Shown here: piece after piece, positions 1-64,000 of the stretch | Layout: every line of letters begins with the position of its first letter | Position numbering within the stretch: position 1 is the stretch's first letter | Assembly (NCBI RefSeq): GCF_964186585.1 | Contig: NZ_OZ075067.1 | Location: 2,108,001-2,172,000 of the forward strand | Length of the DNA stretch: 64,000 nt | Direction of reading: 5' to 3' | Origin: Microbacterium sp. MM2322 | GTDB taxonomy: Bacteria > Actinomycetota > Actinomycetes > Actinomycetales > Microbacteriaceae | Made by a program: the position numbers and the translations under genes | Notes under the pieces: model-generated | Database searches by the model: none | What the model saw: only the letters and a program-made list of their open reading frames with translations | Told to the model about the DNA's origin: nothing

Positions 1-273
1 GTACAGGGTCTTCGAGATGTTCTCGGCGCCGCCGCGGGGACCCTCGTAGGGGTTCGTCCGGCTCGTTCCGAGGATCGTCCCGCCGACCTTCGACAGACCC
101 TTCACCTCGTGGCGGGTGAGGGGGAAGAAATCACCGTCGACCACGCCGCGCCAGCCATCGCGAATCCCGACGAACTCGATGTCGTAGGTCGTCGTGCCCT
201 TCAGCACGATGCCTCGGATGACGGCGTTCAGGCCGGGGCAGTCGCCGCCGCTCGTGAGGATACCGATCTTCAT
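1..273 (-). CDS. pfkA: 6-phosphofructokinase, N-terminal part (runs off the left edge)
   Basis: Phosphorylates fructose 6-phosphate in glycolysis, in the cytoplasm. Only the first 91 codons are visible. The protein opens MKIGILTSGGDCPGLNAVIR, the glycine-rich nucleotide-binding start of the PfkA family, and later has the LGTSRTNPYEG stretch seen in actinobacterial PFKs. The ATG at 273 follows an AAAGGA ribosome-binding site eight bases upstream. The residues that separate ATP- from pyrophosphate-dependent enzymes lie outside the window, so the phosphoryl donor is not decided here. It is read in the same direction as the helicase upstream, but a strong hairpin separates them, so it is probably its own unit. 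Confidence 0.93.
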   Translation of the reverse strand, partial: MKIGILTSGGDCPGLNAVIRGIVLKGTTTYDIEFVGIRDGWRGVVDGDFFPLTRHEVKGLSKVGGTILGTSRTNPYEGPRGGAENISKTLY

Positions 274-310
274 GAGACGTCCTTTGGTGATTCGGGTTGA
301 TGCTGGGGGC

Positions 311-350
311 GACGCTGCCTCCACGACACTAGCGTCGCGGAGGCAGCGTC
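311..350 (-). terminator. hairpin between the SNF2 helicase and pfkA
   Basis: A perfect 12-bp inverted repeat (GACGCTGCCTCC at 311-322, its complement at 339-350) can extend inward by four more pairs after one mismatch. It sits 17 bases past the helicase stop codon on the minus strand. There is no run of T after it, so it may act as a Rho-assisted or U-less terminator, or as an mRNA 3' barrier. A TAnnnT box for pfkA (TAGTGT on the minus strand) lies inside the loop, so it could also overlap the pfkA promoter. Confidence 0.55.
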
Positions 351-366
351 TGCCAGCGGATCGATC

Positions 367-2523
367 TCAGACGGCTCCGAGGGACTGCCGGAGCAGGTGC
401 ATCAGCGCCGACAGCTGCACGGAGTCGCTCGAGGTCGGGTCGACCGCGTCGCCGTCGAGCGCACGCTGGGCGAGGCCCTGCTTACTGTCGATGAGCTCGG
501 CGATCTTGGTGTCGATCGTGTGCGCCGCGATGATCCGCCACGCGGTGACCGGCTCGCCCTGACCGATGCGGTGAACACGGTCGATCGCCTGCGTCTGCTC
601 GGCGGCCGTCCAGCTGAGCTCGGCGAGGACGACGTTGGATGCGGCCTGGAGGTTGAGGCCGACACCGGCCGCGGTGAGCGAACACACCGCGATGGCGACA
701 TCCGGCTCACCGTTGAAGGCGTCGATGGCCTGCTGGCGGACGGGCGTCGTCTGGTCGCCACGGATCGAGACGGTGCGAAGGCCGGCCGACGCGAAGTGCG
801 CCTCAGCGGCATCCATCACGTCGATGTGCTTCGCGAAGAAGACGACCTTGCCGACCGAGCGCTGCAGCTGGACGGCGTAATCGGCGGCGAGGTGCGCCTT
901 CGCCTGGCCGATGCGTCGCACCATCGTGAAGACGTTCTCGGAGCCGCTGCCGGCAGCCTTCGCCTCTTCGAGTTCGCCGTGCGCGACGAGACGCACGATG
1001 TCCTCGTCGACGTCACCGCGGACGACGCGGTCGCCGCGGGCTTCGAGGATGCGGCGGTACTTCGCCGCGAGGCGATCGCCCAGCTCGCGCTCGGCGGCGC
1101 GGATGGAGCGACCGAACTCGTCGTCGAGCTCGACGGGGAGATCGGCGACGAGCTTGTCGGGCAGGTCGGCGGCGACGTCCTTCTTCTTGCGCCGCACGAT
1201 GCCCATAGAGATGACAGCGGAACGCGCCTCGGGGTAGAACGCCTTGTCGGCCGGAGTCAGGCCGGTCTCATCGAGACGGGCCATGAGCTCGGGACCGGGC
1301 TTCTCGCCGGTGGTCCAGCCCAGGAAGCGCCAGATGGCGTCGAAGTCCTCGACGTCGTTGATGAGCGGGGTACCCGTGAGGGCCAGCAGGAGCGGGTCGC
1401 GCACCTGTTCGCGGATGCGCCCCGCGAGAGCGAGCACGTTCCGGGAGCGCTGCGAGGTCAGGTTCTTGATGAAGTGGGCCTCGTCGACGACCATGCCCTT
1501 CAGGCCGATCGAGCCGAGCCACGACAAGTGGCGGTCGAGGATCTCGTAATTGACGATGAAGATGTCCGCGAAGGCATCCATCGTCTCGCCGTCGCCCTGG
1601 ATGACCGTCGCGCGGCGCTGCGGCGTCCACCGCTCCACCTCGCGCGCCCAGTTCATCTTGACGACGTTGGGAACGACGACCAGCAGCGGGTATGCGTCGG
1701 CGACGGATGCCGCCAGCACCGACTGCGCCGTCTTGCCGAGGCCCGGCTCATCGGCGAGCAGGAAGGCGCGGTGTCCCGTGCGGACGGCCTCGAGGAACCG
1801 CGACTGGTGCGGCATGACGTCGAGGCCCTTGGGCGACAGCCGGTCGAATTCGGGCAGCGGCGGCAGGTCCATGGAGGCGGCACCGCCACCGGCACCCGTC
1901 TCGAACGCCTTGTAGAGGGGGCCCATGAGCTCCCAACCGTCGAGTCGACGGCGCGGCGTGGGTCCCGCGGCGCGGATTGCCGCGTCGGGGGCGAGGAAGG
2001 GGTTCGACTCCTTGCGCGCCTCGATCTGCGGGGGCACGACCTGACGGTCGACGACGCCCTCGGGGACGACCGGCGTCTGAGCCGGCTTCGCGTCGGTGAT
2101 GATCAGCTCGTCCTCGGGCAGGTCGGCACCCGACTCGATGAGCCAGTCGCGTCGCATGCGGCGGGCGACGGGCGACGTCGCCTGATCGACCTCGAGCAGC
2201 TGGATGAGCGAGGTGTCCCGAGCAGCCGTCTTCGCGAGGATCGTCGCGACCCCGTCGAGCCGCTTGAGCAGCTCGGCACGGGCACCGTCGGCGATGTCGG
2301 TCGCCGACTTGACTCGCGCGCGTTCCTCGCGGACGAGGAAGGCGATCACCTGGAACTTGACGCGGTTGGTCGGCCCCAGCTTTCCGCGCTGCGCCTTCGC
2401 CTCGACCTCGCGCACCTTTCGGGCGAGGATCGGGATGAGGGGGGCTTCGTCGTCTCGACGCGACGATGATCCCCGGCGACGCCGAGCGGCGGTCTTGGGG
2501 GCGGTGGCTGCCGTGGTCGGCAT
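367..2523 (-). CDS. SNF2-family DEAD/DEAH-box helicase (SMARCAL1-like)
   Basis: A 718-residue ATP-driven DNA translocase of the SNF2 superfamily. The first 200 residues are basic and of unknown fold. The core follows: motif I DEPGLGKT, motif II VVDEAHFIKN, motif III LALTGTPL, and the C-terminal RecA lobe with AAGVGLNLQAASNVV and the arginine-finger motif DRVHRIGQ. This short core without a large insertion resembles the SMARCAL1/HARP branch that remodels forked or annealed DNA; the substrate is not shown by the sequence. The ATG at 2523 has a good AGGAGG site (CAGGAGGAGC-ATG). The nucleotides upstream are unusually structured. It could serve in replication-fork repair, but no neighbour supports a specific pathway. 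Confidence 0.88.
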   Translation of the reverse strand: MPTTAATAPKTAARRRRGSSSRRDDEAPLIPILARKVREVEAKAQRGKLGPTNRVKFQVIAFLVREERARVKSATDIADGARAELLKRLDGVATILAKTAARDTSLIQLLEVDQATSPVARRMRRDWLIESGADLPEDELIITDAKPAQTPVVPEGVVDRQVVPPQIEARKESNPFLAPDAAIRAAGPTPRRRLDGWELMGPLYKAFETGAGGGAASMDLPPLPEFDRLSPKGLDVMPHQSRFLEAVRTGHRAFLLADEPGLGKTAQSVLAASVADAYPLLVVVPNVVKMNWAREVERWTPQRRATVIQGDGETMDAFADIFIVNYEILDRHLSWLGSIGLKGMVVDEAHFIKNLTSQRSRNVLALAGRIREQVRDPLLLALTGTPLINDVEDFDAIWRFLGWTTGEKPGPELMARLDETGLTPADKAFYPEARSAVISMGIVRRKKKDVAADLPDKLVADLPVELDDEFGRSIRAAERELGDRLAAKYRRILEARGDRVVRGDVDEDIVRLVAHGELEEAKAAGSGSENVFTMVRRIGQAKAHLAADYAVQLQRSVGKVVFFAKHIDVMDAAEAHFASAGLRTVSIRGDQTTPVRQQAIDAFNGEPDVAIAVCSLTAAGVGLNLQAASNVVLAELSWTAAEQTQAIDRVHRIGQGEPVTAWRIIAAHTIDTKIAELIDSKQGLAQRALDGDAVDPTSSDSVQLSALMHLLRQSLGAV

Positions 2524-2751
2524 GCTCCTCCTGAGCGTGACACCGGCGGATGCCGGCGATCGCCGTCAGTGACGACGTTCTTACGGGACCGCGACGGACG
2601 AGTCGCGGCGAGGTGTGTTCCTCGGACCTCCCGGCTGCGGGCACTCGCTTCAGCGAGCTGCGGCGACGGAGGGATCCTTCGGGAGACAGTCTAGCGCGTC
2701 CCCGGCGTCGGACACGTCGCCGCACCGAAGCGGACGCGTACGCTGGTGAGC
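2524..2751 (-). promoter_or_regulatory. structured leader upstream of the SNF2 helicase
   Basis: This 228-base gap between divergent genes holds no convincing reading frame. On the minus strand a TAGACT -10 box lies at 2688-2693, giving a leader of about 158 nt before the helicase ATG. The leader contains consecutive hairpins: a bulged stem around CTCGC-TTCA-GCGAG (2644-2657), CGAGG/CCTCG near 2609-2624, the 7-bp CCGCGAC/GTCGCGG pair near 2589-2608, and CCGGC/GCCGG near 2542-2555. I do not recognise a known riboswitch in it. The deoC promoter lies at the right end. Confidence 0.45.
2739..2744 (+). promoter_or_regulatory. -10 box of deoC (leaderless)
   Basis: TACGCT fits the TAnnnT consensus and ends seven bases before the ATG at 2752. 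Transcription would start at or next to the start codon, which explains the lack of a ribosome-binding site. Confidence 0.55.
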
Positions 2752-3462
2752 ATGCCCACCGAACGCGAACTCGCCGCCACCATCGACCACGCCATCCTGA
2801 AGCCCGAGCTGACCCGGGCCGACGTCGACAGCGAGCTCGACATCGCGGCCGAGTGGGGCGTCTTCAGCGTCTGCGTGCGCCCGAGCGACATCCCCCACGC
2901 CGTCGAGCGGCTGGCCGGAACGGGCGTCGCCGTCGGCACCGTCATCGGGTTCCCCCACGGCACCACCTCCACTGCGGCGAAGGTGGCCGAGACCCGCCAG
3001 GCGATCGCCGACGGTGCGGCCGAAGTCGACATGGTCGTCAACATCGCCGCCCTCCGCTCCGGATTCGACGACGTGGTCGTCGCCGATATCCGCGCAGTCG
3101 TCGAGGCTGCGGACGGTCACGTGACCAAGGTGATCCTCGAGACCGCCCTCCTCGACGACGAGCAGATCGAGCGCGGCAGCCGCCTCACCGAAGCCGGCGG
3201 CGCGCACTTCGTGAAGACCTCCACGGGCTTCGCCGGCGGCGGCGCAACGGCCCCCCACGTCGAGCTCATGCGCCGCACCGTCGGTGCCGACGTGCAGGTG
3301 AAGGCGTCCGGCGGCGTTCGCAGCTACGCAGACGCGCTCGCGATGATCGAGGCCGGTGCCAGCCGCCTCGGTACGAGCGGCAGCGCCGTCATCCTCGGCG
3401 AAGCGCGTCGAGTGGATGCCGGGGCCGACGCGACCGGCGCCGTCGACGACACCTCGTACTGA
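2752..3462 (+). CDS. deoC: deoxyribose-phosphate aldolase
   Basis: Cleaves 2-deoxyribose 5-phosphate to glyceraldehyde 3-phosphate and acetaldehyde in deoxynucleoside breakdown; a cytoplasmic class I aldolase with a TIM-barrel fold. Family marks are IDHAILKPE near the N-terminus, VGTVIGFPHG, EVDMVVNIAAL, the lysine in THV..KV-ILETALL, and the Schiff-base lysine region VKTSTGF, followed by VKASGGVRS. At 236 residues it has the usual length. A GTG at 2746 would add two residues, but the ATG at 2752 sits seven bases after a TACGCT box, so I chose it. The stop is nine bases from the convergent ribF stop. No other deoxynucleoside gene is nearby. Confidence 0.95.
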   Translation: MPTERELAATIDHAILKPELTRADVDSELDIAAEWGVFSVCVRPSDIPHAVERLAGTGVAVGTVIGFPHGTTSTAAKVAETRQAIADGAAEVDMVVNIAALRSGFDDVVVADIRAVVEAADGHVTKVILETALLDDEQIERGSRLTEAGGAHFVKTSTGFAGGGATAPHVELMRRTVGADVQVKASGGVRSYADALAMIEAGASRLGTSGSAVILGEARRVDAGADATGAVDDTSY

Positions 3463-3471
3463 CGCGCGGCC

Positions 3472-4437
3472 TCAGCGTCCGGGCTGGAGGGCTGCGCGGA
3501 CGCTGGTGACGTCGGCATCCATCTGAGCGATCAGCGCCTCGATGCCGTCGAAGCGCACCATGCCGCGGACGCGCGCGGTGAAGTACACCTGGACGATGTG
3601 GCCGTACAGGTCGAGCCCCGTCTCGTCGAGCACGTACGCCTCGACCTGCCGGACGGGCACATCGTCGAACGTGGGGTTCGTGCCGACCGAGATCGCCGCG
3701 GCGTAACGGGTCGCGGGAGCGTAGCCACCGGCATCCGTCCCCTCGTCGACGAGCCAGCCGGCGTACACGCCGTCGGCGGGGATGAACCCTTCGGCCGCCG
3801 TGGCGAGGTTCGCCGTCGGGTAGCCGAGCTCGCGACCGCGCTTGAGGCCGTGGACCACTTCGGCACGCACGGCGTGAGGGCGTCCCAGCAGACGAGCGGC
3901 GTCCTCGACCTGCCCTGCGGCGAGCAGCTCGCGCACCCACGTCGAAGAGACCCGTCGGCCGCCGCCCTGGACGTCGCCGACGATGTCGACGGTGAATCCG
4001 TGCTCCTGGCCGAAGGCGACGAGGAAGTCGGGTGTGCCCGCTCCCCCGCGACCGAAACGGAAGTCGGCGCCCACCATGACGCGGACCGCACCGAGCGCGT
4101 CCACGAGGATCCGCTCGGCGAACGTCTCGGGCGCGAGCGCGGCAAGCGCTTCGTCGAAGCGGAGCACCAGGACGGCGTCGACTCCGGCGTCGCGGAGGAG
4201 CGCGATCTTCTGATCGACGCTGACGAGTGCCTCGGGGCAGAGCTCGGGACGCAGCAGGCTGAGGGGATTGCGGTCGAACGTGACCGCGACGACGCGGGCT
4301 CCGGCATCCGTCGCCGTCACACGGGCGCGATCGATCACGGCGCGGTGACCGGAGTGGACGCCGTCGAACTTGCCGATCGCGACAACGCTCGGGCCGAAGC
4401 CGTCGGGGATCTCGCTCGGGTCGCGGAAGACGATCAC
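3472..4437 (-). CDS. ribF: bifunctional riboflavin kinase / FAD synthetase
   Basis: Makes FMN from riboflavin and then FAD from FMN. The N-terminal nucleotidyltransferase half (about residues 1-185) has AIGKFDGVHSGHRAVI, with the GxFDGxHxGH signature. The C-terminal riboflavin kinase half has GRPHAVRAEVVHGLKRGRELGYPTAN and YAAAISVGTNPTF. It has 321 residues, normal for the family. I start it at GTG 4437, where GGAGGTGG precedes by four bases; a longer frame to 4650 overlaps the upstream membrane protein and lacks homology. The GTGA overlap with that gene indicates translational coupling. Confidence 0.95.
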   Translation of the reverse strand: MIVFRDPSEIPDGFGPSVVAIGKFDGVHSGHRAVIDRARVTATDAGARVVAVTFDRNPLSLLRPELCPEALVSVDQKIALLRDAGVDAVLVLRFDEALAALAPETFAERILVDALGAVRVMVGADFRFGRGGAGTPDFLVAFGQEHGFTVDIVGDVQGGGRRVSSTWVRELLAAGQVEDAARLLGRPHAVRAEVVHGLKRGRELGYPTANLATAAEGFIPADGVYAGWLVDEGTDAGGYAPATRYAAAISVGTNPTFDDVPVRQVEAYVLDETGLDLYGHIVQVYFTARVRGMVRFDGIEALIAQMDADVTSVRAALQPGR

Positions 4438-4898
4438 GCCGCCACCTCCGTCGGACGGCCGCGTCGATGCGCGATCAACCACCAGAGGCCGAGGAACGGC
4501 AGCACGAGCGGGATGAGGACGTAGCCGATGCCGTACCCGGACCACACGGTCGGGTGGTCGAAGAGCTCGGGATGCGTAAGGGAGAGCGTCCCGACGACGA
4601 GGACGCCGACCAGCTCGAACACGATCGCCGCCCACGCGACGCGGTACCACCGCTCCGACGCGCTGAAGATCAGAGCCAGGGTCGCGAGGATGTAGACGAG
4701 CGCCGACAAGGCAGACAGCGAATACGCGAGCGGAGCCTCATCGAACTCGCGGACGATCTGCACGAACGAGCGGCCCGTGGCGCCGAGCGCCATGATCGCG
4801 TAGACCACGACGAGAACGCGGCCGACACCGGTCATCCGGCGAGGGGACGAGGAGGATGCGGCCGACGGAGCGGTCGAGGTCGGCGCGGTCTCAGGCAT
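4434..4898 (-). CDS. small integral membrane protein
   Basis: A 154-residue protein of unknown function. A Ser/Thr/Ala-rich cytoplasmic start (residues 1-22) is followed by four predicted membrane spans: about 24-42, 57-82, 86-108 and 123-143. The C-terminus is short and basic (HRRGRP). I recognise no catalytic motif. The stop overlaps the ribF start (GTGA), so it is co-translated with ribF. A TAGGAT box lies nine bases before the ATG, with GAGGGG also available as a ribosome site, so a promoter may start here. It might be a flavin-linked transporter or only a passenger; the sequence does not tell. Confidence 0.75.
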   Translation of the reverse strand: MPETAPTSTAPSAASSSSPRRMTGVGRVLVVVYAIMALGATGRSFVQIVREFDEAPLAYSLSALSALVYILATLALIFSASERWYRVAWAAIVFELVGVLVVGTLSLTHPELFDHPTVWSGYGIGYVLIPLVLPFLGLWWLIAHRRGRPTEVAA

Positions 4899-4956
4899 GG
4901 CCCCTCAATCCTACGACCGCCAGCGGACGCCTCCGCCGTCCTGGCGGGAGTCCGGA

Positions 4957-5325
4957 TCAGGCGACCTGGACGGTCCAGATGACGTTCATGCGCCACACCA
5001 TGACGGCGATCGCGAACGCGGCGAAGCCCATGACGACCGTGCTCCAGCGGCTGCGCTCGATGAGCGCCCAGATGACGGCTGCCGGCGGGATCAGCACGGC
5101 CGAGACGAGGTAGACCCAGAACTCGAGGAGGTCGCCCGTGGGTGGATTGCCCGCGAGCGGGGCGATGATCGCGATCACCACCTGCACGACGAGCAGGACG
5201 AGAATCAGCGCCTGGGTGCCGACGGACAGGTCGCTGGGGCGACGGCCGGCGAGACCGAGCACCGTGCACAGGAGGCCCGCGCCGCACGCGACGATGATCT
5301 GCGTGACGGTGAACCAGGCGATCAC
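4957..5325 (-). CDS. small integral membrane protein
   Basis: A 122-residue protein of unknown function with four hydrophobic stretches (about residues 4-24, 38-58, 68-88 and 97-118) and short polar loops. It shares no obvious similarity with the 154-residue membrane protein downstream. Its ATG overlaps the truB stop by four bases (ATGA), so it is translated from the truB message. No catalytic or metal-binding motif is visible. Confidence 0.72.
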   Translation of the reverse strand: MIAWFTVTQIIVACGAGLLCTVLGLAGRRPSDLSVGTQALILVLLVVQVVIAIIAPLAGNPPTGDLLEFWVYLVSAVLIPPAAVIWALIERSRWSTVVMGFAAFAIAVMVWRMNVIWTVQVA

Positions 5326-6218
5326 GACTGCTGCTCCTCGGGCATGTTCATGAGGCTCTTCACGTCGGAACCGCGCCGGCCGACGATCCCCACGAGCACG
5401 CCGTCCGGCGCGATCGCGGCGGGCGTCTCGCCCTCCAGGCGGTCGGCCGCGCCGAGCAGACGCTTGCCGTGGCGGAGATCGCGAGCTTCGTCAGCGGTGA
5501 CGGGGAAAGCGCCGAGGAGGGATGCGGCGACACCGGCGGCATCCTTCAGCGGGGCATCCGGGGTCAGTTCCGAGACGGCGTCGGCGACGTCGAAGGGCCC
5601 GACGCGAGTGCGGCGGAGCGCGGTGAGATGGCCGCCGACACCGAGGTCCCCACCGAGGTCGCGAGCGAGCGCGCGGATGTACGTGCCGCTGGAGCAGTCC
5701 ACGACGACGTCCACGTCGATGACGCCGTCCCCGCGACGGATGCCGCGCACGTCGAACCTGCTCACGACGACGTCTCGCGCCTTCAGCTCGACCTGCTCCC
5801 CCGCCCGGGCCAGATCGTACGCACGTCGTCCGCCGATCTTGATCGCCGAGACCGTGCTCGGCACCTGAGCCATGGGCCCGGTCAGCGAGCGGATGCCGGC
5901 GTGGATCGCGTCGTCGGCGACCGCAGCGGCATCCGTTCGGGAGGTCTCGACGCCGTCGGCATCATCGGAGTCCGTCGTGACGCCGAGACGGATGGTGGCC
6001 TCATACGTCTTGTCGAGACCGACCACGTAGGTGAGCAACCGGGTGGAGTGTCCGATGCCGAGCACGAGGAGTCCGGTCGCCATCGGGTCGAGGGTGCCGG
6101 CGTGGCCGATCTTGCGCGTGTTCAGCGCACGGCGGGCCCGCGCCACGATGTCGTGGCTGGTGACGCCGCCCGGCTTGTCGACGAGGAGGATCCCGCCGCT
6201 CCCCTGGGTCTGCTGCAT
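5322..6218 (-). CDS. truB: tRNA pseudouridine(55) synthase
   Basis: Converts uridine 55 in the T-loop of tRNAs to pseudouridine. The 298-residue protein begins with GILLVDKPGGVTSHD, has the catalytic-aspartate motif GHAGTLDPMATGLLVL (Asp near residue 44), and later KTYEATIRLG and YIRALARDLG. The order rbfA-truB-ribF is ancestral, but here mutY, on the other strand, sits between rbfA and truB, so truB has its own promoter: TAGGCT seven bases before the ATG, inside a 16-bp palindrome shared with mutY. The start MQQTQGSGG is not preceded by a ribosome-binding site, which fits leaderless translation. Confidence 0.96.
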   Translation of the reverse strand: MQQTQGSGGILLVDKPGGVTSHDIVARARRALNTRKIGHAGTLDPMATGLLVLGIGHSTRLLTYVVGLDKTYEATIRLGVTTDSDDADGVETSRTDAAAVADDAIHAGIRSLTGPMAQVPSTVSAIKIGGRRAYDLARAGEQVELKARDVVVSRFDVRGIRRGDGVIDVDVVVDCSSGTYIRALARDLGGDLGVGGHLTALRRTRVGPFDVADAVSELTPDAPLKDAAGVAASLLGAFPVTADEARDLRHGKRLLGAADRLEGETPAAIAPDGVLVGIVGRRGSDVKSLMNMPEEQQS

Positions 6219-6222
6219 GGGT

Positions 6223-6238
6223 TCCAGCCTAGGCTGGA
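6223..6238. promoter_or_regulatory. palindromic divergent promoter of truB and mutY
   Basis: TCCAGCCTAGGCTGGA is a perfect 16-bp palindrome. It gives a TAGGCT -10 box on each strand, the two sharing the central TA. One box ends six bases before the mutY GTG (6242), the other seven bases before the truB ATG (6218). The whole intergenic region is only 23 bp. Confidence 0.65.
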
Positions 6239-6241
6239 GCG

Positions 6242-7108
6242 GTGCCCGACCTCGCCTCCCCGCTCATCGCGTGGTACCGCGAGAACGCCCGGGACCTGCC
6301 GTGGCGACGCGAGGGTTTCGGCGCGTGGGGGACGCTCGTGAGCGAGTTCATGCTCCAGCAGACACCCGTCGCACGCGTCATCCCCCGTCTCGACGAGTGG
6401 CTCACCCGCTGGCCGACACCGGCGGACCTCGCCGAAGCTCCGCCGGCAGACGCGGTGCGCCTGTGGGCGAACCTCGGCTATCCGCGCCGGGCGCTGTGGC
6501 TGCACCGCGCGGCGACGGAGATCCGCGACCGCCACGACGGAGTGGTTCCCCGCGACGTCGACGCCCTCCTCGCTCTGACGGGTATCGGGGACTACACGGC
6601 GCGCGCGGTGGCGGTGTTCGCGTACGGCGACCGGCATCCCGTCGTCGACACCAACACCCGACGCGTACTCGCGCGGGCCGTCGACGGACGCTCCCAGCCC
6701 GGCCCGCCCGCCAAGACCGACCTCGCAGCCATGACCGCGATCCTCCCGGTCGACGACGATGAGGCTGCCGTCGTCAACGCGGCGACGATGGAGCTCGGCG
6801 CCGTCGTCTGCACGGCGCGCTCCCCCCGCTGCGAGGCGTGCCCGCTCGCCGACGTCTGCGCGTGGCGCGCAGCGGGCTACCCCGACACCGGCGACGACCG
6901 CCGCAAGCAGGCCCGGTACGAGGGCAGCGACCGCCAGGCACGGGGCGCCGTCATGAAGGTGCTGCGGGATGCCGACGGCCACGTCGCGCGCGCGGAGGAC
7001 GTGATCGCCGAATGGCCCGACCCGCATCAGCGGGACCGGGCCATCGACTCACTCATCGCCGACGGCCTGGTCGAGGCCACCGGCGGGACGTTGCATCTGC
7101 CGCGCTGA
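6242..7108 (+). CDS. mutY: A/G-specific adenine DNA glycosylase
   Basis: Removes adenine mispaired with 8-oxoguanine. The catalytic Glu is in SEFMLQQTPVARV, the helix-hairpin-helix is LLALTGIGDYTARAVAVFAYG, and the catalytic Asp is in VVDTNTRRVLAR. The iron-sulfur cluster loop reads CTARSPRCEACPLADVC (Cys-x7-Cys-x2-Cys-x5-Cys as written here). At 288 residues it lacks most of the C-terminal MutT-like domain found in E. coli MutY, as in many actinobacteria. The GTG start follows TAGGCT by six bases, so it is probably leaderless. It is convergent with rbfA, with six bases between the stops. Confidence 0.94.
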   Translation: MPDLASPLIAWYRENARDLPWRREGFGAWGTLVSEFMLQQTPVARVIPRLDEWLTRWPTPADLAEAPPADAVRLWANLGYPRRALWLHRAATEIRDRHDGVVPRDVDALLALTGIGDYTARAVAVFAYGDRHPVVDTNTRRVLARAVDGRSQPGPPAKTDLAAMTAILPVDDDEAAVVNAATMELGAVVCTARSPRCEACPLADVCAWRAAGYPDTGDDRRKQARYEGSDRQARGAVMKVLRDADGHVARAEDVIAEWPDPHQRDRAIDSLIADGLVEATGGTLHLPR

Positions 7109-7114
7109 CGCGGG

Positions 7115-7546
7115 TCAGTCCTCGTCTTCTTCGCGGGGCTTCACATACGGGTCGGCGTCGCCGGCGTAGGTGCCGGATGCCGCGATACCCGCGACCTCGG
7201 CGTCGCGCTCGCGCGCGGCGCGGAGGAGCTCCTCGATGTGCCCGGCGTTCTCGGGGAGGGCGTCGAGGATGAACTCGAGGCTCGGGGTGAGCCGCGTGCC
7301 GAGCTGACGCCCGACCTCGCTGCGCAGCAACCCGGTCGCCGCCTTCAGGGCCGCGGCGGAGTCCGTGCGCGCGTCGTCATCGCCGTAGACCGTGTAGAAG
7401 ACGGATGCGTGCTGCAGATCACCCGTCACCCGGACGTCGGTGATCGTCACGAAACCGAGGCGCGGGTCGCGCAGCCCCTTCTCGAGGCGCTCCGCGATGA
7501 GCACGCGGATGCGGTCCGCCAGCCGTGCCTGACGTTCTCCGGCCAT
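7115..7546 (-). CDS. rbfA: 30S ribosome-binding factor A
   Basis: Binds the 30S subunit and aids 16S rRNA 5'-end processing. The 143-residue protein begins MAGERQARLADRIRVLIAER, has the DPRLGFVTITDVRVTGDLQHASVFYTV region of the type II KH fold, and LRSEVGRQLGTRLTPSLEF. I use the ATG at 7546, preceded by AGAAGGAGAAAGAC, a strong ribosome-binding site; an open frame upstream to 7675 reads only through hairpins. The C-terminus is acidic (PREEDED). It lies downstream of infB in the same direction, with two hairpins between. Confidence 0.93.
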   Translation of the reverse strand: MAGERQARLADRIRVLIAERLEKGLRDPRLGFVTITDVRVTGDLQHASVFYTVYGDDDARTDSAAALKAATGLLRSEVGRQLGTRLTPSLEFILDALPENAGHIEELLRAARERDAEVAGIAASGTYAGDADPYVKPREEDED

Positions 7547-7564
7547 GTCTTTCTCCTTCTCTAC

Positions 7565-7588
7565 CCGGCCCGCGATACGGCGGGCCGG
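7565..7588 (-). other. GC-rich hairpin before rbfA
   Basis: A 9-bp perfect stem (CCGGCCCGC at 7565-7573 pairs with 7580-7588) with a six-base loop, just upstream of the rbfA ribosome-binding site. No T-run follows, so it is more likely a processing or translation-control element than an intrinsic terminator. Confidence 0.5.
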
Positions 7589-7598
7589 AAACTGCGGA

Positions 7599-7668
7599 GG
7601 ACTCGGATGTCCGTCCGAGGCAATCGGGGTAGGGGCCCCGCTCTTGCCGAGGACGGACATCCGAGTCC
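7599..7668 (-). repeat. long inverted repeat between infB and rbfA
   Basis: An 18-bp perfect inverted repeat (GGACTCGGATGTCCGTCC at 7599-7616, complement at 7651-7668). The 34-base interior can pair further (GGCAA/TTGCC, then CGGGG/CCCCG), giving one roughly 70-nt rod. It starts 15 bases after the infB stop on the minus strand. It is too long and too perfect for an ordinary actinobacterial terminator and lacks a U-tract. It could be an attenuator, an RNase III site or a miniature palindromic element. Confidence 0.7.
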
Positions 7669-7683
7669 GTAGCAACCTGAGGA

Positions 7684-10434
7684 TCAGCCGCGCGGCTTCT
7701 CCACCATTTCAGTCGTCTCGATCTCGTCGCCGATCTGGATGTCGTTGAACTTGCCGAGACCGATACCGGCCTCGAAGTCCGTACGAACCTCGGTGACGTC
7801 ATCCTTGAAGCGACGCAGCGACTCGATGGCCAGGCCATCGGCCAGCACGACACCGTCGCGGATGACACGAGCCTTCGCGTTTCGCGTGATCGTTCCGGAG
7901 CGGACGATGACACCGGCGATGTTGCCGAACTTGGAGGAGCGGAACACCTCGCGGATCTCGGCGACACCCGACTGGATCTCTTCGAACTCCGGCTTGAGCA
8001 TGCCCTGGAGGGACTGCTCGACGTCGTCGATCGCGTTGTAGATGACCGAGTAGAAGCGGACGTCCACGCCTTCACGGGCGGCACGCTCGCGCGCCTTCGT
8101 GTCGGGTCGGACGTTGAAGCCGATGACGATCGCGTTGTCGATCGTCGCCAGGTTGATGTCCGACTCGGTGACGGCACCGACACCGCGGTGGATGATGCGC
8201 AGCTGGACGCTGTCGTCGACCTCGATCTTGAGGAGCGACTCCTCGAGGGCCTCAACGGCACCCGAGACGTCACCCTTGATGATGAGGTTGAGCGACTCGA
8301 CCTTGCCCTCTTCGAGAGCACGGGTGAAGTCCTCGAGCGAGATGCGCTTGCGGGCCTTGGCCAGCTGAGCGTTGCGCTCGACCGCTTCACGCTTCTCAGC
8401 GATCTGGCGGGCCATGCGGTCCTCTTCGGTGACGATGAACACGTCGCCGGCGCGGGGCACGGAGTTCAGACCCTGCACCTGCACGGGCCGCGAGGGGTAG
8501 GCCTCGTCGACCGCGTCGCCGTTCTCGTCGATCATGGCGCGGACGCGGCCGTAAGCCGTGCCGGCGACGATCGCGTCACCGATGCGCAGCGTTCCGGACT
8601 GGATCAGCACCGTGGCGACCGAACCGCGGCCCTTGTCGAGCTTGGCTTCGATCGCGACACCGCGCGCCGCCTTGTTCGGGTTGGCCGTGAGGTCAAGACC
8701 CGCGTCAGCGGTGAGCAGGACGGCATCCAGAAGTTCCTGGATGTTGGTGCCCTGGCGAGCCGAGACGTCGACGAACATGACGTCGCCGCCGTACTCCTCG
8801 GCGACGAGACCGTATTCGGTCAGCTGCTGACGGACCTTGGCCGGGTTGGCGTCGGGCTTGTCGACCTTGTTGACCGCGACCACGATCGGCACGTTCGCCG
8901 CCTGGGCGTGGTTCAGCGCCTCGACCGTCTGCGGCATGATGCCGTCGTCGGCCGCGACCACGAGGATCGCGAGGTCGGTCACCTGCGCACCACGGGCGCG
9001 CATGGCGGTGAACGCCTCGTGACCCGGCGTGTCGATGAAGGTGATCGCGCGCTCGATGCCCTCGTGCTCGGTCCACACCTGGTAGGCACCGATGTGCTGG
9101 GTGATGCCACCCGCCTCGCCGCCGACGACGTTGGTCTGACGGATCGCATCGAGCAGTCGCGTCTTACCGTGGTCGACGTGGCCCATGACGGTGACCACGG
9201 GAGGACGGATCTCGAGGTCATCCTCGCTCTCCGCCTCCAACTCGGCCTCGAGGTCGAGACCGAAGCCCTCGAGGAGCTCTTTGTCCTCGTCCTCGGGCGA
9301 AACCATCTGGATCTTGTAGCCGAGTTCCTCACCGAGGATCTCGAACGTCGCCTCATCCAGCGACTCGGTGGCCGTAGCCATCTCGCCGAGGTTGAAGAGG
9401 ATCGTCACCAGGGTGCCGGGCTGGACGTTGTAGCCGCGCAGGGCCTCGAGCTTGTCGGCGAAGTCCGAGATCGACGCACCACGACGCAGGCGGATGATCT
9501 CGCCGTTGCCCTTGGAGACGTTGACGCCGCCGACGACAGGCGCCGACCGCATCTCGAACTCTTGCCGCTTCGCCCGACGCGACTTGCGCTGCTTGGACTT
9601 GCCGCCGCCCTTACCGAAGGCACCAGCTGTACCGCCGCCGGGGCCGCGGCCGCGGCCGCCACCACCGCCGGGACGACCGGCGAAACCACCGGCAGGAGCA
9701 CCGCCACCGGGACGAGCTGCACCGAAACCACCGGCGCCGCCGGGACGGCCGGGACCGCCGGGACGCTGCTGGAACGGAGCGCCCGGACGACCTGCGCCAC
9801 CGGGGCGACCAGCGCCACCGGGACGCGGAGCACCCGGACGCGGGGCGCCGGGACGCGGCGCCTGCGGACGCGGGATGTTGCCGGGGCTCGGACGCTGGCC
9901 CATCCCCTGCGCCGAAGCAAAGGGGTTGTTGCCGGGGCGGGGGCCGGCGGGACGCTGACCCATGCCCTGTGCGCTGGCGAACGGGTTGTTGCCGGGACGC
10001 GGAGCGCCACCGGGACGGGGCGGCTGCGAACCGGTCGCACCCGGCGCGGGCGTGCCGCCGGGCTTGGGAGCGTCGCTCTCCGCAGCTGCGGGAGCGGGAG
10101 CCTGTGCAGACTCTGCAGGCTTCTCGGCGACCGCAGGCTGCTCAGGCGCTGCCGGAGCGGCCGGCTCGGGAGCCGGGGCGGGCTTCGGCGCCGCCGGGCG
10201 AGGTCCGGGCGTCGCGCCGGATGCCGGTGCCTTGGCGGCGGGCTTCGCGGGCGCGGCGGCGGGTGCCTTCACGCCTTCCGCCTCGAGGGCGGCGCGGAGC
10301 TTGCGAGCCACGGGGGGCTCGATGGTGGATGAGGGGCTCTTGACGAATTCGCCGAGCTCCTTCAGCTTCGCGAGGGCGACTTTACTGTCGACGCCGAGCT
10401 CGGAAGCGATCTCGTGCACGCGTGGTTTTGCCAC
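7684..10434 (-). CDS. infB: translation initiation factor IF-2
   Basis: GTPase that brings fMet-tRNA to the 30S subunit. The first about 50 residues form the IF2N subdomain ([20 protein letters not shown]). Residues of about 55-300 are a disordered Ala/Pro then Gly/Pro/Arg-rich region, with a 17-residue tandem repeat ([17 protein letters not shown] twice) and many RPGG/RPGA units. The G domain has [16 protein letters not shown] and [10 protein letters not shown], followed by domains II-IV. With 916 residues it is of normal actinobacterial size. The GTG start at 10434 has AGGAG five bases upstream. It follows nusA-rnpM in one operon. Confidence 0.97.
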
Positions 10435-10526
10435 AATTCTCCTGTCTGGGGCCCACCCCGGACAGGGCGGACCGTCAATCGCGGACGGGTCTCATTTCGA
10501 GCCGTTCACTTTGTGTCCATAGCCGT

Positions 10527-10793
10527 TCAGCCGTTTCGCTGGAGGGATTCTTTGGTGGTCCGTGCATCCAGTCCCGATGTTTCCAAGGGGGTGGATACCC
10601 GTAGTGCGCGTCCGAATGCGCGCCGCTTGATCGCGGTGCTCACGCATGTGTCCGTGTCATGCACCCACGCGCCCCGACCCGGGAGGACGGCCTTCTCGTC
10701 GATGACGAGGGCACCGTCCCTGGCCACGATGCGAAGCAACGAGGACCGGGGGGCACGCGCGCGGCATCCCACGCACGTTCGAACAGGTTCCAT
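10527..10793 (-). CDS. rnpM: YlxR/RnpM family RNA-binding protein
   Basis: A small basic protein of 88 residues with the family signature PVRTCVGCR at the N-terminus and the GRGAWVH motif near the middle. In Bacillus the homologue binds RNase P RNA and modulates it; in this lineage the function is inferred from the family. It lies between nusA and infB as usual, nine bases after the nusA stop. The 92 bases between it and infB show no further gene. Confidence 0.9.
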   Translation of the reverse strand: MEPVRTCVGCRARAPRSSLLRIVARDGALVIDEKAVLPGRGAWVHDTDTCVSTAIKRRAFGRALRVSTPLETSGLDARTTKESLQRNG

Positions 10794-10802
10794 CCTACCG
10801 CG

Positions 10803-11792
10803 TCAGGACTCGTCGAGAATGCTGTCGGGCTGGATGTCGATCTTCGCGCCGGTCAATTTCGCCGCGAGCCGGGCGTTCTGACCTTCCTTGCCGATCGCCA
10901 GCGAAAGCTGGTAGTCGGGAACGAGCGCCCGAACGGCCTTCGTGGCCTGATCGAGCACGAAGCTCGATGTCACCTTCGCCGGCGACAGCGCGTTCGCGAC
11001 GAACTTCGGGAGGGTCTCGTCGTAGTCGACGATGTCGATCTTCTCGCCGCCGAGCTCCTCCGTGACGGCACGGACTCGCCGACCGAGCTCGCCGATGCAG
11101 GCGCCCTTCGCGTTGACGGCGGGGTCGTTCGCCTTCACGGCGATCTTGGTGCGGTGACCGGCTTCGCGCGCGAGCGAGATGATCTCGACGACGCCGGAGG
11201 CGATCTCGGGGACCTCGAGGGCGAAGAGCTTGCGGACGAGACCCGGGTGGGTGCGGGACACGGTGATCTGGGGGCCCTTCATGCCCTTCGACACCGACGT
11301 GACGTAGACGCGCAGGCGCGAGCCGTGCGCGTAATTCTCACCGGGCACCTGCTCCTCGGGCGGGAGGATCGCCTCGATCGTGCCGAGGTCGACGTGCACC
11401 ATGCGGGGGTTGGGTCCCTGCTGGACGACGCCCGCGACGATGTCGCCCTCTTTGCCCTTGAACTCGCCGAGCACGGCGTCGTCCGCGATGTCGCGGAGGC
11501 GCTGGCTGATGACCTGCTTCGCGGCGAAGGCGGCGATGCGGCCGAAGTCGTCGGGCGTCGACTCCTCTTCGCCGATGATGACGTCGTCCTCATCGCGGAG
11601 CGGGATGTAGACCGCGACGTGGCCGGTCTTGCGGTCGAGCTGAGCGCGGGCGCCCTCGGGGAGTTCGCCGTCGGGAGACGTGTGCTTCGCGTAGGCGGTC
11701 AGGATGGCCTGCTCGATGATCCGGATCAGTTCTTCGAACGGAATCTCCCGTTCGCGTTCGACAGTCCGCAGCAGCCCCAGGTCGATGTCCAT
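10803..11792 (-). CDS. nusA: transcription termination/antitermination protein NusA
   Basis: RNA polymerase-binding factor for pausing, termination and rRNA antitermination. In order: N-terminal polymerase-binding domain (about 1-120), S1 domain (about 125-190, VAGVVQQGPNPRMVHVDLG), then two KH domains with KGACIGELGRRVRAV and AIGKEGQNARLAAKLTG. It has 329 residues, lacking the C-terminal acidic repeats of E. coli NusA, as is usual in Gram-positives. AAGGGAGG precedes the ATG. It is the first gene of nusA-rnpM-infB. The gene normally upstream, rimP, is absent; a plus-strand DUF1206 gene is there instead. Confidence 0.96.
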   Translation of the reverse strand: MDIDLGLLRTVEREREIPFEELIRIIEQAILTAYAKHTSPDGELPEGARAQLDRKTGHVAVYIPLRDEDDVIIGEEESTPDDFGRIAAFAAKQVISQRLRDIADDAVLGEFKGKEGDIVAGVVQQGPNPRMVHVDLGTIEAILPPEEQVPGENYAHGSRLRVYVTSVSKGMKGPQITVSRTHPGLVRKLFALEVPEIASGVVEIISLAREAGHRTKIAVKANDPAVNAKGACIGELGRRVRAVTEELGGEKIDIVDYDETLPKFVANALSPAKVTSSFVLDQATKAVRALVPDYQLSLAIGKEGQNARLAAKLTGAKIDIQPDSILDES

Positions 11793-11868
11793 AGGTGCCT
11801 CCCTTTTTCAGTTGCTCAACACGGCGCCGCTCGCACCCGGTGTTCCGGTGCGTCGCGGCATCCCGTCA

Positions 11869-11874
11869 ACGTTA
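11869..11874 (-). promoter_or_regulatory. probable -10 box of the nusA operon
   Basis: TAACGT on the minus strand fits TAnnnT and lies 76 bases before the nusA ATG, leaving a leader of about 70 nt. It is the only good box in the 119-base gap on that strand. Confidence 0.4.
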
Positions 11875-11911
11875 CCCGATCAGATCCCGGACGACCTGAG
11901 AGGATCGACGG

Positions 11912-12712
11912 ATGACCGATGCCGTGAAGGACGCCGCGAAGAGCGTCCGCCGGTCCCCCGTCGCCCGGATGCTGGCACGCGGCGGCTATGCCGCGAACGG
12001 CGTCGTGCACCTTCTGTTCGGCGTGGTCGTCATCGTCATCTCCCTCGGCGGGCGCGGCGAATCCGATCAGGCGGGCGTGTTCAAGAGCATCCTCCTCGCA
12101 CCGCTCGGGGTCGCGCTCGTCTGGCTGCTCGGTCTCCTCCTCGCGGCGCTGGGGCTGTTCCAGGCGCTGCGCGCGTTCACGGCGAAGGGCTCCGACGGTG
12201 CGGCCTGGGGACGCCGGATGTCGGCGGCCGGACAGTCCGTCGTCTACCTCGCCCTGGCGGCCATCGCCGTCACGGTGGCGCTCGGCGCGCGCCCCGACGG
12301 CGACCGCAGCGCACAGGAGCTCACCCGCGGACTCCTCGGAACCCCCGGTGGTGTGTTCGTCATTGCGGCTGCCGGCCTGGGTCTTGCGATCGGCGGCCTC
12401 GTCTTCGCGTCGATCGGGGTGCGGCGTTCCTTCGACAAGCAGGTCCGGATCCCCCGCGGACGGATGGGGCGCGCCGTCACCGTCACCGGTGTCCTCGGAT
12501 ATCTGGGCAAGGGGATGTCGGTCGCGATCGTCGGTGTGCTCCTCACCGTGGCGGCCGTGAAGCAGGAGGCGGCAGCGGCCGGCGGGTTCGACGCGGCCAT
12601 CGCGGCATTGCTGGAGCAGGTGTTCGGCCCGTTCCTCGTGTTCCTCATCGGATTCGGCCTCGTGGTCTACGCCGCCTTCAGCTTCTTGCGCGCACGCTAC
12701 GCGAAGCTCTGA
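11912..12712 (+). CDS. DUF1206 membrane protein
   Basis: A 266-residue membrane protein of a family built from three repeats of two membrane spans. Each repeat begins with an Ala/Arg-Gly-Tyr/Gly pattern: LARGGYAANGVVHLLFGVVV (about 26-45), SAAGQSVVYLALAAIAV (about 99-115) and GVLGYLGKGMSVAIVGVLL (about 196-214). The C-terminus has one more hydrophobic segment and a basic tail (RARYAKL). Function is unknown. It lies divergent from nusA, where rimP is expected, and is convergent with a lipoprotein gene with one base between stops. Confidence 0.88.
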   Translation: MTDAVKDAAKSVRRSPVARMLARGGYAANGVVHLLFGVVVIVISLGGRGESDQAGVFKSILLAPLGVALVWLLGLLLAALGLFQALRAFTAKGSDGAAWGRRMSAAGQSVVYLALAAIAVTVALGARPDGDRSAQELTRGLLGTPGGVFVIAAAGLGLAIGGLVFASIGVRRSFDKQVRIPRGRMGRAVTVTGVLGYLGKGMSVAIVGVLLTVAAVKQEAAAAGGFDAAIAALLEQVFGPFLVFLIGFGLVVYAAFSFLRARYAKL

Positions 12713-12713
12713 C

Positions 12714-13562
12714 TCAGCCGCCGAAGTCGCATCGTTCGGCGACCCAGCTGAGGATCCGACCGCGCTCGGCGTCGGACACCGGCACATCGACGACACCGCT
12801 CCGGCCGCCGATCTCCACCTCCAGAGCGAAGACCGTTCCGCGCTTGTCCTCCTGGACGACGTGAGGATCGCAGCGCTGCGGCTCGATCGGGACATCGACG
12901 AGAGTCTCGCCGGAAGGCACACGGAACCGTGTGGTCCGGCTCCCGAACTGCAGGAGCGGGGTGGACTGCACCGCGACCACACGCGCGTCGCCGTCATCAC
13001 CCGCCGGCGTGATCTCCAACGGGAGAACGCCCGGACCGGATGCCGGCAGCACCGCCTCGTGCCACGCCACGTGGAGCTTCGTCGCGAGCGCCTTCTCGAG
13101 ACATTCCCGTTCGTTCATGCGTCCGAGGAAGCCGAGGGCGTCGGTCAGAGCGCCGGTCCGGTCGGTGCCGTCCGCGAGTTCGAGCTCCCAGCGACGGTCG
13201 GGCGAACCGCTCCCACAGGCCGACGCGGGCAGGACGAGCGGGAAGTCGAAGGACTCCCCGGCTGCCACTCTGCCGCCGTCCGCGAGGACGGGCCCGCTCA
13301 GTCTGTCGTCGACGATGCGGATCGCCGAGATGTCGAGAGCCTGCTCCGAATCGTTCACGACTCGAAGCAGCGCCCGGCGTCGCTGCTCGTCGCCGCGCTG
13401 CTGGCTGAGCCACACCTGGACACCGGTGTCCGTCGTGGACGGACTCGGCGCGGGCGCAGGAACAGAGCAGCCCGATGCGGCGCACCCGAAAATGATCAGA
13501 AAGGCAGTGAGGGCCGCGAGTGCGGACAGCCGCGACGGGCGGGATCGCGGCATCCGGATCAT
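12714..13562 (-). CDS. putative lipoprotein of unknown function
   Basis: About 282 residues. A basic start and a hydrophobic stretch (LSALAALTAFLIIFGCAASGCS) look like a lipoprotein signal; either of the two cysteines could be lipidated, and neither lipobox is canonical (the residue at -3 is Ile or Ala). The mature part is Ser/Pro-rich, then a beta-rich domain with a few cysteines (PASACGSG, RNECLE-like NERECLEKA, QRCDPH, ERCDFGG) suggesting disulfides. I recognise no family. I place the start at ATG 13562, four bases after the LOG-family gene stop; an ATG nine bases later is also possible. It is probably co-transcribed with that gene. Confidence 0.65.
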   Translation of the reverse strand: MIRMPRSRPSRLSALAALTAFLIIFGCAASGCSVPAPAPSPSTTDTGVQVWLSQQRGDEQRRRALLRVVNDSEQALDISAIRIVDDRLSGPVLADGGRVAAGESFDFPLVLPASACGSGSPDRRWELELADGTDRTGALTDALGFLGRMNERECLEKALATKLHVAWHEAVLPASGPGVLPLEITPAGDDGDARVVAVQSTPLLQFGSRTTRFRVPSGETLVDVPIEPQRCDPHVVQEDKRGTVFALEVEIGGRSGVVDVPVSDAERGRILSWVAERCDFGG

Positions 13563-13566
13563 GCGC

Positions 13567-14646
13567 TCAGGATAGGTCGTGGGGCTCGGTCGGCGGAGTG
13601 GCCGGCGGCGCGGAGTCGAGCTCGTTGACGGCGCGGATGAGGTGGTGGAGTTCGCCGACGCGGCGGCGGTCGAAATCCATGAGCAGGCGTGGGAGCGCGA
13701 GGCGGTCCTCGTCCTGCCGCTCGCGGCGAAGCGGCGCCGTCCGCTCGATGCGACCACCCGTGAGGAGATGCGAGAAGCGTGTGGAGAGGTCGGCGACCTC
13801 GGCGTCGGTCGGATCCGCACAGAGGCGCAGGACGAGTCGGGATCCGATCCACCGGAGCGAGTCGTAGTTGCGCCAGAAGCCGGTGATCTCCGCCTCCGCC
13901 GCCTCGACCGAGTCGGTCACGAGGACGCGGTCGAGGTCGTCTCGGGAGATCACCCCGGCGGGAATCAGCTGCTCATCGGCGAACTTCTGAAGCCCCTGCC
14001 AGAAGGTGCCGCCCGGCGCATCGAGCAGGACGATGGGCGTCGGCTCGGCTTTGCCTGTCTGCTGGAGGGTGAGCAGCTCGAACAGCTCGTCGAGGGTGCC
14101 GAAGCCACCGGGAACGCAGACGAAGCCGCGGGACTCCTTCACGAGCATGAGCTTGCGGGTGAAGAAGTACTTCATCGCGACGACGCGATCGGCCTCGGCG
14201 ATCACGGCGTTGGGCTTCTCCTCGAAGGGCAGTCGGATCGAGACGCCCAGCGAGTTTTCCGGGCCTGCCCCCTCGGCCGCGGCCTGCATGATGCCCGGCC
14301 CCGCTCCCGTCACGACCATCCACCCGCGGTCGGCGAGCGCGCGCGCGATGTCGGCGGCGGCGCGGTAGAGCGGGTCGTGGGGCTGCGTCCGCGCCGAGCC
14401 GAAGATCGTTACCTTCGGCGCGGACCGGTACGGCGCGAACAGCGAGAACGCCGACCGCATCTCCGACAGTGCGGCCGACGCGATCTTCAGGTCGAGGCGG
14501 TCGGTGTCGTCGAGACCCATCCCCAGGCCTGTCACGAGGATGCGAGCGACGAGGTCCGCGTCCTCCTCGACACCGGCATCGGTCAGGAGGGTGCGGATGG
14601 CGTCGGTGACGTCACCGTCGAGGGAAGAGGTGGAACTCGGCGACAT
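13567..14646 (-). CDS. LOG-family Rossmann-fold protein
   Basis: The 359-residue protein carries the LOG (lysine decarboxylase-like) signature PGGFGTLDELFELLT and GSARTQPHDPLY with GAGPGIMQAAAEGA. In plants and some bacteria such proteins are cytokinin riboside 5'-monophosphate phosphoribohydrolases; here the substrate is not shown. The core spans about residues 75-270; the 70-residue N-terminal and 80-residue C-terminal extensions mark it as the long actinobacterial type. It follows proS on the same strand. A CAGCCT box six bases before the ATG resembles the leaderless promoters elsewhere here. Confidence 0.87.
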   Translation of the reverse strand: MSPSSTSSLDGDVTDAIRTLLTDAGVEEDADLVARILVTGLGMGLDDTDRLDLKIASAALSEMRSAFSLFAPYRSAPKVTIFGSARTQPHDPLYRAAADIARALADRGWMVVTGAGPGIMQAAAEGAGPENSLGVSIRLPFEEKPNAVIAEADRVVAMKYFFTRKLMLVKESRGFVCVPGGFGTLDELFELLTLQQTGKAEPTPIVLLDAPGGTFWQGLQKFADEQLIPAGVISRDDLDRVLVTDSVEAAEAEITGFWRNYDSLRWIGSRLVLRLCADPTDAEVADLSTRFSHLLTGGRIERTAPLRRERQDEDRLALPRLLMDFDRRRVGELHHLIRAVNELDSAPPATPPTEPHDLS

Positions 14647-14666
14647 GGCTCCAGGCTGTCACGATC

Positions 14667-14714
14667 CGGCATCCGTCGGGTGAACGACAGGGTTTCTGCC
14701 AGTGACGGATGCCG
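14667..14714. repeat. inverted pair of the GGATGCCG word between proS and the LOG gene
   Basis: CGGCATCCGTC (14667-14677) and its exact complement (14704-14714) face each other across 26 bases. The right arm is just past the proS stop. It can form a terminator-like stem. Both arms contain the over-represented GGATGCC/GGCATCC word. Confidence 0.5.
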
Positions 14715-14722
14715 CGGGCGCG

Positions 14723-16516
14723 TCAGGCGGTGAGAGCGGCGACCGCTTCAGCGGCTGCGAGCGTCGTGCGCTCACCCGATCGGCGATCCCAAAGCTCGAC
14801 CTGGCCATCGGCAGCGCCGCGACCGACGATGAGGATCCACGGGACGCCCACGAGCTCGGCGTCGCCGAACTTGACGCCCGGGGAAACCTTCGGGCGGTCG
14901 TCGAGCAGCACGTCGCGGCCAGCCGACTCGAGGTCGACGGCGAGCTTCTCCGCGAGGTCGAAAGCCACGGCATCCCGTCCCGTCGCGACGACGTGGACGT
15001 CGAACGGCGCGATGGACTCGGGCCAGACGAGACCGCGGTCGTCGTTGTTGAGCTCGGCGAGGATCGCGAGGATGCGGGTCACGCCGATGCCGTAGGAACC
15101 CATCGTGACGGTGACGAGCTTGCCGTTCTCGTCGAGGACCTTCAGCCCCAGCTTCTCGGCGAAGAACCGGCCGAGCTGGAAGACGTGACCAATCTCCATG
15201 CCGCGTGCGAGCTCCACGGGGCCGGAGCCGTCGGGGGCCGGGTCGCCGGCGCGGACGTCGGAGATGTCGACGACGCCGTCGGCGACGAAGTTGCGGCCGG
15301 CGACGACGGAGTGGGCGTGCTTCTCGTGCTCGTTCGCGCCGGTGACCCACGCGGTGCCGGGGACGACGCGGGGGTCGACGAGGTAGCGGATGCCGGTGGT
15401 CGACTCTTCGCCCAGCACGGCTCCCGCGGCGGACCAGGGACCGATGTACCCCTTGACGAGGCCCGGGTGCTTGGCGAAGTCGGCCTCGGTGGCCGCCTCG
15501 ACGGCGGCGGGCGCGAAAGCGACCTCGGCCCGCTTGTCGTCGATGTCGCGGTCGCCCGGGAGCCCGACGATGACGAGCTCGCGCGTGCCGTCGAGGTGGG
15601 TGAGGGCGAGCACGACGTTCTTGAGCGTGTGCGCTGCCGTCCACGACGAGGCGCCGTCGGTCGCGGGGCCGGCGATGCCGGGCGCGGGGGCGTCGAGGTG
15701 GGCGTTCGAATGGGCGACGAGAGTGTCGATCGTCGGGGTGTTCGGGGAATCGAAGACGACGGGCGACCCCTCCGCGATCGGAAGCGCGTCGGGAACGACC
15801 GTGGTGAACGCCTCGACGTTGGCTGCGTATCCCCCGGCAGACCGGACGAACGTGTCCTCGCCGACCGCGATCGGGTGGAGGAACTCCTCGCTCCGGGCAC
15901 CGCCCATGAGGCCGTTGTCGGCAGCGACGATCACGTACTCCATGCCGAGGCGGGTGAAGATGCGCTCGTAGGCGTCGCGCTGCGACTGGTACGACACGTC
16001 CTGCCCGGCGTCGGTGTAGTCGAAGGAGTAGGCATCCTTCATCGTGAACTCGCGGCCCCGCAGGAGGCCGGCGCGCGGACGTGCCTCGTCGCGGTACTTG
16101 TCCTGGATCTGGTAGATCGTCAGCGGCAGGTCCTTGTAGGACGAGTAGAGGTCCTTCACGAGGAGGGTGAACATCTCCTCGTGGGTGGGGGCGAGCAGAT
16201 AATCGGCGCCCTTGCGGTCCTGCAGCCGGAAGATGCCGTCGCCGTAGGACGTCCAGCGGCCCGACTCCTCGTACGGGTCACGCGGCAGCAACGCCGGGAA
16301 GTGCACCTCGAAGGCGCCCGCGTTCGCCATCTCGTCGCGGATGATCGCCTCGAGCTTCGCCTTGACGCGCAGGCCCAGCGGCAGCCAGGTGAAGATGCCC
16401 GGGGCGGCGCGGCGGATGTAGCCGGCGCGCACCAGCAGGCGGTGACTGGTGACCTCGGCGTCGGCCGGGTCTTCGCGGAGCGTGCGGAGGAAGTATGTCG
16501 AGAGACGGGTGACCAC
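14723..16516 (-). CDS. proS: prolyl-tRNA synthetase
   Basis: Charges tRNA-Pro. A bacterial-type class II synthetase of 597 residues: motif 1 region near [14 protein letters not shown], motif 2 with [25 protein letters not shown], and motif 3 near the C-terminal third (GIGVTRILA). The central insertion that edits mischarged alanine (about residues 225-385) is present. I prefer GTG 16516 ([14 protein letters not shown]), because it lies eight bases after a TAGACT box; a TTG at 16525 would add three residues and overlap the presumed transcript start. ispG is the next conserved gene upstream, but plus-strand genes now separate them. Confidence 0.95.
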
Positions 16517-16524
16517 GAGGATCA

Positions 16525-16530
16525 AGTCTA
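16525..16530 (-). promoter_or_regulatory. -10 box of proS
   Basis: TAGACT on the minus strand, eight bases before GTG 16516; suggests a leaderless or near-leaderless transcript. Confidence 0.45.
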
Positions 16531-16566
16531 GGTGCGTGGACCAGGCGATCGCGGCGGTGAGGCGCT

Positions 16567-16572
16567 TAGCCT
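16567..16572 (+). promoter_or_regulatory. -10 box of pcp (leaderless)
   Basis: TAGCCT followed by GGAGGG and the ATG at 16579. The GGAGGG would also serve as a ribosome-binding site if transcription started further upstream. Confidence 0.55.
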
Positions 16573-16578
16573 GGAGGG

Positions 16579-17214
16579 ATGCCTACCGTGCTGCTGACCG
16601 GATTCGAACCCTTCGCGGGTGACGCCGTCAATCCGTCCGGGGATGCGGTCCGCGCCGTCGCCGACAGGTGGACGGGATCCGAGCGCCTGATCGTCGACGT
16701 CCTGCCTGTCACCTTCGACGGCGCGACCGCGCGCCTGGCGGCTCTCCTCGACGAGTACCGACCCGATGTCGTCATCGCGACCGGTCTCGCGGGTGGCCGG
16801 GACGCGGTCACGCCCGAGCGGATCGCGGTGAACCTCGCCGACGCGACGATCGCCGACAACGCCGGCCACCGACCGCAGGACGCCCCCGTCGTCGACGGCG
16901 GACCCGCCGCCTACTTCGCGACGCTCCCGGTGAAGGCGATCAGTGCGGGCCTGGTGGCCGGCGGCATCCGCTCGACGGTGTCGCACACTGCCGGCACGTT
17001 CGTCTGCAACGCGGTGATGTACGCCGCACTCCACGCGACGACCGGCACGCCCGTCCGCGCCGGTTTCGTGCACGTGCCGTGGGCGAGCGGGACGGGCCCG
17101 GAAGGGACGCCGTCGCTGCCGCTCGAACAGATCGTCGACGCTCTCGAGACGGTGATCCGCGTCTCGCTCGCATCAGACGGCGACCTCGATGCGCCCGGCG
17201 GCACCGTCAGCTGA
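16579..17214 (+). CDS. pcp: pyroglutamyl-peptidase I
   Basis: Cysteine peptidase (family C15) that removes N-terminal pyroglutamate. The 211-residue protein begins [18 protein letters not shown]; the catalytic triad can be placed in [17 protein letters not shown] (Glu), [14 protein letters not shown] (Cys) and AGFVHVPW (His). The protein is cytoplasmic, without a signal peptide. It is divergent from proS and convergent with a lipoprotein gene twelve bases away. Confidence 0.94.
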
Positions 17215-17226
17215 GGACACGGATCG

Positions 17227-18243
17227 TCAGTCGGCGAGGAGATCCTCCGCAACGGCGCGGAGGTCGTCGACGCCGAGCCCGCGCTGCGCTGAGGACGTTC
17301 GGCCTTCGATGAGGATGAGATCGGCTACTCCGCGAACCAGGAGCCGTGCCTCGTTGTCCCCCTCCACCTGCTGCGCATCCGCGGTGCCGATCGGCGCCCG
17401 CGTCCCGCCCAGTCGCGCCGCCTCGGCGTTCCACCGATCCGCCGCTCCCGGCACGATCACGACGCCGAGCTCGCGGAAGTCGGTCAGCTCGGACCAATCG
17501 CACGCGCGGACGAGACCGGCATCCTCCATCACTCGACGGTCGAAGGGGAGATTTCCTTCCATGATCGGATCGGGATAGACGGTTTCCGCCCGCAGGACGG
17601 CTGCCGGGTCGATCGTTTCGGCCAGGTCGCTGCACGAGGGGGGCGCGGCAACGGCCGCGGCGATGGGTGCCTGGTCGGCCCCGAGGACGGCGACGACGGC
17701 CGCGTCTCGGAGCTTCGTGACGGTTGCGGTCGTCGAGGGCGACTTCTCCGACGCCTCGAACGCAACCGCCACCTTCATGTCCTCGGCGGTGCCGGTGCCG
17801 ATGCACTCGACCCCGTCGTACGACGGTTCGCATGTCGCAGAGTCTTCGGCTGCTACGGACCCCGCCCGCTCCGCGGGCAGCACGACGATGGTGCCGGCGA
17901 GGTCGTTCGAACGGAAGTCGCACAGCAGGCCGCCGGCCGCCTCGGCAGCCGTCGACCACAGACCGTCGGATTCCGTCGCTTCGGCAGCGCCCGCGACATC
18001 TGCCAGGGCCGGATCAGCCAGGAGGTCATCGCAGGTCGACGCCACACCCTGCGCTGCCGGCGTCGTCGCCTCCGGCGACGGGGTCGGCGCGGTCGTCGCC
18101 GAGGCCTGCGCGCCCGCCGAGCCAGACGGCGGCGGAGGAGCGGCCTGCGGCCCCGCACATCCGGTCACGAGGAGCGTGGCGAGCGCAGCGACCCCGCTAA
18201 CCGTGATGATCCGTCGACGAGTGCGCTTCCCCCATTGGTGCAT
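17227..18243 (-). CDS. putative lipoprotein with duplicated domain
   Basis: 338 residues. The signal has basic residues (KRTRRR), a hydrophobic core and the lipobox LLVTGC (Cys near residue 29), followed by a Pro/Ser/Thr/Ala-rich linker to about residue 67. Two related halves follow: STCDDLLADPALADV with later CDF and CEPSYDGVECIG, and PSCSDLAETIDPAAVL with later CDW. The paired cysteines suggest disulfides outside the membrane. I recognise no family; likely exported and membrane-anchored. TAGGAT lies six bases before the ATG. Confidence 0.72.
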   Translation of the reverse strand: MHQWGKRTRRRIITVSGVAALATLLVTGCAGPQAAPPPPSGSAGAQASATTAPTPSPEATTPAAQGVASTCDDLLADPALADVAGAAEATESDGLWSTAAEAAGGLLCDFRSNDLAGTIVVLPAERAGSVAAEDSATCEPSYDGVECIGTGTAEDMKVAVAFEASEKSPSTTATVTKLRDAAVVAVLGADQAPIAAAVAAPPSCSDLAETIDPAAVLRAETVYPDPIMEGNLPFDRRVMEDAGLVRACDWSELTDFRELGVVIVPGAADRWNAEAARLGGTRAPIGTADAQQVEGDNEARLLVRGVADLILIEGRTSSAQRGLGVDDLRAVAEDLLAD

Positions 18244-18249
18244 GACGGG

Positions 18250-18255
18250 ATCCTA
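18250..18255 (-). promoter_or_regulatory. -10 box of the lipoprotein gene (leaderless)
   Basis: TAGGAT on the minus strand with a six-base gap (CCCGTC) to the ATG at 18243 and no ribosome-binding site. Confidence 0.5.
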
Positions 18256-18317
18256 TCGGGCGGGCGAACGGCGCTGCGCACGCCGCACCGGGGCACTCGC
18301 GCTCTTGGGTTCGGCGG

Positions 18318-19145
18318 TCAGCGGCCGAAGATGTCGTCGAGTCCCGGCAATCCGAATCCGCCGAGGTTCTCACCGAAGCCGGCGACCTGATCACCCATGC
18401 CGGTCACCTGCTCTCCGATGCCCGACACCGCCTCCCCGGCGACACCCTCGAGGTCGACGCCCTGCGCGAGAGCGTCGAAGTCGACGCCCAGTCCGGCCGC
18501 CTGCGCGAGAAGCGGTCCCGCGACCGAGGTGAGGATCGCACCGCCGGCGACCGCGCCGAGGATGCCGACGCCCGCGCCGATCGCCGCACCACCGGCGAGG
18601 CGACTCGCGCCGCGGCCTCCGCCGGCGCGCGCGAGAAGCCCCTTGAGCATTCCCGGTCGCGTGGCCTCACCGCGGGCCGCAGCCCGGGCGAGATCGGACG
18701 GGGACGAGGAGCGGGGACGCTCGTGGGGCGGCAGTTCCGCGGCCATCCGAGCCTCGAGGTGGGCACGCTGCTCGGGAGTCAGCCGCGCGAAGGCCTCCTG
18801 GTGGATCTGCTCGACCTGATGCGGGTCGGCGGTCTGCAGCAGGTAGTCGTACCGGGCGATCGCCTGACGATCGGCGGGCGAGAGGTCAGCGGTCGATGCG
18901 GATGCCTGGCCGCCGGGCGCGGGCGGCGGGGTGAGCGGCGTCGCCGCCGCACGCGGGGCGCCGGCCCCCCCGGGAGCGGTCGTGCCCGCGGGGCGCCCGT
19001 CGCCGATGAGCGCGTCGGCCGCAGATCGGGCCATGCTGCGCCAGTCCCCCGAACGCGAGGACGGTGCCGAGGATGACGCCGTGGCGTCGGACCTCGAGTC
19101 GAGTGCCTTCGTTGCCATGCCGATCAATTTGGAGAGCTTGCTCAT
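18318..19145 (-). CDS. hypothetical protein with Gly-rich C-terminal hydrophobic region
   Basis: 275 residues, no family recognised. Order: a Ser/Ala-rich start, a Pro-rich linker (about 55-80), a charged helical segment (about 85-150, SPADRQAIARYDYLLQTAD and LTPEQRAHLEARMAAELPPHER), a basic Ala/Arg part, and a Gly/Ala-rich hydrophobic stretch (about 190-230) that could lie in or on a membrane. The C-terminus repeats glycine with Gln-Val (GIGEQVTGMGDQVAGFGENLGG). The ATG 19145 follows a TACCGT box by seven bases; a longer frame to 19979 lies antisense to the RNB gene and is not supported. Confidence 0.62.
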   Translation of the reverse strand: MSKLSKLIGMATKALDSRSDATASSSAPSSRSGDWRSMARSAADALIGDGRPAGTTAPGGAGAPRAAATPLTPPPAPGGQASASTADLSPADRQAIARYDYLLQTADPHQVEQIHQEAFARLTPEQRAHLEARMAAELPPHERPRSSSPSDLARAAARGEATRPGMLKGLLARAGGGRGASRLAGGAAIGAGVGILGAVAGGAILTSVAGPLLAQAAGLGVDFDALAQGVDLEGVAGEAVSGIGEQVTGMGDQVAGFGENLGGFGLPGLDDIFGR

Positions 19146-19152
19146 ACCTGTG

Positions 19153-19158
19153 ACGGTA
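19153..19158 (-). promoter_or_regulatory. -10 box of the hypothetical gene at 18318-19145
   Basis: TACCGT on the minus strand, seven bases before ATG 19145. The rest of this 90-base divergent region holds the RNB promoter and nothing else evident. Confidence 0.4.
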
Positions 19159-19223
19159 TGCGTCGGCGCTATGGGGTGCCTGGACGGCAGCGAGCATTCC
19201 GCTGACCGGCGACGACACCGTCC

Positions 19224-19229
19224 TACACT
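19224..19229 (+). promoter_or_regulatory. -10 box of the RNB gene (leaderless)
   Basis: TACACT, then GACGGC, then GTG 19236. Confidence 0.5.
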
Positions 19230-19235
19230 GACGGC

Positions 19236-20672
19236 GTGCCCTCCCGCCGTGCGCGTCTCGTCTCCCCCGTCCAATCCGAGCTGAGGGACGCCCTCACCGC
19301 CCTCCGCCTCGAGTTCGACCTCCACGACGGCTTCTCGCCGGAGGTCCGGATCGAGGCGGAAACCGCGGCGAGGACCGTCTCCGTCGAGCCGACGGGATCG
19401 GGGCTGGCGGACCTTCGCGGCATCCCGTTTCTCACGATCGACCCGGCGGGATCGACCGACCTCGATCAGGCGTTGCACCTCGAACGGACCGGTGACGGCG
19501 GCGGCATCCTGCACTATGCGATCGCCGACGTACCTGCGTATGTCGAATTGGGCGGCGCCGTCGACGCCGAAGCACGCAGGCGAGGCCAGACGATCTACGC
19601 TCCCGACGGCCGCATCCCGCTCCACCCTCCCGTTCTCAGCGAGGACGTCGCGTCCCTGCTCCCGGACCGCGACCGCCGTGCGTACGTATGGCGCTTCGAG
19701 CTGGATGCCGGGGCCCGCCCCCGTGCGACGTCGCTGACCCGCGCCGTCATCCGCTCCCGCGCGCAGTGGTCCTACGTCGACGCGCAGGAAGCGCTCGCGC
19801 GCGGAGATGCGCCCGATACGCTCCGGCACCTCGTCTGGTTCGGCGACGAACGGGCCAGCCGGGAGATCGAGCGCGGCGGCGCCAGCCTCAACCTGCCCGA
19901 GATCCGCGTCGTCACCTCGGCGGACGGGTACGCCCTGGAGGCCGACGAGGGCGTCCCCCTCGAAGACGCCAACGCGCACGTGTCACTTCTGACCGGGATG
20001 GCTGCGGCAGAACTCATGATCGCCGGGAAGGTGGGGATCCTCCGCACGATGCCCCCGGCATCCGACGAGGACGTCGCGGCGTTCCGCGCGCAGACCGTCG
20101 GATTCGGGCTGCCGTGGCGCGCCGGCATGGCGTACGGGGAGTACCTGCGGGATCTCCCCCGCACTCCGGCGGGCCGGGTCGTCCGCGAGCACGCCGCCGG
20201 CCTCTTCCGAGGGGCCGGGTACGCGGCCTTCGACGGCGAACTTCCTGCGCTGACGACACAGGCCGCGATCGCCGCGCCGTACGCGCACGTGACGGCCCCG
20301 TTGCGACGACTCGTCGACCGGTGGTCGCTGCTCGTCTGCGACGCGCTGGCCAACGGACGCGAGGTGCCGAGCGAGGTCCGCGCGTCCCTCGCAGATGTGC
20401 CGGAGGCGATGGCGAGGTCCTCGCGGATCGCGTCTCAGGTCGATGCGGCAGCCATCGAGCGAGTCGCCGCTGCCGTGCTCACCGGCCGCGAGGGCGAAGA
20501 GTTCGACGCTGTCGTCCTCCGGCAGCGCGAGAACGGGGCGCGCGTGGCGCTCGCGTCGCCCCCGCTCGAGACCGTCGTACCGGGTGTCGACTCCGAGCCG
20601 GGGAGCACGGTCCGCATCCGACTCGTGTCGACCGACATCGGTACGGGGAGGAACGAGTTCGCGCTCGCCTGA
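19236..20672 (+). CDS. RNB-domain ribonuclease (RNase II/R family)
   Basis: A 478-residue 3'-5' exoribonuclease by family. The catalytic RNB domain is clear: FLTIDPAGSTDLDQALHLE supplies the metal-binding aspartates, HYAIADVPAYV follows, and PYAHVTAPLRRLVDRW is the conserved C-terminal motif. It lacks the separate cold-shock domains and the full S1 domain of E. coli RNase R, so it is the short actinobacterial form; the last 70 residues may be a reduced beta-barrel. It probably degrades RNA fragments, but its targets are unknown. The gene is divergent from the 275-residue hypothetical gene. Confidence 0.9.
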   Translation: MPSRRARLVSPVQSELRDALTALRLEFDLHDGFSPEVRIEAETAARTVSVEPTGSGLADLRGIPFLTIDPAGSTDLDQALHLERTGDGGGILHYAIADVPAYVELGGAVDAEARRRGQTIYAPDGRIPLHPPVLSEDVASLLPDRDRRAYVWRFELDAGARPRATSLTRAVIRSRAQWSYVDAQEALARGDAPDTLRHLVWFGDERASREIERGGASLNLPEIRVVTSADGYALEADEGVPLEDANAHVSLLTGMAAAELMIAGKVGILRTMPPASDEDVAAFRAQTVGFGLPWRAGMAYGEYLRDLPRTPAGRVVREHAAGLFRGAGYAAFDGELPALTTQAAIAAPYAHVTAPLRRLVDRWSLLVCDALANGREVPSEVRASLADVPEAMARSSRIASQVDAAAIERVAAAVLTGREGEEFDAVVLRQRENGARVALASPPLETVVPGVDSEPGSTVRIRLVSTDIGTGRNEFALA

Positions 20673-20705
20673 GCGCGTCGATTTGCGCGGCGTCCGCTCC
20701 TAGTG

Positions 20706-20719
20706 TGCAATATATTGCA
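20706..20719. promoter_or_regulatory. palindromic operator at the gntR-acdS start
   Basis: TGCAATATATTGCA is a perfect 14-bp palindrome whose last base is the A of the gntR start codon. The A+T-rich core stands out in this G+C-rich DNA and contains TATATT. Its position and symmetry fit the binding site of the GntR/FCD-type repressor encoded directly downstream, so autoregulation of gntR-acdS is likely. Confidence 0.65.
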
Positions 20720-21381
20720 TGCCTGTACCTGCTACCGCTCTCCCCCCACGCGGTCTCCTCAGAGACGAGGTCCGCACACGCCTTCGCGATGCGATCGTCG
20801 ACGGGACTCTCGCCCCCGGCGAGCAACTCCGCGATCTGGAGCTCTCCACGTGGCTCGGGGTGTCGCGGACGCCTGTCCGCGAAGCGCTCCTCGACCTCGC
20901 CCGCTCCGGCCTCGTGCTCGCACAGCCCGGCCGCTCCACGATCGTCGCCCCGATCGACGGACGAGCGGCGCGGGATGCCGCCGCGGTCGTCGCCGCGATG
21001 CACCGCATCGCCGTCGTGGAAGCGACGCCGCTGTTCACCGACGACGACATCCAACGGATGCGGGACGCGAACGACGCGTTCGTCGCTGCCCACGCCGCCG
21101 GCGACACCGCGGCAGCGCTCCGGGCGGATCACGACTTCCACGCCGTCGCGGTCGACCGGGCGGACAACGAGGCGGTCCGCACGGTGCTCGCGCTGTACGG
21201 CCCCGTGCTGGAACGCGCCGAGCGACTCCGGTTCTCGTCCGATGACGCTGATGCGTCGGCTGTCCGCCACACCGAACTCATCCGCCACTGCGCAGCTCGC
21301 GACGCTCAGGCGGCCGCCGCCGTCGCCGAGGGCCTGTGGCTCGACCTGCTCGCCGACACCATCCCCCAGGAGACCGCATGA
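20719..21381 (+). CDS. GntR-family transcriptional regulator (FadR/FCD subfamily)
   Basis: 220 residues. Residues 12-75 form the winged helix-turn-helix ([20 protein letters not shown], then [24 protein letters not shown]). The C-terminal FCD-like ligand domain is all-helical, with [13 protein letters not shown] and [10 protein letters not shown] carrying histidines of the type that bind a metal in this subfamily. The stop overlaps the acdS start (ATGA), so regulator and enzyme are co-translated. By context it probably senses ACC or a related amino acid and controls its own operon; that is inference. GntR-type regulators next to acdS have been reported for actinobacteria. Confidence 0.9.
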
Positions 21382-22397
21382 TCCTCGACCAGTTCCCCCG
21401 GCATCCGCTCACCTTCGGGCCGAGCCCGATCCACCACCTGAAGCGGCTGACGCAGCACCTCGGCGGCGCCCAGGTGTGGGCCAAGCGCGAAGACGTCGCC
21501 AGCGGTCTGGCGTTCGGCGGCAACAAAACCCGCAAGCTCGAGTACATCGTGCCCGACGTGCTCGCCAGCGGCGCCGACACCCTCGTGTCCATCGGCGGGT
21601 ACCAGTCCAACCACACCCGTCAGGTCGCCGCGGTCGCGGCCCACCTCGGACTCAAGGCACGCCTCGTGCAGGAGAAGTGGGTCCCGTGGGACGAGCCGGT
21701 CAACGACAAGGTCGGCAACATCCTGCTCTCCCGGATGATGGGCGCCGACTCGAGGCTCGACGACGCCGGTTTCGACATCGGCATCCGTGATTCCTGGAAG
21801 CAGGCGCTGCAGGACGTCGAGGATGCCGGCGGCACCCCCTACCCGATCCCCGCCGGAGCTTCGGAGCACCGCCTCGGCGGTCTCGGTTTCGCGAACTGGG
21901 CGTTCGAGGTCGCCGAGCAGGAGAAGCAGTTCGGCGTGTTCTTCGACACGATCGTCGTCTGCACCGTGACCGGATCCACCCACGCCGGCATGATCGCCGG
22001 CTTCGCGGCGCTCGAGGACCTCACGGGCGTGAAGCGCCGCGTCATCGGCATCGACGCCTCCGCCACCCTGGAGAAGACGCGGGATCAGGTCGCCCGCATC
22101 GCCCGCAACACCGCAGCGCTCATCGAGCTCGGCCGTGACCTCCGCGACGACGAAATCAACGTGCTCGAGGGGTGGGCGGGCGAACTGTACGGCCTCCCGG
22201 TCGAGTCCACCATGGCGGCGATGGCGCTCGGCGCCCAGCTGGAGGCGATGATCACCGACCCGGTGTACGAGGGGAAGTCGCTCGCGGGTCTCATCGACCT
22301 CGTGACAGACGGCGACATCCCGAAGGACTCGACGGTCCTGTACGCCCACCTCGGCGGTCAGCCCGCGATCAACGCCTACCACTCCCTCTGGAGCTGA
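21378..22397 (+). CDS. acdS: 1-aminocyclopropane-1-carboxylate deaminase
   Basis: PLP enzyme that opens ACC, the plant ethylene precursor, to 2-oxobutyrate and ammonia. The 339-residue length and sequence match the AcdS branch: [22 protein letters not shown] with the PLP lysine, [33 protein letters not shown]. The residues used to tell it from D-cysteine desulfhydrase are of the deaminase type: DPVYEGKS (Tyr-Glu) and YAHLGG (Leu). The ATG at 21378 overlaps the gntR stop. A bidirectional terminator hairpin follows. Confidence 0.93.
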
Positions 22398-22405
22398 CGC
22401 GGAGA

Positions 22406-22434
22406 GGATGCCGGGGGTGCAACCCTCGGCATCC
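22406..22434. terminator. bidirectional terminator between acdS and ispG
   Basis: A 13-bp stem with one G-U pair and a three-base loop: GGATGCCGGGGGT (22406-22418) against ACCCTCGGCATCC (22422-22434). It sits between two convergent genes, nine bases from each stop. There is no strong T-run. The stem base is made of an inverted pair of the GGATGCCG word that recurs through the window. Confidence 0.75.
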
Positions 22435-22442
22435 GTGTCGTG

Positions 22443-23594
22443 TCAGGAGGTGACGACCTGCGCGGTGCCCAGAGGCGCGTCCGGGCCCATCTCGGCGGCG
22501 AGGCGGTTCGCCTCTTCGATGAGCGTCGCGACGATGTCCGCCTCGGGAACGGTCTTGACGACCTCGCCCTTGACGAAGATCTGGCCCTTGCCGTTGCCGG
22601 ACGCGACACCGAGGTCGGCGTCGCGCGCCTCGCCCGGACCGTTCACGACGCAGCCCATGACGGCGACGCGGAGCGGCACGGTCATGTCCTTGAGGCCCTC
22701 GGTGACGTTGTCGGCGAGCGAGTAGACGTCCACCTGCGCGCGTCCGCACGACGGGCACGACACGATTTCGAGCTTGCGCTCCCGGAGGTTGAGCGACTGG
22801 AGGATCTGGTGACCGACCTTGACCTCTTCGGCCGGCGGCGCCGACAGCGAGACGCGGATCGTGTCGCCGATACCCTCGCCCAGCAGGATGCCGAAGGCCG
22901 TCGCGCTCTTGATCGTGCCCTGGAATGCGGGGCCCGCCTCGGTGACGCCGAGGTGGAGGGGCCAGTCGCCTCGCTCGGCGAGCAGGCGGTAGGCCTTCAC
23001 CATGACGACGGGGTCGTTGTGCTTGACCGAGATCTTGAAGTCGTGGAAGTCATGCTCCTCGAAGAGGGATGCCTCCCACACAGCGCTCTCGACGAGCGCT
23101 TCAGCGGTGGCCTTGCCGTATTTGTCGAGGATCCGCTTGTCGAGCGATCCCGCGTTGACGCCGATACGCAGCGACACGCCTGCGGCCTTCGCCGCCGCGG
23201 CGATCTGACCGACGTTCCCGTCGAACTCGCGGATGTTGCCCGGGTTCACGCGCACCGCGCCGCAACCGGCGTCGATGGCCGTGTAGATGTAGCGGGGCTG
23301 GAAGTGGATGTCGGCGATCACCGGGATTTGGCTCTTCATCGCGATGATCTTGAGCGCGTCGGCATCCGCCTGGTGCGGCACCGCAACACGAACGATCTCG
23401 CAGCCCGAGGCGGTGAGTTCAGCGATCTGCTGGAGCGTCGCATTGATGTTCGTCGTGGGCGTCGTCGTCATGGACTGGACGCTGACCGGCGCGTCGCCGC
23501 CGACGAGGACCTTGCCGACCTTGATCTGACGGCTTTTGCGACGAGGCGTGAGGACCTCCGGCACGCGGGGCATCCCGATGTTGACAGCTGGCAC
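22443..23594 (-). CDS. ispG: 4-hydroxy-3-methylbut-2-en-1-yl diphosphate synthase
   Basis: Iron-sulfur enzyme of the non-mevalonate (MEP) isoprenoid pathway, converting MEcPP to HMBPP. The 383-residue protein has [11 protein letters not shown] near the start, the barrel motif [13 protein letters not shown], and the cluster ligands in [11 protein letters not shown] and [10 protein letters not shown]. dxr of the same pathway lies upstream on this strand. GTG 23594 follows a TAGGCT box by six bases, so it is likely leaderless. It shares the divergent region with the trp leader. Confidence 0.96.
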
Positions 23595-23600
23595 GACTCC

Positions 23601-23606
23601 AGCCTA
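23601..23606 (-). promoter_or_regulatory. -10 box of ispG (leaderless)
   Basis: TAGGCT on the minus strand, then GGAGTC, then GTG 23594. Confidence 0.55.
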
Positions 23607-23668
23607 AGCCGCGCAGGCCCTGGCGGCACGGTGCCTGACCGCGAGGATGCCGCCAAAGGCGCCTGTGG

Positions 23669-23674
23669 TAGGTT
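23669..23674 (+). promoter_or_regulatory. -10 box of trpL-trpEG
   Basis: TAGGTT followed by CACCCC and the trpL ATG at 23681, so the leader peptide itself would be read from a leaderless RNA. Confidence 0.55.
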
Positions 23675-23680
23675 CACCCC

Positions 23681-23716
23681 ATGTTCGCGAACCGCACCTG
23701 GTGGCGCTCCGCCTGA
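23681..23716 (+). CDS. trpL: trp leader peptide with tandem tryptophans
   Basis: An 11-codon frame reading MFANRTWWRSA, with two adjacent Trp codons (TGGTGG at 23699-23704). The opening MFA resembles the Streptomyces trpE leader peptides. It lies directly before a fused anthranilate synthase and is followed by alternative hairpins and an intrinsic terminator. Ribosome stalling at the Trp codons would favour the antiterminator. The stop codon overlaps the first hairpin (TCCGCC-TGA-GGCGGA). Confidence 0.88.
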   Translation: MFANRTWWRSA

Positions 23717-23780
23717 GGCGGACGCTGCGAGCATCCCGACGACCGCCTGAGCTGACAGCCCGGCGGTCGTTTCTCGTTTT
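23709..23780 (+). promoter_or_regulatory. transcription attenuator of trpEG
   Basis: Three pairing elements can be read. TCCGCC (23709-23714) pairs with GGCGGA (23718-23723) in a tight hairpin across the trpL stop. GGCGG (23718-23722) can instead pair with CCGCC (23743-23747), an antiterminator. The terminator stem is ACGACCGCC (23739-23747) with GGCGGTCGT (23762-23770), followed by TTCTCGTTTT. Low Trp would stall the ribosome at the tandem codons, favour the antiterminator and let transcription continue into the enzyme gene. Confidence 0.82.
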
Positions 23781-23811
23781 ACCGGCGACCGCCCCGAACG
23801 GAAGATCCCCC

Positions 23812-25713
23812 ATGTCCGGTACCGCCCCGATCATCCTCGCCGACCTCGCCGCCCGCGGCATCCCCTTCGCGCTCCTCGCTCGCGATGGAGAGACGGTCGA
23901 GGTGCTCACCGGCGACGTCGTCGACGTCGACCTGCTCGCCGACATCCCGCTGACCGATGCCGCGGGCTCGGCCCGCGAGGTCCTCGCGCTGGTGCCCTTC
24001 CGCCAGGTCGTCGAGCGCGGTTTCGCGTGTCACGACGACGCCGCGCCGCTGCGCTGCCTCGTGGTCGGCGAGCGCCACTCGCTTTCCCTCGCCGACGCGC
24101 TCGCGCAGTTGCCGACCGACCGCATCCCGCTCGAGGACGCCGGTTTCGACATCGACGACGAGGCGTACGCCGACATCGTGCGCCGTGTCATCGCGGAGGA
24201 GATCGGCCGCGGCGAGGGGGCGAACTTCGTCATCCGCCGCGACTACACCGCGAGCGTCGGCGGCGATCCGCTGACGGCGGGACTCACCTGGTTCCGCGCC
24301 CTCCTCGAGCACGAGCGCGGCGCGTACTGGACGTTCCTCGTCTCGACGCCGGACCACCTCGCCGTCGGCGCGAGCCCCGAGGCGCACGTGAGCGCCCAGG
24401 ACGGCATCGTCACGATGAACCCGATCTCAGGGACGTTCCGCCACCCGGCGGGCGGGGCGACGGCCGAGACACTGACTGAGTTCCTCTCCTCAACGAAGGA
24501 GACCGAAGAGCTCTTCATGGTGGTCGACGAGGAGCTCAAGATGATGTCGGCCGTCTGCAGCGACGGCGGCCGCATCACGGGGCCGCACCTGAAGGAGATG
24601 TCGCGCCTGACGCACACGGAGTACATGCTGCGCGGGACGAGCACGATGGACCCGCGTGACATCCTCCGCGAGACGATGTTCGCCCCGACCGTGACCGGCT
24701 CCCCGATGCAGAACGCGTGCACCGTGATCGCGCGGCACGAGCAGAGCCCCCGCGGGTACTACTCGGGCGTCGCCGCTCTCTTCACGCCGCGCGCTGACGG
24801 CGGCCACGACCTCGACGCCCCGATCCTGATCCGCACCGCCTACGTCGTCGACGGCCGACTCCGGGTGCCCGTCGGGGCGACCCTCGTGCGTCACTCGGAC
24901 CCGTACGGCGAGGTCGGCGAGACCCACGGAAAAGCCGCCGGCGTGCTGGGGGCGATCGGTGCCATCCCGCGTGACATCGTCGTCGCTCCCGTGGACGAGG
25001 ACGCTCCTGCCGTCGCCACCCGCCCGCTGGGCGAGGACCCCGCGATCGCGGAGCTGCTCTCGTCCCGGAACGCCCGACTCGCGGCGTTCTGGCTGAACCC
25101 GCAGGGCGAGCCCGAGCGCGGTCCGTTCGCGGGCACGCGCGCTCTGGTGGTGGATGCCGAGGATCGCTTCACGACCATGCTCGCCCATCAACTCCGTCAC
25201 CTCGGATTCGATGTGACGATCTCGCACTGGTCCGAGGCGTCCCGCGACGCCGTCGCCGCGGCGGACCTCGTCGTCTCAGGCCCCGGCCCCGGCGATCCGC
25301 GTGACGAGGACAGTGAGCGCATCGCACGCATCCGCGAGGTCGTCGCCGCACGCCTCGACGCGGGCGCACCCCTCCTCGCAGTGTGCCTCAGCCACCAGGT
25401 CCTCGCGAACCGGCTCGGTCTGGACCTCGCCCCGCTGGCGAGCCCCCACCAGGGGCTGCAGAAGACGGTCGACGTGTTCGGGACCCCGGCATCCATCGGG
25501 TTCTACAACACCTTCACCGCGCGCGTCGCACCCGGCGTCGACCGCGTGGGTGCGACGGAGATCGCCGCTGATCCGGACACGGGCGACGTCTATGCACTCC
25601 GGGGTGCGGGGTACGCGTCCGTGCAGGGCCACCTCGAGTCGATCCTGTCGCGAGACGGTCTCACGACCCTCGAGCGTCTCGTCGCTCACGCGCTCAACCC
25701 CGTCGAGGGCTGA
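23812..25713 (+). CDS. fused anthranilate synthase (TrpE-TrpG, PhzE-like branch)
   Basis: 633 residues joining a chorismate-utilising domain (about 1-410) to a class I glutamine amidotransferase (about 440-630). Motifs: NPISGTFRHPAGG, VDEELKMM, RLTHTEYMLRG, FAPTVTGSPMQNA and VRHSDPYGEVGETHGKA in the first part; SGPGPGDPRDE and the nucleophile in LLAVCLSHQVL in the second. Several of these (CLSHQ, FYNTF) match PhzE-type ADIC synthases as well as Streptomyces fused TrpE. The Trp attenuator upstream favours tryptophan synthesis and argues against phenazines, and no phz genes are nearby. Start is ATG 23812; upstream reading frame covers the attenuator. Confidence 0.88.
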   Translation: MSGTAPIILADLAARGIPFALLARDGETVEVLTGDVVDVDLLADIPLTDAAGSAREVLALVPFRQVVERGFACHDDAAPLRCLVVGERHSLSLADALAQLPTDRIPLEDAGFDIDDEAYADIVRRVIAEEIGRGEGANFVIRRDYTASVGGDPLTAGLTWFRALLEHERGAYWTFLVSTPDHLAVGASPEAHVSAQDGIVTMNPISGTFRHPAGGATAETLTEFLSSTKETEELFMVVDEELKMMSAVCSDGGRITGPHLKEMSRLTHTEYMLRGTSTMDPRDILRETMFAPTVTGSPMQNACTVIARHEQSPRGYYSGVAALFTPRADGGHDLDAPILIRTAYVVDGRLRVPVGATLVRHSDPYGEVGETHGKAAGVLGAIGAIPRDIVVAPVDEDAPAVATRPLGEDPAIAELLSSRNARLAAFWLNPQGEPERGPFAGTRALVVDAEDRFTTMLAHQLRHLGFDVTISHWSEASRDAVAAADLVVSGPGPGDPRDEDSERIARIREVVAARLDAGAPLLAVCLSHQVLANRLGLDLAPLASPHQGLQKTVDVFGTPASIGFYNTFTARVAPGVDRVGATEIAADPDTGDVYALRGAGYASVQGHLESILSRDGLTTLERLVAHALNPVEG

Positions 25714-25722
25714 ACGCCGGGC

Positions 25723-27039
25723 TCAGCCCAGCAGCTGGACCGGGTTGACGATGTCCGCGAGGATCAGCGTTCCGCCCATGAGCACGAGCGCGATCACCAC
25801 GACGAAGGTCACGGGCACAAGTCTCGTCGCGTCCACCGGACGCGGGGGGCGTCGCCCGGCCACCCGGGCCCACACGCGCTTCAGCCCGTCCCACAGCGCG
25901 ACGACGATGTGTCCACCGTCGAGGGGCAGCAGCGGCACGAGGTTGAACACGAAGAGGGCGATGTTGAGGGAGCCCAGGAGCGCGAGCATGCCCGAGACCC
26001 GGTTGAGGATCGGCGCCTCCGTTGCGGCGACCTCACCCGCGAGGCGGCCGGCGCCGACGACGGACAGCGGCCCGTTCGGGTCACGGCCGGCACCGGTGAC
26101 CGTGTCGACGGCCGTCTGGTAGATGCGCGCCGGGAGCTGCCAGATGATCCCGACGACGCGGCCGGTCTGTTCGAACGCGGCCTGCGGCCCCGCCCAGATC
26201 GGCTGCGGCACGAACGCCACGGTGGCCGTCATGCCGACGAACCCGACCTCCGCGGTCTGCGTCGAGCCGTCCGCCGCGGCGACCTCGCGCGTGGCGGAGA
26301 CGGGCGTGACCTGGAGGGTCTGCCGTGCGCCGTCGCGTTCCACGGTCACGGGGATCGTGGCACCGGGCGACTTCTGGATGATCGCCGACGCCGCCGCGAA
26401 GGTGTCGACGGCGGTCCCGTCGACCGAGACGATGACATCGCCCGGACGGATGCCGGCGGCCGCCGCCGGGGACGCGGGGTCCCCGTCCGCGCAGGCAGTC
26501 TGGGACGTGCCCGCAGGCAGGACGCATTCGTTCACCGACGCGATCGTGGTGGTCGCGGTCTGCGCGCCGATGCCCGAGAACATGATCGCGAACAGGATGA
26601 TGGCGAGGATCAGGTTCATCGCCGGACCGCCGAGCATGATGATCACGCGCTTGTAGACCGGCAGGCGGTAGAACGCCCGGTCGGCGCCGTCGCCCTGCAG
26701 GGTCTCTTCGTTGACCGTGCGCGCGTCCTGGATCATCGTCTCGAACAGCCGGCGGCGACGAGGAGGACGGCCTTCCGCTTCCGCCTCCGCGGACCGGGGC
26801 GAGGGCGGGTACATCCCCGCCATCGAGATGTAGCCCCCGAGGGGCAGGAGCTTGAAGCCGTACTCGGTCTCGCCTTTCCGACGGGAGAAGATCGTGGGAC
26901 CGAAGCCGATCATGTACTGGCCGACGCGCACGCCGAAGGCCTTCGCGGGTGCCAGGTGGCCGACCTCGTGGAGTGCGATGGATACGGCGAGCCCGAGCAC
27001 CAGCACGACGACGCCGATGATGAATGCGAGAACGGTCAC
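25723..27039 (-). CDS. rseP: site-2 membrane metalloprotease (RseP/Rip1-like)
   Basis: Intramembrane zinc protease of family M50, which cleaves membrane anti-sigma factors or other substrates within the bilayer. 438 residues: first membrane span with the HEVGH zinc motif (about 24-28), a cytosolic insert, a second span followed by a PDZ domain (about 190-290, GIRPGDVIVSVDGTAVD), and a third span with the LPLDGGH third zinc ligand near residue 383. dxr-rseP-ispG is a conserved actinobacterial order. GTG 27039 lies eight bases after a TAGCGT box. Confidence 0.94.
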   Translation of the reverse strand: MTVLAFIIGVVVLVLGLAVSIALHEVGHLAPAKAFGVRVGQYMIGFGPTIFSRRKGETEYGFKLLPLGGYISMAGMYPPSPRSAEAEAEGRPPRRRRLFETMIQDARTVNEETLQGDGADRAFYRLPVYKRVIIMLGGPAMNLILAIILFAIMFSGIGAQTATTTIASVNECVLPAGTSQTACADGDPASPAAAAGIRPGDVIVSVDGTAVDTFAAASAIIQKSPGATIPVTVERDGARQTLQVTPVSATREVAAADGSTQTAEVGFVGMTATVAFVPQPIWAGPQAAFEQTGRVVGIIWQLPARIYQTAVDTVTGAGRDPNGPLSVVGAGRLAGEVAATEAPILNRVSGMLALLGSLNIALFVFNLVPLLPLDGGHIVVALWDGLKRVWARVAGRRPPRPVDATRLVPVTFVVVIALVLMGGTLILADIVNPVQLLG

Positions 27040-27047
27040 GAGCCGAC

Positions 27048-27053
27048 ACGCTA
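27048..27053 (-). promoter_or_regulatory. -10 box of rseP
   Basis: TAGCGT on the minus strand, eight bases before GTG 27039; no ribosome-binding site is visible. Confidence 0.4.
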
Positions 27054-27112
27054 CCCCCGCACGCTATGAACCGGCGATGACGTCGCCTGCCGCCGCGTCG
27101 GCGCGGCGGATC

Positions 27113-27118
27113 TAGGCT
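27113..27118 (+). promoter_or_regulatory. -10 box of the membrane gene before ycnI
   Basis: TAGGCT, GGAGGG, then GTG 27125, the same layout as pcp and mutY. Confidence 0.55.
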
Positions 27119-27124
27119 GGAGGG

Positions 27125-27709
27125 GTGATCTCCCGCCCCGCCGACTCGCGCCACGTGCGCGCCGTCCGCGCGGGCGGGGCAGCATCGATCGCGACCCTCA
27201 CGGCGGCGGCCGCCCACACCCTCGGCGGGGGCATTCCGCCCGCACCGTGGCTCGTGGTCGCGGTGACGCTCCTGGCCTGGCCCGTCGCGCTCCTGATCGT
27301 CGGCGCACGCCCGTCGGCGCTGCGCACGGCGACCGCCGTCGCCGCGGCGCAGGCCCTGCTCCACAGCGCCTTCGCGCTCGTGGGCGATGCCGCCCCGCGG
27401 AGCGCCGCCCTCGCCGGGCATCACCACGGCACCGCTCTCCTCGGCCCCGTCACCGGCACCTCGATGCCGCTCGACGCCGCCATGCTCACCGGCCACGTCA
27501 TCGCCGCGATCCTCACCGCGGTGGCGGTCTGCCACGGCGAACGGATGCTGCGCGCCGTGGCCCGCGGCATCCGGGAACTCCTGCGTCCCGCCGCCATCGT
27601 CGTCCTCCAGCCGACGCCGACGGTCCCCGCGGCCGCCACGTCCTCGACTCGCGGCCCCCGCCCGCGGCTCATCCTCGCCGACCTCTCCCGCCGCGGACCT
27701 CCCCGCTGA
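27125..27709 (+). CDS. His-containing membrane protein linked to the YcnI gene
   Basis: 194 residues, with about four membrane spans (near 20-33, 43-60, 67-86 and 121-139). Histidines gather at the membrane edges: AAHTLGG, LLHSAF, the cluster GHHHGT near residue 105, TGHV and CHGER. The C-terminal tail is Arg/Pro-rich and probably cytoplasmic. I do not recognise the family. Because it precedes a YcnI copper-binding protein on the same strand, a role in copper handling is likely but inferred. It starts at a GTG after a leaderless-type promoter. Confidence 0.68.
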   Translation: MISRPADSRHVRAVRAGGAASIATLTAAAAHTLGGGIPPAPWLVVAVTLLAWPVALLIVGARPSALRTATAVAAAQALLHSAFALVGDAAPRSAALAGHHHGTALLGPVTGTSMPLDAAMLTGHVIAAILTAVAVCHGERMLRAVARGIRELLRPAAIVVLQPTPTVPAAATSSTRGPRPRLILADLSRRGPPR

Positions 27710-27788
27710 GCCGGCCGCCGACCACGCGGCACATCGCTCACCACTCACTCGCGGGCCCATCCCCGCATCCCACCGGGAGATCACGACC

Positions 27789-28481
27789 ATGACCATTCGT
27801 TCCGCGCGCCGCTCGGCGCTCACCCTCAGCGGCATCGCCCTCGGCGGCGCCCTCGTCCTCGCCGCTCCCCTCGCGGCATCCGCCCATGTCCACGTCCACT
27901 CCGACGACGCCGCCGCCGGGGCCACGTCGCGGCTGGAGTTCTCGTTCAGCCACGGCTGCGACGGCGCCGCCACCACCGCGCTCGTCTTCGACGTCCCGAA
28001 GGGCGTGGACAACGTCACCCCCGTCGTCGACGCGTCGTGGAAGATCAGCCGGACCCTCGGGGCGAACAACGTCCCCACCCAGGTGACCTACACCGCGGTG
28101 ACGCCCATCGAGGACGGGCTCGCCGCCTCCGTGTCGCTCGACGCGCTGTTCTCCTCGAAGGTGGGCGGCACCGACATCGCGTTCCCCGTGACCCAGAAGT
28201 GCGTGACCGGGGAGACCGCCTGGACGCAGATCGCGAAGGACGGCGAGGATCCCGAGACGCTCGAGTCGCCGGCTCCGGTCGTCGCGGTCGCGCCGGCCTC
28301 CGCGGCGACCGCATCGGAGCACGACGGCGACCACGACGGTGACGACGAAGGAGCAGCCGCTGCTCCCGCGGCAGCTGCGACCTCGTCCGACCAGCCCGTC
28401 GCGACGTGGCTCGGCGGCGGCGCACTCGTGCTCGCCGGTACCGCGCTCGTCGTCGCACTCCTGAACCGCCGCCGGGTCTGA
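27789..28481 (+). CDS. YcnI-family copper-binding membrane protein (DUF1775)
   Basis: 230 residues. A signal peptide ends near AASA, which would expose the N-terminal sequence HVHVHSDD; an N-terminal histidine brace is the copper site in this family. The DUF1775 domain follows (about 37-165, with SHGCDGAATTALVFDVPKGV and a cysteine in VTQKCVTG), then an acidic His/Asp linker (EHDGDHDGDDEG), a C-terminal membrane span and basic RRR anchor. GGGAGA precedes the ATG by nine bases. Acts outside the membrane, probably in copper storage or delivery. Confidence 0.9.
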   Translation: MTIRSARRSALTLSGIALGGALVLAAPLAASAHVHVHSDDAAAGATSRLEFSFSHGCDGAATTALVFDVPKGVDNVTPVVDASWKISRTLGANNVPTQVTYTAVTPIEDGLAASVSLDALFSSKVGGTDIAFPVTQKCVTGETAWTQIAKDGEDPETLESPAPVVAVAPASAATASEHDGDHDGDDEGAAAAPAAAATSSDQPVATWLGGGALVLAGTALVVALLNRRRV

Positions 28482-28521
28482 GCCGGGTCGGCCGGAGGCC
28501 GGGTGCGATGATGGAGGGACC

Positions 28522-30096
28522 ATGCAGAACCCCTCCGCTCCGCCCCCCGTCCTCCGGCCGTCGGATCCGCCGACGGTGCCTCTCGCCGACGTCGCGGCCC
28601 ACCTGGGCGCCGTGTCCGAGGTGAACCTGGACGGCGTCTCCGCCCGCGGCGTGACGCTCGCCACGGCGGACCTGCGGCCGGGTGAGGTGTTCGTCGCCGT
28701 CCGCGGCGTGCACCGGCACGGTGCCGAGTTCGCGCGCGACGCGATCTCGAAGGGGGCCGTCGCGATCGTGACGGATGCCGACGGTGCCGCCCTCCTCGCA
28801 GGCGCCGCGGTTCCCGTCCTGGTGGTCGACGATCCGCGCGCCGTCCTCGGCGAGCTGTCCGCGCTCGTCTACGGAACCGGAGCGGATGCCGCCCTTCCGC
28901 CTCTTCTCGCGGTCACCGGCACGAACGGCAAGACGAGCGTCACGCATCTCATGGAGGGGATGCTGCACGGGCTCGGCGTCGTGACCGGGCTGTCCTCCAC
29001 GGCGGAGCGCCACATCGCCGGCGAGGTGATCCCCTCTCGGTTGACGACACCCGAGGCATCCGAGATGCACGCGCTCCTCGCGCTGATGCGCGAGCGGGAT
29101 GTCGAGGCGATCCTCGTAGAGGTGAGCGCGCAGGCCCTCACGCGTCACCGCGTCGACGGGCTGCACTTCGATGTCGCCGGATTCACGAACCTGTCGCACG
29201 ATCACCTCGACGACTACGGCGACATGGGTGCCTACCTCGACGCCAAGGCAGCCCTCTTCACACCGGCGCGCTCACGGCGTGCGGTCGTCTGCGTCGATCA
29301 GCCCGCAGGCATCGAGATCGCGGCGACCGCCGGCATCCCGGTGACGACGGTCGTCACCCCCGCCATCGCGGCGGATCCCACCGTCGCCGCCGACTGGCGG
29401 GTCGAGATCGTCACGGAAACCCCCGAGGGGACGACGTTCACGCTGACCGGCCCCGCCGGCGCGCTCACCACGACGGTGCCCGTGATCGGACCGCACATGG
29501 CCTCCAACGCGGGCCTCGCCATCGTCATGCTGCTCGAGGCGGGCTGGGAGTGGTCCGCTCTCACCCGACTCGTCGGCGACGGGCGCATCGACGCGCACCT
29601 GCCGGGACGCATCCAGCGGTTGTCGGGCGAGCGCGGACCGGCCCTCTACCTCGACTTCGGGCACTCCCCCGACGCGTTCGAGAAGACGCTGGATGCCGTG
29701 CGCCGGGTGACCCCCGGCCGCGTCGTGATGGTCTGCGGCGCCAACGGCGATCGCGACACGACCAAGCGCGCCGATATGGGCGCCGTGGCTGCTCTCGGGA
29801 GCGACATCCTCATCGTCACCGACCAGCACCCGCGGTCGGAGGATCCCGCAACCATCCGACAGGCGCTCATCGACGGTGCGCTGGCCGCGAGGCCCGACGC
29901 CGTCATCCACGAGGTGACGCCGCCGGAGGACGCGATCGCGACCGCCGTCTCGCTCGCGGGCGACGGCGATGCGATCCTGTGGGCAGGTCCCGGGCACCAG
30001 CATTACCGCGAGATCAACGGCGTGCGGACCCCGTTCGACGCCGCGGGCGCCGCGCGGGACGCTCTCCGCGGCGGCGGGTGGCCCGTTCCCGACTGA
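28522..30096 (+). CDS. MurE-like ligase (UDP-MurNAc-tripeptide synthetase family)
   Basis: 524 residues with the three Mur ligase domains. Motifs: TGTNGKTSVTHLMEG ATP loop (about 133-147), TTPEASEMHALLALM, the catalytic-lysine region LDAKAALF, FTNLSHDHLDDYGDM, and YLDFGHSPDAFEKTL in the C-terminal domain. The position matching the amino-acid-selecting DNPR of meso-DAP enzymes reads DQHPR (TDQHPRSEDP), so meso-DAP is not predicted. It lies outside any cell-wall cluster. It may be the only murE, a second copy, or a relative with another substrate. GGAGGG precedes the ATG. Confidence 0.83.
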   Translation: MQNPSAPPPVLRPSDPPTVPLADVAAHLGAVSEVNLDGVSARGVTLATADLRPGEVFVAVRGVHRHGAEFARDAISKGAVAIVTDADGAALLAGAAVPVLVVDDPRAVLGELSALVYGTGADAALPPLLAVTGTNGKTSVTHLMEGMLHGLGVVTGLSSTAERHIAGEVIPSRLTTPEASEMHALLALMRERDVEAILVEVSAQALTRHRVDGLHFDVAGFTNLSHDHLDDYGDMGAYLDAKAALFTPARSRRAVVCVDQPAGIEIAATAGIPVTTVVTPAIAADPTVAADWRVEIVTETPEGTTFTLTGPAGALTTTVPVIGPHMASNAGLAIVMLLEAGWEWSALTRLVGDGRIDAHLPGRIQRLSGERGPALYLDFGHSPDAFEKTLDAVRRVTPGRVVMVCGANGDRDTTKRADMGAVAALGSDILIVTDQHPRSEDPATIRQALIDGALAARPDAVIHEVTPPEDAIATAVSLAGDGDAILWAGPGHQHYREINGVRTPFDAAGAARDALRGGGWPVPD

Positions 30097-30102
30097 CCGG
30101 GC

Positions 30103-31185
30103 TCAGCGTGCGGCGATGAGTCGGTCCGCCGTCTCACGGGCCCACCGCTCGGCGGCGGCGAGGGACTCCCTCGTCAGCTCCGCGGGCGGCTCGTGGGCGT
30201 CGACGACGCGCGCGATCGTGTCGACGATGCCGAGGAACGGCAGAGCGCCGTCGTGGAAGGCGTCGACGGCCTGCTCGTTGGCGGCGTTGAAGACAGCAGG
30301 GTAGGTGGCCCCCGCGACCCCGACCTGCTTGGCGAGCGCGACGCTGGGGAAGGCCTCGGCATCCAGCGGCTCGAAGGTCCAGCTCGACGAGGTCGTCCAG
30401 TCGAGCGGGGCCCCCACGCCCGCGACCCGATGCGGCCAGTCCAGCGCGAGGGAGATCGGCAGCCGCATGTCGGGTGGGGATGCCTGGACGATCGTCGACC
30501 CGTCGACGAACTCCACCATCGAGTGGACGATCGACTGTGGATGCACCGTGACGTCGATGCGGTCGTACGGGACGTCGAAGAGGAGGTGCGCCTCGATGAC
30601 TTCGAGCCCCTTGTTCACGAGGGTCGCGGAGTTCGTGGTCACGACGCGGCCCATGTCCCAGGTTGGGTGGGCGAGCGCTTCGCGCGGGGTGACGTCCTCC
30701 AGCTGCGCACGTGAGCGTCCGCGGAACGGTCCACCGGAGGCGGTGAGCACGAGCCGCTGCACCTCGCCGGCATCGCCCGAGCGCAGGCACTGGGCGATCG
30801 CGGAATGCTCGGAATCGACCGGGACGATCTGACCGAACGCCGCGATCCTCGTCACGAGCGGACCGCCGACGATCAGCGACTCCTTGTTGGCGAGGCCCAG
30901 GATCGCCCCCGACTCGAGGGCCGCGAGCGTCGGCCCGAGCGCGACGGACCCCGTGATGCCGTTGATGACGACGTCGGTTTCGACGCTCCGCACGAGCCGC
31001 TCGGCGTCCGCTGCGCCCAGCGCAGTGTCGGCGACCCCGAACTCGTCCGCCTGGGCCTGCATTCCTTCGCGGTCGCGTCCGGCAGCCAGACCGACGACGT
31101 CGAATCGGTCGCGGTTCTGCCTGATGACGTCGAGCGCCTGCGTCCCGATCGAGCCGGTCGAACCCAGGATCAGGATGCGTCGCAT
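30103..31185 (-). CDS. dxr: 1-deoxy-D-xylulose 5-phosphate reductoisomerase
   Basis: Second enzyme of the MEP isoprenoid pathway, NADPH-dependent. The 360-residue protein opens [19 protein letters not shown], has [23 protein letters not shown] (metal-binding Asp and Glu), TASGGPFRG and HPTWDMG. I choose ATG 31185 because a TAGGGT box ends seven bases before it; a GTG at 31194 would add three residues and lies inside that box. It is convergent with the MurE-like gene, with six bases between stops. Confidence 0.95.
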
Positions 31186-31192
31186 GGCCCTC

Positions 31193-31223
31193 ACCCTACC
31201 GGCGGGCGCCGAAGCACCCGCCG
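31193..31223 (-). promoter_or_regulatory. dxr promoter adjoining the FKBP-gene hairpin
   Basis: TAGGGT (31193-31198 on the minus strand) is the dxr -10 box. Next to it, 31200-31223 holds a 10-bp stem with one mismatch (GGCGGGCGC, loop CGAA, GCACCCGCC, plus a closing C-G pair) that would terminate the FKBP transcript. No T-run is present. Confidence 0.5.
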
Positions 31224-31228
31224 CGCGG

Positions 31229-32188
31229 TCACTCTGCGGGCGAGCCGGCGGTCGCCGACTGAGCTCCGAGGATGTCGATGACGAAGACGAGCGTCTCGCC
31301 CTTCAAGTCGGCCTCGTTGATCTTGCCTTCGCCATAGCCCTCGGCCGGCGGGATGACGACCAGCACCTGCGACCCGACCGCCTGACCTTCGAGGGCCTTC
31401 TGGAAGCCCGGAACGTACTGGGTCGTGGGGTAGGCGATGGGAGCGTTCTTCTCCCACGTGGTGTCGAAGGTCTTTCCGTTGGACCAGCGGACACCGTGGT
31501 ACTGGATGAGCGCGTAGTCGCCCTTCTTCACGGTGTAGCCGTCACCCTTCTTCAGGGTCGCGACCTTCGTCTCGGTGGGCGGGTCCTCACCCTTCGGAAT
31601 CGCCACCGTCGGGGCACCGTTCTTCGCGAGGGTCACCTTCGGGAACCCGGCGGGAGCTGCCTGCGACTCGCCCCAGGCTGCCGTCGGGACTGTCCCGAGG
31701 AGGTCGAGGACGTACACCTCGGCCTGTGCCTTGTCGGTGGCGGGGAAGGTGGCGACGACGCGCTTGCCGACGTTCCCGCATCCGAACACCTGGCCGAGGA
31801 TCGTGCTGGCGGACAACTGCGACGGCAGGAACTCGCCCGGCTTGTAACCGACGGTCGCGAGCTCGTCACCCGTCTTGGCGTTGTACGCGGTCATCGCGTA
31901 CGAAACGAACTCTCCCGGCTTGACGGCCTCGCCCTTACCCTCGTCGAGCACGGTCACCTCGAGGTTCTTGGGCTCGAGCGGAGTCTTGAAGGTCGCCTTC
32001 GAAGGCTTCCCGACGCTCCCGTCGACCGTGACGGAGTCGGATGCCTTGCCCGGAGCGGCGGCGGCGGCACAGAGATCGGCGGCCGCCGTGCCGGTCGGCT
32101 GAGCAGAGCCTTGACCAGACGCGCAACCGGCCAGCAGGAGGGCGGCTACGGCAGCGGCGGAGAGAGCGGCGAGAGGGCGGAAACGCAC
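31229..32188 (-). CDS. FKBP-type peptidyl-prolyl isomerase lipoprotein
   Basis: 319 residues. Lipoprotein signal with lipobox LLLAGC (Cys at about 22). Two FKBP-like halves: a degenerate one (about 70-170) with [19 protein letters not shown], and a conserved C-terminal one (about 210-310) with [44 protein letters not shown] and LVFVIDI. It probably folds exported proteins at the membrane surface. GTG 32188 has TGAGG eight bases upstream. It precedes dxr, but a hairpin and separate promoter split them. Confidence 0.9.
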
Positions 32189-32318
32189 GAAAGAACCTCA
32201 CAGAGTGATGGGGAGTCCCCTCATCCTCCCTCACCTTCTTTTGTCCGGGGTGTGAGTCGGCGAACGAATCCCCCACGACTGCACGTCGGCCATGTCCTGG
32301 CGTGCATGGGTTTGGCAG

Positions 32319-32324
32319 TACCCT
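32319..32324 (+). promoter_or_regulatory. -10 box of plsC-like gene (leaderless)
   Basis: TACCCT, CTTGTG, then GTG 32331. The 142-base divergent region otherwise shows only an imperfect G/C-rich inverted repeat near 32208-32226. Confidence 0.5.
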
Positions 32325-32330
32325 CTTGTG

Positions 32331-33110
32331 GTGACCGAAGCGCCTGTTCCCCCCGAGACCCCCGCCGAGTCATCCGTCGATGAACTCGCGCGCGCCGGGG
32401 CTCTGTATTACCTGGTGCGCTGGGGTTTCGGTCCTCTCGCGCGGCTCATCTACCGCCCGCGGATCGAGGGCGTGGGGAACATCCCGCGCACCGGCCCCAT
32501 CATCCTCGCGAGCAATCACCTGAGTTTCATCGACTCATTCGTGCTTCCGCTGTTCGCTCCGCGTCCCGTGTACTTCCTCGCCAAGTCGAGCTACTTCGAC
32601 GGCACCGGCATCAAGGGGTGGATCAGCAACCGCTTCTTCCGTGCTCTCGGCGCGACGCCCGTCCAGCGCGGGGCGGGTCAGGCGGCTCTCGAGGCGCTCG
32701 ATCAGCAGCGAAGGATCCTGCAGTCGGGCAAGGCCATCGCGCTCTACCCCGAAGGAACGCGTTCCCTCGACGGTCGTCTCTACAAGGGGCGCACGGGCGT
32801 CGCCTTCCTCGCCCTCGAGACCGGCGCCAAGGTCGTCCCCGTCGGGATCGTCGGGACGAACGACGCGATGCCCGTCGGCGCCAAGTGGCCGCGCATGTCG
32901 CCTCGGGTGACGATTCGCTACGGCGAGCCCATCGACCTCTCGCACCACGGCCCGGCGTCTTCGGGACGTGCCCGCCGTCAGGCGACGGACGACATCATGA
33001 CCGCGATCCACTCTCTGTCCGGACAGGAGCTCGCCGGGTCGTACAACGAGGTGCCCGCGCAGAACCCGGTGGAGCGCCTCAAGCAGGTCCTTCCGCACGA
33101 GCGTCGCTGA
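32331..33110 (+). CDS. 1-acyl-sn-glycerol-3-phosphate acyltransferase (PlsC family)
   Basis: Acylates lysophosphatidate in membrane phospholipid synthesis, by family. 259 residues with the acyltransferase motifs NHLSFIDSF (HX4D written as H-L-S-F-I-D), the YPEGTRS glycerol-phosphate motif, and VPVGIVGT. There are no clear membrane spans, so it is probably peripheral. I start at GTG 32331, six bases after TACCCT; an ATG at 32292 lies upstream of that promoter. Its 3' end overlaps the convergent OsmC gene by 32 bases. Confidence 0.9.
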   Translation: MTEAPVPPETPAESSVDELARAGALYYLVRWGFGPLARLIYRPRIEGVGNIPRTGPIILASNHLSFIDSFVLPLFAPRPVYFLAKSSYFDGTGIKGWISNRFFRALGATPVQRGAGQAALEALDQQRRILQSGKAIALYPEGTRSLDGRLYKGRTGVAFLALETGAKVVPVGIVGTNDAMPVGAKWPRMSPRVTIRYGEPIDLSHHGPASSGRARRQATDDIMTAIHSLSGQELAGSYNEVPAQNPVERLKQVLPHERR

Positions 33111-33576
33111 CAGCCGTCACCGTCGCCTCGTGGTGAACGGGGAAGTTGACCGAATTCGCGATGAAGCACCACTCGCGCGCCTGTCGGTGGGCGGCCTCAG
33201 CGGCCGGGACCATCGCGGCGTCCGCCACGGTGACACGCGGGTGAAGGGTGACCTCGCGGAAGGCACCGCCGCCCTTTCCGTCGAGCACCATCGTGCCGGT
33301 GGCGTCGTCTTCGTAGGCGGTGACGACCACCCCCGACGTGACGCACGCATGCAGGTACGAGAGCAGGTGGCACTCCGAGAGGGCAGCCAGCAGGAGGTCT
33401 TCCGGATTCCAGCGAGACGCGTCCCCTCGGAACGGCTTGTCGCTCGATGCGAGGAGTTCCGGCTTGCCGTCGACTCGAAGGGTGACCGCGCGGTCGTAGT
33501 CGCGGTACCCGCTCGTCCCGGTGCCGCGATCGCCCGTCCAGAGGGTGCTGACGCGGTAGTGATGTTCGTCGTACAC
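33079..33576 (-). CDS. OsmC-family protein
   Basis: 165 residues of the OsmC/Ohr peroxidase-related fold. The central motif WNPEDLLLAALSECHLLSYLHAC provides the conserved first cysteine; the second expected position is in EWCFIANSV. These enzymes reduce organic peroxides through a cysteine pair, though members of this subgroup are poorly characterised. Start GTG 33576 (VYDEHHYRV) is preceded by no ribosome-binding site. The last 32 bases run antisense through the end of the plsC-like gene. Confidence 0.88.
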   Translation of the reverse strand: MYDEHHYRVSTLWTGDRGTGTSGYRDYDRAVTLRVDGKPELLASSDKPFRGDASRWNPEDLLLAALSECHLLSYLHACVTSGVVVTAYEDDATGTMVLDGKGGGAFREVTLHPRVTVADAAMVPAAEAAHRQAREWCFIANSVNFPVHHEATVTAVSDARAEGPA

Positions 33577-33624
33577 GCGGCCAGTCTCGCACGCGACCGC
33601 CGCGAGAGGGCGGAGCGCGCTGAG

Positions 33625-33630
33625 TAGGCT
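33625..33630 (+). promoter_or_regulatory. -10 box of the asparaginase gene (leaderless)
   Basis: TAGGCT, GGACGG, then GTG 33637. Confidence 0.55.
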
Positions 33631-33636
33631 GGACGG

Positions 33637-34626
33637 GTGCCTGAGACCTTCGCCGTGACGGATGCCGTCGAACTCGCCGTCGTCGAACGCAGCGGGTTCG
33701 TGGAGTCCCGCCACTCGGGTTCGGCGATCGTGCTCGACCCCGACGGCGTCGTCATCTCGTCGCTGGGAGCCGTCGACTCCCCGATCCTCCCCCGCTCCTC
33801 TCTGAAGCCCATGCAGGCGCTCGCGAGCGTGACCGCGGGAGCGACGCTCGAAGGCCCTCACCTCGCCATCGCCACGGCGAGCCATTCGGGAACCGACCGT
33901 CATGTCGCACTCGTGACCGACATCTTGAACGCCGCGGGTGTCGCGGAGGACGCCCTCCTCTGCCCGCCTGCCTGGCCGGGGGACGCCGCGGCACGCGACG
34001 AGATGACGCGCGAGCTCATCGGACCGCAGCGGGTGCGGATGAACTGCTCCGGCAAGCACGCGGCCATGCTGCTCGCCTGCCAGGCGAACGGGTGGGACAT
34101 GGCGACGTACCTCGACCCGCAGCATCCGCTGCAGGTCCACACCCGCGAGGTCGTCGAGCGTCTCACCGGAACCAAGATCACCGCGACGGCGATCGACGGA
34201 TGCGGGGCGCCGGTGCATGCGATGCCCCTCGCCGCCCTGGCGCGCGCGATCCATCGCATCGGGGCGTCCTCTGAACGATCGCCCTTCGCACTGCACCGCA
34301 GCGCCGGCGTCCTGGTTCGAGCGGTCCGCGAGCACCCGTGGGTGATCCAGGGGCCGGGGCAGCCGGACTCGATCGTCACCGAGCGTCTCGGAGTCTTCGC
34401 GAAGCACGGCGCGGAGGGCGTGATGGCGATGGTCGCCCCGAATGGGACGACGGTCGTCCTCAAGGTGCTCGACGGCAGCAATCGTGTCGGCGCTGTCACC
34501 GCGCTCACCCTGCTCGTCCGCGCCGGAGCCCTGCAGGCCGCGGATGTCGCGCGCACCCTCGGCGATCTTCCGCTGACGGTCACGGGCGGGGGCCGGGACG
34601 TCGGCGTCATCCGCCCCACCGTCTGA
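33637..34626 (+). CDS. L-asparaginase (Rhizobium-type, asparaginase II family)
   Basis: Hydrolyses asparagine to aspartate and ammonia. 329 residues of the PF06089 family, unrelated to the E. coli AnsA/AnsB fold. Motifs: SSLKPMQALA, ATASHSGTDRHVA and NCSGKHAAMLLAC; the two Ser-Lys pairs (RSSLK and CSGK) are the proposed catalytic and zinc-site region in this family. No signal peptide is seen, so it is cytoplasmic. It is convergent with the FtsK-like gene nine bases away. Confidence 0.9.
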   Translation: MPETFAVTDAVELAVVERSGFVESRHSGSAIVLDPDGVVISSLGAVDSPILPRSSLKPMQALASVTAGATLEGPHLAIATASHSGTDRHVALVTDILNAAGVAEDALLCPPAWPGDAAARDEMTRELIGPQRVRMNCSGKHAAMLLACQANGWDMATYLDPQHPLQVHTREVVERLTGTKITATAIDGCGAPVHAMPLAALARAIHRIGASSERSPFALHRSAGVLVRAVREHPWVIQGPGQPDSIVTERLGVFAKHGAEGVMAMVAPNGTTVVLKVLDGSNRVGAVTALTLLVRAGALQAADVARTLGDLPLTVTGGGRDVGVIRPTV

Positions 34627-34635
34627 CCCGCACTG

Positions 34636-37383
34636 TCACTCCGCTTCGAGCAGCACCCGACGAACCGGTCGATCGGGGGCGTGCAGCCACGCGCGCCCGG
34701 CTCCCGGAAGCGCGAACGGCGGCAGGTCGCGCGACCCGATGAGGGAACGGTACTCCGCGGCGCACGCGGCATCGATGACGAGGTCGGCGTCGGCACGAGC
34801 TGCGGCGAGCAGCCGCCACTGCGCGAGCCAGGCATCCGGCGGTCCGACGACTACGCCGCCGCGCTCCAACGACGCCTCGCCGTCGACGTAGCTCACCCGC
34901 ACACCGAGGCGCTCCCACGCGGCCGACAGTCTGCGGAGGCGGGGCCCGGCGGGAACGACCACGGCCGCGGCGCGACGGCCGGGCTGCCACGCCGGCGGAT
35001 CCTCGACAGGCGCGAGCAGCGCGGAGTCCCCTGCGTCGACCACCTGGACGAGCGTCCGCCCCAGACGCCCCCGGCCCGGCGGCAGGTCGGGCACGAAGTC
35101 CGCGGCCTCCCCTCCGGCGGCGACGTGATCCGCCCGGGACGCCGTCCCGAGGATGAGCCGTCGCGGAACGAGGTCGAGGATCCGCCCCACTCCGCCGCCC
35201 ACTCGCTGCGTCGCGAGGACGAACCGGATGCCACGCGTCCGAGCTCCGCGCAGGGCGCTCTCGAGCGCTTCCGCCGCCACGGCCCCGTACTCCCCCGGCA
35301 GGGCTGACAGCGTCGCGTCGAGATCGTCGACGAGCACCGTGCCGCTCGGTGTCTGCGCGAGCGCGGTGAGGGCATCCCACGCCGCCTCGGGATCTCCCGG
35401 CACGACCCGTGCGGGCGTCTGAGCCGCGATGGTCCGGAGGACACCGGTTCGGCCGCTTCCGGGACCGCCGATGACCGCGAGCGTCGGGTCCGCCCAGACC
35501 ACCTCTCCCTGACGCTGACGGTCGGGTTCGTCGGCGACGGCCAGGAGGACACCCTCTCGACGGCGCGTCGGATCGAGCGGGATCCGATCGGGCAGCGCGG
35601 GCAGCCAGGGCCGCCGCGCCCGTTCACCGGGGTGACGCTCCGCCGTCTCCGCGATGATGCCGCCGTCGCAGAGGGAGACGCGTACCGCTCGCGGCGCCGT
35701 ATCTCGGGAGCGACGCACGAGAGCCGTCCCGCGGGCTTCGGGACGCCCCGACAGCCGACTGGCATCGTCGACGCCGAGGACGGCGCGCGAATCGCCCGCG
35801 TCGGCGACGCGGAGCGCGATGCGCAGTGGCGCGTTGGCGAGGACGGCGTCGCGGAACACGCCCGTGGCGCGCTGCGCCGCGAGGATCAGGTGGATGCCGA
35901 GTGCCCGCCCGCGTGCCGCCAGGTCACCGAACACGTCGTGCAGGACGGGATGCGCGGCGACGAGCGCCGCGTACTCGTCGACGACGATCACGAGCCGCCC
36001 CAGCGCGTCACCCGACTCGTCGATGTCGCGCGCGCCGATCGCAGCGAGGGTCCGCTCCCGATACCGCACCTCTGCGCGGAGGCTCTCGATCGCACGGACC
36101 GTGGTCGGCTCATCGAGATCCGTCAGCACCCCGGTGACGTGCGGAAGCGGTGTCAGGTGATCGAAGGTGCGCCCCCCTTTGAAATCGACCAGGAGTAGGC
36201 CCAATTGTGACGGGGTGTGGGCTGCGCACAGCGAGACCACCCACGAGGTGAGCAGTTCGCTCTTGCCGGCACCGGTCATCCCGATCACGACGGCATGAGG
36301 ACCATCACCGACCAGGTCGAGAGGAAATACCGCGCCGCCGTCACTCGCGAATGCCGCCGGCAGGGCGCCGGTCCGCGCCGCGGGGGCCCCGCGGAGAGCA
36401 TCGCGCAGCGTGAGCGTCTCGTCGGCGGAGTGCCCGAGTGCGCGGACAGCCCGCTCGGCGAGCAGATCAGCCACGAGCGCTGCCTGCTGTTCCGACGCGA
36501 CGTCGACCGTCACTTCGCGGGATCGCCCGTCGAGATCGAGCCGGGCGGTCGTGGGACCGGTCAGCCGCAACACGGCTCCGCATCGGGGCGGCGGCGGCGC
36601 ACCGTCGGGGACGACGACGATCGGAATATCCACGTCGGCTCCGACGATGCCGCCTTCCTCGAGGATCTGCAGGAGGGGTCCCACGGCCGCCGCACGGTGG
36701 GGCGTGGCATCCGCCCACCCGGGCCCGCCGTCCCCGATCCGCACCCTCCCGGGCGCGAGACACAAGAGGACTTGCAGAGCGAGGGCGCGGGCGACCGATG
36801 CGGCGAGGGGCCCCGGTCCGATGACGGCGACACCCGTCGTCAGCGGGACGAGGACCGGCGCATCGGCAATGAGGCCGGCACGCCGACGGAGGGCGGTCGC
36901 TGCCTCGTCGCCGTCGCCTCCGGAGATGCGGAGCGAGCTGGGATCCTCCCCCGACCCGATCACGAGCATCGCCTCGCGCTCGGGGACAGCCCGCCAGATC
37001 GATTCGGGACGGGCGAGGAAGCGAGCGACGTCCGGATGCGTCGCCCAGCGTTGTTGCCGCTCCTCGTCGTGCCGTCGGGCGATCTCCGCCTCGGCCTGCG
37101 CCAACTCGCGCGCGAGTGTCGCTGCTTCCTTCTTCGACGTCCGCTTCGATGTGCGCGCGGCGTCGGCGACGGAGGCCACGGCGATGAGGGGTCCGAGAGC
37201 CGCGAACAGGAGAGCGTAGGCGGAACCCGTGACCGCCCAGAGCACCACGGCCCCGATGACGGGAACGATCGCCGTGAGAAGCGGAAGCGGCGGGCGAGCC
37301 GGTGGAGCGGCACGACGCGGGAGGGTCAGCGGTTCGTCAGGAGCGAGGGTGGACACCCACCCACAGTGCGCGGCACCCGGCAT
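34636..37383 (-). CDS. FtsK/SpoIIIE-domain ATPase, EccC-like
   Basis: 915 residues. Two membrane spans near the N-terminus (about 33-52 and 56-75) are followed by a linker, then an ATPase domain with Walker A VIGMTGAGKSELL (about 367-379), Walker B GLLLVDFKGG and VIVVDEYAAL, and AAQRATGV. A second domain (from about 636) has GGPGSGRTG, with Arg in place of the Walker lysine, and VLVDDLDAT, so it is probably inactive in ATP hydrolysis. This layout resembles EccC of type VII secretion, but no WXG100, EccB or EccD gene is here. ATG 37383 is used; a GTG at residue 10 is an alternative. Confidence 0.82.
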   Translation of the reverse strand: MPGAAHCGWVSTLAPDEPLTLPRRAAPPARPPLPLLTAIVPVIGAVVLWAVTGSAYALLFAALGPLIAVASVADAARTSKRTSKKEAATLARELAQAEAEIARRHDEERQQRWATHPDVARFLARPESIWRAVPEREAMLVIGSGEDPSSLRISGGDGDEAATALRRRAGLIADAPVLVPLTTGVAVIGPGPLAASVARALALQVLLCLAPGRVRIGDGGPGWADATPHRAAAVGPLLQILEEGGIVGADVDIPIVVVPDGAPPPPRCGAVLRLTGPTTARLDLDGRSREVTVDVASEQQAALVADLLAERAVRALGHSADETLTLRDALRGAPAARTGALPAAFASDGGAVFPLDLVGDGPHAVVIGMTGAGKSELLTSWVVSLCAAHTPSQLGLLLVDFKGGRTFDHLTPLPHVTGVLTDLDEPTTVRAIESLRAEVRYRERTLAAIGARDIDESGDALGRLVIVVDEYAALVAAHPVLHDVFGDLAARGRALGIHLILAAQRATGVFRDAVLANAPLRIALRVADAGDSRAVLGVDDASRLSGRPEARGTALVRRSRDTAPRAVRVSLCDGGIIAETAERHPGERARRPWLPALPDRIPLDPTRRREGVLLAVADEPDRQRQGEVVWADPTLAVIGGPGSGRTGVLRTIAAQTPARVVPGDPEAAWDALTALAQTPSGTVLVDDLDATLSALPGEYGAVAAEALESALRGARTRGIRFVLATQRVGGGVGRILDLVPRRLILGTASRADHVAAGGEAADFVPDLPPGRGRLGRTLVQVVDAGDSALLAPVEDPPAWQPGRRAAAVVVPAGPRLRRLSAAWERLGVRVSYVDGEASLERGGVVVGPPDAWLAQWRLLAAARADADLVIDAACAAEYRSLIGSRDLPPFALPGAGRAWLHAPDRPVRRVLLEAE

Positions 37384-37422
37384 CCGTCCCGAAGAATCGG
37401 CGCGTCCTGTGGACAGGACGCG

Positions 37423-38241
37423 TCAGGACGAGACTGGGGAGGAGATCTCGACCGTCGACGTGTCGTCGTCGGCCGACAGCAGACGCGTACTCACGACGAT
37501 GATCGACACGTTGTCGCGACCGCCGTTCTCGAGCGCAGCTTCGAGCATCGCGTCGACCGCTGCAGCGGGATCCTCGTGCTGGAGCAGGAAGTGAAGGATG
37601 CCGTAGTCCGTGAGCTCCTTGGTGAGCCCATCACTGCACACGACGAACCGGTCGCCGTCGACGACTTCGAGGCGGACGTAATCGGGCACGACGCCGTCGC
37701 TCGGCCCCACGGCGCGGGTGATGACGTTGCCGTACGGGTGGTTCTCCGCCTCTTCGGGGCTGAGCCTGCCAGCGGCGATGAGCTCCTGGACGACCGAGTG
37801 ATCCGTCGTCACCTGCGCCAGCGCACCGTCGCGGAGGAGGTACACCCGGGAGTCGCCGATGTTGAGGGTCACCCACGTCGGCTCGTCGCCGGTCAGATCC
37901 AGATAGACGCCGGTCACCGTCGTCCCGGTGCCGTCGTCGGTGGTCTCGGTGTGCGAGGCGATGTCGTCGACCGCGCGCTCGAGAGCATCCTCGATGATCT
38001 CGGGAGTGACGGTTCCCCGGGTCACCGCGGCGGACAACCGCTCGACCGTGCGAGAACTCGCGATCTCACCGCCGATGTGACCACCCATGCCGTCAGCGAC
38101 GACGAAAAGGGGAAAGGCCGACAGCACGGCATCCTGGTTGTTCTCCCGGCGCCGGCCCTGATGGGTGACCTCGGCCCAGCGCACCTCGATGGAGCCCGTG
38201 ACGGAGGAGACGACGCGGGATGAGGTGACGGCTTCGGGCAC
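37423..38241 (-). CDS. PP2C-family serine/threonine phosphatase
   Basis: 272 residues. All metal-binding motifs of bacterial PP2C are visible: RENNQDAVL, VADGMGGHIGGE, LNIGDSRVYLLRDG, VCSDGLTKEL and GGRDNVSIIVV. There is no membrane span, unlike the PstP of the division cluster, so it is soluble. I start it at GTG 38241 (VPEAVTSS), after GAAAGAAGGGTGGGAG; a longer reading to 38280 includes the transcript start. A TAGAGT box lies at 38281-38286. No partner kinase is in the window; it may act with the FtsK-like ATPase downstream, 39 bases away. Confidence 0.9.
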   Translation of the reverse strand: MPEAVTSSRVVSSVTGSIEVRWAEVTHQGRRRENNQDAVLSAFPLFVVADGMGGHIGGEIASSRTVERLSAAVTRGTVTPEIIEDALERAVDDIASHTETTDDGTGTTVTGVYLDLTGDEPTWVTLNIGDSRVYLLRDGALAQVTTDHSVVQELIAAGRLSPEEAENHPYGNVITRAVGPSDGVVPDYVRLEVVDGDRFVVCSDGLTKELTDYGILHFLLQHEDPAAAVDAMLEAALENGGRDNVSIIVVSTRLLSADDDTSTVEISSPVSS

Positions 38242-38418
38242 GCTCCCACCCTTCTTTCCTGATCGGTGCAGCGTCCTCACACTCTAGTGGACGCGATCCC
38301 CGTCATCTTGCGTCACTACCCGTTGCCATCACCTCCCCGGCAGCACTACGGTTTCGCTGAGGCAGCGCAGAGCCGCTGAGCGCCGCGCCCGCGGCCACGC
38401 CGAAAGAAGGGCACACCG

Positions 38419-38937
38419 ATGTCAGACCCGAACACGCCGCCGCAGGGCGAACCCGCGTCTCCCCCTCCCGCAGGCAGCCCCACGCCCCCTCCGGGGCAGG
38501 CTCCGGGAGGGTATTCCGCGCCGCCCCCGCAGCAGCCGTACACGCAACAGCCCCCGCAGCAGCCGTACGCACAGCCGGCAGCCTCCGGTCCGCTCTCCCC
38601 GGATCAGGACAAGCAGTGGGCGTCGTTCGCCCACTTCGGTGGGATCCTCTGGTTCCTCCCGGTGCTGATCATCTGGCTCGTGTTCAAGGACCGCGGACCG
38701 CGCACGAACACCGAGGGGAAGGAAGCCCTCAACTGGCAGATCACGGTCACGATCGCCTTCATCGTCGCCAACATCCTGGCGCTCATCTTCAGCTGGATCC
38801 CTGTTCTCGGCTTGCTCGTGGGGCTTCTCCCGCTCGCCGTCTGGGTGGTGAACGTCATCTTCTCGATCCTGGGCGGCGTCCGCGTCAACGCGGGGGGCAG
38901 CTACCGCTACCCCGTGACGCTCCGCTTCATCTCGTAA
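38419..38937 (+). CDS. DUF4870 membrane protein
   Basis: 172 residues. The first 60 are Pro/Gln-rich and disordered (repeats of QQPY and QQPPQQPYAQ). Three membrane spans follow (about 72-90, 105-125 and 131-155), with WASFAHFGGILWFLP and NTEGKEALNWQ, signatures of the DUF4870/Tic20-like group. Function unknown. GAAAGAAGGG precedes the ATG. The stop overlaps the convergent yaaA gene by 11 bases. The 177-base gap to its left holds the PP2C promoter and no gene. Confidence 0.88.
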   Translation: MSDPNTPPQGEPASPPPAGSPTPPPGQAPGGYSAPPPQQPYTQQPPQQPYAQPAASGPLSPDQDKQWASFAHFGGILWFLPVLIIWLVFKDRGPRTNTEGKEALNWQITVTIAFIVANILALIFSWIPVLGLLVGLLPLAVWVVNVIFSILGGVRVNAGGSYRYPVTLRFIS

Positions 38938-39691
38938 CAGACCGCACGACGAGCTCCAGCTCGCCGGCCGCCGATGGGCGCAGGACGATTCCCTCGTCCT
39001 GCGCCCATCGCATGAGGTCAGCAGGGCCCGAGACATCGGGGCGCGTCTGGGCGAAGCTGCGAACGAGCTCCCCCTTGGCGTGCTTGTTGAAGTGGTTGAG
39101 GGCGCGCACCGCGCCGTCCGGCCCCTCCGAGACGACGCGGACGTACGCCTGAGGAATGTCCGCCGGCACGGGGCCCAACGCGACGTAGGCCTCCGACCGC
39201 AGGTCGAGCACGAAGGACGGGGATGCCGCAGCGATCGCGGCATCGACGGCATCCGCCCAGACCGCACGCATCGCCGGCAGGCCGGGAACACGGATGCCGG
39301 CGCCCAGACGGTATGCCGGGAGCGGGTCGAGCGCCGCGACGACGCCGAACGGCGCGGAATGGATCGCGACGTGGGAGGCGAGCCAGCTGCGAGCCGCCTG
39401 CTCGAGGGTCGGGGCATCCAGCGCATCGAAGAGGACCCCGGTGTACCGATCGACAGCCGGGAGCGTCGGCGAGGTCCGGAGCGCGGCGTTCACGGCGACC
39501 TCCGCGCGCTGCCGTGCAGAGAGCTTCAGCACCCGAGCCGCGGCATCCTCGTCGGCGCTGAGCGCGACGAGCGCGTCGACGACACTCTCACGTTGTTCGA
39601 CGAGCTCCGGGAATGCGAGACCGTCCGCCCGGAACGGCGGGCCGTCCCCGCCGGGCCGCTTGGTCTCGGACGGGGGCAACAGGATGAGCAC
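38927..39691 (-). CDS. yaaA: YaaA-family peroxide-stress protein
   Basis: 254 residues of the DUF328/YaaA family, which in E. coli lowers free iron during peroxide stress and whose fold binds DNA. Signature parts: ILLPPSETKRPGGDG at the start, GVLFDALDAPTL, and NHFNKHAKGELVRSF. Start GTG 39691 has GGAGGT five bases upstream and opens exactly at the conserved LILLPPSETK; a start at 39712 adds seven unsupported residues. It lies right after the atp operon terminator and may receive read-through. Confidence 0.88.
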   Translation of the reverse strand: MLILLPPSETKRPGGDGPPFRADGLAFPELVEQRESVVDALVALSADEDAAARVLKLSARQRAEVAVNAALRTSPTLPAVDRYTGVLFDALDAPTLEQAARSWLASHVAIHSAPFGVVAALDPLPAYRLGAGIRVPGLPAMRAVWADAVDAAIAAASPSFVLDLRSEAYVALGPVPADIPQAYVRVVSEGPDGAVRALNHFNKHAKGELVRSFAQTRPDVSGPADLMRWAQDEGIVLRPSAAGELELVVRSVTR

Positions 39692-39709
39692 GAAGACCTC
39701 CGGGAAATG

Positions 39710-39743
39710 CACAGCGCCGCCCGGCGAACCGGACGGCGCTGTG
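39710..39743 (-). terminator. terminator of the atp operon
   Basis: CACAGCGCCG (39710-39719) pairs perfectly with CGGCGCTGTG (39734-39743); after one mismatch the interior CCGG pairs around a CGAA loop. It begins twelve bases past the atpC stop. A short CATTTCCC follows on the minus strand. Since the yaaA start is only 18 bases further, termination may be partial. Confidence 0.65.
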
Positions 39744-39754
39744 TGGAAAGGGTG

Positions 39755-40015
39755 TCAGGACTGCAGGGCTGCGTTCCCCGCCACGATGGTGAGCTCGTCG
39801 TTCTCCATCGAGAGGAAGCCGTCCTCCGCCGTCGCGACGATCTTCTCGCCGTTCGACTGCGTGATCCGGACCTGGCCCTCCGCGAGGATGGCGAGGACGG
39901 GCTCGTGGCCGGCCATGAAGCCGATTTCGCCCTCGACCGTCTTGGCGATGACGAGGCTCGCCTCGCCGTGCCAGACCTCCGCCTCAGCGGAGACGAGGGT
40001 GACGGTCAGCGCCAT
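39755..40015 (-). CDS. atpC: ATP synthase epsilon subunit (short form)
   Basis: 86 residues, covering only the N-terminal beta-sandwich (ALTVTLVSAEAEVWHGEAS, GEIGFMAGHEPVLAIL, AEDGFLSMENDELTIVAG). The C-terminal two-helix domain that inhibits the motor in E. coli and Bacillus is missing. The stop is followed directly by the terminator, so this is not a frameshift. ATG 40015 comes one base after the atpD stop. It joins the central stalk of F1 with gamma. Confidence 0.94.
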   Translation of the reverse strand: MALTVTLVSAEAEVWHGEASLVIAKTVEGEIGFMAGHEPVLAILAEGQVRITQSNGEKIVATAEDGFLSMENDELTIVAGNAALQS

Positions 40016-40016
40016 G

Positions 40017-42384
<2,368 letters not shown>

Positions 42385-42407
42385 TGGTTATGAGTCTCCC
42401 GTCGGCG

Positions 42408-44048
42408 TCAGCCGCGGCGGCCCTTGACGATCTTCTCCTGGTTCACGTCATCGACCTCCGCAGCGGCGACCGACTCGTTGCCCGGTGCGCCGAGCGCGTG
42501 GCCCTTGCCGCCCTGGAACTCGAGGACGAAGGCGTCGACCGCCTTCTCGAGCTCTCCGGCGGTGGCGTCGTCGAGAACGTTGGAGTCGCGCAGGGTGTCG
42601 AGGATCGACGTGTTCCGCTTGAGGTGGTCGAGCAGCTCGCGCTCGAAGCGGAGGACATCCTCCACCTCGATGGTGTCGAGCTTGCCGTTCGTTCCGGCCC
42701 AGATCGAGACGACCTGCTCCTCGACGGGGTACGGCGAATACTGCGGCTGCTTGAGCAGCTCGGTCAGACGCGCACCACGAGCCAGCTGACGACGCGACGC
42801 GGCGTCGAGGTCGGACGCGAACATCGCGAACGCCTCGAGCGAGCGGTACTGGGCGAGCTCGAGCTTGAGCGTTCCCGAGACCTTCTTGATCGACTTCACC
42901 TGAGCGTCACCACCGACACGCGAGACCGAGATACCCACGTCGACCGCGGGACGCTGGTTGGCGTTGAAGAGGTCGGACTGCAGGAAGATCTGGCCGTCCG
43001 TGATCGAGATCACGTTGGTCGGGATGTAGGCCGAGACGTCGTTGGCCTTCGTCTCGATGATCGGAAGACCGGTCATCGAGCCGGCACCGAGCTCGTCGGA
43101 GAGCTTGGCGCAACGCTCCAGCAGACGCGAGTGCAGGTAGAAGACGTCACCGGGGTACGCCTCGCGGCCCGGCGGGCGGCGCAGGAGCAGGGACACGGCG
43201 CGGTAGGCCTCGGCCTGCTTCGACAGGTCGTCGAAGATGATCAGGACGTGCTTGCCCTCGTACATCCAGTGCTGGCCGATGGCCGAGCCGGTGTACGGCG
43301 CGAGGTACTTGAAGCCGGCGGGGTCGGATGCCGGGGCCGCGACGATCGTCGTGTACTCCATGGCACCGGCGTCCTCGAGCGCGCCCTTCACCGAAGCGAT
43401 GGTCGAGCCCTTCTGGCCGATGGCGACGTAGATGCAGCGGACCTGCTTCGTGACGTCACCGGACTCCCAGTTGGCCTTCTGGTTGATGATCGTGTCGATC
43501 GCGATCGCCGTCTTGCCCGTCTGGCGGTCACCGATGATCAGCTGACGCTGGCCGCGGCCGACGGGGATCATGGCGTCGATGGCCTTGATGCCGGTCTGCA
43601 TCGGCTCGTGGACCGACTTGCGCTGCATGACGCCGGGGGCCTGCAGCTCGAGAGCGCGACGACCGGTCGTGGCGATCTCGCCGAGACCGTCGATCGGGTT
43701 GCCGAGCGGGTCGACGACACGGCCGAGGTAGCCCTCTCCGACACCGACCGAGAGGACCTCACCGGTGCGAGTGACCTTCTGACCGGCTTCGACGCCGGAG
43801 AAGTCGCCGAGGACGACGACACCGATCTCGTGCTCGTCGAGGTTCTGCGCGAGACCCTCGACACCGTTCGCGAAACGCACGAGCTCGTTCGCCATCACGC
43901 CGGGCAGACCCTCGACGTGGGCGATGCCGTCCGCGGCGTCGACGACGGTGCCGACCTCGGTCGCCGCGGCCCCGGTGGGCTCGTAGGCGGCGACGAAGTC
44001 TTTCAGCGCGTCACGGATGACGTCGGGGCTGATGGACAGTTCTGCCAT
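42408..44048 (-). CDS. atpA: ATP synthase alpha subunit
   Basis: Non-catalytic nucleotide-binding subunit of F1, 546 residues. Walker A is [13 protein letters not shown]; later come the arginine-finger region [17 protein letters not shown] and [10 protein letters not shown]. The C-terminal tail (about 510-546) is charged and longer than in E. coli, as in other actinobacteria. AAGAAGGAAGACC precedes the ATG. Confidence 0.98.
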
Positions 44049-44097
44049 GGTCTTCCTTCTTAGTGAGGTCTTGTGGCGAGCAGCTGGCCCGCCGGGT

Positions 44098-44116
44098 CCG
44101 CTCCTCGGTGGAGCGG
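44098..44116 (-). other. hairpin between atpH and atpA
   Basis: CCGCTCC (44098-44104) pairs with GGAGCGG (44110-44116) around a five-base loop, in the 73-base gap after atpH. It may stabilise or process the message, or adjust the alpha-to-delta ratio; no T-run follows. Confidence 0.4.
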
Positions 44117-44121
44117 GAAAG

Positions 44122-44910
44122 TCAGCCCGCCAGGCGGTGGCGGAGGTCGCTCAACCGGGACGAGACGGTGGCGTCGATCACGTCGTCGCCGATCTCGATG
44201 CGGATACCGCCCACGACCGTGGGGTCGATGACGACGTTCAGCGAGATGTCGGTGCCGTAGCGCACCGCGAGCGTGCTCTGCAGACGCGAGGTCTGGTCGG
44301 CGGTCAGCGAAGACGCGGCGAACACCGTTGCTGCCGCGCGTCCGCGCTGGTCGGCGACGACACGCAGCGCACGGCTGAGCATCGAGCGCACGCGCCGCTC
44401 ACGCGGGACCTGAACGAGCGACGAGACGACGATGACCGTCGACTCGGATGCGCGTCCGCCCAGCAGCTTTTCGATGAGCGCCCCCTTGGCGGCGGAGTCG
44501 CCCAGGCGACTGCCGAGGGCGAGCTCCAGCTCGGGGTTCGCGGCGATCGTCCGAGCGACGGAGAAGAGCTCCGCCTCGAGGTCGACCTGCGGTGCAGCGA
44601 TCGCGGCGGCACGGATGCCGGCCTCTTCGATGCCCGAGATCAGATCCCCCGCGGAGGACCACCGCTCCGAGACGGCCGCGTCGAGAACCGACACAGTCGC
44701 TGCCGAGTACCCGCCGAAGACACTCGACACCACGTTCCGTCGAGGTTCGGCGGGCACCGACGCGTCGGAGAGCGCGCCGCTCAGCTGCGACGAGCCGGCC
44801 AAGACGCGGACCGCGGCGAAGAGCTCGCGGGCGACATCGAGGTCGACGCTCGGCGCGGCCGTGAGGGCCGACGTCGTCGCCGCGAGAGCCTGAGTGGTCG
44901 CGCTACCCAT
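44122..44910 (-). CDS. atpH: ATP synthase delta subunit
   Basis: Stator subunit linking F1 to the b subunits, 262 residues, against about 177 in E. coli. The extra N-terminal part is typical of Actinobacteria. Family marks include a conserved C-terminal region, [19 protein letters not shown], and [10 protein letters not shown] at the end. Its ATG overlaps the atpF stop by one base (TAATG). Confidence 0.95.
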
Positions 44911-45461
44911 TACTTCGCCGCCTTCTCGGAAGACTCGAGGTCAGCCAGGAAGCGGTCGACCACGGCCTTGGCCTTGGCGTCGTCGGACAGCGTCTCGCCG
45001 ATGACGCCGCCGGCGAGGTCGAGGGCAAGCGTGCCCACCTCGCTGCGCAGCGACACCAGCGCGGTCTGACGCTCGGCCTCGATCTGGTGGTGCGCGGCGG
45101 AGGTCAGACGCGCGGCCTCGGCCGACGCGTTGTCCTTCGCCTCAGCGACGATCTTCTTGCCGTCCTCGCGGGCGGTCTCACGGATCTCGCCGGCTTCCTT
45201 GCGAGCCTCGGCCAGCTGAGCCGTGTACTCCTCGAGAGCAGCCTCGGCCTGGCGCTGGGCCTCGTCGGCCTTCGCGATGTTGCCCTCGATGGCAGCAGCG
45301 CGCTGGTCGAGCAAAACCTGCATCTTGGGCAGGGCGACCCGCCAGAAGACGAAGAGGATCACGACGAAACAGACCGCAGACCAGACGATGTCGTAGATCG
45401 CCGGGAACAGCGGGTTGTACGACTCGCCTTCTTCGGCAGCAATGACAAGAGCGTTCAGCAT
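44910..45461 (-). CDS. atpF: ATP synthase b subunit
   Basis: 183 residues. A short periplasmic start (LVIAAEEGESYNPLFPA) is followed by one membrane span (about 25-45) and then a long charged helix, rich in Ala, Glu, Lys and Arg (AAAIEGNIAKADEAQRQAEA), that forms the stator coiled coil. AAGGAGACAGG precedes the ATG. It is translationally coupled to atpH. Confidence 0.96.
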   Translation of the reverse strand: MLNALVIAAEEGESYNPLFPAIYDIVWSAVCFVVILFVFWRVALPKMQVLLDQRAAAIEGNIAKADEAQRQAEAALEEYTAQLAEARKEAGEIRETAREDGKKIVAEAKDNASAEAARLTSAAHHQIEAERQTALVSLRSEVGTLALDLAGGVIGETLSDDAKAKAVVDRFLADLESSEKAAK

Positions 45462-45492
45462 CCTGTCTCCTTACAGTGCGATCGAAGCGAGA

Positions 45493-46597
<1,105 letters not shown>

Positions 46598-46622
46598 CGC
46601 TGGCTCCAGCTTCGGGGCGTCG

Positions 46623-46628
46623 ATCTTA
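46623..46628 (-). promoter_or_regulatory. probable -10 box of the atp operon
   Basis: TAAGAT on the minus strand, 25 bases before the proposed atpB CTG, leaving about 18 nt of leader with GGAG. The 108-base gap between atpI and atpB has no other good candidate apart from TACGCT near the atpI stop. Confidence 0.4.
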
Positions 46629-46705
46629 TGATCGGGCGACGATGGTCGGTGAGCTGACTCCGCAGACGTTCCCGTCGGGGTTCAGGCGGGCTCGAGAACA
46701 GCGTA

Positions 46706-47200
46706 TCAGTCCTGCGGCGTGCTGGAGTCCCCCGGGCGCCGTTCGCCCTCCTCGACCTGCGCGGCGGTGGGCAGACTGGCGTCGCTGACGGCCGGGATCC
46801 GCATGCGGATCATGACGACGACGTCGACGACGAGGGATGCCACGATGCTCACGACGAGCGCGACGAGGAACACCATCGGGGTGAGCCACGGCTGATCGCG
46901 CAGGACGAAGAGGACGACGAGGAACACGACGAACTTCAGGATCCAGCCGCCCATGACGGAGCCGAAGAAGATGGGGACGAACAGCGGGTCCCCGTAGAAG
47001 CGGTTCGCGATGAGGATCGACACGATCGTGAACGCGAGGAAGACCGCCGCCATCAGCACCGCCACGAGGGCGCTCCACAGCCCCGAGGTTCCCGCAGTGA
47101 GCAGGCCCACCACTCCCCCGATGACGGCGAGTATCGCGGTGACGATCCCCGACCAGACGAGGGCGGTGCGCAGCATGGGCGTGGAGGACGGGGCGCTCAT
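46706..47200 (-). CDS. atpI: ATP synthase protein I-like membrane protein
   Basis: 164 residues with four membrane spans (about 15-35, 43-63, 85-105 and 108-128), the position and topology of AtpI/UncI, which helps c-ring assembly. The Asp/Glu-rich C-terminal tail is cytoplasmic. Sequence similarity in this family is weak, so the call rests mostly on position upstream of atpB. It overlaps the wecA-like gene by four bases (ATGA). Confidence 0.8.
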   Translation of the reverse strand: MSAPSSTPMLRTALVWSGIVTAILAVIGGVVGLLTAGTSGLWSALVAVLMAAVFLAFTIVSILIANRFYGDPLFVPIFFGSVMGGWILKFVVFLVVLFVLRDQPWLTPMVFLVALVVSIVASLVVDVVVMIRMRIPAVSDASLPTAAQVEEGERRPGDSSTPQD

Positions 47201-48357
47201 GAGAGGACCTTCCGGTCGGGCGCGACCCGCCGGATGCGGCGCGCGGGGGGCAGGGTGACGACGACACAGGCGATGCACCCGACGACGAGGAAGACGACGC
47301 CGGGCCAGTAACGCCCCGGCCAGCCTTTCGTCGTGCCGATGTACATGAGGAGCACGGAGAGGGAGACGACGGCGGTCCACGCGTAGAAGACGAAGACGGC
47401 GTTGCGGTCGGTGTGCCCCATATCGAGCATCCGGTGGTGCAGGTGCTTGCGGTCGGGAGAGAACGGCGACTTCCCCTGCGCCATACGACGGACGATGGCA
47501 AGCCCGAAGTCGACGAGCGGGAGCAGGACGATGACGACCGGGAGGATCACCGGGATGAAGGCACCGAGCAGCTGCGACCGACCGAAAAGGTCGTTGTCGC
47601 TGAGCAGGTTCGGCGGCAGGTTTCCCGTCACGACGATCGCGGACGACGCCATCATCAGTCCGAGCAGGAGCGCACCGGCATCCCCCATGAACATCCGTGC
47701 GGGGTTCCAGTTGAAGGGCAGGAAGCCGGCGCACATCCCGAGCAGCACGATCGCGATGAAGACGCCGGTGTTGCTCTGCTCGCTGTTGTCGAAATCGCGC
47801 ACGAGCATCGCCGAGTATGCGAAGAAGACAGCGTTGGCGATGAGGCAGACGCCGGCCACGAGACCGTCGAGCCCGTCGATGAAGTTGACGGCGTTCATGA
47901 CGATGACGATCAGCAGGATCGACAGGCTGATGCTGACCCAGCTCGAGACGACGACCTGCTGCCCGAAGGGCAGATAGAAGATCTGGATGCCGCCAAGGAA
48001 CACGACGATCCAGGCGGCGACGAACTGGGCGCCGAGCTTGATCATCCAGTCGAGGTCCCACAGGTCGTCGGCGACGCCCACCACGACCATGAGTGCGGCA
48101 GCGCCGAGGAGCGACCACACCATCGAGGGCTCCTGCCACACGATCGCGAACGCGGGCAGCTGGGAGGACAGGACGAAGAAGCCCAGCATCCCGATGAACA
48201 TCGCCACACCGCCGAGGCGCGGCGTCGGGTTCTTGTGGACGTCCCGCTCGCGGATGGCCGGGTGGAGCCCGAACTTCATCGCCACGCGCCACACGACCCA
48301 CGAGAAGACGAAGGTGAGGCCGCCGGTGATGACGAACGCGAACAGGTAGTCCCTCAC
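47197..48357 (-). CDS. wecA: MraY/WecA-family glycosyl-phosphate transferase
   Basis: Transfers a UDP-activated amino sugar phosphate to polyprenyl phosphate, starting a cell-wall glycan; by similarity the decaprenyl-phosphate GlcNAc-1-phosphate transferase type. 386 residues with about eleven membrane spans. Catalytic motifs: VGVADDLWDLD, VMNAVNFIDGLDGLVAG, MFMGDAGALLLG and HLHHRMLDMGH. GTG 48357 overlaps the tsaC stop by four bases. Its place between tsaC and the atp genes is conserved in Actinobacteria. Confidence 0.93.
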   Translation of the reverse strand: MRDYLFAFVITGGLTFVFSWVVWRVAMKFGLHPAIRERDVHKNPTPRLGGVAMFIGMLGFFVLSSQLPAFAIVWQEPSMVWSLLGAAALMVVVGVADDLWDLDWMIKLGAQFVAAWIVVFLGGIQIFYLPFGQQVVVSSWVSISLSILLIVIVMNAVNFIDGLDGLVAGVCLIANAVFFAYSAMLVRDFDNSEQSNTGVFIAIVLLGMCAGFLPFNWNPARMFMGDAGALLLGLMMASSAIVVTGNLPPNLLSDNDLFGRSQLLGAFIPVILPVVIVLLPLVDFGLAIVRRMAQGKSPFSPDRKHLHHRMLDMGHTDRNAVFVFYAWTAVVSLSVLLMYIGTTKGWPGRYWPGVVFLVVGCIACVVVTLPPARRIRRVAPDRKVLS

Positions 48358-49049
48358 GCGGCGTCGGCTTCGTCGGGGTCGACCGGGTCGGGCTCGAGGA
48401 GGTCGCCCAGCACCTCCCGGAGGTCGCTGCGCGAGATGGCCCCCTCGCGGAGCACGGTCACGGGACGGCTCTCGCGGCCGACGAGACCCGTCGCGTCGAT
48501 GATCGTGGACGCGACGCCCGTGTCGACGAGGCCGCCGTCGAGGTAGACGGAGACGCTGTCTTGCAGCATCTGGATCGCCGCCTCGATCTCGAGTGCGGCG
48601 GGCTTGCCCGTCAGATTCGCGCTCGACACCGCGAGCGGACCGGTGTCCTCGAGCAGTTCCAGTGCGAACTTGTCGTTCGGCATGCGGACCGCGACGGTGC
48701 CGCGCGTCTCTCCGAGATCCCACCGGAGCGACGGCTGGGCCGGAAGGACGATCGTCAGCCCCCCGGGCCAGAAACGCTCGACGAGGCGATCGACCGCCTC
48801 GGGCACCTCTGCCACGAGGGCACGCATCGTGTCGGGTCCCGAGACGAGCACCGGCGGCGGAGACTGCCGTCCGCGGCCCTTTGCAGCGAGCAGACGGGCG
48901 ACGGCGGACGCGTTGAAGGCGTCGGCGGCGACGCCGTAGACGGTGTCGGTCGGCATCACGATGAGTTCACCGCGGCCGATCGCCTGGCGAGCCTGGCGGA
49001 GAGCGGGCAGCAACTGATCGGCGTCACGGCAGTCGAGGACGGGAGACAT
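48354..49049 (-). CDS. tsaC: L-threonylcarbamoyladenylate synthase
   Basis: Makes threonylcarbamoyl-AMP for the t6A37 modification of ANN-decoding tRNAs. 231 residues of the YrdC/Sua5 fold: VMPTDTVYGVAADA, AAKGRGRQSPPPVLV, FWPGGLTIVLPA, VAVRMPNDKF and SSANLTGKPA. The acidic C-terminus (EPDPVDPDEADAA) is short, so it lacks the extra Sua5 domain. A TAGAAT box lies nine bases before the ATG. Confidence 0.93.
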   Translation of the reverse strand: MSPVLDCRDADQLLPALRQARQAIGRGELIVMPTDTVYGVAADAFNASAVARLLAAKGRGRQSPPPVLVSGPDTMRALVAEVPEAVDRLVERFWPGGLTIVLPAQPSLRWDLGETRGTVAVRMPNDKFALELLEDTGPLAVSSANLTGKPAALEIEAAIQMLQDSVSVYLDGGLVDTGVASTIIDATGLVGRESRPVTVLREGAISRSDLREVLGDLLEPDPVDPDEADAA

Positions 49050-49117
49050 ATCCGGAGCATTCTACGAGGAGGGGACCTGGCCCGCCTGCGAAACGGCGGA
49101 GCGGGATCAGGAGACGG

Positions 49118-50008
49118 TCAAGGACGAAGGGCGGTGGTGGCGCGGTCGCGCAGAGTGAGATCGGGATGCGTCGCGGTTCCGCGCCAGCCGTCGGCCGTCA
49201 GCAGATCGCGGATGCCGGCACCCTGCCACTCGCCGTGCTCGATGACGAGCGTGCCCCCGGGGTGGAGCAGGCGGAGTGCGACGCCGGAGAGGACCCGGAC
49301 GACATCCAGGCCGTCGGCCCCGCCATAAAGAGCGGCGGGCGGATCCCAGAAGCGCACCTCGGGGTCACGCGGGATGGCGTCGTCGGGCACGTAGGGCGGG
49401 TTGGAGACGACGACCGAGACGGTGCCGTCGAGCTCGGGGAACGCGTCGGCCAGGTCGATGAACGCGAGACGGGCGTGGGGAGCGTGGTCCGCGAAGTTCT
49501 CCTTCGCCCAGATGAACGCGTCGACGGAGTTCTCCGCCGCGTGCACCCGCGCGTGGGGCACTTCGGTCGCGAGCGCGAGCGCGAGCGCTCCGCTGCCCGT
49601 GCCGAGGTCGACGGCGACCGGGTCGGGCCCCGGAGCTTCGCGGAGCGCGTCGATGGCGAGCTGCGCCACCATCTCCGTTTCGGGGCGAGGAACGAACACG
49701 CCGGGACCCACCCGCAGCTCGAGGTGGCGGAACGGCGCCCTGCCCGTGAGGTGCTGCAGCGGCTCGCGGGAGGCGCGCCGCTCGATGACCTGCGCGAACC
49801 GGGTCGCCTCGGGCTCCGGCATCCGGGCGCCCCGGATCATCGCTGCGGCGAGCTCGCCGCGGCCGATGCCGAGAACGTGGGCGGCGAGGAGCTCCGCATC
49901 GACGTCGGCGGACGGGACGCCGGCGGCGGCGAGACGCTCGGCTGCGCTCCGCACGAGCGGGGCGAGGTCGCTGCCCGCGGGCGCGTCGGAGATCCGTGAA
50001 GTCGACAT
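49118..50008 (-). CDS. prmC: release factor glutamine methyltransferase
   Basis: Methylates the GGQ glutamine of release factors RF1 and RF2. 296 residues: N-terminal helical domain (about 1-90, [18 protein letters not shown]), then a Rossmann methyltransferase with [26 protein letters not shown] and the catalytic SNPPYVPD. Its substrate gene prfA is normally next to it; here a MalY-like gene and cysK-cysE are inserted between. ATG 50008 is used. Confidence 0.94.
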
Positions 50009-50070
50009 GGGAGACCCCAGGATACCGCGCCGTCCGGCGTCACACGGGGCCACGGGCGGTGCGAGGACCG

Positions 50071-50076
50071 TAGGCT
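50071..50076 (+). promoter_or_regulatory. -10 box of cysK
   Basis: TAGGCT in the divergent region, giving a leader of about 60 nt. The leader holds a 6-bp stem (TCGCGG/CCGCGA) and a ribosome-binding site, so this transcript is not leaderless. Confidence 0.45.
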
Positions 50077-50138
50077 GGTGGGCGCATCGCGGCTACCTGA
50101 ACCGCGACCTCGTTCTCCATCCACACGGAAGGCATCCC

Positions 50139-51074
50139 ATGACCGGCATCCACTCCGACATCACCAGCGCATTCGGCAACACCCCCCTCGTCCGATTGAA
50201 CCGCGTGTCGGAGGGCCTGCCCGGGACGATCCTGGCGAAGCTCGAGTTCTACAACCCGGCATCCTCCGTGAAGGACCGCCTCGGCATCGCGATCGTCGAT
50301 GCCGCAGAGGCCTCGGGCGAGCTCAAGCCCGGCGGCACGATCGTCGAGGGCACGAGCGGCAACACCGGCATCGCCCTCGCCATGGTGGGCGCGGCCCGCG
50401 GCTACAAGGTCATCCTGACGATGCCGTCGTCGATGTCCACGGAGCGACGGATGCTGCTGCGCGCCTACGGCGCCGAGCTCGTGCTGACCGACCCCTCCCT
50501 CGGAATGAAGGGCGCCGTCGGCGAGGCCGAGCGCATCGCCGCCGAGACCCCCGGCGCCGTCCTCGCGAAGCAGTTCGCCAACCAGGCCAACGTCGAGATC
50601 CACCGGAAGACCACCGCCGAGGAGATCCTCCGCGACACCGACGGCGCGGTCGACTACTTCGTCGCCGGGATCGGCACCGGCGGCACCATCACGGGTGTCG
50701 GCCAGGTCCTCAAGGAGCGCGTGCCGTCCGCGAAGGTCGTCGCCGTCGAGCCCAAGGACTCGCCCCTTCTGACCGAGGGCAAGCCCGGCCCCCACAAGAT
50801 CCAGGGCATCGGACCCAACTTCATCCCCCCGATCCTCGATCAGGGCGTGATCGACGAGGTCCAGGACGTCACGTTCGACGACGCCATCGCGATCGCGAAG
50901 AAGGTCGCGACGACCGAGGGCATCCTCGTCGGCATCTCGTCGGGTGCCGCGATCTGGGCTGCGCTCCAGGTCGCCGCCCGCCCCGAGGCCGAGGGCAAGA
51001 ACATCGTCGTCATCATCCCGTCGTTCGGCGAGCGCTACCTCTCGACGGCGCTCTTCGAGGAGTTCCGCGACTGA
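50139..51074 (+). CDS. cysK: cysteine synthase A (O-acetylserine sulfhydrylase)
   Basis: PLP enzyme joining sulfide to O-acetylserine. 311 residues: [25 protein letters not shown] with the PLP lysine, [28 protein letters not shown] and [17 protein letters not shown] lies seven bases before the ATG. It is followed by cysE after a 29-base gap; the two likely form the bienzyme complex. Confidence 0.97.
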
Positions 51075-51103
51075 CCCGCACGACACCTCCCGAAAGGTCC
51101 GCC

Positions 51104-51709
51104 GTGCCCCGCATCGCCTCCTCGTTCGGCCGCGGCATCGCCACGGCGACCGGCTCCATCCGCGAGGACATCGCCTCCGCCAAGCTGCGGGACCCCGCCG
51201 CGCGCGGCGGTCTCGAGATCGCGCTGCTATACCCGGGGCTCCACGCCGTGTGGAGCCACCGGGTCGCGCACGCCCTGTGGCGGCGCGGCCGACGGTTCCC
51301 GGCGCGGGCGATCTCGCAGCTCACCCGCTGGCTCACGGGCATCGAGATCCACCCCGGCGCCCGCATCGGGCGGCGCTTCTTCATCGATCACGGCATGGGC
51401 GTCGTGATCGGCGAGACGGCCGAGGTCGGCGACGACGTCATGCTGTACCACGGCGTCACGCTCGGCGGACGGACCCGGGATGCGGGCAAGCGGCATCCGA
51501 CCCTCGAAGACGGTGTCGCCGTCGGAGCGGGCGCGAAGATCCTCGGACCCGTCGTCATCGGGGCGCACTCGGTGATCGGCGCGAACGCCGTCGTCACGAA
51601 GGATGCCCCGGCCGACTCGGTGCTGGTGGGAGTGCCGGCGCGGGCGCGGCGACGCGCGACGAATGAGGACACCCGGGCGATCCTGATGGCGCCCGAGTAC
51701 CACATCTGA
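51104..51709 (+). CDS. cysE: serine O-acetyltransferase
   Basis: Makes O-acetylserine from serine and acetyl-CoA. 201 residues: an N-terminal helical region (about 1-75), then a left-handed beta-helix of hexapeptide repeats with [33 protein letters not shown]. The C-terminal tail ends in EYHI; the terminal isoleucine is the residue that inserts into CysK in the cysteine synthase complex. GTG 51104 has AAAGG upstream. It is convergent with the MalY-like gene. Confidence 0.95.
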
Positions 51710-51713
51710 GTCG

Positions 51714-52880
51714 TCAGTCGAGGGCTGCGAGCGCCCGGCCGATGCGCTCCACGGCGTCGCGCAGGAGCGGACGCGGCAGCGAGAAGACGAAGCGGACGTG
51801 TCCGGCCGCAGCGTCGCCGCAGGCGAGCCCGTCGGTCATCGCGACTCCGGCGTGCTCGCGGAACCACTCCCCCAGGTCTCCCTCGAGTCGGTAGTCTCGC
51901 ACGTCGATGAGCGCGATGTAGGTGCCCTCCGGCATCCGCACCTGCGCCCGCGGCGCGTGCTCCGCGAGCAGTTCGACCAGCAGACGCCGGTTGCCGTCGA
52001 GGTAGGTCACGACGTCATCGAGCCAGGGCCCGCCGTCGGTGAACGCGGCCGTGTTCGCGATGACACCGAGGGTCGAGGTGCCGTGGCCCGCCCACGGACC
52101 GAACTCCTCCCACGCGATCGCATCCGCCTCGTTGGAGAGGACGATCTGCGCGCACTTGAGGCCCGCGAGGTTCCAGGCCTTCGAGGCCGACACCGCGGTC
52201 ACCGTGTGGTCGGCGGCGATGTCGGAGACGGACGCGTAGGGCACGTGGCGCGCGGGTGCGTAGACGAGAGGAGCGTGGATCTCGTCGGAGAAGACCCGGC
52301 CGCCCTTCGCATGCACGACCTCGGCGATCGCTGCCAGCTCGGCGGGGGTGGCGACGGTCCCCAGCGGATTGTGGGGGTTGCAGAGGACGAGCAGTCCCCC
52401 GCCATCGTCGAAGGCCGCAGCGACGCCGTCGAGGTCCATCGTCATCCGACCCTCGACCTCGATGCTCGGCACCTGGATCACGCGGCGCCCGTGCATCTCG
52501 GGCACGAAGAGGAAGGGCATGTACGCAGGCGTCGGGACGATGACCGCCGAGCCGGGAGCGCTGAACCGCTCGATCGCGAGTTCGAAGGCCGAGATCACGT
52601 CGGGAAGGGGGTGGATGCGGCCGGGGTCGACCTCCCAGCCGGTGGTCCTGGCGTACCAGGCCGCAGTCGCCTCAGCGAGCTCCGCCGAGAAGGCGGTGGG
52701 GAGATACCCCGTGGCGCCGTCGTCGAGCGCGCGCTCGAGGGCGTCTCTGATGACAGGCGCGACACCGAAGTCCATCTCGGCGACCCACGCCCCGATCGTG
52801 CCGGGGTGATCCGTCCACTTCATGCTGCCGCGGGAGCGGAGCTGCTCCTCGGTGATGCCGTCGAATGCATGCGACGCCAT
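51714..52880 (-). CDS. MalY/PatB-family PLP aminotransferase (probable C-S lyase)
   Basis: 388 residues of fold-type I PLP enzymes. Motifs: WVAEMDFGVAPVI, PTPAYMPFL, LCNPHNPLGTV, FSDEIHAPLVY and the PLP lysine in SASKAWNLAGLKCAQ. MalY and PatB act on cystathionine or related thioethers, so a cystathionine beta-lyase role fits the adjoining cysK-cysE genes, but an aminotransferase role cannot be excluded. GAAGGAGGAG precedes the ATG at 52880. Confidence 0.9.
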   Translation of the reverse strand: MASHAFDGITEEQLRSRGSMKWTDHPGTIGAWVAEMDFGVAPVIRDALERALDDGATGYLPTAFSAELAEATAAWYARTTGWEVDPGRIHPLPDVISAFELAIERFSAPGSAVIVPTPAYMPFLFVPEMHGRRVIQVPSIEVEGRMTMDLDGVAAAFDDGGGLLVLCNPHNPLGTVATPAELAAIAEVVHAKGGRVFSDEIHAPLVYAPARHVPYASVSDIAADHTVTAVSASKAWNLAGLKCAQIVLSNEADAIAWEEFGPWAGHGTSTLGVIANTAAFTDGGPWLDDVVTYLDGNRRLLVELLAEHAPRAQVRMPEGTYIALIDVRDYRLEGDLGEWFREHAGVAMTDGLACGDAAAGHVRFVFSLPRPLLRDAVERIGRALAALD

Positions 52881-52911
52881 GGTCTCCTCCTTCGCCCCGG
52901 CCGATGCCGGG

Positions 52912-53991
52912 TCAGCCCTCCGAGCCGACAGCCGCCAGCTGGGCCTCTTCATCCGCGGCGATCGCGGAGTCGATGAGGGGCCCCAGCGCGCCGTCCATCA
53001 CCTGGTCGAGGTTGTAGGCCTTGTACCCGGTGCGGTGATCGGCGATGCGGTTCTCGGGGAAGTTGTACGTGCGGATGCGCTCGGAGCGGTCCATCCCGCG
53101 GATCTGCGACCGGCGGGCGTCGGATGCCGCGGCATCACGTTCCTCCTGCTGTTTCGCGAGCAGGCGTGCACGAAGAACGCGCATACCCGCCTCACGGTTC
53201 TGCAGCTGACTCTTCTCGTTCTGCATCGAGACGACGATGCCGGACGGCACGTGCGTGATGCGGACGGCGGAGTCGGTCGTGTTGACCGACTGTCCACCCG
53301 GACCCGACGATCGGAAGACGTCGATCTTGAGGTCGTTCGCGTCGATCTGCACTTCTTCGGGCTCGTCGACCTCGGGAAAGACGAGGACGCCGGTCGTGGA
53401 AGTGTGGATGCGCCCCTGGGACTCGGTCGCGGGGACACGCTGCACACGGTGCACGCCGCCCTCGTACTTGAGGTGCGCCCAAACGCCCTGTGCCGGATCG
53501 GTCGAGGAGCCCTTGATCGCGATCTGAACGTCCTTGTAGCCGCCCAGGTCCGATTCGTTGCGCTCGAGGAGCTCGGTCTTCCAGCCCCGGGATGCCGCGT
53601 ACTGCAGGTACATGCGAAGGAGGTCGGCGGCGAACAGCGCCGACTCGGCGCCGCCCTCTCCCGCCTTGATCTCGAGGATCACGTCGCGCGCGTCGTCGGG
53701 GTCGCGCGGGATGAGGAGGCGCCGGAGCTTCTCCTGCGTGTCGGCGAGCCGCTGCTCGAGAGCCGGGACCTCCTCGGCGAAGGCGGCATCCTCTTTCGCG
53801 AGTTCGCGCGCCGCCGCGAGGTCTTCTTCCGACCCACGCCAGGCGTCATAGGCGGCGACGATGCGGGAGAGCTCCGCGTACCGCCGGTTGACGCGCTTGG
53901 CGCGCGACGCATCGGCGTGCACCGCGGGGTCGGAGAGTTCCTCCTGGACCGCGCGGTGCTCGTCGATCAGCGTCTGAACGGACTCGAACAC
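52912..53991 (-). CDS. prfA: peptide chain release factor 1
   Basis: Ends translation at UAA and UAG. 359 residues: N-terminal helical domain 1, [38 protein letters not shown], and the catalytic [17 protein letters not shown]. The codon-recognising loop is [17 protein letters not shown], as in RF1 rather than RF2. It follows rho by ten bases. prmC, the enzyme that methylates its GGQ motif, lies further on. Confidence 0.96.
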
Positions 53992-54001
53992 GGAGGAAGG
54001 C

Positions 54002-56113
54002 TCAGCGGATGCTGTTCTCGTGGCCGCCGGCAGCCGGGGCCGGCATCGACTTCTGCATCTGCACGAGGAACTCGACGTTGGACGTCGTTTCCTTCAGCTT
54101 GCCGAGGACGACCTCGAGGGCCTGCTGCTGGTCGAGGCCGGCGAGGGCGCGACGCAGCTTCCACGTGATCTTGACCTCGTCGGCCGAGAGGAGCATCTCC
54201 TCGCGGCGCGTGCTCGACGCGTTGACGTCGACGGCGGGGAAGATCCGCTTGTCGGCGAGCTGACGCGACAGGCGCAGTTCGCTGTTGCCGGTGCCCTTGA
54301 ACTCCTCGAAGATCACGTCGTCCATCTTGGAGCCGGTCTCGACGAGCGCGGTGGCGAGGATCGTGAGTGATCCGCCGTTCTCGATGTTGCGCGCCGCACC
54401 GAAGAAGCGCTTCGGCGGGTAGAGCGCCGAGGCGTCGACGCCGCCGGTGAGCACACGGCCCGAGGTGGGCGCCGAGATGTTGTAGGCGCGGCCCAGACGG
54501 GTGATCGAGTCGAGCAGCACGACGACGTCGCGACCGAGCTCGACGAGGCGCTTCGCACGCTCGATGGCGAGCTCGGCGACGGTCGTGTGGTCCTCGGCGG
54601 GGCGGTCGAAGGTGGAGGCGATGACCTCGCCCTTCACGGTTCGCTGCATGTCGGTGACCTCTTCGGGACGCTCGTCGACGAGAACGACCATGAGGTGGAC
54701 CTCGGGGTTGTTCGTCGCGATCGCGTTCGCGATCTGCTGCAGCACGATCGTCTTACCGGCCTTCGGGGGCGCGACGATGAGGCCGCGCTGGCCCTTGCCG
54801 ATGGGAGCGACCAGGTCGATGATGCGCTGCGTGAGCTTCTCGGGCGCCGTCTCGAGGCGGAGGCGCTCCTGCGGGTAGAGCGGGGTCAGCTGACCGAACT
54901 CGACACGCGTCGCGGCGTCTTCGACCGAGAGGCCGTTGACGGCGTCGACCTTGACGAGCGCGTTGTACTTCTGGCGGCTCGACTGCTCGCCCTCGCGCGG
55001 CTGCTTGATCGCACCGACGACGGCGTCACCCTTGCGGAGGTTGTACTTCTTCACCTGGCCGAGCGAGACGTAGACGTCGCTCTGACCGGGGAGGTACCCC
55101 GTGGTGCGGACGAACGCGTAGTTGTCGAGGACGTCGAGGATGCCGGCAATCGGGATGAGGACGTCGTCCTCGCCGATCTCGGTGTCGAACTCGTCGTTCG
55201 TGGTCTGTCCGCGGCGCTTGTTGCGCTGACGGCCGCGTCCCTGACCCTGGCCCTGCTCGTCGTCGAACGTCGACTCGACGGCCGGCTTGTCGGCGGGCGC
55301 GTTCTGCGCGTTGGCGCCGCGGGAGTTGTCGCCCCGGGGGTTGTCGTTTCGCGAGTTGTCGTTCTGAGCGTTCCCGCCGCGGGCGTTCTCGTTCTGCCCG
55401 TTGCCGTTCTGCCCGTTGTTGTTCGGGGCGTTCTCGCCCTTGTTGCGGTTGCGGCTGCGGCTGCGGCTGCGCGAACGGCTGCGGCTGTTGCCCTCGCCGG
55501 CACCGTCGGTGTCGTCGGCGGATGCGGCTGCGGCGGCGTTCGTGTCAGCGGGAGCCTGCTCAGCGGAAGCCTGCTCAGCGGGAGCCTCGGGCGCGGCGTT
55601 CGCGTCAGGGGCGTCCGTCGCGGGCGTCTCGGCTGCAGGTACGTCGGCCTCGGCAACGGGAGCCGCCGCGGCGGGAGCCTCTGCAGCGGGGGTCTCGACG
55701 GCGGGGCTGTCGGCGGCGGGGGCCTCGTCGGCGACGGGGGTGGCCTCCGCGGCGGCGAGGTCGGCGCTCTTGGCGCGGCGCGGAGCACGCTTGCGCGGCG
55801 CCTTCGCAGGCTTCTCGTCGGCCGGCTGCTCGTCGGCGGACTTCTCCGCGGCGGCGGCGGCCTTCTCGGCTGCCGTCAGGCGCTTCGTGGCCGGACGCTT
55901 CTCGGCGACCGGCTGCTCGGTGGCGGCCTCGTCGGCGACCGGAGCCGCAGCGGGCTGCTCCGCAGCCTCGTCGTCGGCAGGTGCCTCTTCGGCGGCGTCG
56001 ACGGGCGTGTTCGCGGTCGACTCGGTGCCAGCGGCATCCGTGGTGATTTCTTCGGCAGCCGTGCTGCCGGTGGCGACGTCGTCGCCGGTCTGGATCTCGG
56101 AGATGGACTCCAC
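54002..56113 (-). CDS. rho: transcription termination factor Rho
   Basis: Hexameric RNA translocase. Total 703 residues. The first about 300 are disordered: an acidic Ala/Glu/Pro part, then an Arg/Ser/Asn segment ([10 protein letters not shown]) and an Asn/Gln/Gly-rich tract ([18 protein letters not shown]). The RNA-binding cold-shock fold follows ([20 protein letters not shown]), then the ATPase domain with Walker [13 protein letters not shown], Walker [14 protein letters not shown] and LFVE-equivalent [13 protein letters not shown] 56113 has AAAGGGAG seven bases upstream. The E. coli N-terminal domain is replaced by the long disordered part, as in other actinobacteria. Confidence 0.97.
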
Positions 56114-56276
56114 GAGTTCTCCCTTTCAGATGTGGAAAGTCATAACCGCAGGTGGTCCCGTCCACGACGGAGCCAAGTCTTCAGCGGGGTGTTCGCGCAG
56201 GCACAGAGTTGCGCAGTCCCGTCAGAAGGGGTGTGCGGTGGTTCGCAGATTGCGAGTGGAGGGCAGATTCACGTGA
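56114..56276 (-). other. rho leader region
   Basis: A 163-base gap after thrB without a gene. It contains the rho ribosome-binding site and a short palindrome CACGT-GATT-ACGTG at 56270-56283 that overlaps the thrB stop. I see no convincing -10 box. It could hold Rho-dependent self-regulation signals, but nothing specific is recognised. Confidence 0.35.
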
Positions 56277-57209
56277 TTACGTGGCATCCTCCGTATAGTC
56301 CCTCACTGTACCACCCCGCACATCGACGGCCAGCAGAAGCGGCTTCCAAGGCGTGTCGGTGGAGGATGCCGCGTACTCGACGGCCTCGAGCCGGCGGCCC
56401 GGCCCGTCGGCGAGGACGAGGACGCTCGGGCCCGCGCCCGAGACGACCGCCGCGAACCCCGCGGAGCGCAGCCCCCGAACGAGGACGTCGGTCGCGGGCA
56501 TCGCCTCGGCCCGGTACGACTGGTGGAGCTTGTCCTCCGTCGCGGCCATCAGCAGCTCGGGGCTCTGCGTCAGCGCGGCGATGAGAAGTGCGGAGCGGGA
56601 CACGTTGAACACCGCGTCTTCACGCGTGACATGGAGCGGCGCGAGACCCCGCGCGACCGACGTCGACATCGTGAACTCGGGGACGAACACGAGCGGCGAG
56701 ACGCCGCGGTGCACGGCGAGCTTCTTGTGCTGCGGTCCGTTCTGGTCCATCCAGGCGATCGTGAGTCCGCCGAACAGCGCGGGCGCCACGTTGTCGGGGT
56801 GCCCCTCGAGTTCGGTCGCGAGCCGCAGGAGTGTCTCGGGACCGAGGGTGACATCACCCTCGAGCAGGCCCTGCGCCGCCAGCAGGCCCGCGACGACGGC
56901 GGCACCCGAGGACCCCATGCCGCGCCCGTGCGGGATCACGTTGTGCGCGCGCAGACGGATGCCGGGCATCGGCCGGCCGGCCGCCTCGAACGCGTACGCC
57001 ATCGAGCGGACCACGAGGTGCGAGGCATCCGTCGGGACGTCTGCGGCTCCCTCTCCGGAGACGTCGATCTCGAGCCCCGGTCCGTCGAGGGCGGTCACGA
57101 CGAGCTCGTCGTGCACGCTCAGGGCGAGACCGAGGGTGTCGAACCCGGGGCCGAGGTTGGCGCTCGTCGCGGGGACGCGAACGGCGACGCTGCGCCCGGC
57201 GAGCGTCAT
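56277..57209 (-). CDS. thrB: homoserine kinase
   Basis: Phosphorylates homoserine for threonine synthesis. 310 residues of the GHMP fold: [20 protein letters not shown], the ATP loop [20 protein letters not shown], and [15 protein letters not shown] near the C-terminus. Its ATG overlaps the thrC stop by four bases, so both are co-translated. Confidence 0.96.
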
Positions 57210-58288
57210 CCCGCCACGCGGGTGAGGTCGAGCGCCGACGCGACCTCGCTGGTCGCGGCGTCAACGACGAGCGGCTCTACCTGCGTGCCGTCGGGGTTGC
57301 GAAGCGCCCACTGCGGGTCCTTCAGACCGTGACCGGTGACGGTCAGGACGACCTTCGCGCCGTTGGGGATCACGCCCGCCTCGGCACGGTCGAGAAGGCC
57401 CGCCACGCTGATGGCGGAGGCCGGCTCGACGAAGACGCCCACGGTGCCGGCGAGGAGCTTCTGCGCCGCGAGGATGCGCTCGTCGTCGATCGCGCCGAAC
57501 CAGCCGTCCGTCGCGGACCGCGCCTCGAGCGCGAGGTCCCACGAGGCGGGGTTGCCGATGCGGATCGCGGAGGCGATCGTCTCGGGGTTCTTGACGATCT
57601 CGCCGCGGACGAGGGGCGCGGAGCCCTCGGCCTGGAAGCCGAACATGCGGGGCACGCGTGTCGCGACGCCGCGCTCGGCCTCTTCGCGGTAGCCGCGGGA
57701 GTAGGCGGTGTAGTTGCCGGCGTTGCCGACGGGGATGAAGTGGAAGTCGGGAGCGTCGCCGAGCTGGCTGACGACCTCGTAGGCCGCGGTCTTCTGACCC
57801 TCGATGCGGTCGGGGTTGACCGAGTTGACGAGGTGCACCTTGTAGCCGCCGGCGAGTTCGCGGGCGATCTCGAGGCAGTCGTCGAAGTTGCCGCGGATCT
57901 GGATGAGACGGCCGTTGTGGGCGACGGCCTGGCTGAGCTTGCCCATCGCGATCTTGCCCTCGGGGACGAGGACGGCCGCCGTGATGCCGGCGTGCGCGGC
58001 GTAGGCGGCAGCGGATGCCGAGGTGTTGCCCGTCGAGGCACAGATGACGGCCTCGGCGCCGTGCTCGACGGCGCGGGAGAGGGCGACGGTCATGCCACGG
58101 TCCTTGAACGAGCCGGTCGGGTTCATGCCCTCGAACTTGATGTACACGTCGGCACCCGTGATGCGCGACAGCGACGCGGCGGGGATGAGGGGGGTACCGC
58201 CCTCGCCGAGGGTGACGACGGTCGACGCGTCGGTGACGCCCAGTCGATCGGCGAACTCGCGGAGGACTCCGCGCCAGACGTGTGCCAT
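57206..58288 (-). CDS. thrC: threonine synthase
   Basis: PLP enzyme converting O-phosphohomoserine to threonine. 360 residues, the short class: [29 protein letters not shown] with the PLP lysine, [16 protein letters not shown] and [14 protein letters not shown]. One base separates the frame from the hom stop. It is part of lysA-hom-thrC-thrB. Confidence 0.96.
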
Positions 58289-58289
58289 G

Positions 58290-59627
58290 TCAATCTCCTT
58301 CTACCCGCAGGACCGAGACCACGCGTCGGACGGCGCTGGTGGCAGCGAGCCGTTCGACGGTGTCGGCCAGGTCCTGCTCCCGGGCCGTGTGGGTTCCGAT
58401 GACGAGGTGCGCGACGGCATCCCCGCTCTCCCGGGCGACGGCGCCGCCCGAGGTGGTCTGTTCGACGGTCGCGATCGACACGTTCCCGTCGCTGAGGATG
58501 CCGGCGACCGTCGCGAGCACGCCCGGCTTGTCGTCGACCTCGAGGGTGATCTGGCAGCTCGTCCGGATGCGGCCGATCGGCACGATCGGAAGGTTCGCGC
58601 GCGTCGACTCACCGACACCGGGGCCACCGGCGACGTGCCGGCGCGCGGCCGAGACGACGTCGCCGAGGACGGCGGACGCGGTCTGCACTCCCCCGGCTCC
58701 CGCGCCGTAGAACATGAGGTCGCCCGCGGCCTCGGCCTCGACGAACACGGCGTTGTTCGCGCCGTGGACGGACGCCAGCGGGTGCTCGCGCGGAACGAGT
58801 GCCGGGTAGACCCGGACCGAGATGGCTTCGCCGGTCGGCGCGGCATCCGGCTGGTCGACCAGCCGCTCGCACACGGCGAGCAGCTTCACGACGTAGCCGG
58901 CCTTGCGAGCGGCCTCGATGACACCGGCATCCACCGAGGTGATGCCCTCGCGGTGGACGGCGTCGAGCGGGACGGAGGTGTGGAAGGCGAGGCTCGCGAG
59001 GATCGCCGCCTTCTGTGCGGCGTCGTAGGCCTCGACATCCGCCGTCGGGTCGGCCTCGGCGTACCCGAGGCGCTGCGCCTCGGCGAGGACCTTGTCGAAG
59101 CCGAGTCCTTCGCGGTCCATGCGGTCGAGGATGTAGTTCGTCGTGCCGTTGACGATGCCCATGATCCGACGGACGCGGTCGCCGGCCAGCGAATCGCGAA
59201 GCGGACGGATGATCGGGATGGCGCCGGCCACGGCGGCCTCGTATGCGACGGTCGCACCGACCTGATCGGCGGCGTCGAAGATCTCACTGCCGTGCGTCGC
59301 GAGGAGAGCCTTGTTGGCCGTGACGACGTCGGCGCCGGAGGCGAGGGCGTGGAGGATGCGGGTGCGCGCGGGCTCGAGCCCGCCGGTGACCTCGATGACG
59401 ATGTCGGCACCGGCGATGAGGGTGTCGGCATCGGTCGTGTACAGCTCGCGGGGCAGGTCGGTCTCGCGGGGGGCGTCGACGTCGCGGACGGCGATCCCGA
59501 CGAGGTCGAGAGGCGCACCGGCGCGGTCGGCGAGCTCATCGGCGTGGGTCAGCAGCAGGCGTGCGACCTGGGATCCGACGGCGCCGGCTCCCAGCAGGGC
59601 GACGCGGAGGCGACGGGGTTCGATCAT
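58290..59627 (-). CDS. hom: homoserine dehydrogenase
   Basis: Reduces aspartate semialdehyde to homoserine. 445 residues: N-terminal NAD(P) fold with [15 protein letters not shown], catalytic domain with [14 protein letters not shown] and [18 protein letters not shown] (catalytic lysine at the end), and a C-terminal ACT domain (about 355-445, [20 protein letters not shown]) for feedback by threonine. GAGGAG precedes the ATG at 59627, which overlaps the lysA stop by four bases. A longer frame into lysA is not the gene. Confidence 0.96.
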
Positions 59628-61051
59628 GCGGACTCCTCGGGGGTGCGGGATGCGGCCGGTGCGACGCCGAGGTCGCGCGCCAGCAGGTCGTTCTCGTCCT
59701 CGCCGCGGACGATCAGCCGCGCGGCGCCACCGCCGACGGCGACGACGGGGGGACGGGTCAGGTAGTTGTAGTTGCTCGCGAGCGAGAAGCAGTAGGCCCC
59801 GGTGGCGGCGACGGCGAGCAGGTCGCCCGGTTCGACATCCGCCGGAAGGTACTCGGCGGAGACGACGATGTCGCCCGCTTCGCAGTGGCGGCCGACGACG
59901 CGCGTCAGCGCGGGCTGGGCGTCGCTCCGACGGCCGGCGATGCGCGCGGTGTAATCCGCACCGTAGAGCGCCGTCCGGGCGTTGTCGCTCATGCCGCCAT
60001 CGACGCTCACGTAGACGCGCTCGAGGTCGTCCGAGACGCGGACGGGCTTCACCGTGCCGACGCTGTACAGGGTCACTCCCGCGCGTCCGACGATGGTGCG
60101 GCCCGGTTCGAAGGCGAGCTCGGGGAGCGGGATGCCGCGGGTCTCGCACTCGCGCGCGACCGCCGCGACGATCCCGTCGGCGAGCTCGGCGATCGGGGTC
60201 GGGTCGTCCTTCGACGTGTAGGCGATGCCGAAGCCGCCGCCCAGGTTCAGAAGCGGAACGTCGCCTCCCTCGCGGAGGCGTGCGTGCAGCTCGACGACGC
60301 GGGCCGCGGACTCGGCGAAGCCGGCGGTGCCGAAGATCTGCGAGCCGATGTGGCAGTGGAGGCCCGCGAAGCGGAGCGACGGCAGTTCGCGGATGCGGGC
60401 GACCGCCGCCTCGGCATCCGTCAGGGCGAAGCCGAACTTCTGATCCTCGTGGGCGGTCGCGAGGAAGTCGTGCGTCTCGGCGTGGACGCCGCTGTTGACC
60501 CGGACGAGGACGGTCTGGACGACGCCCTGCGCGGCGGCCTCGTCAGCGATGCGCTCGATCTCGACGAGCGAGTCGATGACGATCGAGCCGACACCGACGC
60601 GCACGGCGCGGGCGATCTCGGGGACGAGCTTGTTGTTGCCGTGAAGCCCGAGGTGAGCCGGGTCGGCTCCGGCAGCGAGGGCGACGGCGAGCTCGCCGCC
60701 GCTCGCGACGTCGACGCCGAGGCCTTCCGCGGTGACCCACCGCACGACGTCGGTCGTCAGGAAGGCCTTGCCGGCGTAGTAGACCCGGGCGGTGCCGCCG
60801 TGGCGGGCCGCGGCGTCCCGGAACGCGGTCAGCACCTCGCGCGCACGGGCGCGGACGAGGTCTTCGTCGACGACGTAGAGCGGCGTCCCGAATCGCTCGG
60901 CGAGTTCGGTCGCCGACACGCCGCCCAGCACGATCGCCCCGGACTCGTCGCGAGCCGCCCCAGCGGGCCAGACAGTCTCGACGAGCGCATTCGCATCATC
61001 CGGCGGCAAGAGCCACTCAGGAACGGCGGGGCGGTCGGAGGTGGTGGACAC
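59624..61051 (-). CDS. lysA: diaminopimelate decarboxylase
   Basis: Last step of lysine synthesis. PLP enzyme of fold type III, 475 residues: VYYAGKAFLT with the PLP lysine, LHCHIGSQIF, LNLGGGFGI, EPGRTIVGRAG and SVDGGMSDNARTALYGA. Start GTG 61051 lacks a ribosome-binding site. Its promoter lies about 70 bases upstream, with a GTGCCC/GGGCAC inverted repeat around the -10 box. First gene of the run lysA-hom-thrC-thrB. Confidence 0.96.
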   Translation of the reverse strand: MSTTSDRPAVPEWLLPPDDANALVETVWPAGAARDESGAIVLGGVSATELAERFGTPLYVVDEDLVRARAREVLTAFRDAAARHGGTARVYYAGKAFLTTDVVRWVTAEGLGVDVASGGELAVALAAGADPAHLGLHGNNKLVPEIARAVRVGVGSIVIDSLVEIERIADEAAAQGVVQTVLVRVNSGVHAETHDFLATAHEDQKFGFALTDAEAAVARIRELPSLRFAGLHCHIGSQIFGTAGFAESAARVVELHARLREGGDVPLLNLGGGFGIAYTSKDDPTPIAELADGIVAAVARECETRGIPLPELAFEPGRTIVGRAGVTLYSVGTVKPVRVSDDLERVYVSVDGGMSDNARTALYGADYTARIAGRRSDAQPALTRVVGRHCEAGDIVVSAEYLPADVEPGDLLAVAATGAYCFSLASNYNYLTRPPVVAVGGGAARLIVRGEDENDLLARDLGVAPAASRTPEESA

Positions 61052-61110
61052 GCAGGGGCACCAATCGAAAGTGGGACGGGTACGTCGGGCGGTGCGGCCA
61101 CGCCCCGACA

Positions 61111-61130
61111 GTGCCCACAGTCTAGGGCAC
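61111..61130 (-). promoter_or_regulatory. lysA promoter with inverted repeat around the -10 box
   Basis: On the minus strand TAGACT (61119-61124) is flanked by GTGCCC and GGGCAC, six-base arms spaced by eight bases. A dimeric regulator bound here would block polymerase. The target regulator is unknown. The rest of the 107-base gap holds a possible leader with no recognised riboswitch; it is too short for a lysine riboswitch. Confidence 0.5.
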
Positions 61131-61158
61131 CGTGGCCGCGGCCCCCGGTCCCGTGACG

Positions 61159-61950
61159 CTACGAGGCGTCGGCGCAGGAACCGGTTGCCTGGGCGGCCGG
61201 GTCGCGCAGGATCGCGCTGTCGACCTCGAAGTCTGCGACGATCCCGCGGTCCTCGATGGCGACCCCCGTCAGCGTCATCGCCTTCGGCAGGTACTGGGCG
61301 ACGCAGACAGGCCAGTCCTCCAGGAGCGATCCGACGAGCGGGCCCAGCTGCTGGCGGAGTGCATCCGCGGACACATCGGCATCGCCGAGGCGGAAGCTGG
61401 TGGGCGAGAGCACGATCTCTCCCTTTCGGGCCTCTGCCGAGAGGCTCACGCCGACCGGCACCGACGCACCGAAGACGGGGAAGGAGGTGTCGAGCGCGAT
61501 CTCCGGCGCCTTGAGGGTGAACGCGTCAGCGGGGAACCCGTCGACCGTCGAGAGCAGTGCGCGGGTCTGAGCTTCGTCGAGGACGACGGTCGCGGAGGCA
61601 CCCGACCAGTCGGCATCCCGATACATCGGCACGTCCTGCGCCGTCACATCGACGTCCGCCGTGATGCCGTTGAGCTCGACGTCGTCCGCTGTGAGCCGGA
61701 TCTCCGGCAGCTGCCCCACCACGAGCAGCGGGAGCAGAAGCGGCGCGGGGATGTCGACGTCGATCTGCTGATCCGCCGGGAGCCCGGCGCTCTCGACGAT
61801 GCGATCCCGGATGAGCTGGGGCGCAACGATGCGAGCCGTGATCTCCGCGGCGACGAGGACGACGACGACCGCGACCAGGGTCACGACGATCCACACCGCG
61901 CGTCGACGAGGAGGACGTCGCGCCGGTCGCACCTCCGTCACGGTCGCCAC
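61159..61950 (-). CDS. DUF2993 (LmeA-like) membrane-anchored protein
   Basis: 263 residues. A basic start (RPPRRRAVW) and one membrane span (about 19-36) anchor it; the rest lies outside and has the DUF2993 pattern (VESAGLPADQQIDVDIPAPLLLPLLVVG, LTADDVELNGITADVDV). Mycobacterial LmeA binds phospholipids and supports cell-envelope glycolipid synthesis; for this protein only the fold is suggested. Its GTG comes one base after the argS stop, so it shares the argS transcript. Confidence 0.88.
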   Translation of the reverse strand: MATVTEVRPARRPPRRRAVWIVVTLVAVVVVLVAAEITARIVAPQLIRDRIVESAGLPADQQIDVDIPAPLLLPLLVVGQLPEIRLTADDVELNGITADVDVTAQDVPMYRDADWSGASATVVLDEAQTRALLSTVDGFPADAFTLKAPEIALDTSFPVFGASVPVGVSLSAEARKGEIVLSPTSFRLGDADVSADALRQQLGPLVGSLLEDWPVCVAQYLPKAMTLTGVAIEDRGIVADFEVDSAILRDPAAQATGSCADAS

Positions 61951-61951
61951 G

Positions 61952-63619
61952 TCACATCCGCTCGGGAGCGCTGACGCCGAGCAGGTCGAGGCCGTTGCGA
62001 AGGACCTGTCCGGTGGCGTCGTTCAGCCACAGGCGGGTGCGGTGCACATCCGAGACCTCTTCGTCGCCGAGCGGCGTGACCCGGCAGGAGTCGTACCAGC
62101 GGTGGTACAGGCTCGCGAGCTCCTCGAGGTAGCGGGCGATGCGGTGAGGCTCGCGGAGCTCAGCGGCGAAGGCCACGAGCCGCGGGAACTCCTGCAGGGC
62201 GCCGAGGAGAGCGGACTCCGTCTCGTGCGTCAGGAGCTCCGGAGCGAACGCATCGCGAGCGACGCCCGATTCGGCAGCGTTCCGGGCGACGTTGTGCGTG
62301 CGCGCGTGGGCGTACTGCACGTAGAACACGGGGTTGTCGTTCGTCCGCTTCTGCAGGATCTCGGGGTCGAGCGTGAGAGGCGAGTCGGCCGGGTAGCGTG
62401 CGAGCGAGTAGCGGAGGGCATCGGTGCCGAGCCATTCGCGCAGGTCGTCGAGCTCAATGATGTTGCCGGCCCGCTTCGACAGCCGCGCTCCGTTGATGGA
62501 GACGAGCTGGCCGATGAGCACCTCGATGTCCTTCTCGGGGTCGTCACCGGCCGCTCCCGCGAGCGCCTTCAGACGGTGGACGTAGCCGTGGTGGTCGGCG
62601 CCGAGCAGGTAGATCTTGTGCGCGAAGCCGCGGTCGCCCTTGTTCAGGTAGTACGCGGCGTCGGCGGCGAAGTAGGTGTACTCGCCGTTGGAGCGCCGGA
62701 TGACGCGGTCCTTGTCGTCGCCGAAGTCGGTCGTCCGCACCCACACGGCGCCCTCGGCGTCGAAGACGTGACCCTGCGCACGCAAGCGATCGACGGCCTC
62801 GTCGACGAGGCTCGGGCCGCCGTCCGCGCTCTTCGCGTGGAGAGTCCGCTCGCTGAAGAAGACGTCGAAGTGGACGTTGAACTTCGCGAGGGATGCCTGG
62901 AGCTCCGCGAGCTGCAACTCGTAGGCCTTGTCGCGGGCCACGGCCACGCGCTCCTCCTCGGGGAGGTCGCCGATTCCGGGCTCAGCCTCGGCGACGCGCG
63001 TCGCGAGGTCGTCGATGTACGCCCCGGCATAGCCGTCCTCGGGGGCCGGCTCACCCTGGATACGGGCCAGCACGGACCGGCCGAAGCGCTCCATCTGCGC
63101 GCCGGCGTCGTTGATGTAGAACTCGCGGACGAGCGTCGCACCGCTCGCCAGCAGCAAGCGGGCGATCGCGTCGCCGAGCGCGGCCCAGCGGGTGTGACCA
63201 ATGTGCATGGGGCCGGTCGGGTTGGCGCTGACGAACTCGAGGTTGATCGTGTTGCCCTCCTGAGTGCGCCCGTGGCCGAAGGCGGCGCCCGCCTCGACGA
63301 TGGTCTTCGCGAGCGCGCCGGCAGCGGCGGCATCCAGTCGGATGTTGATGAACCCGGGACCGGCGACCTCGACGGAGGCGATGCCGTCGAGCGCGGCGAG
63401 GGCAGCGGCGACCTCCGCCGCGAACTCGCGCGGGTTCGCGCCGATCTGCTTCGACAGCTTCAGCGCCGCGTTGGACGCCCAGTCGCCGTGATCGCGGTTC
63501 TTCGGACGCTCGACGGGGAAGTCCGACACCGTGAGCGCGTCACCTGCGCCGGGTCGTCGTGCCTCGACGAGGGGGGTGACGACGGCGAGGAGGGCTGCGG
63601 CGAGGGCTTCGGGAGTCAT
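61952..63619 (-). CDS. argS: arginyl-tRNA synthetase
   Basis: Charges tRNA-Arg. Class I synthetase of 555 residues: N-terminal tRNA-binding domain (about 1-105), HIGH motif in NPTGPMHIGHTRWAALGDAI, the KMSKS equivalent in NGARLSKRAGNIIELDDL, and the DALRP anticodon-binding domain at the C-terminus (VARNAAESG, SLYHRWYDSCRVTPL). It is upstream of lysA, as in Corynebacterium argS-lysA-hom. It starts at ATG 63619; the 30-base gap to its right contains no clear box. Confidence 0.96.
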   Translation of the reverse strand: MTPEALAAALLAVVTPLVEARRPGAGDALTVSDFPVERPKNRDHGDWASNAALKLSKQIGANPREFAAEVAAALAALDGIASVEVAGPGFINIRLDAAAAGALAKTIVEAGAAFGHGRTQEGNTINLEFVSANPTGPMHIGHTRWAALGDAIARLLLASGATLVREFYINDAGAQMERFGRSVLARIQGEPAPEDGYAGAYIDDLATRVAEAEPGIGDLPEEERVAVARDKAYELQLAELQASLAKFNVHFDVFFSERTLHAKSADGGPSLVDEAVDRLRAQGHVFDAEGAVWVRTTDFGDDKDRVIRRSNGEYTYFAADAAYYLNKGDRGFAHKIYLLGADHHGYVHRLKALAGAAGDDPEKDIEVLIGQLVSINGARLSKRAGNIIELDDLREWLGTDALRYSLARYPADSPLTLDPEILQKRTNDNPVFYVQYAHARTHNVARNAAESGVARDAFAPELLTHETESALLGALQEFPRLVAFAAELREPHRIARYLEELASLYHRWYDSCRVTPLGDEEVSDVHRTRLWLNDATGQVLRNGLDLLGVSAPERM

Positions 63620-63649
63620 AACCCGTCAAGTCTACGTTTCAGCCGATCC

Positions 63650-64000
63650 TCACGCCGACGGCAGGACCACCCAGACGCGGGCGCCACCCGACGGCGAGTC
63701 GTCGATGCCCATTCGGCCGCCGTGCGACTCGACGATGCGGCGGCACGTGGCGAGACCGATGCCGAAACCGGGGACCTCGACGTTGGATCCGCGCTCGAGG
63801 GGCTCGAGGACGAGGTCGCGCTCGTCGACCGGGACGCCCGGTCCGTTGTCGTCGACCGTGATCAGCACGCCCGCGACGACCGTCCCCACGGTGACGGCGA
63901 TCTGCGGGGTGAGTTCACCGGCACCGGCGAACTTCACGGCGTTCCCGACGAGGTTCTGCACCAGGACGCCCAGGAGCGTCGGGTCGGCGGGCACGGACGC
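63650..64000 (-). CDS. sensor histidine kinase, C-terminal part (runs off the right edge)
   Basis: Only the last 116 codons are visible, with the ATP-binding domain of a histidine kinase: N box LVQNLVGNAVKFA, G1 box ITVDDNGPGVP, and the G2 region VPGFGIGLATCRRIVESHGG. The phosphorylated histidine, any sensor domain and membrane spans would lie beyond the window. Its response regulator is not visible. Confidence 0.9.
   Translation of the reverse strand, partial: ASVPADPTLLGVLVQNLVGNAVKFAGAGELTPQIAVTVGTVVAGVLITVDDNGPGVPVDERDLVLEPLERGSNVEVPGFGIGLATCRRIVESHGGRMGIDDSPSGGARVWVVLPSA

Follow-up and report, generated by a model that had tools for sequence, protein, structure and literature searches.

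A strongly over-represented octamer in the genome of Microbacterium sp. MM2322 as a candidate dialect of a DNA-uptake-like word

The window analysed here is a stretch of 64,000 nt from Microbacterium sp. MM2322 (genome G000; NZ_OZ075067.1, positions 2,108,001 to 2,172,000 of the forward strand), with a G+C content of 69.9%. The deoC, atpD, rho, IF-2 and atpA genes in it exceed the NCBIfam cut-offs, and a murE-like gene lies above the cut-off of the murE subfamily. Thus the names deoC, atpD, rho and murE-like given in an earlier note on this DNA are retained; mutY is retained in part, being the top NCBIfam match for its gene, yet under the cut-off; and the gene named asparaginase showed no NCBIfam match at E≤0.001.

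The 7-mer GGATGCC and its complement GGCATCC occur 51 and 60 times in the window. The total of 111 compares with 30.5 expected from an order-3 Markov model and 15.1 from an order-0 model, close to the roughly 100 copies in both orientations and the 15 by chance (at an assumed 68% G+C) that the earlier note had read. All 8 word coordinates that it cited were exact, and its Asp-Ala, Ala-Ser and His-Pro codon readings agree with the phases in the called genes. Most copies were said to share a longer form, and 88 of the 111 indeed extend to GGATGCCG (16.1 expected, order-3 Markov); the 3' G is missing in the other 23. Under the order-3 Markov model, GGATGCC and GGATGCCG rank first among the 7-mers and 8-mers of the window, and GGATGC is the highest 6-mer. 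The GGATGCCG words (coordinates, strand, feature) and one inverted pair are as follows.

1705..1712, +, word
2548..2555, +, word
3414..3421, +, word, Asp-Ala in deoC
5738..5745, +, word
5891..5898, +, word
6967..6974, +, word, mutY-like gene
7175..7182, +, word
10219..10226, +, word
13038..13045, +, word
14707..14714, +, word
15388..15395, +, word
18560..18567, +, word
19703..19710, +, word
20973..20980, +, word
21821..21828, +, word
22406..22413, +, word, 5' arm of terminator-like hairpin
22886..22893, +, word
23645..23652, +, word
25152..25159, +, word
26448..26455, +, word
28773..28780, +, word, murE-like gene
28884..28891, +, word
29691..29698, +, word
33660..33667, +, word
35892..35899, +, word
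37596..37603, +, word
39221..39228, +, word
39292..39299, +, word
41767..41774, +, word
43326..43333, +, word
44613..44620, +, word
47985..47992, +, word
49210..49217, +, word
53122..53129, +, word
53590..53597, +, word
55138..55145, +, word
56364..56371, +, word
56957..56964, +, word
58013..58020, +, word
58496..58503, +, word
60130..60137, +, word
807..814, -, word (reads CGGCATCC on +)
3513..3520, -, word
3729..3736, -, word
4302..4309, -, word
5537..5544, -, word
5927..5934, -, word
6632..6639, -, word
8721..8728, -, word, IF-2 gene
10762..10769, -, word
11856..11863, -, word
13548..13555, -, word
14667..14674, -, word
14968..14975, -, word
16962..16969, -, word
17517..17524, -, word
19418..19425, -, word
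19502..19509, -, word
20056..20063, -, word, Ala-Ser as GCA-TCC
21399..21406, -, word
21779..21786, -, word
22427..22434, -, word, 3' arm of terminator-like hairpin
23360..23367, -, word
23856..23863, -, word
25487..25494, -, word
27565..27572, -, word
27874..27881, -, word, Ala-Ser as GCA-TCC
29331..29338, -, word
30357..30364, -, word
37378..37385, -, word
38127..38134, -, word
39247..39254, -, word
39541..39548, -, word
41727..41734, -, word
47676..47683, -, word
49817..49824, -, word
50144..50151, -, word
50257..50264, -, word
51491..51498, -, word
51930..51937, -, word
53784..53791, -, word
56032..56039, -, word
58415..58422, -, word
58841..58848, -, word
58925..58932, -, word
60412..60419, -, word
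61611..61618, -, word
63328..63335, -, word
22406..22434, inverted word pair, terminator-like hairpin between the convergent genes 21378-22397 (+) and 22443-23573 (-)

The hairpin has a fold of -32 kcal/mol (z -5.2), and none of 200 shuffles was equally stable. The word was also claimed to be scarce in genes with strict codon choice. Few words do occur there (one each in IF-2, atpD and atpA, and two in rho); the counts are too low to be significant alone.

The enrichment extends over the whole genome (3.09 Mb), where GGATGCCG occurs 2303 + 2175 times and the control word, read backwards, 72 + 100 times. The density is ~1.45 per kb, or ~725 per Mb per strand. A sample of 864 kb contained 1262 copies of the 8-mer, compared with 98.5 from a site-masked order-3 model (13x). 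In 776 called genes, 1077 copies were found against 191.8 (sd 11.5) after synonymous-codon shuffling, a 5.6x excess. The earlier note had named an equal frequency under a codon-pair-preserving null as evidence against a special word; the synonymous-codon (not codon-pair) shuffle accounts for 18% of the 8-mers in genes and for 27% of the 7-mers there. By its construction, a null of codon pairs would take up many of the in-frame copies. All six phase and orientation classes in genes are enriched, 2.4-32x over the codon shuffle, and Asp-Ala is the commonest frame (539 of 1304 in-gene 7-mers). Non-coding DNA contains 178 words for 9.4 expected (19x). No bias in the position within genes was apparent.

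The absence of a dominant orientation, noted in the window (51 vs 60), also holds for the replichores, with 773 leading and 759 lagging copies (p=0.74); the strand share stays at or below 50.8% for assumed termini between 1.2 and 1.9 Mb. Inverted pairs 9-30 bp apart number 34, compared with 15.4 for random placement, and none of 500 placements was as high. Some of the inverted pairs sit at convergent gene ends, a placement also known from the neisserial DUS (PMC3630211), and 34 of the 57 within 60 bp lie inside genes. A 14.1-kb mobile insert carries one word, where 25 are predicted from the genome density and 2.6 from its own composition. The integrase of this insert has distant matches only, and a plasmid comparison starting from a ParA query gave nothing useful.

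Synonymous sites within the word are conserved between relatives. GAT was kept in 84 of 130 cases in the word and in 136 of 499 elsewhere (2.4x), and GCA in 60 of 79 and 88 of 419, respectively (3.6x). In the two most distant relatives the word conservation (9/30 and 12/30) is little above the controls (0.31 and 0.29). The conservation of GAT and GCA fits words that are maintained by drive or selection.

Several congeners without GGATGCCG have other enriched words, namely CGGATCCG, CGGAACCA, TCCGGATG, GGATGCTG, GGATGCGG and GGATGGCC. Of 25 genomes, 18 have one or more of the 8 listed words above the codon null (three of them have two), and the other 7 have none of the eight above it. GGA is common to all 8 words, and CGGATCCG is a palindrome. 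The differing GGA words form dialects, like those of the neisserial DNA uptake sequences. The earlier note had named an equal frequency in all high-G+C actinobacteria, through codon bias alone, as a refutation. Strong enrichment was found only in the Microbacteriaceae; in the 148 genomes covered from 19 further families of its order, the density is at most ~140 per Mb per strand, compared with ~725 in G000.

Judged from the genes alone, G000 encodes a competence machinery, including comEA, comEC, tadA/B/C, a flp-like gene, two TadE-like genes and Tad. The comEA and comEC reading frames are open with their domains present, and the tad operon is interrupted by a mobile element. ComEC was matched in each of 80 genomes from a mixed collection (incompletely in G103, G142 and G245), and a TadE-like pseudopilin in 41 of 41 Microbacterium. 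A Tad pseudopilin homologue, searched with a profile from 17 Microbacterium sequences and one other, was found in 23 of the 24 genera that reach 500 words per Mb and in 35 of the 56 below (p=1.3e-3, phylogeny not corrected). This comparison covers 80 genera, 4 of 84 having been excluded for low completeness. Cut-offs of 300, 400 and 600 gave p=0.0017, 0.0008 and 0.027. Two counterexamples, G289 (617 words per Mb) and G249 (413), are without the homologue. The association of a PilB-like ATPase across the 80 genera was weaker (t=1.5 vs 4.1).

Other candidates for the dialect determinant found no support. The presence of ComEC or ComEA gave no signal, and the helix-hairpin-helix of ComEA does not track the dialect in a comparison in which rows L149, L173, L191 and L198 are in the wrong frame; 12 of the 30 short ComEC loci yielded a ComEA, as did 77 of the 80 longer ones. 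A canonical type IV pilus was rejected, as a strong PilB-like ATPase match is missing from G000 and there is no density pattern within the genus. The aligned Tad pseudopilins, judged by eye, did not track the dialect, and within Microbacterium none of the genes tested tells genomes with the word from those that lack it.

The dialects, the occurrence on both strands and in coding and non-coding DNA, the inverted pairs, the maintenance, and the near-absence from the mobile insert are best fitted by an uptake-like word. The Microbacteriaceae probably (roughly 0.58) carry a DNA-uptake-sequence-like word, of which GGATGCCG is the local dialect. Among the options in the earlier note, the uptake-like word is thus preferred, and a nucleoid or segregation site keeps a small share of the probability; a restriction target is disfavoured. 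In the uptake mechanism proposed here, a putative surface DNA receptor of the competence machinery would bind word-bearing DNA more tightly; most likely it would be a component of the Tad pilus operon working with ComEA-ComEC. Such DNA would be taken up more often, and then be recombined into the chromosome by homology. Through this molecular drive the word might build up on both strands, wherever a site permits it, and be regenerated after decay. A shift of receptor specificity in a lineage could then replace the old dialect with a new one.

The word was also counted in 8 Microbacterium phages, reached via the terminase of Min1 and an NrdH-like glutaredoxin from a phage. It reaches 0.73-2.9 of their codon null, and is significantly low in none. 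Phage Efeko has 2.9x its null, which is at odds with a simple uptake drive, since that does not predict an enriched phage; four others have 1.45-1.65x for the 8-mer. These five phages would rather suit a Chi-like or self-recognition signal, in which DNA with the word would be spared or recombined by a defence nuclease or by a helicase-nuclease such as AdnAB, and the chromosome would be selected to carry the word. The genome-wide maintenance of the word also agrees with such a signal, and dialects could track a fast-evolving nuclease. However, three of the 8 phages are slightly under their null, RecC (PF04257) was found in 0 of 80 genomes, strand polarity is absent, and the word is much denser than Chi; this reading is considered unlikely. 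RecBCD-Chi and KOPS themselves are disfavoured by the missing RecC and the even leading and lagging counts, in line with the argument of the earlier note against a polar motif.

The word spacing is near-random (CV 0.99), and the density rises slightly in the direction of the origin (Spearman correlation with distance -0.32, p=0.04). Together with the genome-wide coverage, these might point to a nucleoid-architecture, segregation or condensation site of an abundant DNA-binding protein that differs in specificity from lineage to lineage. Such a site is rather improbable; there is no orientation or replichore bias, every coding frame is used, and to give several dialects in one genus, selection alone would have to rewire very many sites again and again.

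A word linked to methylation or restriction, whose enrichment would mark the cell's own DNA by methyl groups, is still less probable. Restriction specificities turn over fast, much as the dialects do; GGATG and GCATC are known type IIS sites, and some dialect words contain familiar sites such as GGATCC. However, genomes usually avoid restriction sites and do not enrich them, and significant avoidance is absent in the 8 phages.

Context-biased mutation or mismatch repair (VSP-like) that turns near-words into the word would act alike on coding and non-coding DNA, and one neighbour, GCATGCC, reaches 0.51 of what order 2 predicts (0.82 for order 3). However, no neighbour is low under both models, and several single-mismatch neighbours are enriched 2-4x, as expected if perfect sites decay; such a process is very improbable. 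That a high-G+C actinobacterium has the word through its codon or composition bias is highly improbable, judged by a codon (not codon-pair) null, although Asp-Ala is the most used frame and some genomes of other families exceed the reversed control (at most 8-fold, in G604, compared with 26-fold in G000; the control is not codon-matched), since the excess persists over the codon shuffle and in non-coding DNA and the density is low in other families and in congeners with other dialects.

The uptake reading may be extended to a Gram-positive uptake-sequence system, in which a competence pilus of the Tad type, as opposed to a canonical type IV pilus, would read a GGA-cored word, its specificity would shift repeatedly within the genus, and about eight dialect words would partition the genus into potential genetic-exchange groups. 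This extension is tentative, with the odds slightly against it. GGATGCCG as a whole word was not found in the open-licence PubMed Central literature, and a search there for GGATGCC with Microbacterium gave no paper whose title or opening of the abstract deals with a word of this kind. Among the matches listed for open-licence literature on uptake sequences and over-represented oligomers, there was no uptake word of Actinobacteria. The main text of PMC2843746, on abundant octamers, names neither Microbacterium nor GGATGCC.

If the word serves uptake, Gram-positive actinobacteria have a natural transformation that tells self from non-self, and its influence on Microbacterium genomes would be so strong that codon choice gives way to it at thousands of sites. 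The dialect series in one genus would then be material for finding the receptor, and for testing whether dialects limit gene exchange. If it is not, a genome-wide switching word this strong needs another reader, which would be equally interesting.

Chi sites are short, frequent, species-specific and polar, and are read by RecBCD/AddAB; the Microbacterium word differs in having neither polarity nor a RecC match. HIP1 of cyanobacteria is also an octamer with extreme genome-wide over-representation, but it is palindromic, and is not known to form a dialect series of the Microbacterium kind. The uptake words of Neisseria, Haemophilus and their kin have versions that differ between related species, as the Microbacterium word does. 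The Pasteurellaceae USS, according to PMC12616744, are over-represented with divergent dialects; their predicted receptor is ComN/PpdA and minor pilins are the suspected readers. Phylum and word differ from those of Microbacterium, in which no covariation with pilins was seen. The Neisseriaceae DUS, according to PMC3630211, have dialects and the receptor ComP. Like the Microbacterium word, they reach thousands of short copies per genome in coding and intergenic DNA, include inverted pairs associated with terminators, and form several dialects in one family with a common 3-nt core (CTG in DUS, GGA in Microbacterium). Unlike the DUS, the present word is known from sequence and belongs to a Gram-positive actinobacterium, in which two T2SSE ATPases are encoded by G000, one or both of them in a Tad operon, with no strong PilB-like match; moreover, several dialects occur inside one genus, and one of these words (CGGATCCG) is palindromic.

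The host genome (G000) is a single contig of 3,085,801 bases, with the window at 2,108,001-2,172,000, from a Microbacterium that lies close to M. oleivorans and M. sp. 11MF; its ComEC is 84-88% identical to those of the four nearest loci. Recounting the window confirmed the counts, rank and coordinates given in the earlier note for the over-represented 7-mer GGATGCC/GGCATCC. Its 8-mer form, GGATGCCG, occurs 2303 + 2175 times genome-wide, about once per 690 bp, and the reversed word 72 + 100 times. Null models were evaluated on an 864-kb sample made up of the window and 40 further 20-kb stretches, where density per stretch was fairly even (1.05-2.60 GGATGCC per kb). There, 1262 copies of GGATGCCG were observed against 186 expected from an order-3 model, or 98.5 when the model was trained with the sites masked. 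Genes were predicted with a simple home-made caller (776 genes, 88% of the sampled bases); some starts or genes are expected to be wrong, but the contrast between observed and shuffled counts far exceeds that error. The codon-shuffled null proposed in the earlier note was applied as a synonymous shuffle within genes, which keeps single codons and not codon pairs; the word stayed in excess, with 1077 copies of the 8-mer against 191.8 (sd 11.5) and 1304 of the 7-mer against 349. This excess was seen in all phases and orientations for the 8-mer (2.4x to 32x), and ranged from 1.6x to 21x for the 7-mer. Non-coding DNA of the sample held 178 copies of GGATGCCG versus 9.4 expected (order 2).

The core of the word is GGATGCCG, and flanking preferences are weaker; the top three 9-mers over order 3 in the sample were GGATGCCGC, CGGATGCCG and ACGGATGCC. 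Single-mismatch neighbours changed toward the 3' end were enriched. Relative to the order-2 and order-3 expectations, the lowest neighbours were GCATGCC (0.51 and 0.82) and, with small counts, GGATGCAG (0.91 and 0.73). Words per kb reached 2.55 in convergent, 2.40 in codirectional and 1.91 in divergent spacers. Inverted pairs GGATGCC..GGCATCC 9-30 bp apart numbered 34 against 15.4, a count matched by none of 500 random placements. Within 60 bp there are 57 inverted pairs: 34 in called genes and 23 elsewhere, including 8 between convergent genes; some belong to a repeat family. One pair in the window is:

22406-22434, inverted pair of the word, fold -32 kcal/mol, z -5.2

Three stretches (L005:1584-10966, L038:4795-8768, L039:6894-6926) hold a family of intergenic repeats made of inverted word copies, such as GGATGCAATGGATGCCG..CGGCATCC, with several near-identical copies within 20 kb. 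A dnaA-like gene identified by its motif begins at position 43, and the origin was therefore placed there. With the terminus assumed at 1.54 Mb, 773 words are leading and 759 lagging, which bears out the earlier observation that neither orientation dominates; the strand share stays at or below 50.8% for any assumed terminus from 1.2 to 1.9 Mb. Regions farther from the origin are slightly poorer in words (rho -0.32, p=0.04).

Conservation was analyzed in nine pairwise alignments to relatives (80-89% identity), which cover two regions with recurring sites, so that the counts are not independent. Where Asp was kept, GAT was unchanged in 84/130 cases within words versus 136/499 elsewhere; GCA was unchanged in 60/79 versus 88/419. 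Whole words were conserved in 49/69 and 50/71 cases in the two larger comparisons (same-composition controls 0.39 and 0.42); for the two most distant relatives the counts were just 9/30 (control 0.31) and 12/30 (control 0.29). Outside the window, a 14.1-kb element (G000:C1:1686109-1700236; L244-L023) carrying a large serine recombinase (541 aa) holds one word, versus 25 by genome density and 2.6 by its own composition. In eight Microbacterium phages the 8-mer stood at 0.73-2.9x their own codon nulls; none was significantly depleted, three were below 1, and several were modestly above the null for the 7-mer. The highest was Efeko (L275), a small M. paraoxydans phage of 17.5 kb, with 13 GGATGCCG against 4.5; the other seven spanned 0.73-1.65x. 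Two control phages of other genera gave 5/2.2 and 4/2.8.

The word count varies widely over 299 genomes from 85 genera of the family, taken to be Microbacteriaceae. Its extremes among 247 Microbacterium genomes are 114+140 (G118, 2.8 Mb) and 3371+3467 (G100, 4.4 Mb). In 148 genomes from 19 other families of the host's own order, densities computed with rounded genome sizes were at most ~140 words per Mb per strand, versus ~725 in G000, and the ratio to the reversed control was up to 8 (G604), versus 26 in G000.

Word-poor congeners are often not blank and carry other words: CGGAACCA in G155 and G118, and CGGATCCG in G229. A survey of 40 genomes (29 Microbacterium, 11 of other genera; one stretch of at most 20 kb each) found GGATCCG at 2-9x order 2 in a further 12 Microbacterium genomes, and raised CCGGATG/TCCGGATG (G026, G142), GGATGGCC (G032, G245), GGATGCGG (G157) and GGATGCTG (G140); in other stretches no strong word was seen. 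Among seventy-nine named loci, GGATGCTG recurred in Gd 4-13 and AG1240 (the latter taken as a different locus of the G140 genome), GGATGCGG in a LacPavin MAG and GGATGGCC in M. barkeri. Seven enclense/testaceum-group loci had GGATGCCA alongside GGATGCCG, and five loci were classed as weak or blank. When eight words, all containing GGA, were scored in 25 genomes (above all 40 codon shuffles, z >4), at least one passed in 18, exactly one in fifteen, and none in G038 (M. barkeri), G245, G201, G281, G260, G160 and G202. Because selection of the words drew in part on the stretches that were scored, the replicates given above carry most weight. Mapped on a HolA tree (76 loci), the dialects are clustered but changed repeatedly: the minimum is 11 changes, against a mean of 15.8 for shuffled labels. 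The palindrome CCTGCAGG, possibly a second genome word, is over-represented in several Microbacterium genomes (L103 of G038, L129 of G218, L081-L083 of G155, L197). Other genera (L132 of G251, L130 of G250, L093-L095 of G297) had the related words GGCGGATC, AGGATCC and GCGGATCG, which were weaker and came from small samples.

Regarding candidate machinery, ComEC was matched in 80/80 genomes (three partial) and RecC in 0/80. Both comEA and comEC of G000 have open reading frames that encode their domains. Strong PilB-like matches (E <1e-130) were present in 22/80 genomes; none was found in G000, and they did not track word density within the genus. Two T2SSE ATPases of G000 exceed the cut-off, one of them in an operon with tadA, tadB, tadC, flp and three TadE/Tad-like pseudopilins; the genes of this operon were found again in 16 to 19 of the 20 loci retrieved. 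The 14.1-kb element splits this otherwise conserved operon between flp and tadC-tadB-tadA. Homologues of one pseudopilin occur in 41/41 Microbacterium tested and in 3/9 genomes of other genera, the same three that carry GGATGCC; its presence does not explain the blank congeners. A profile of 18 sequences, searched in 80 other genera (4/84 were left out for low completeness), matched 58/80: 23/24 genera at or above 500 words per Mb versus 35/56 below (p=1.3e-3, ignoring kinship). Cut-offs of 300, 400 and 600 gave p=0.0017, 0.0008 and 0.027, again ignoring kinship. In a joint regression over 71 genomes of at least 2 Mb, kinship likewise ignored, the pseudopilin effect (t=4.1) exceeded that of PilB (t=1.5). 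G289 and G249 are counterexamples, word-dense without the pseudopilin. By eye, no residue pattern in the ComEA and pseudopilin alignments tracked the dialects. The word-poor M. gallinarum and strain CFH 31415 (L163, L169) have in common a Pro-to-Glu difference in ComEA, located in its first helix-hairpin-helix (RIGEAMA). The window also encodes (34636-37248, minus strand) an FtsK/SpoIIIE-type ATPase of 870 aa; it resembles EccC/EssC of type VII secretion and scores under all curated cut-offs.

Among the matches listed in a search of open-licence PubMed Central literature, no description of the word was found. In the features visible from sequence, GGATGCCG behaves like a DNA uptake sequence, and it is a candidate, not an established, member of that class.
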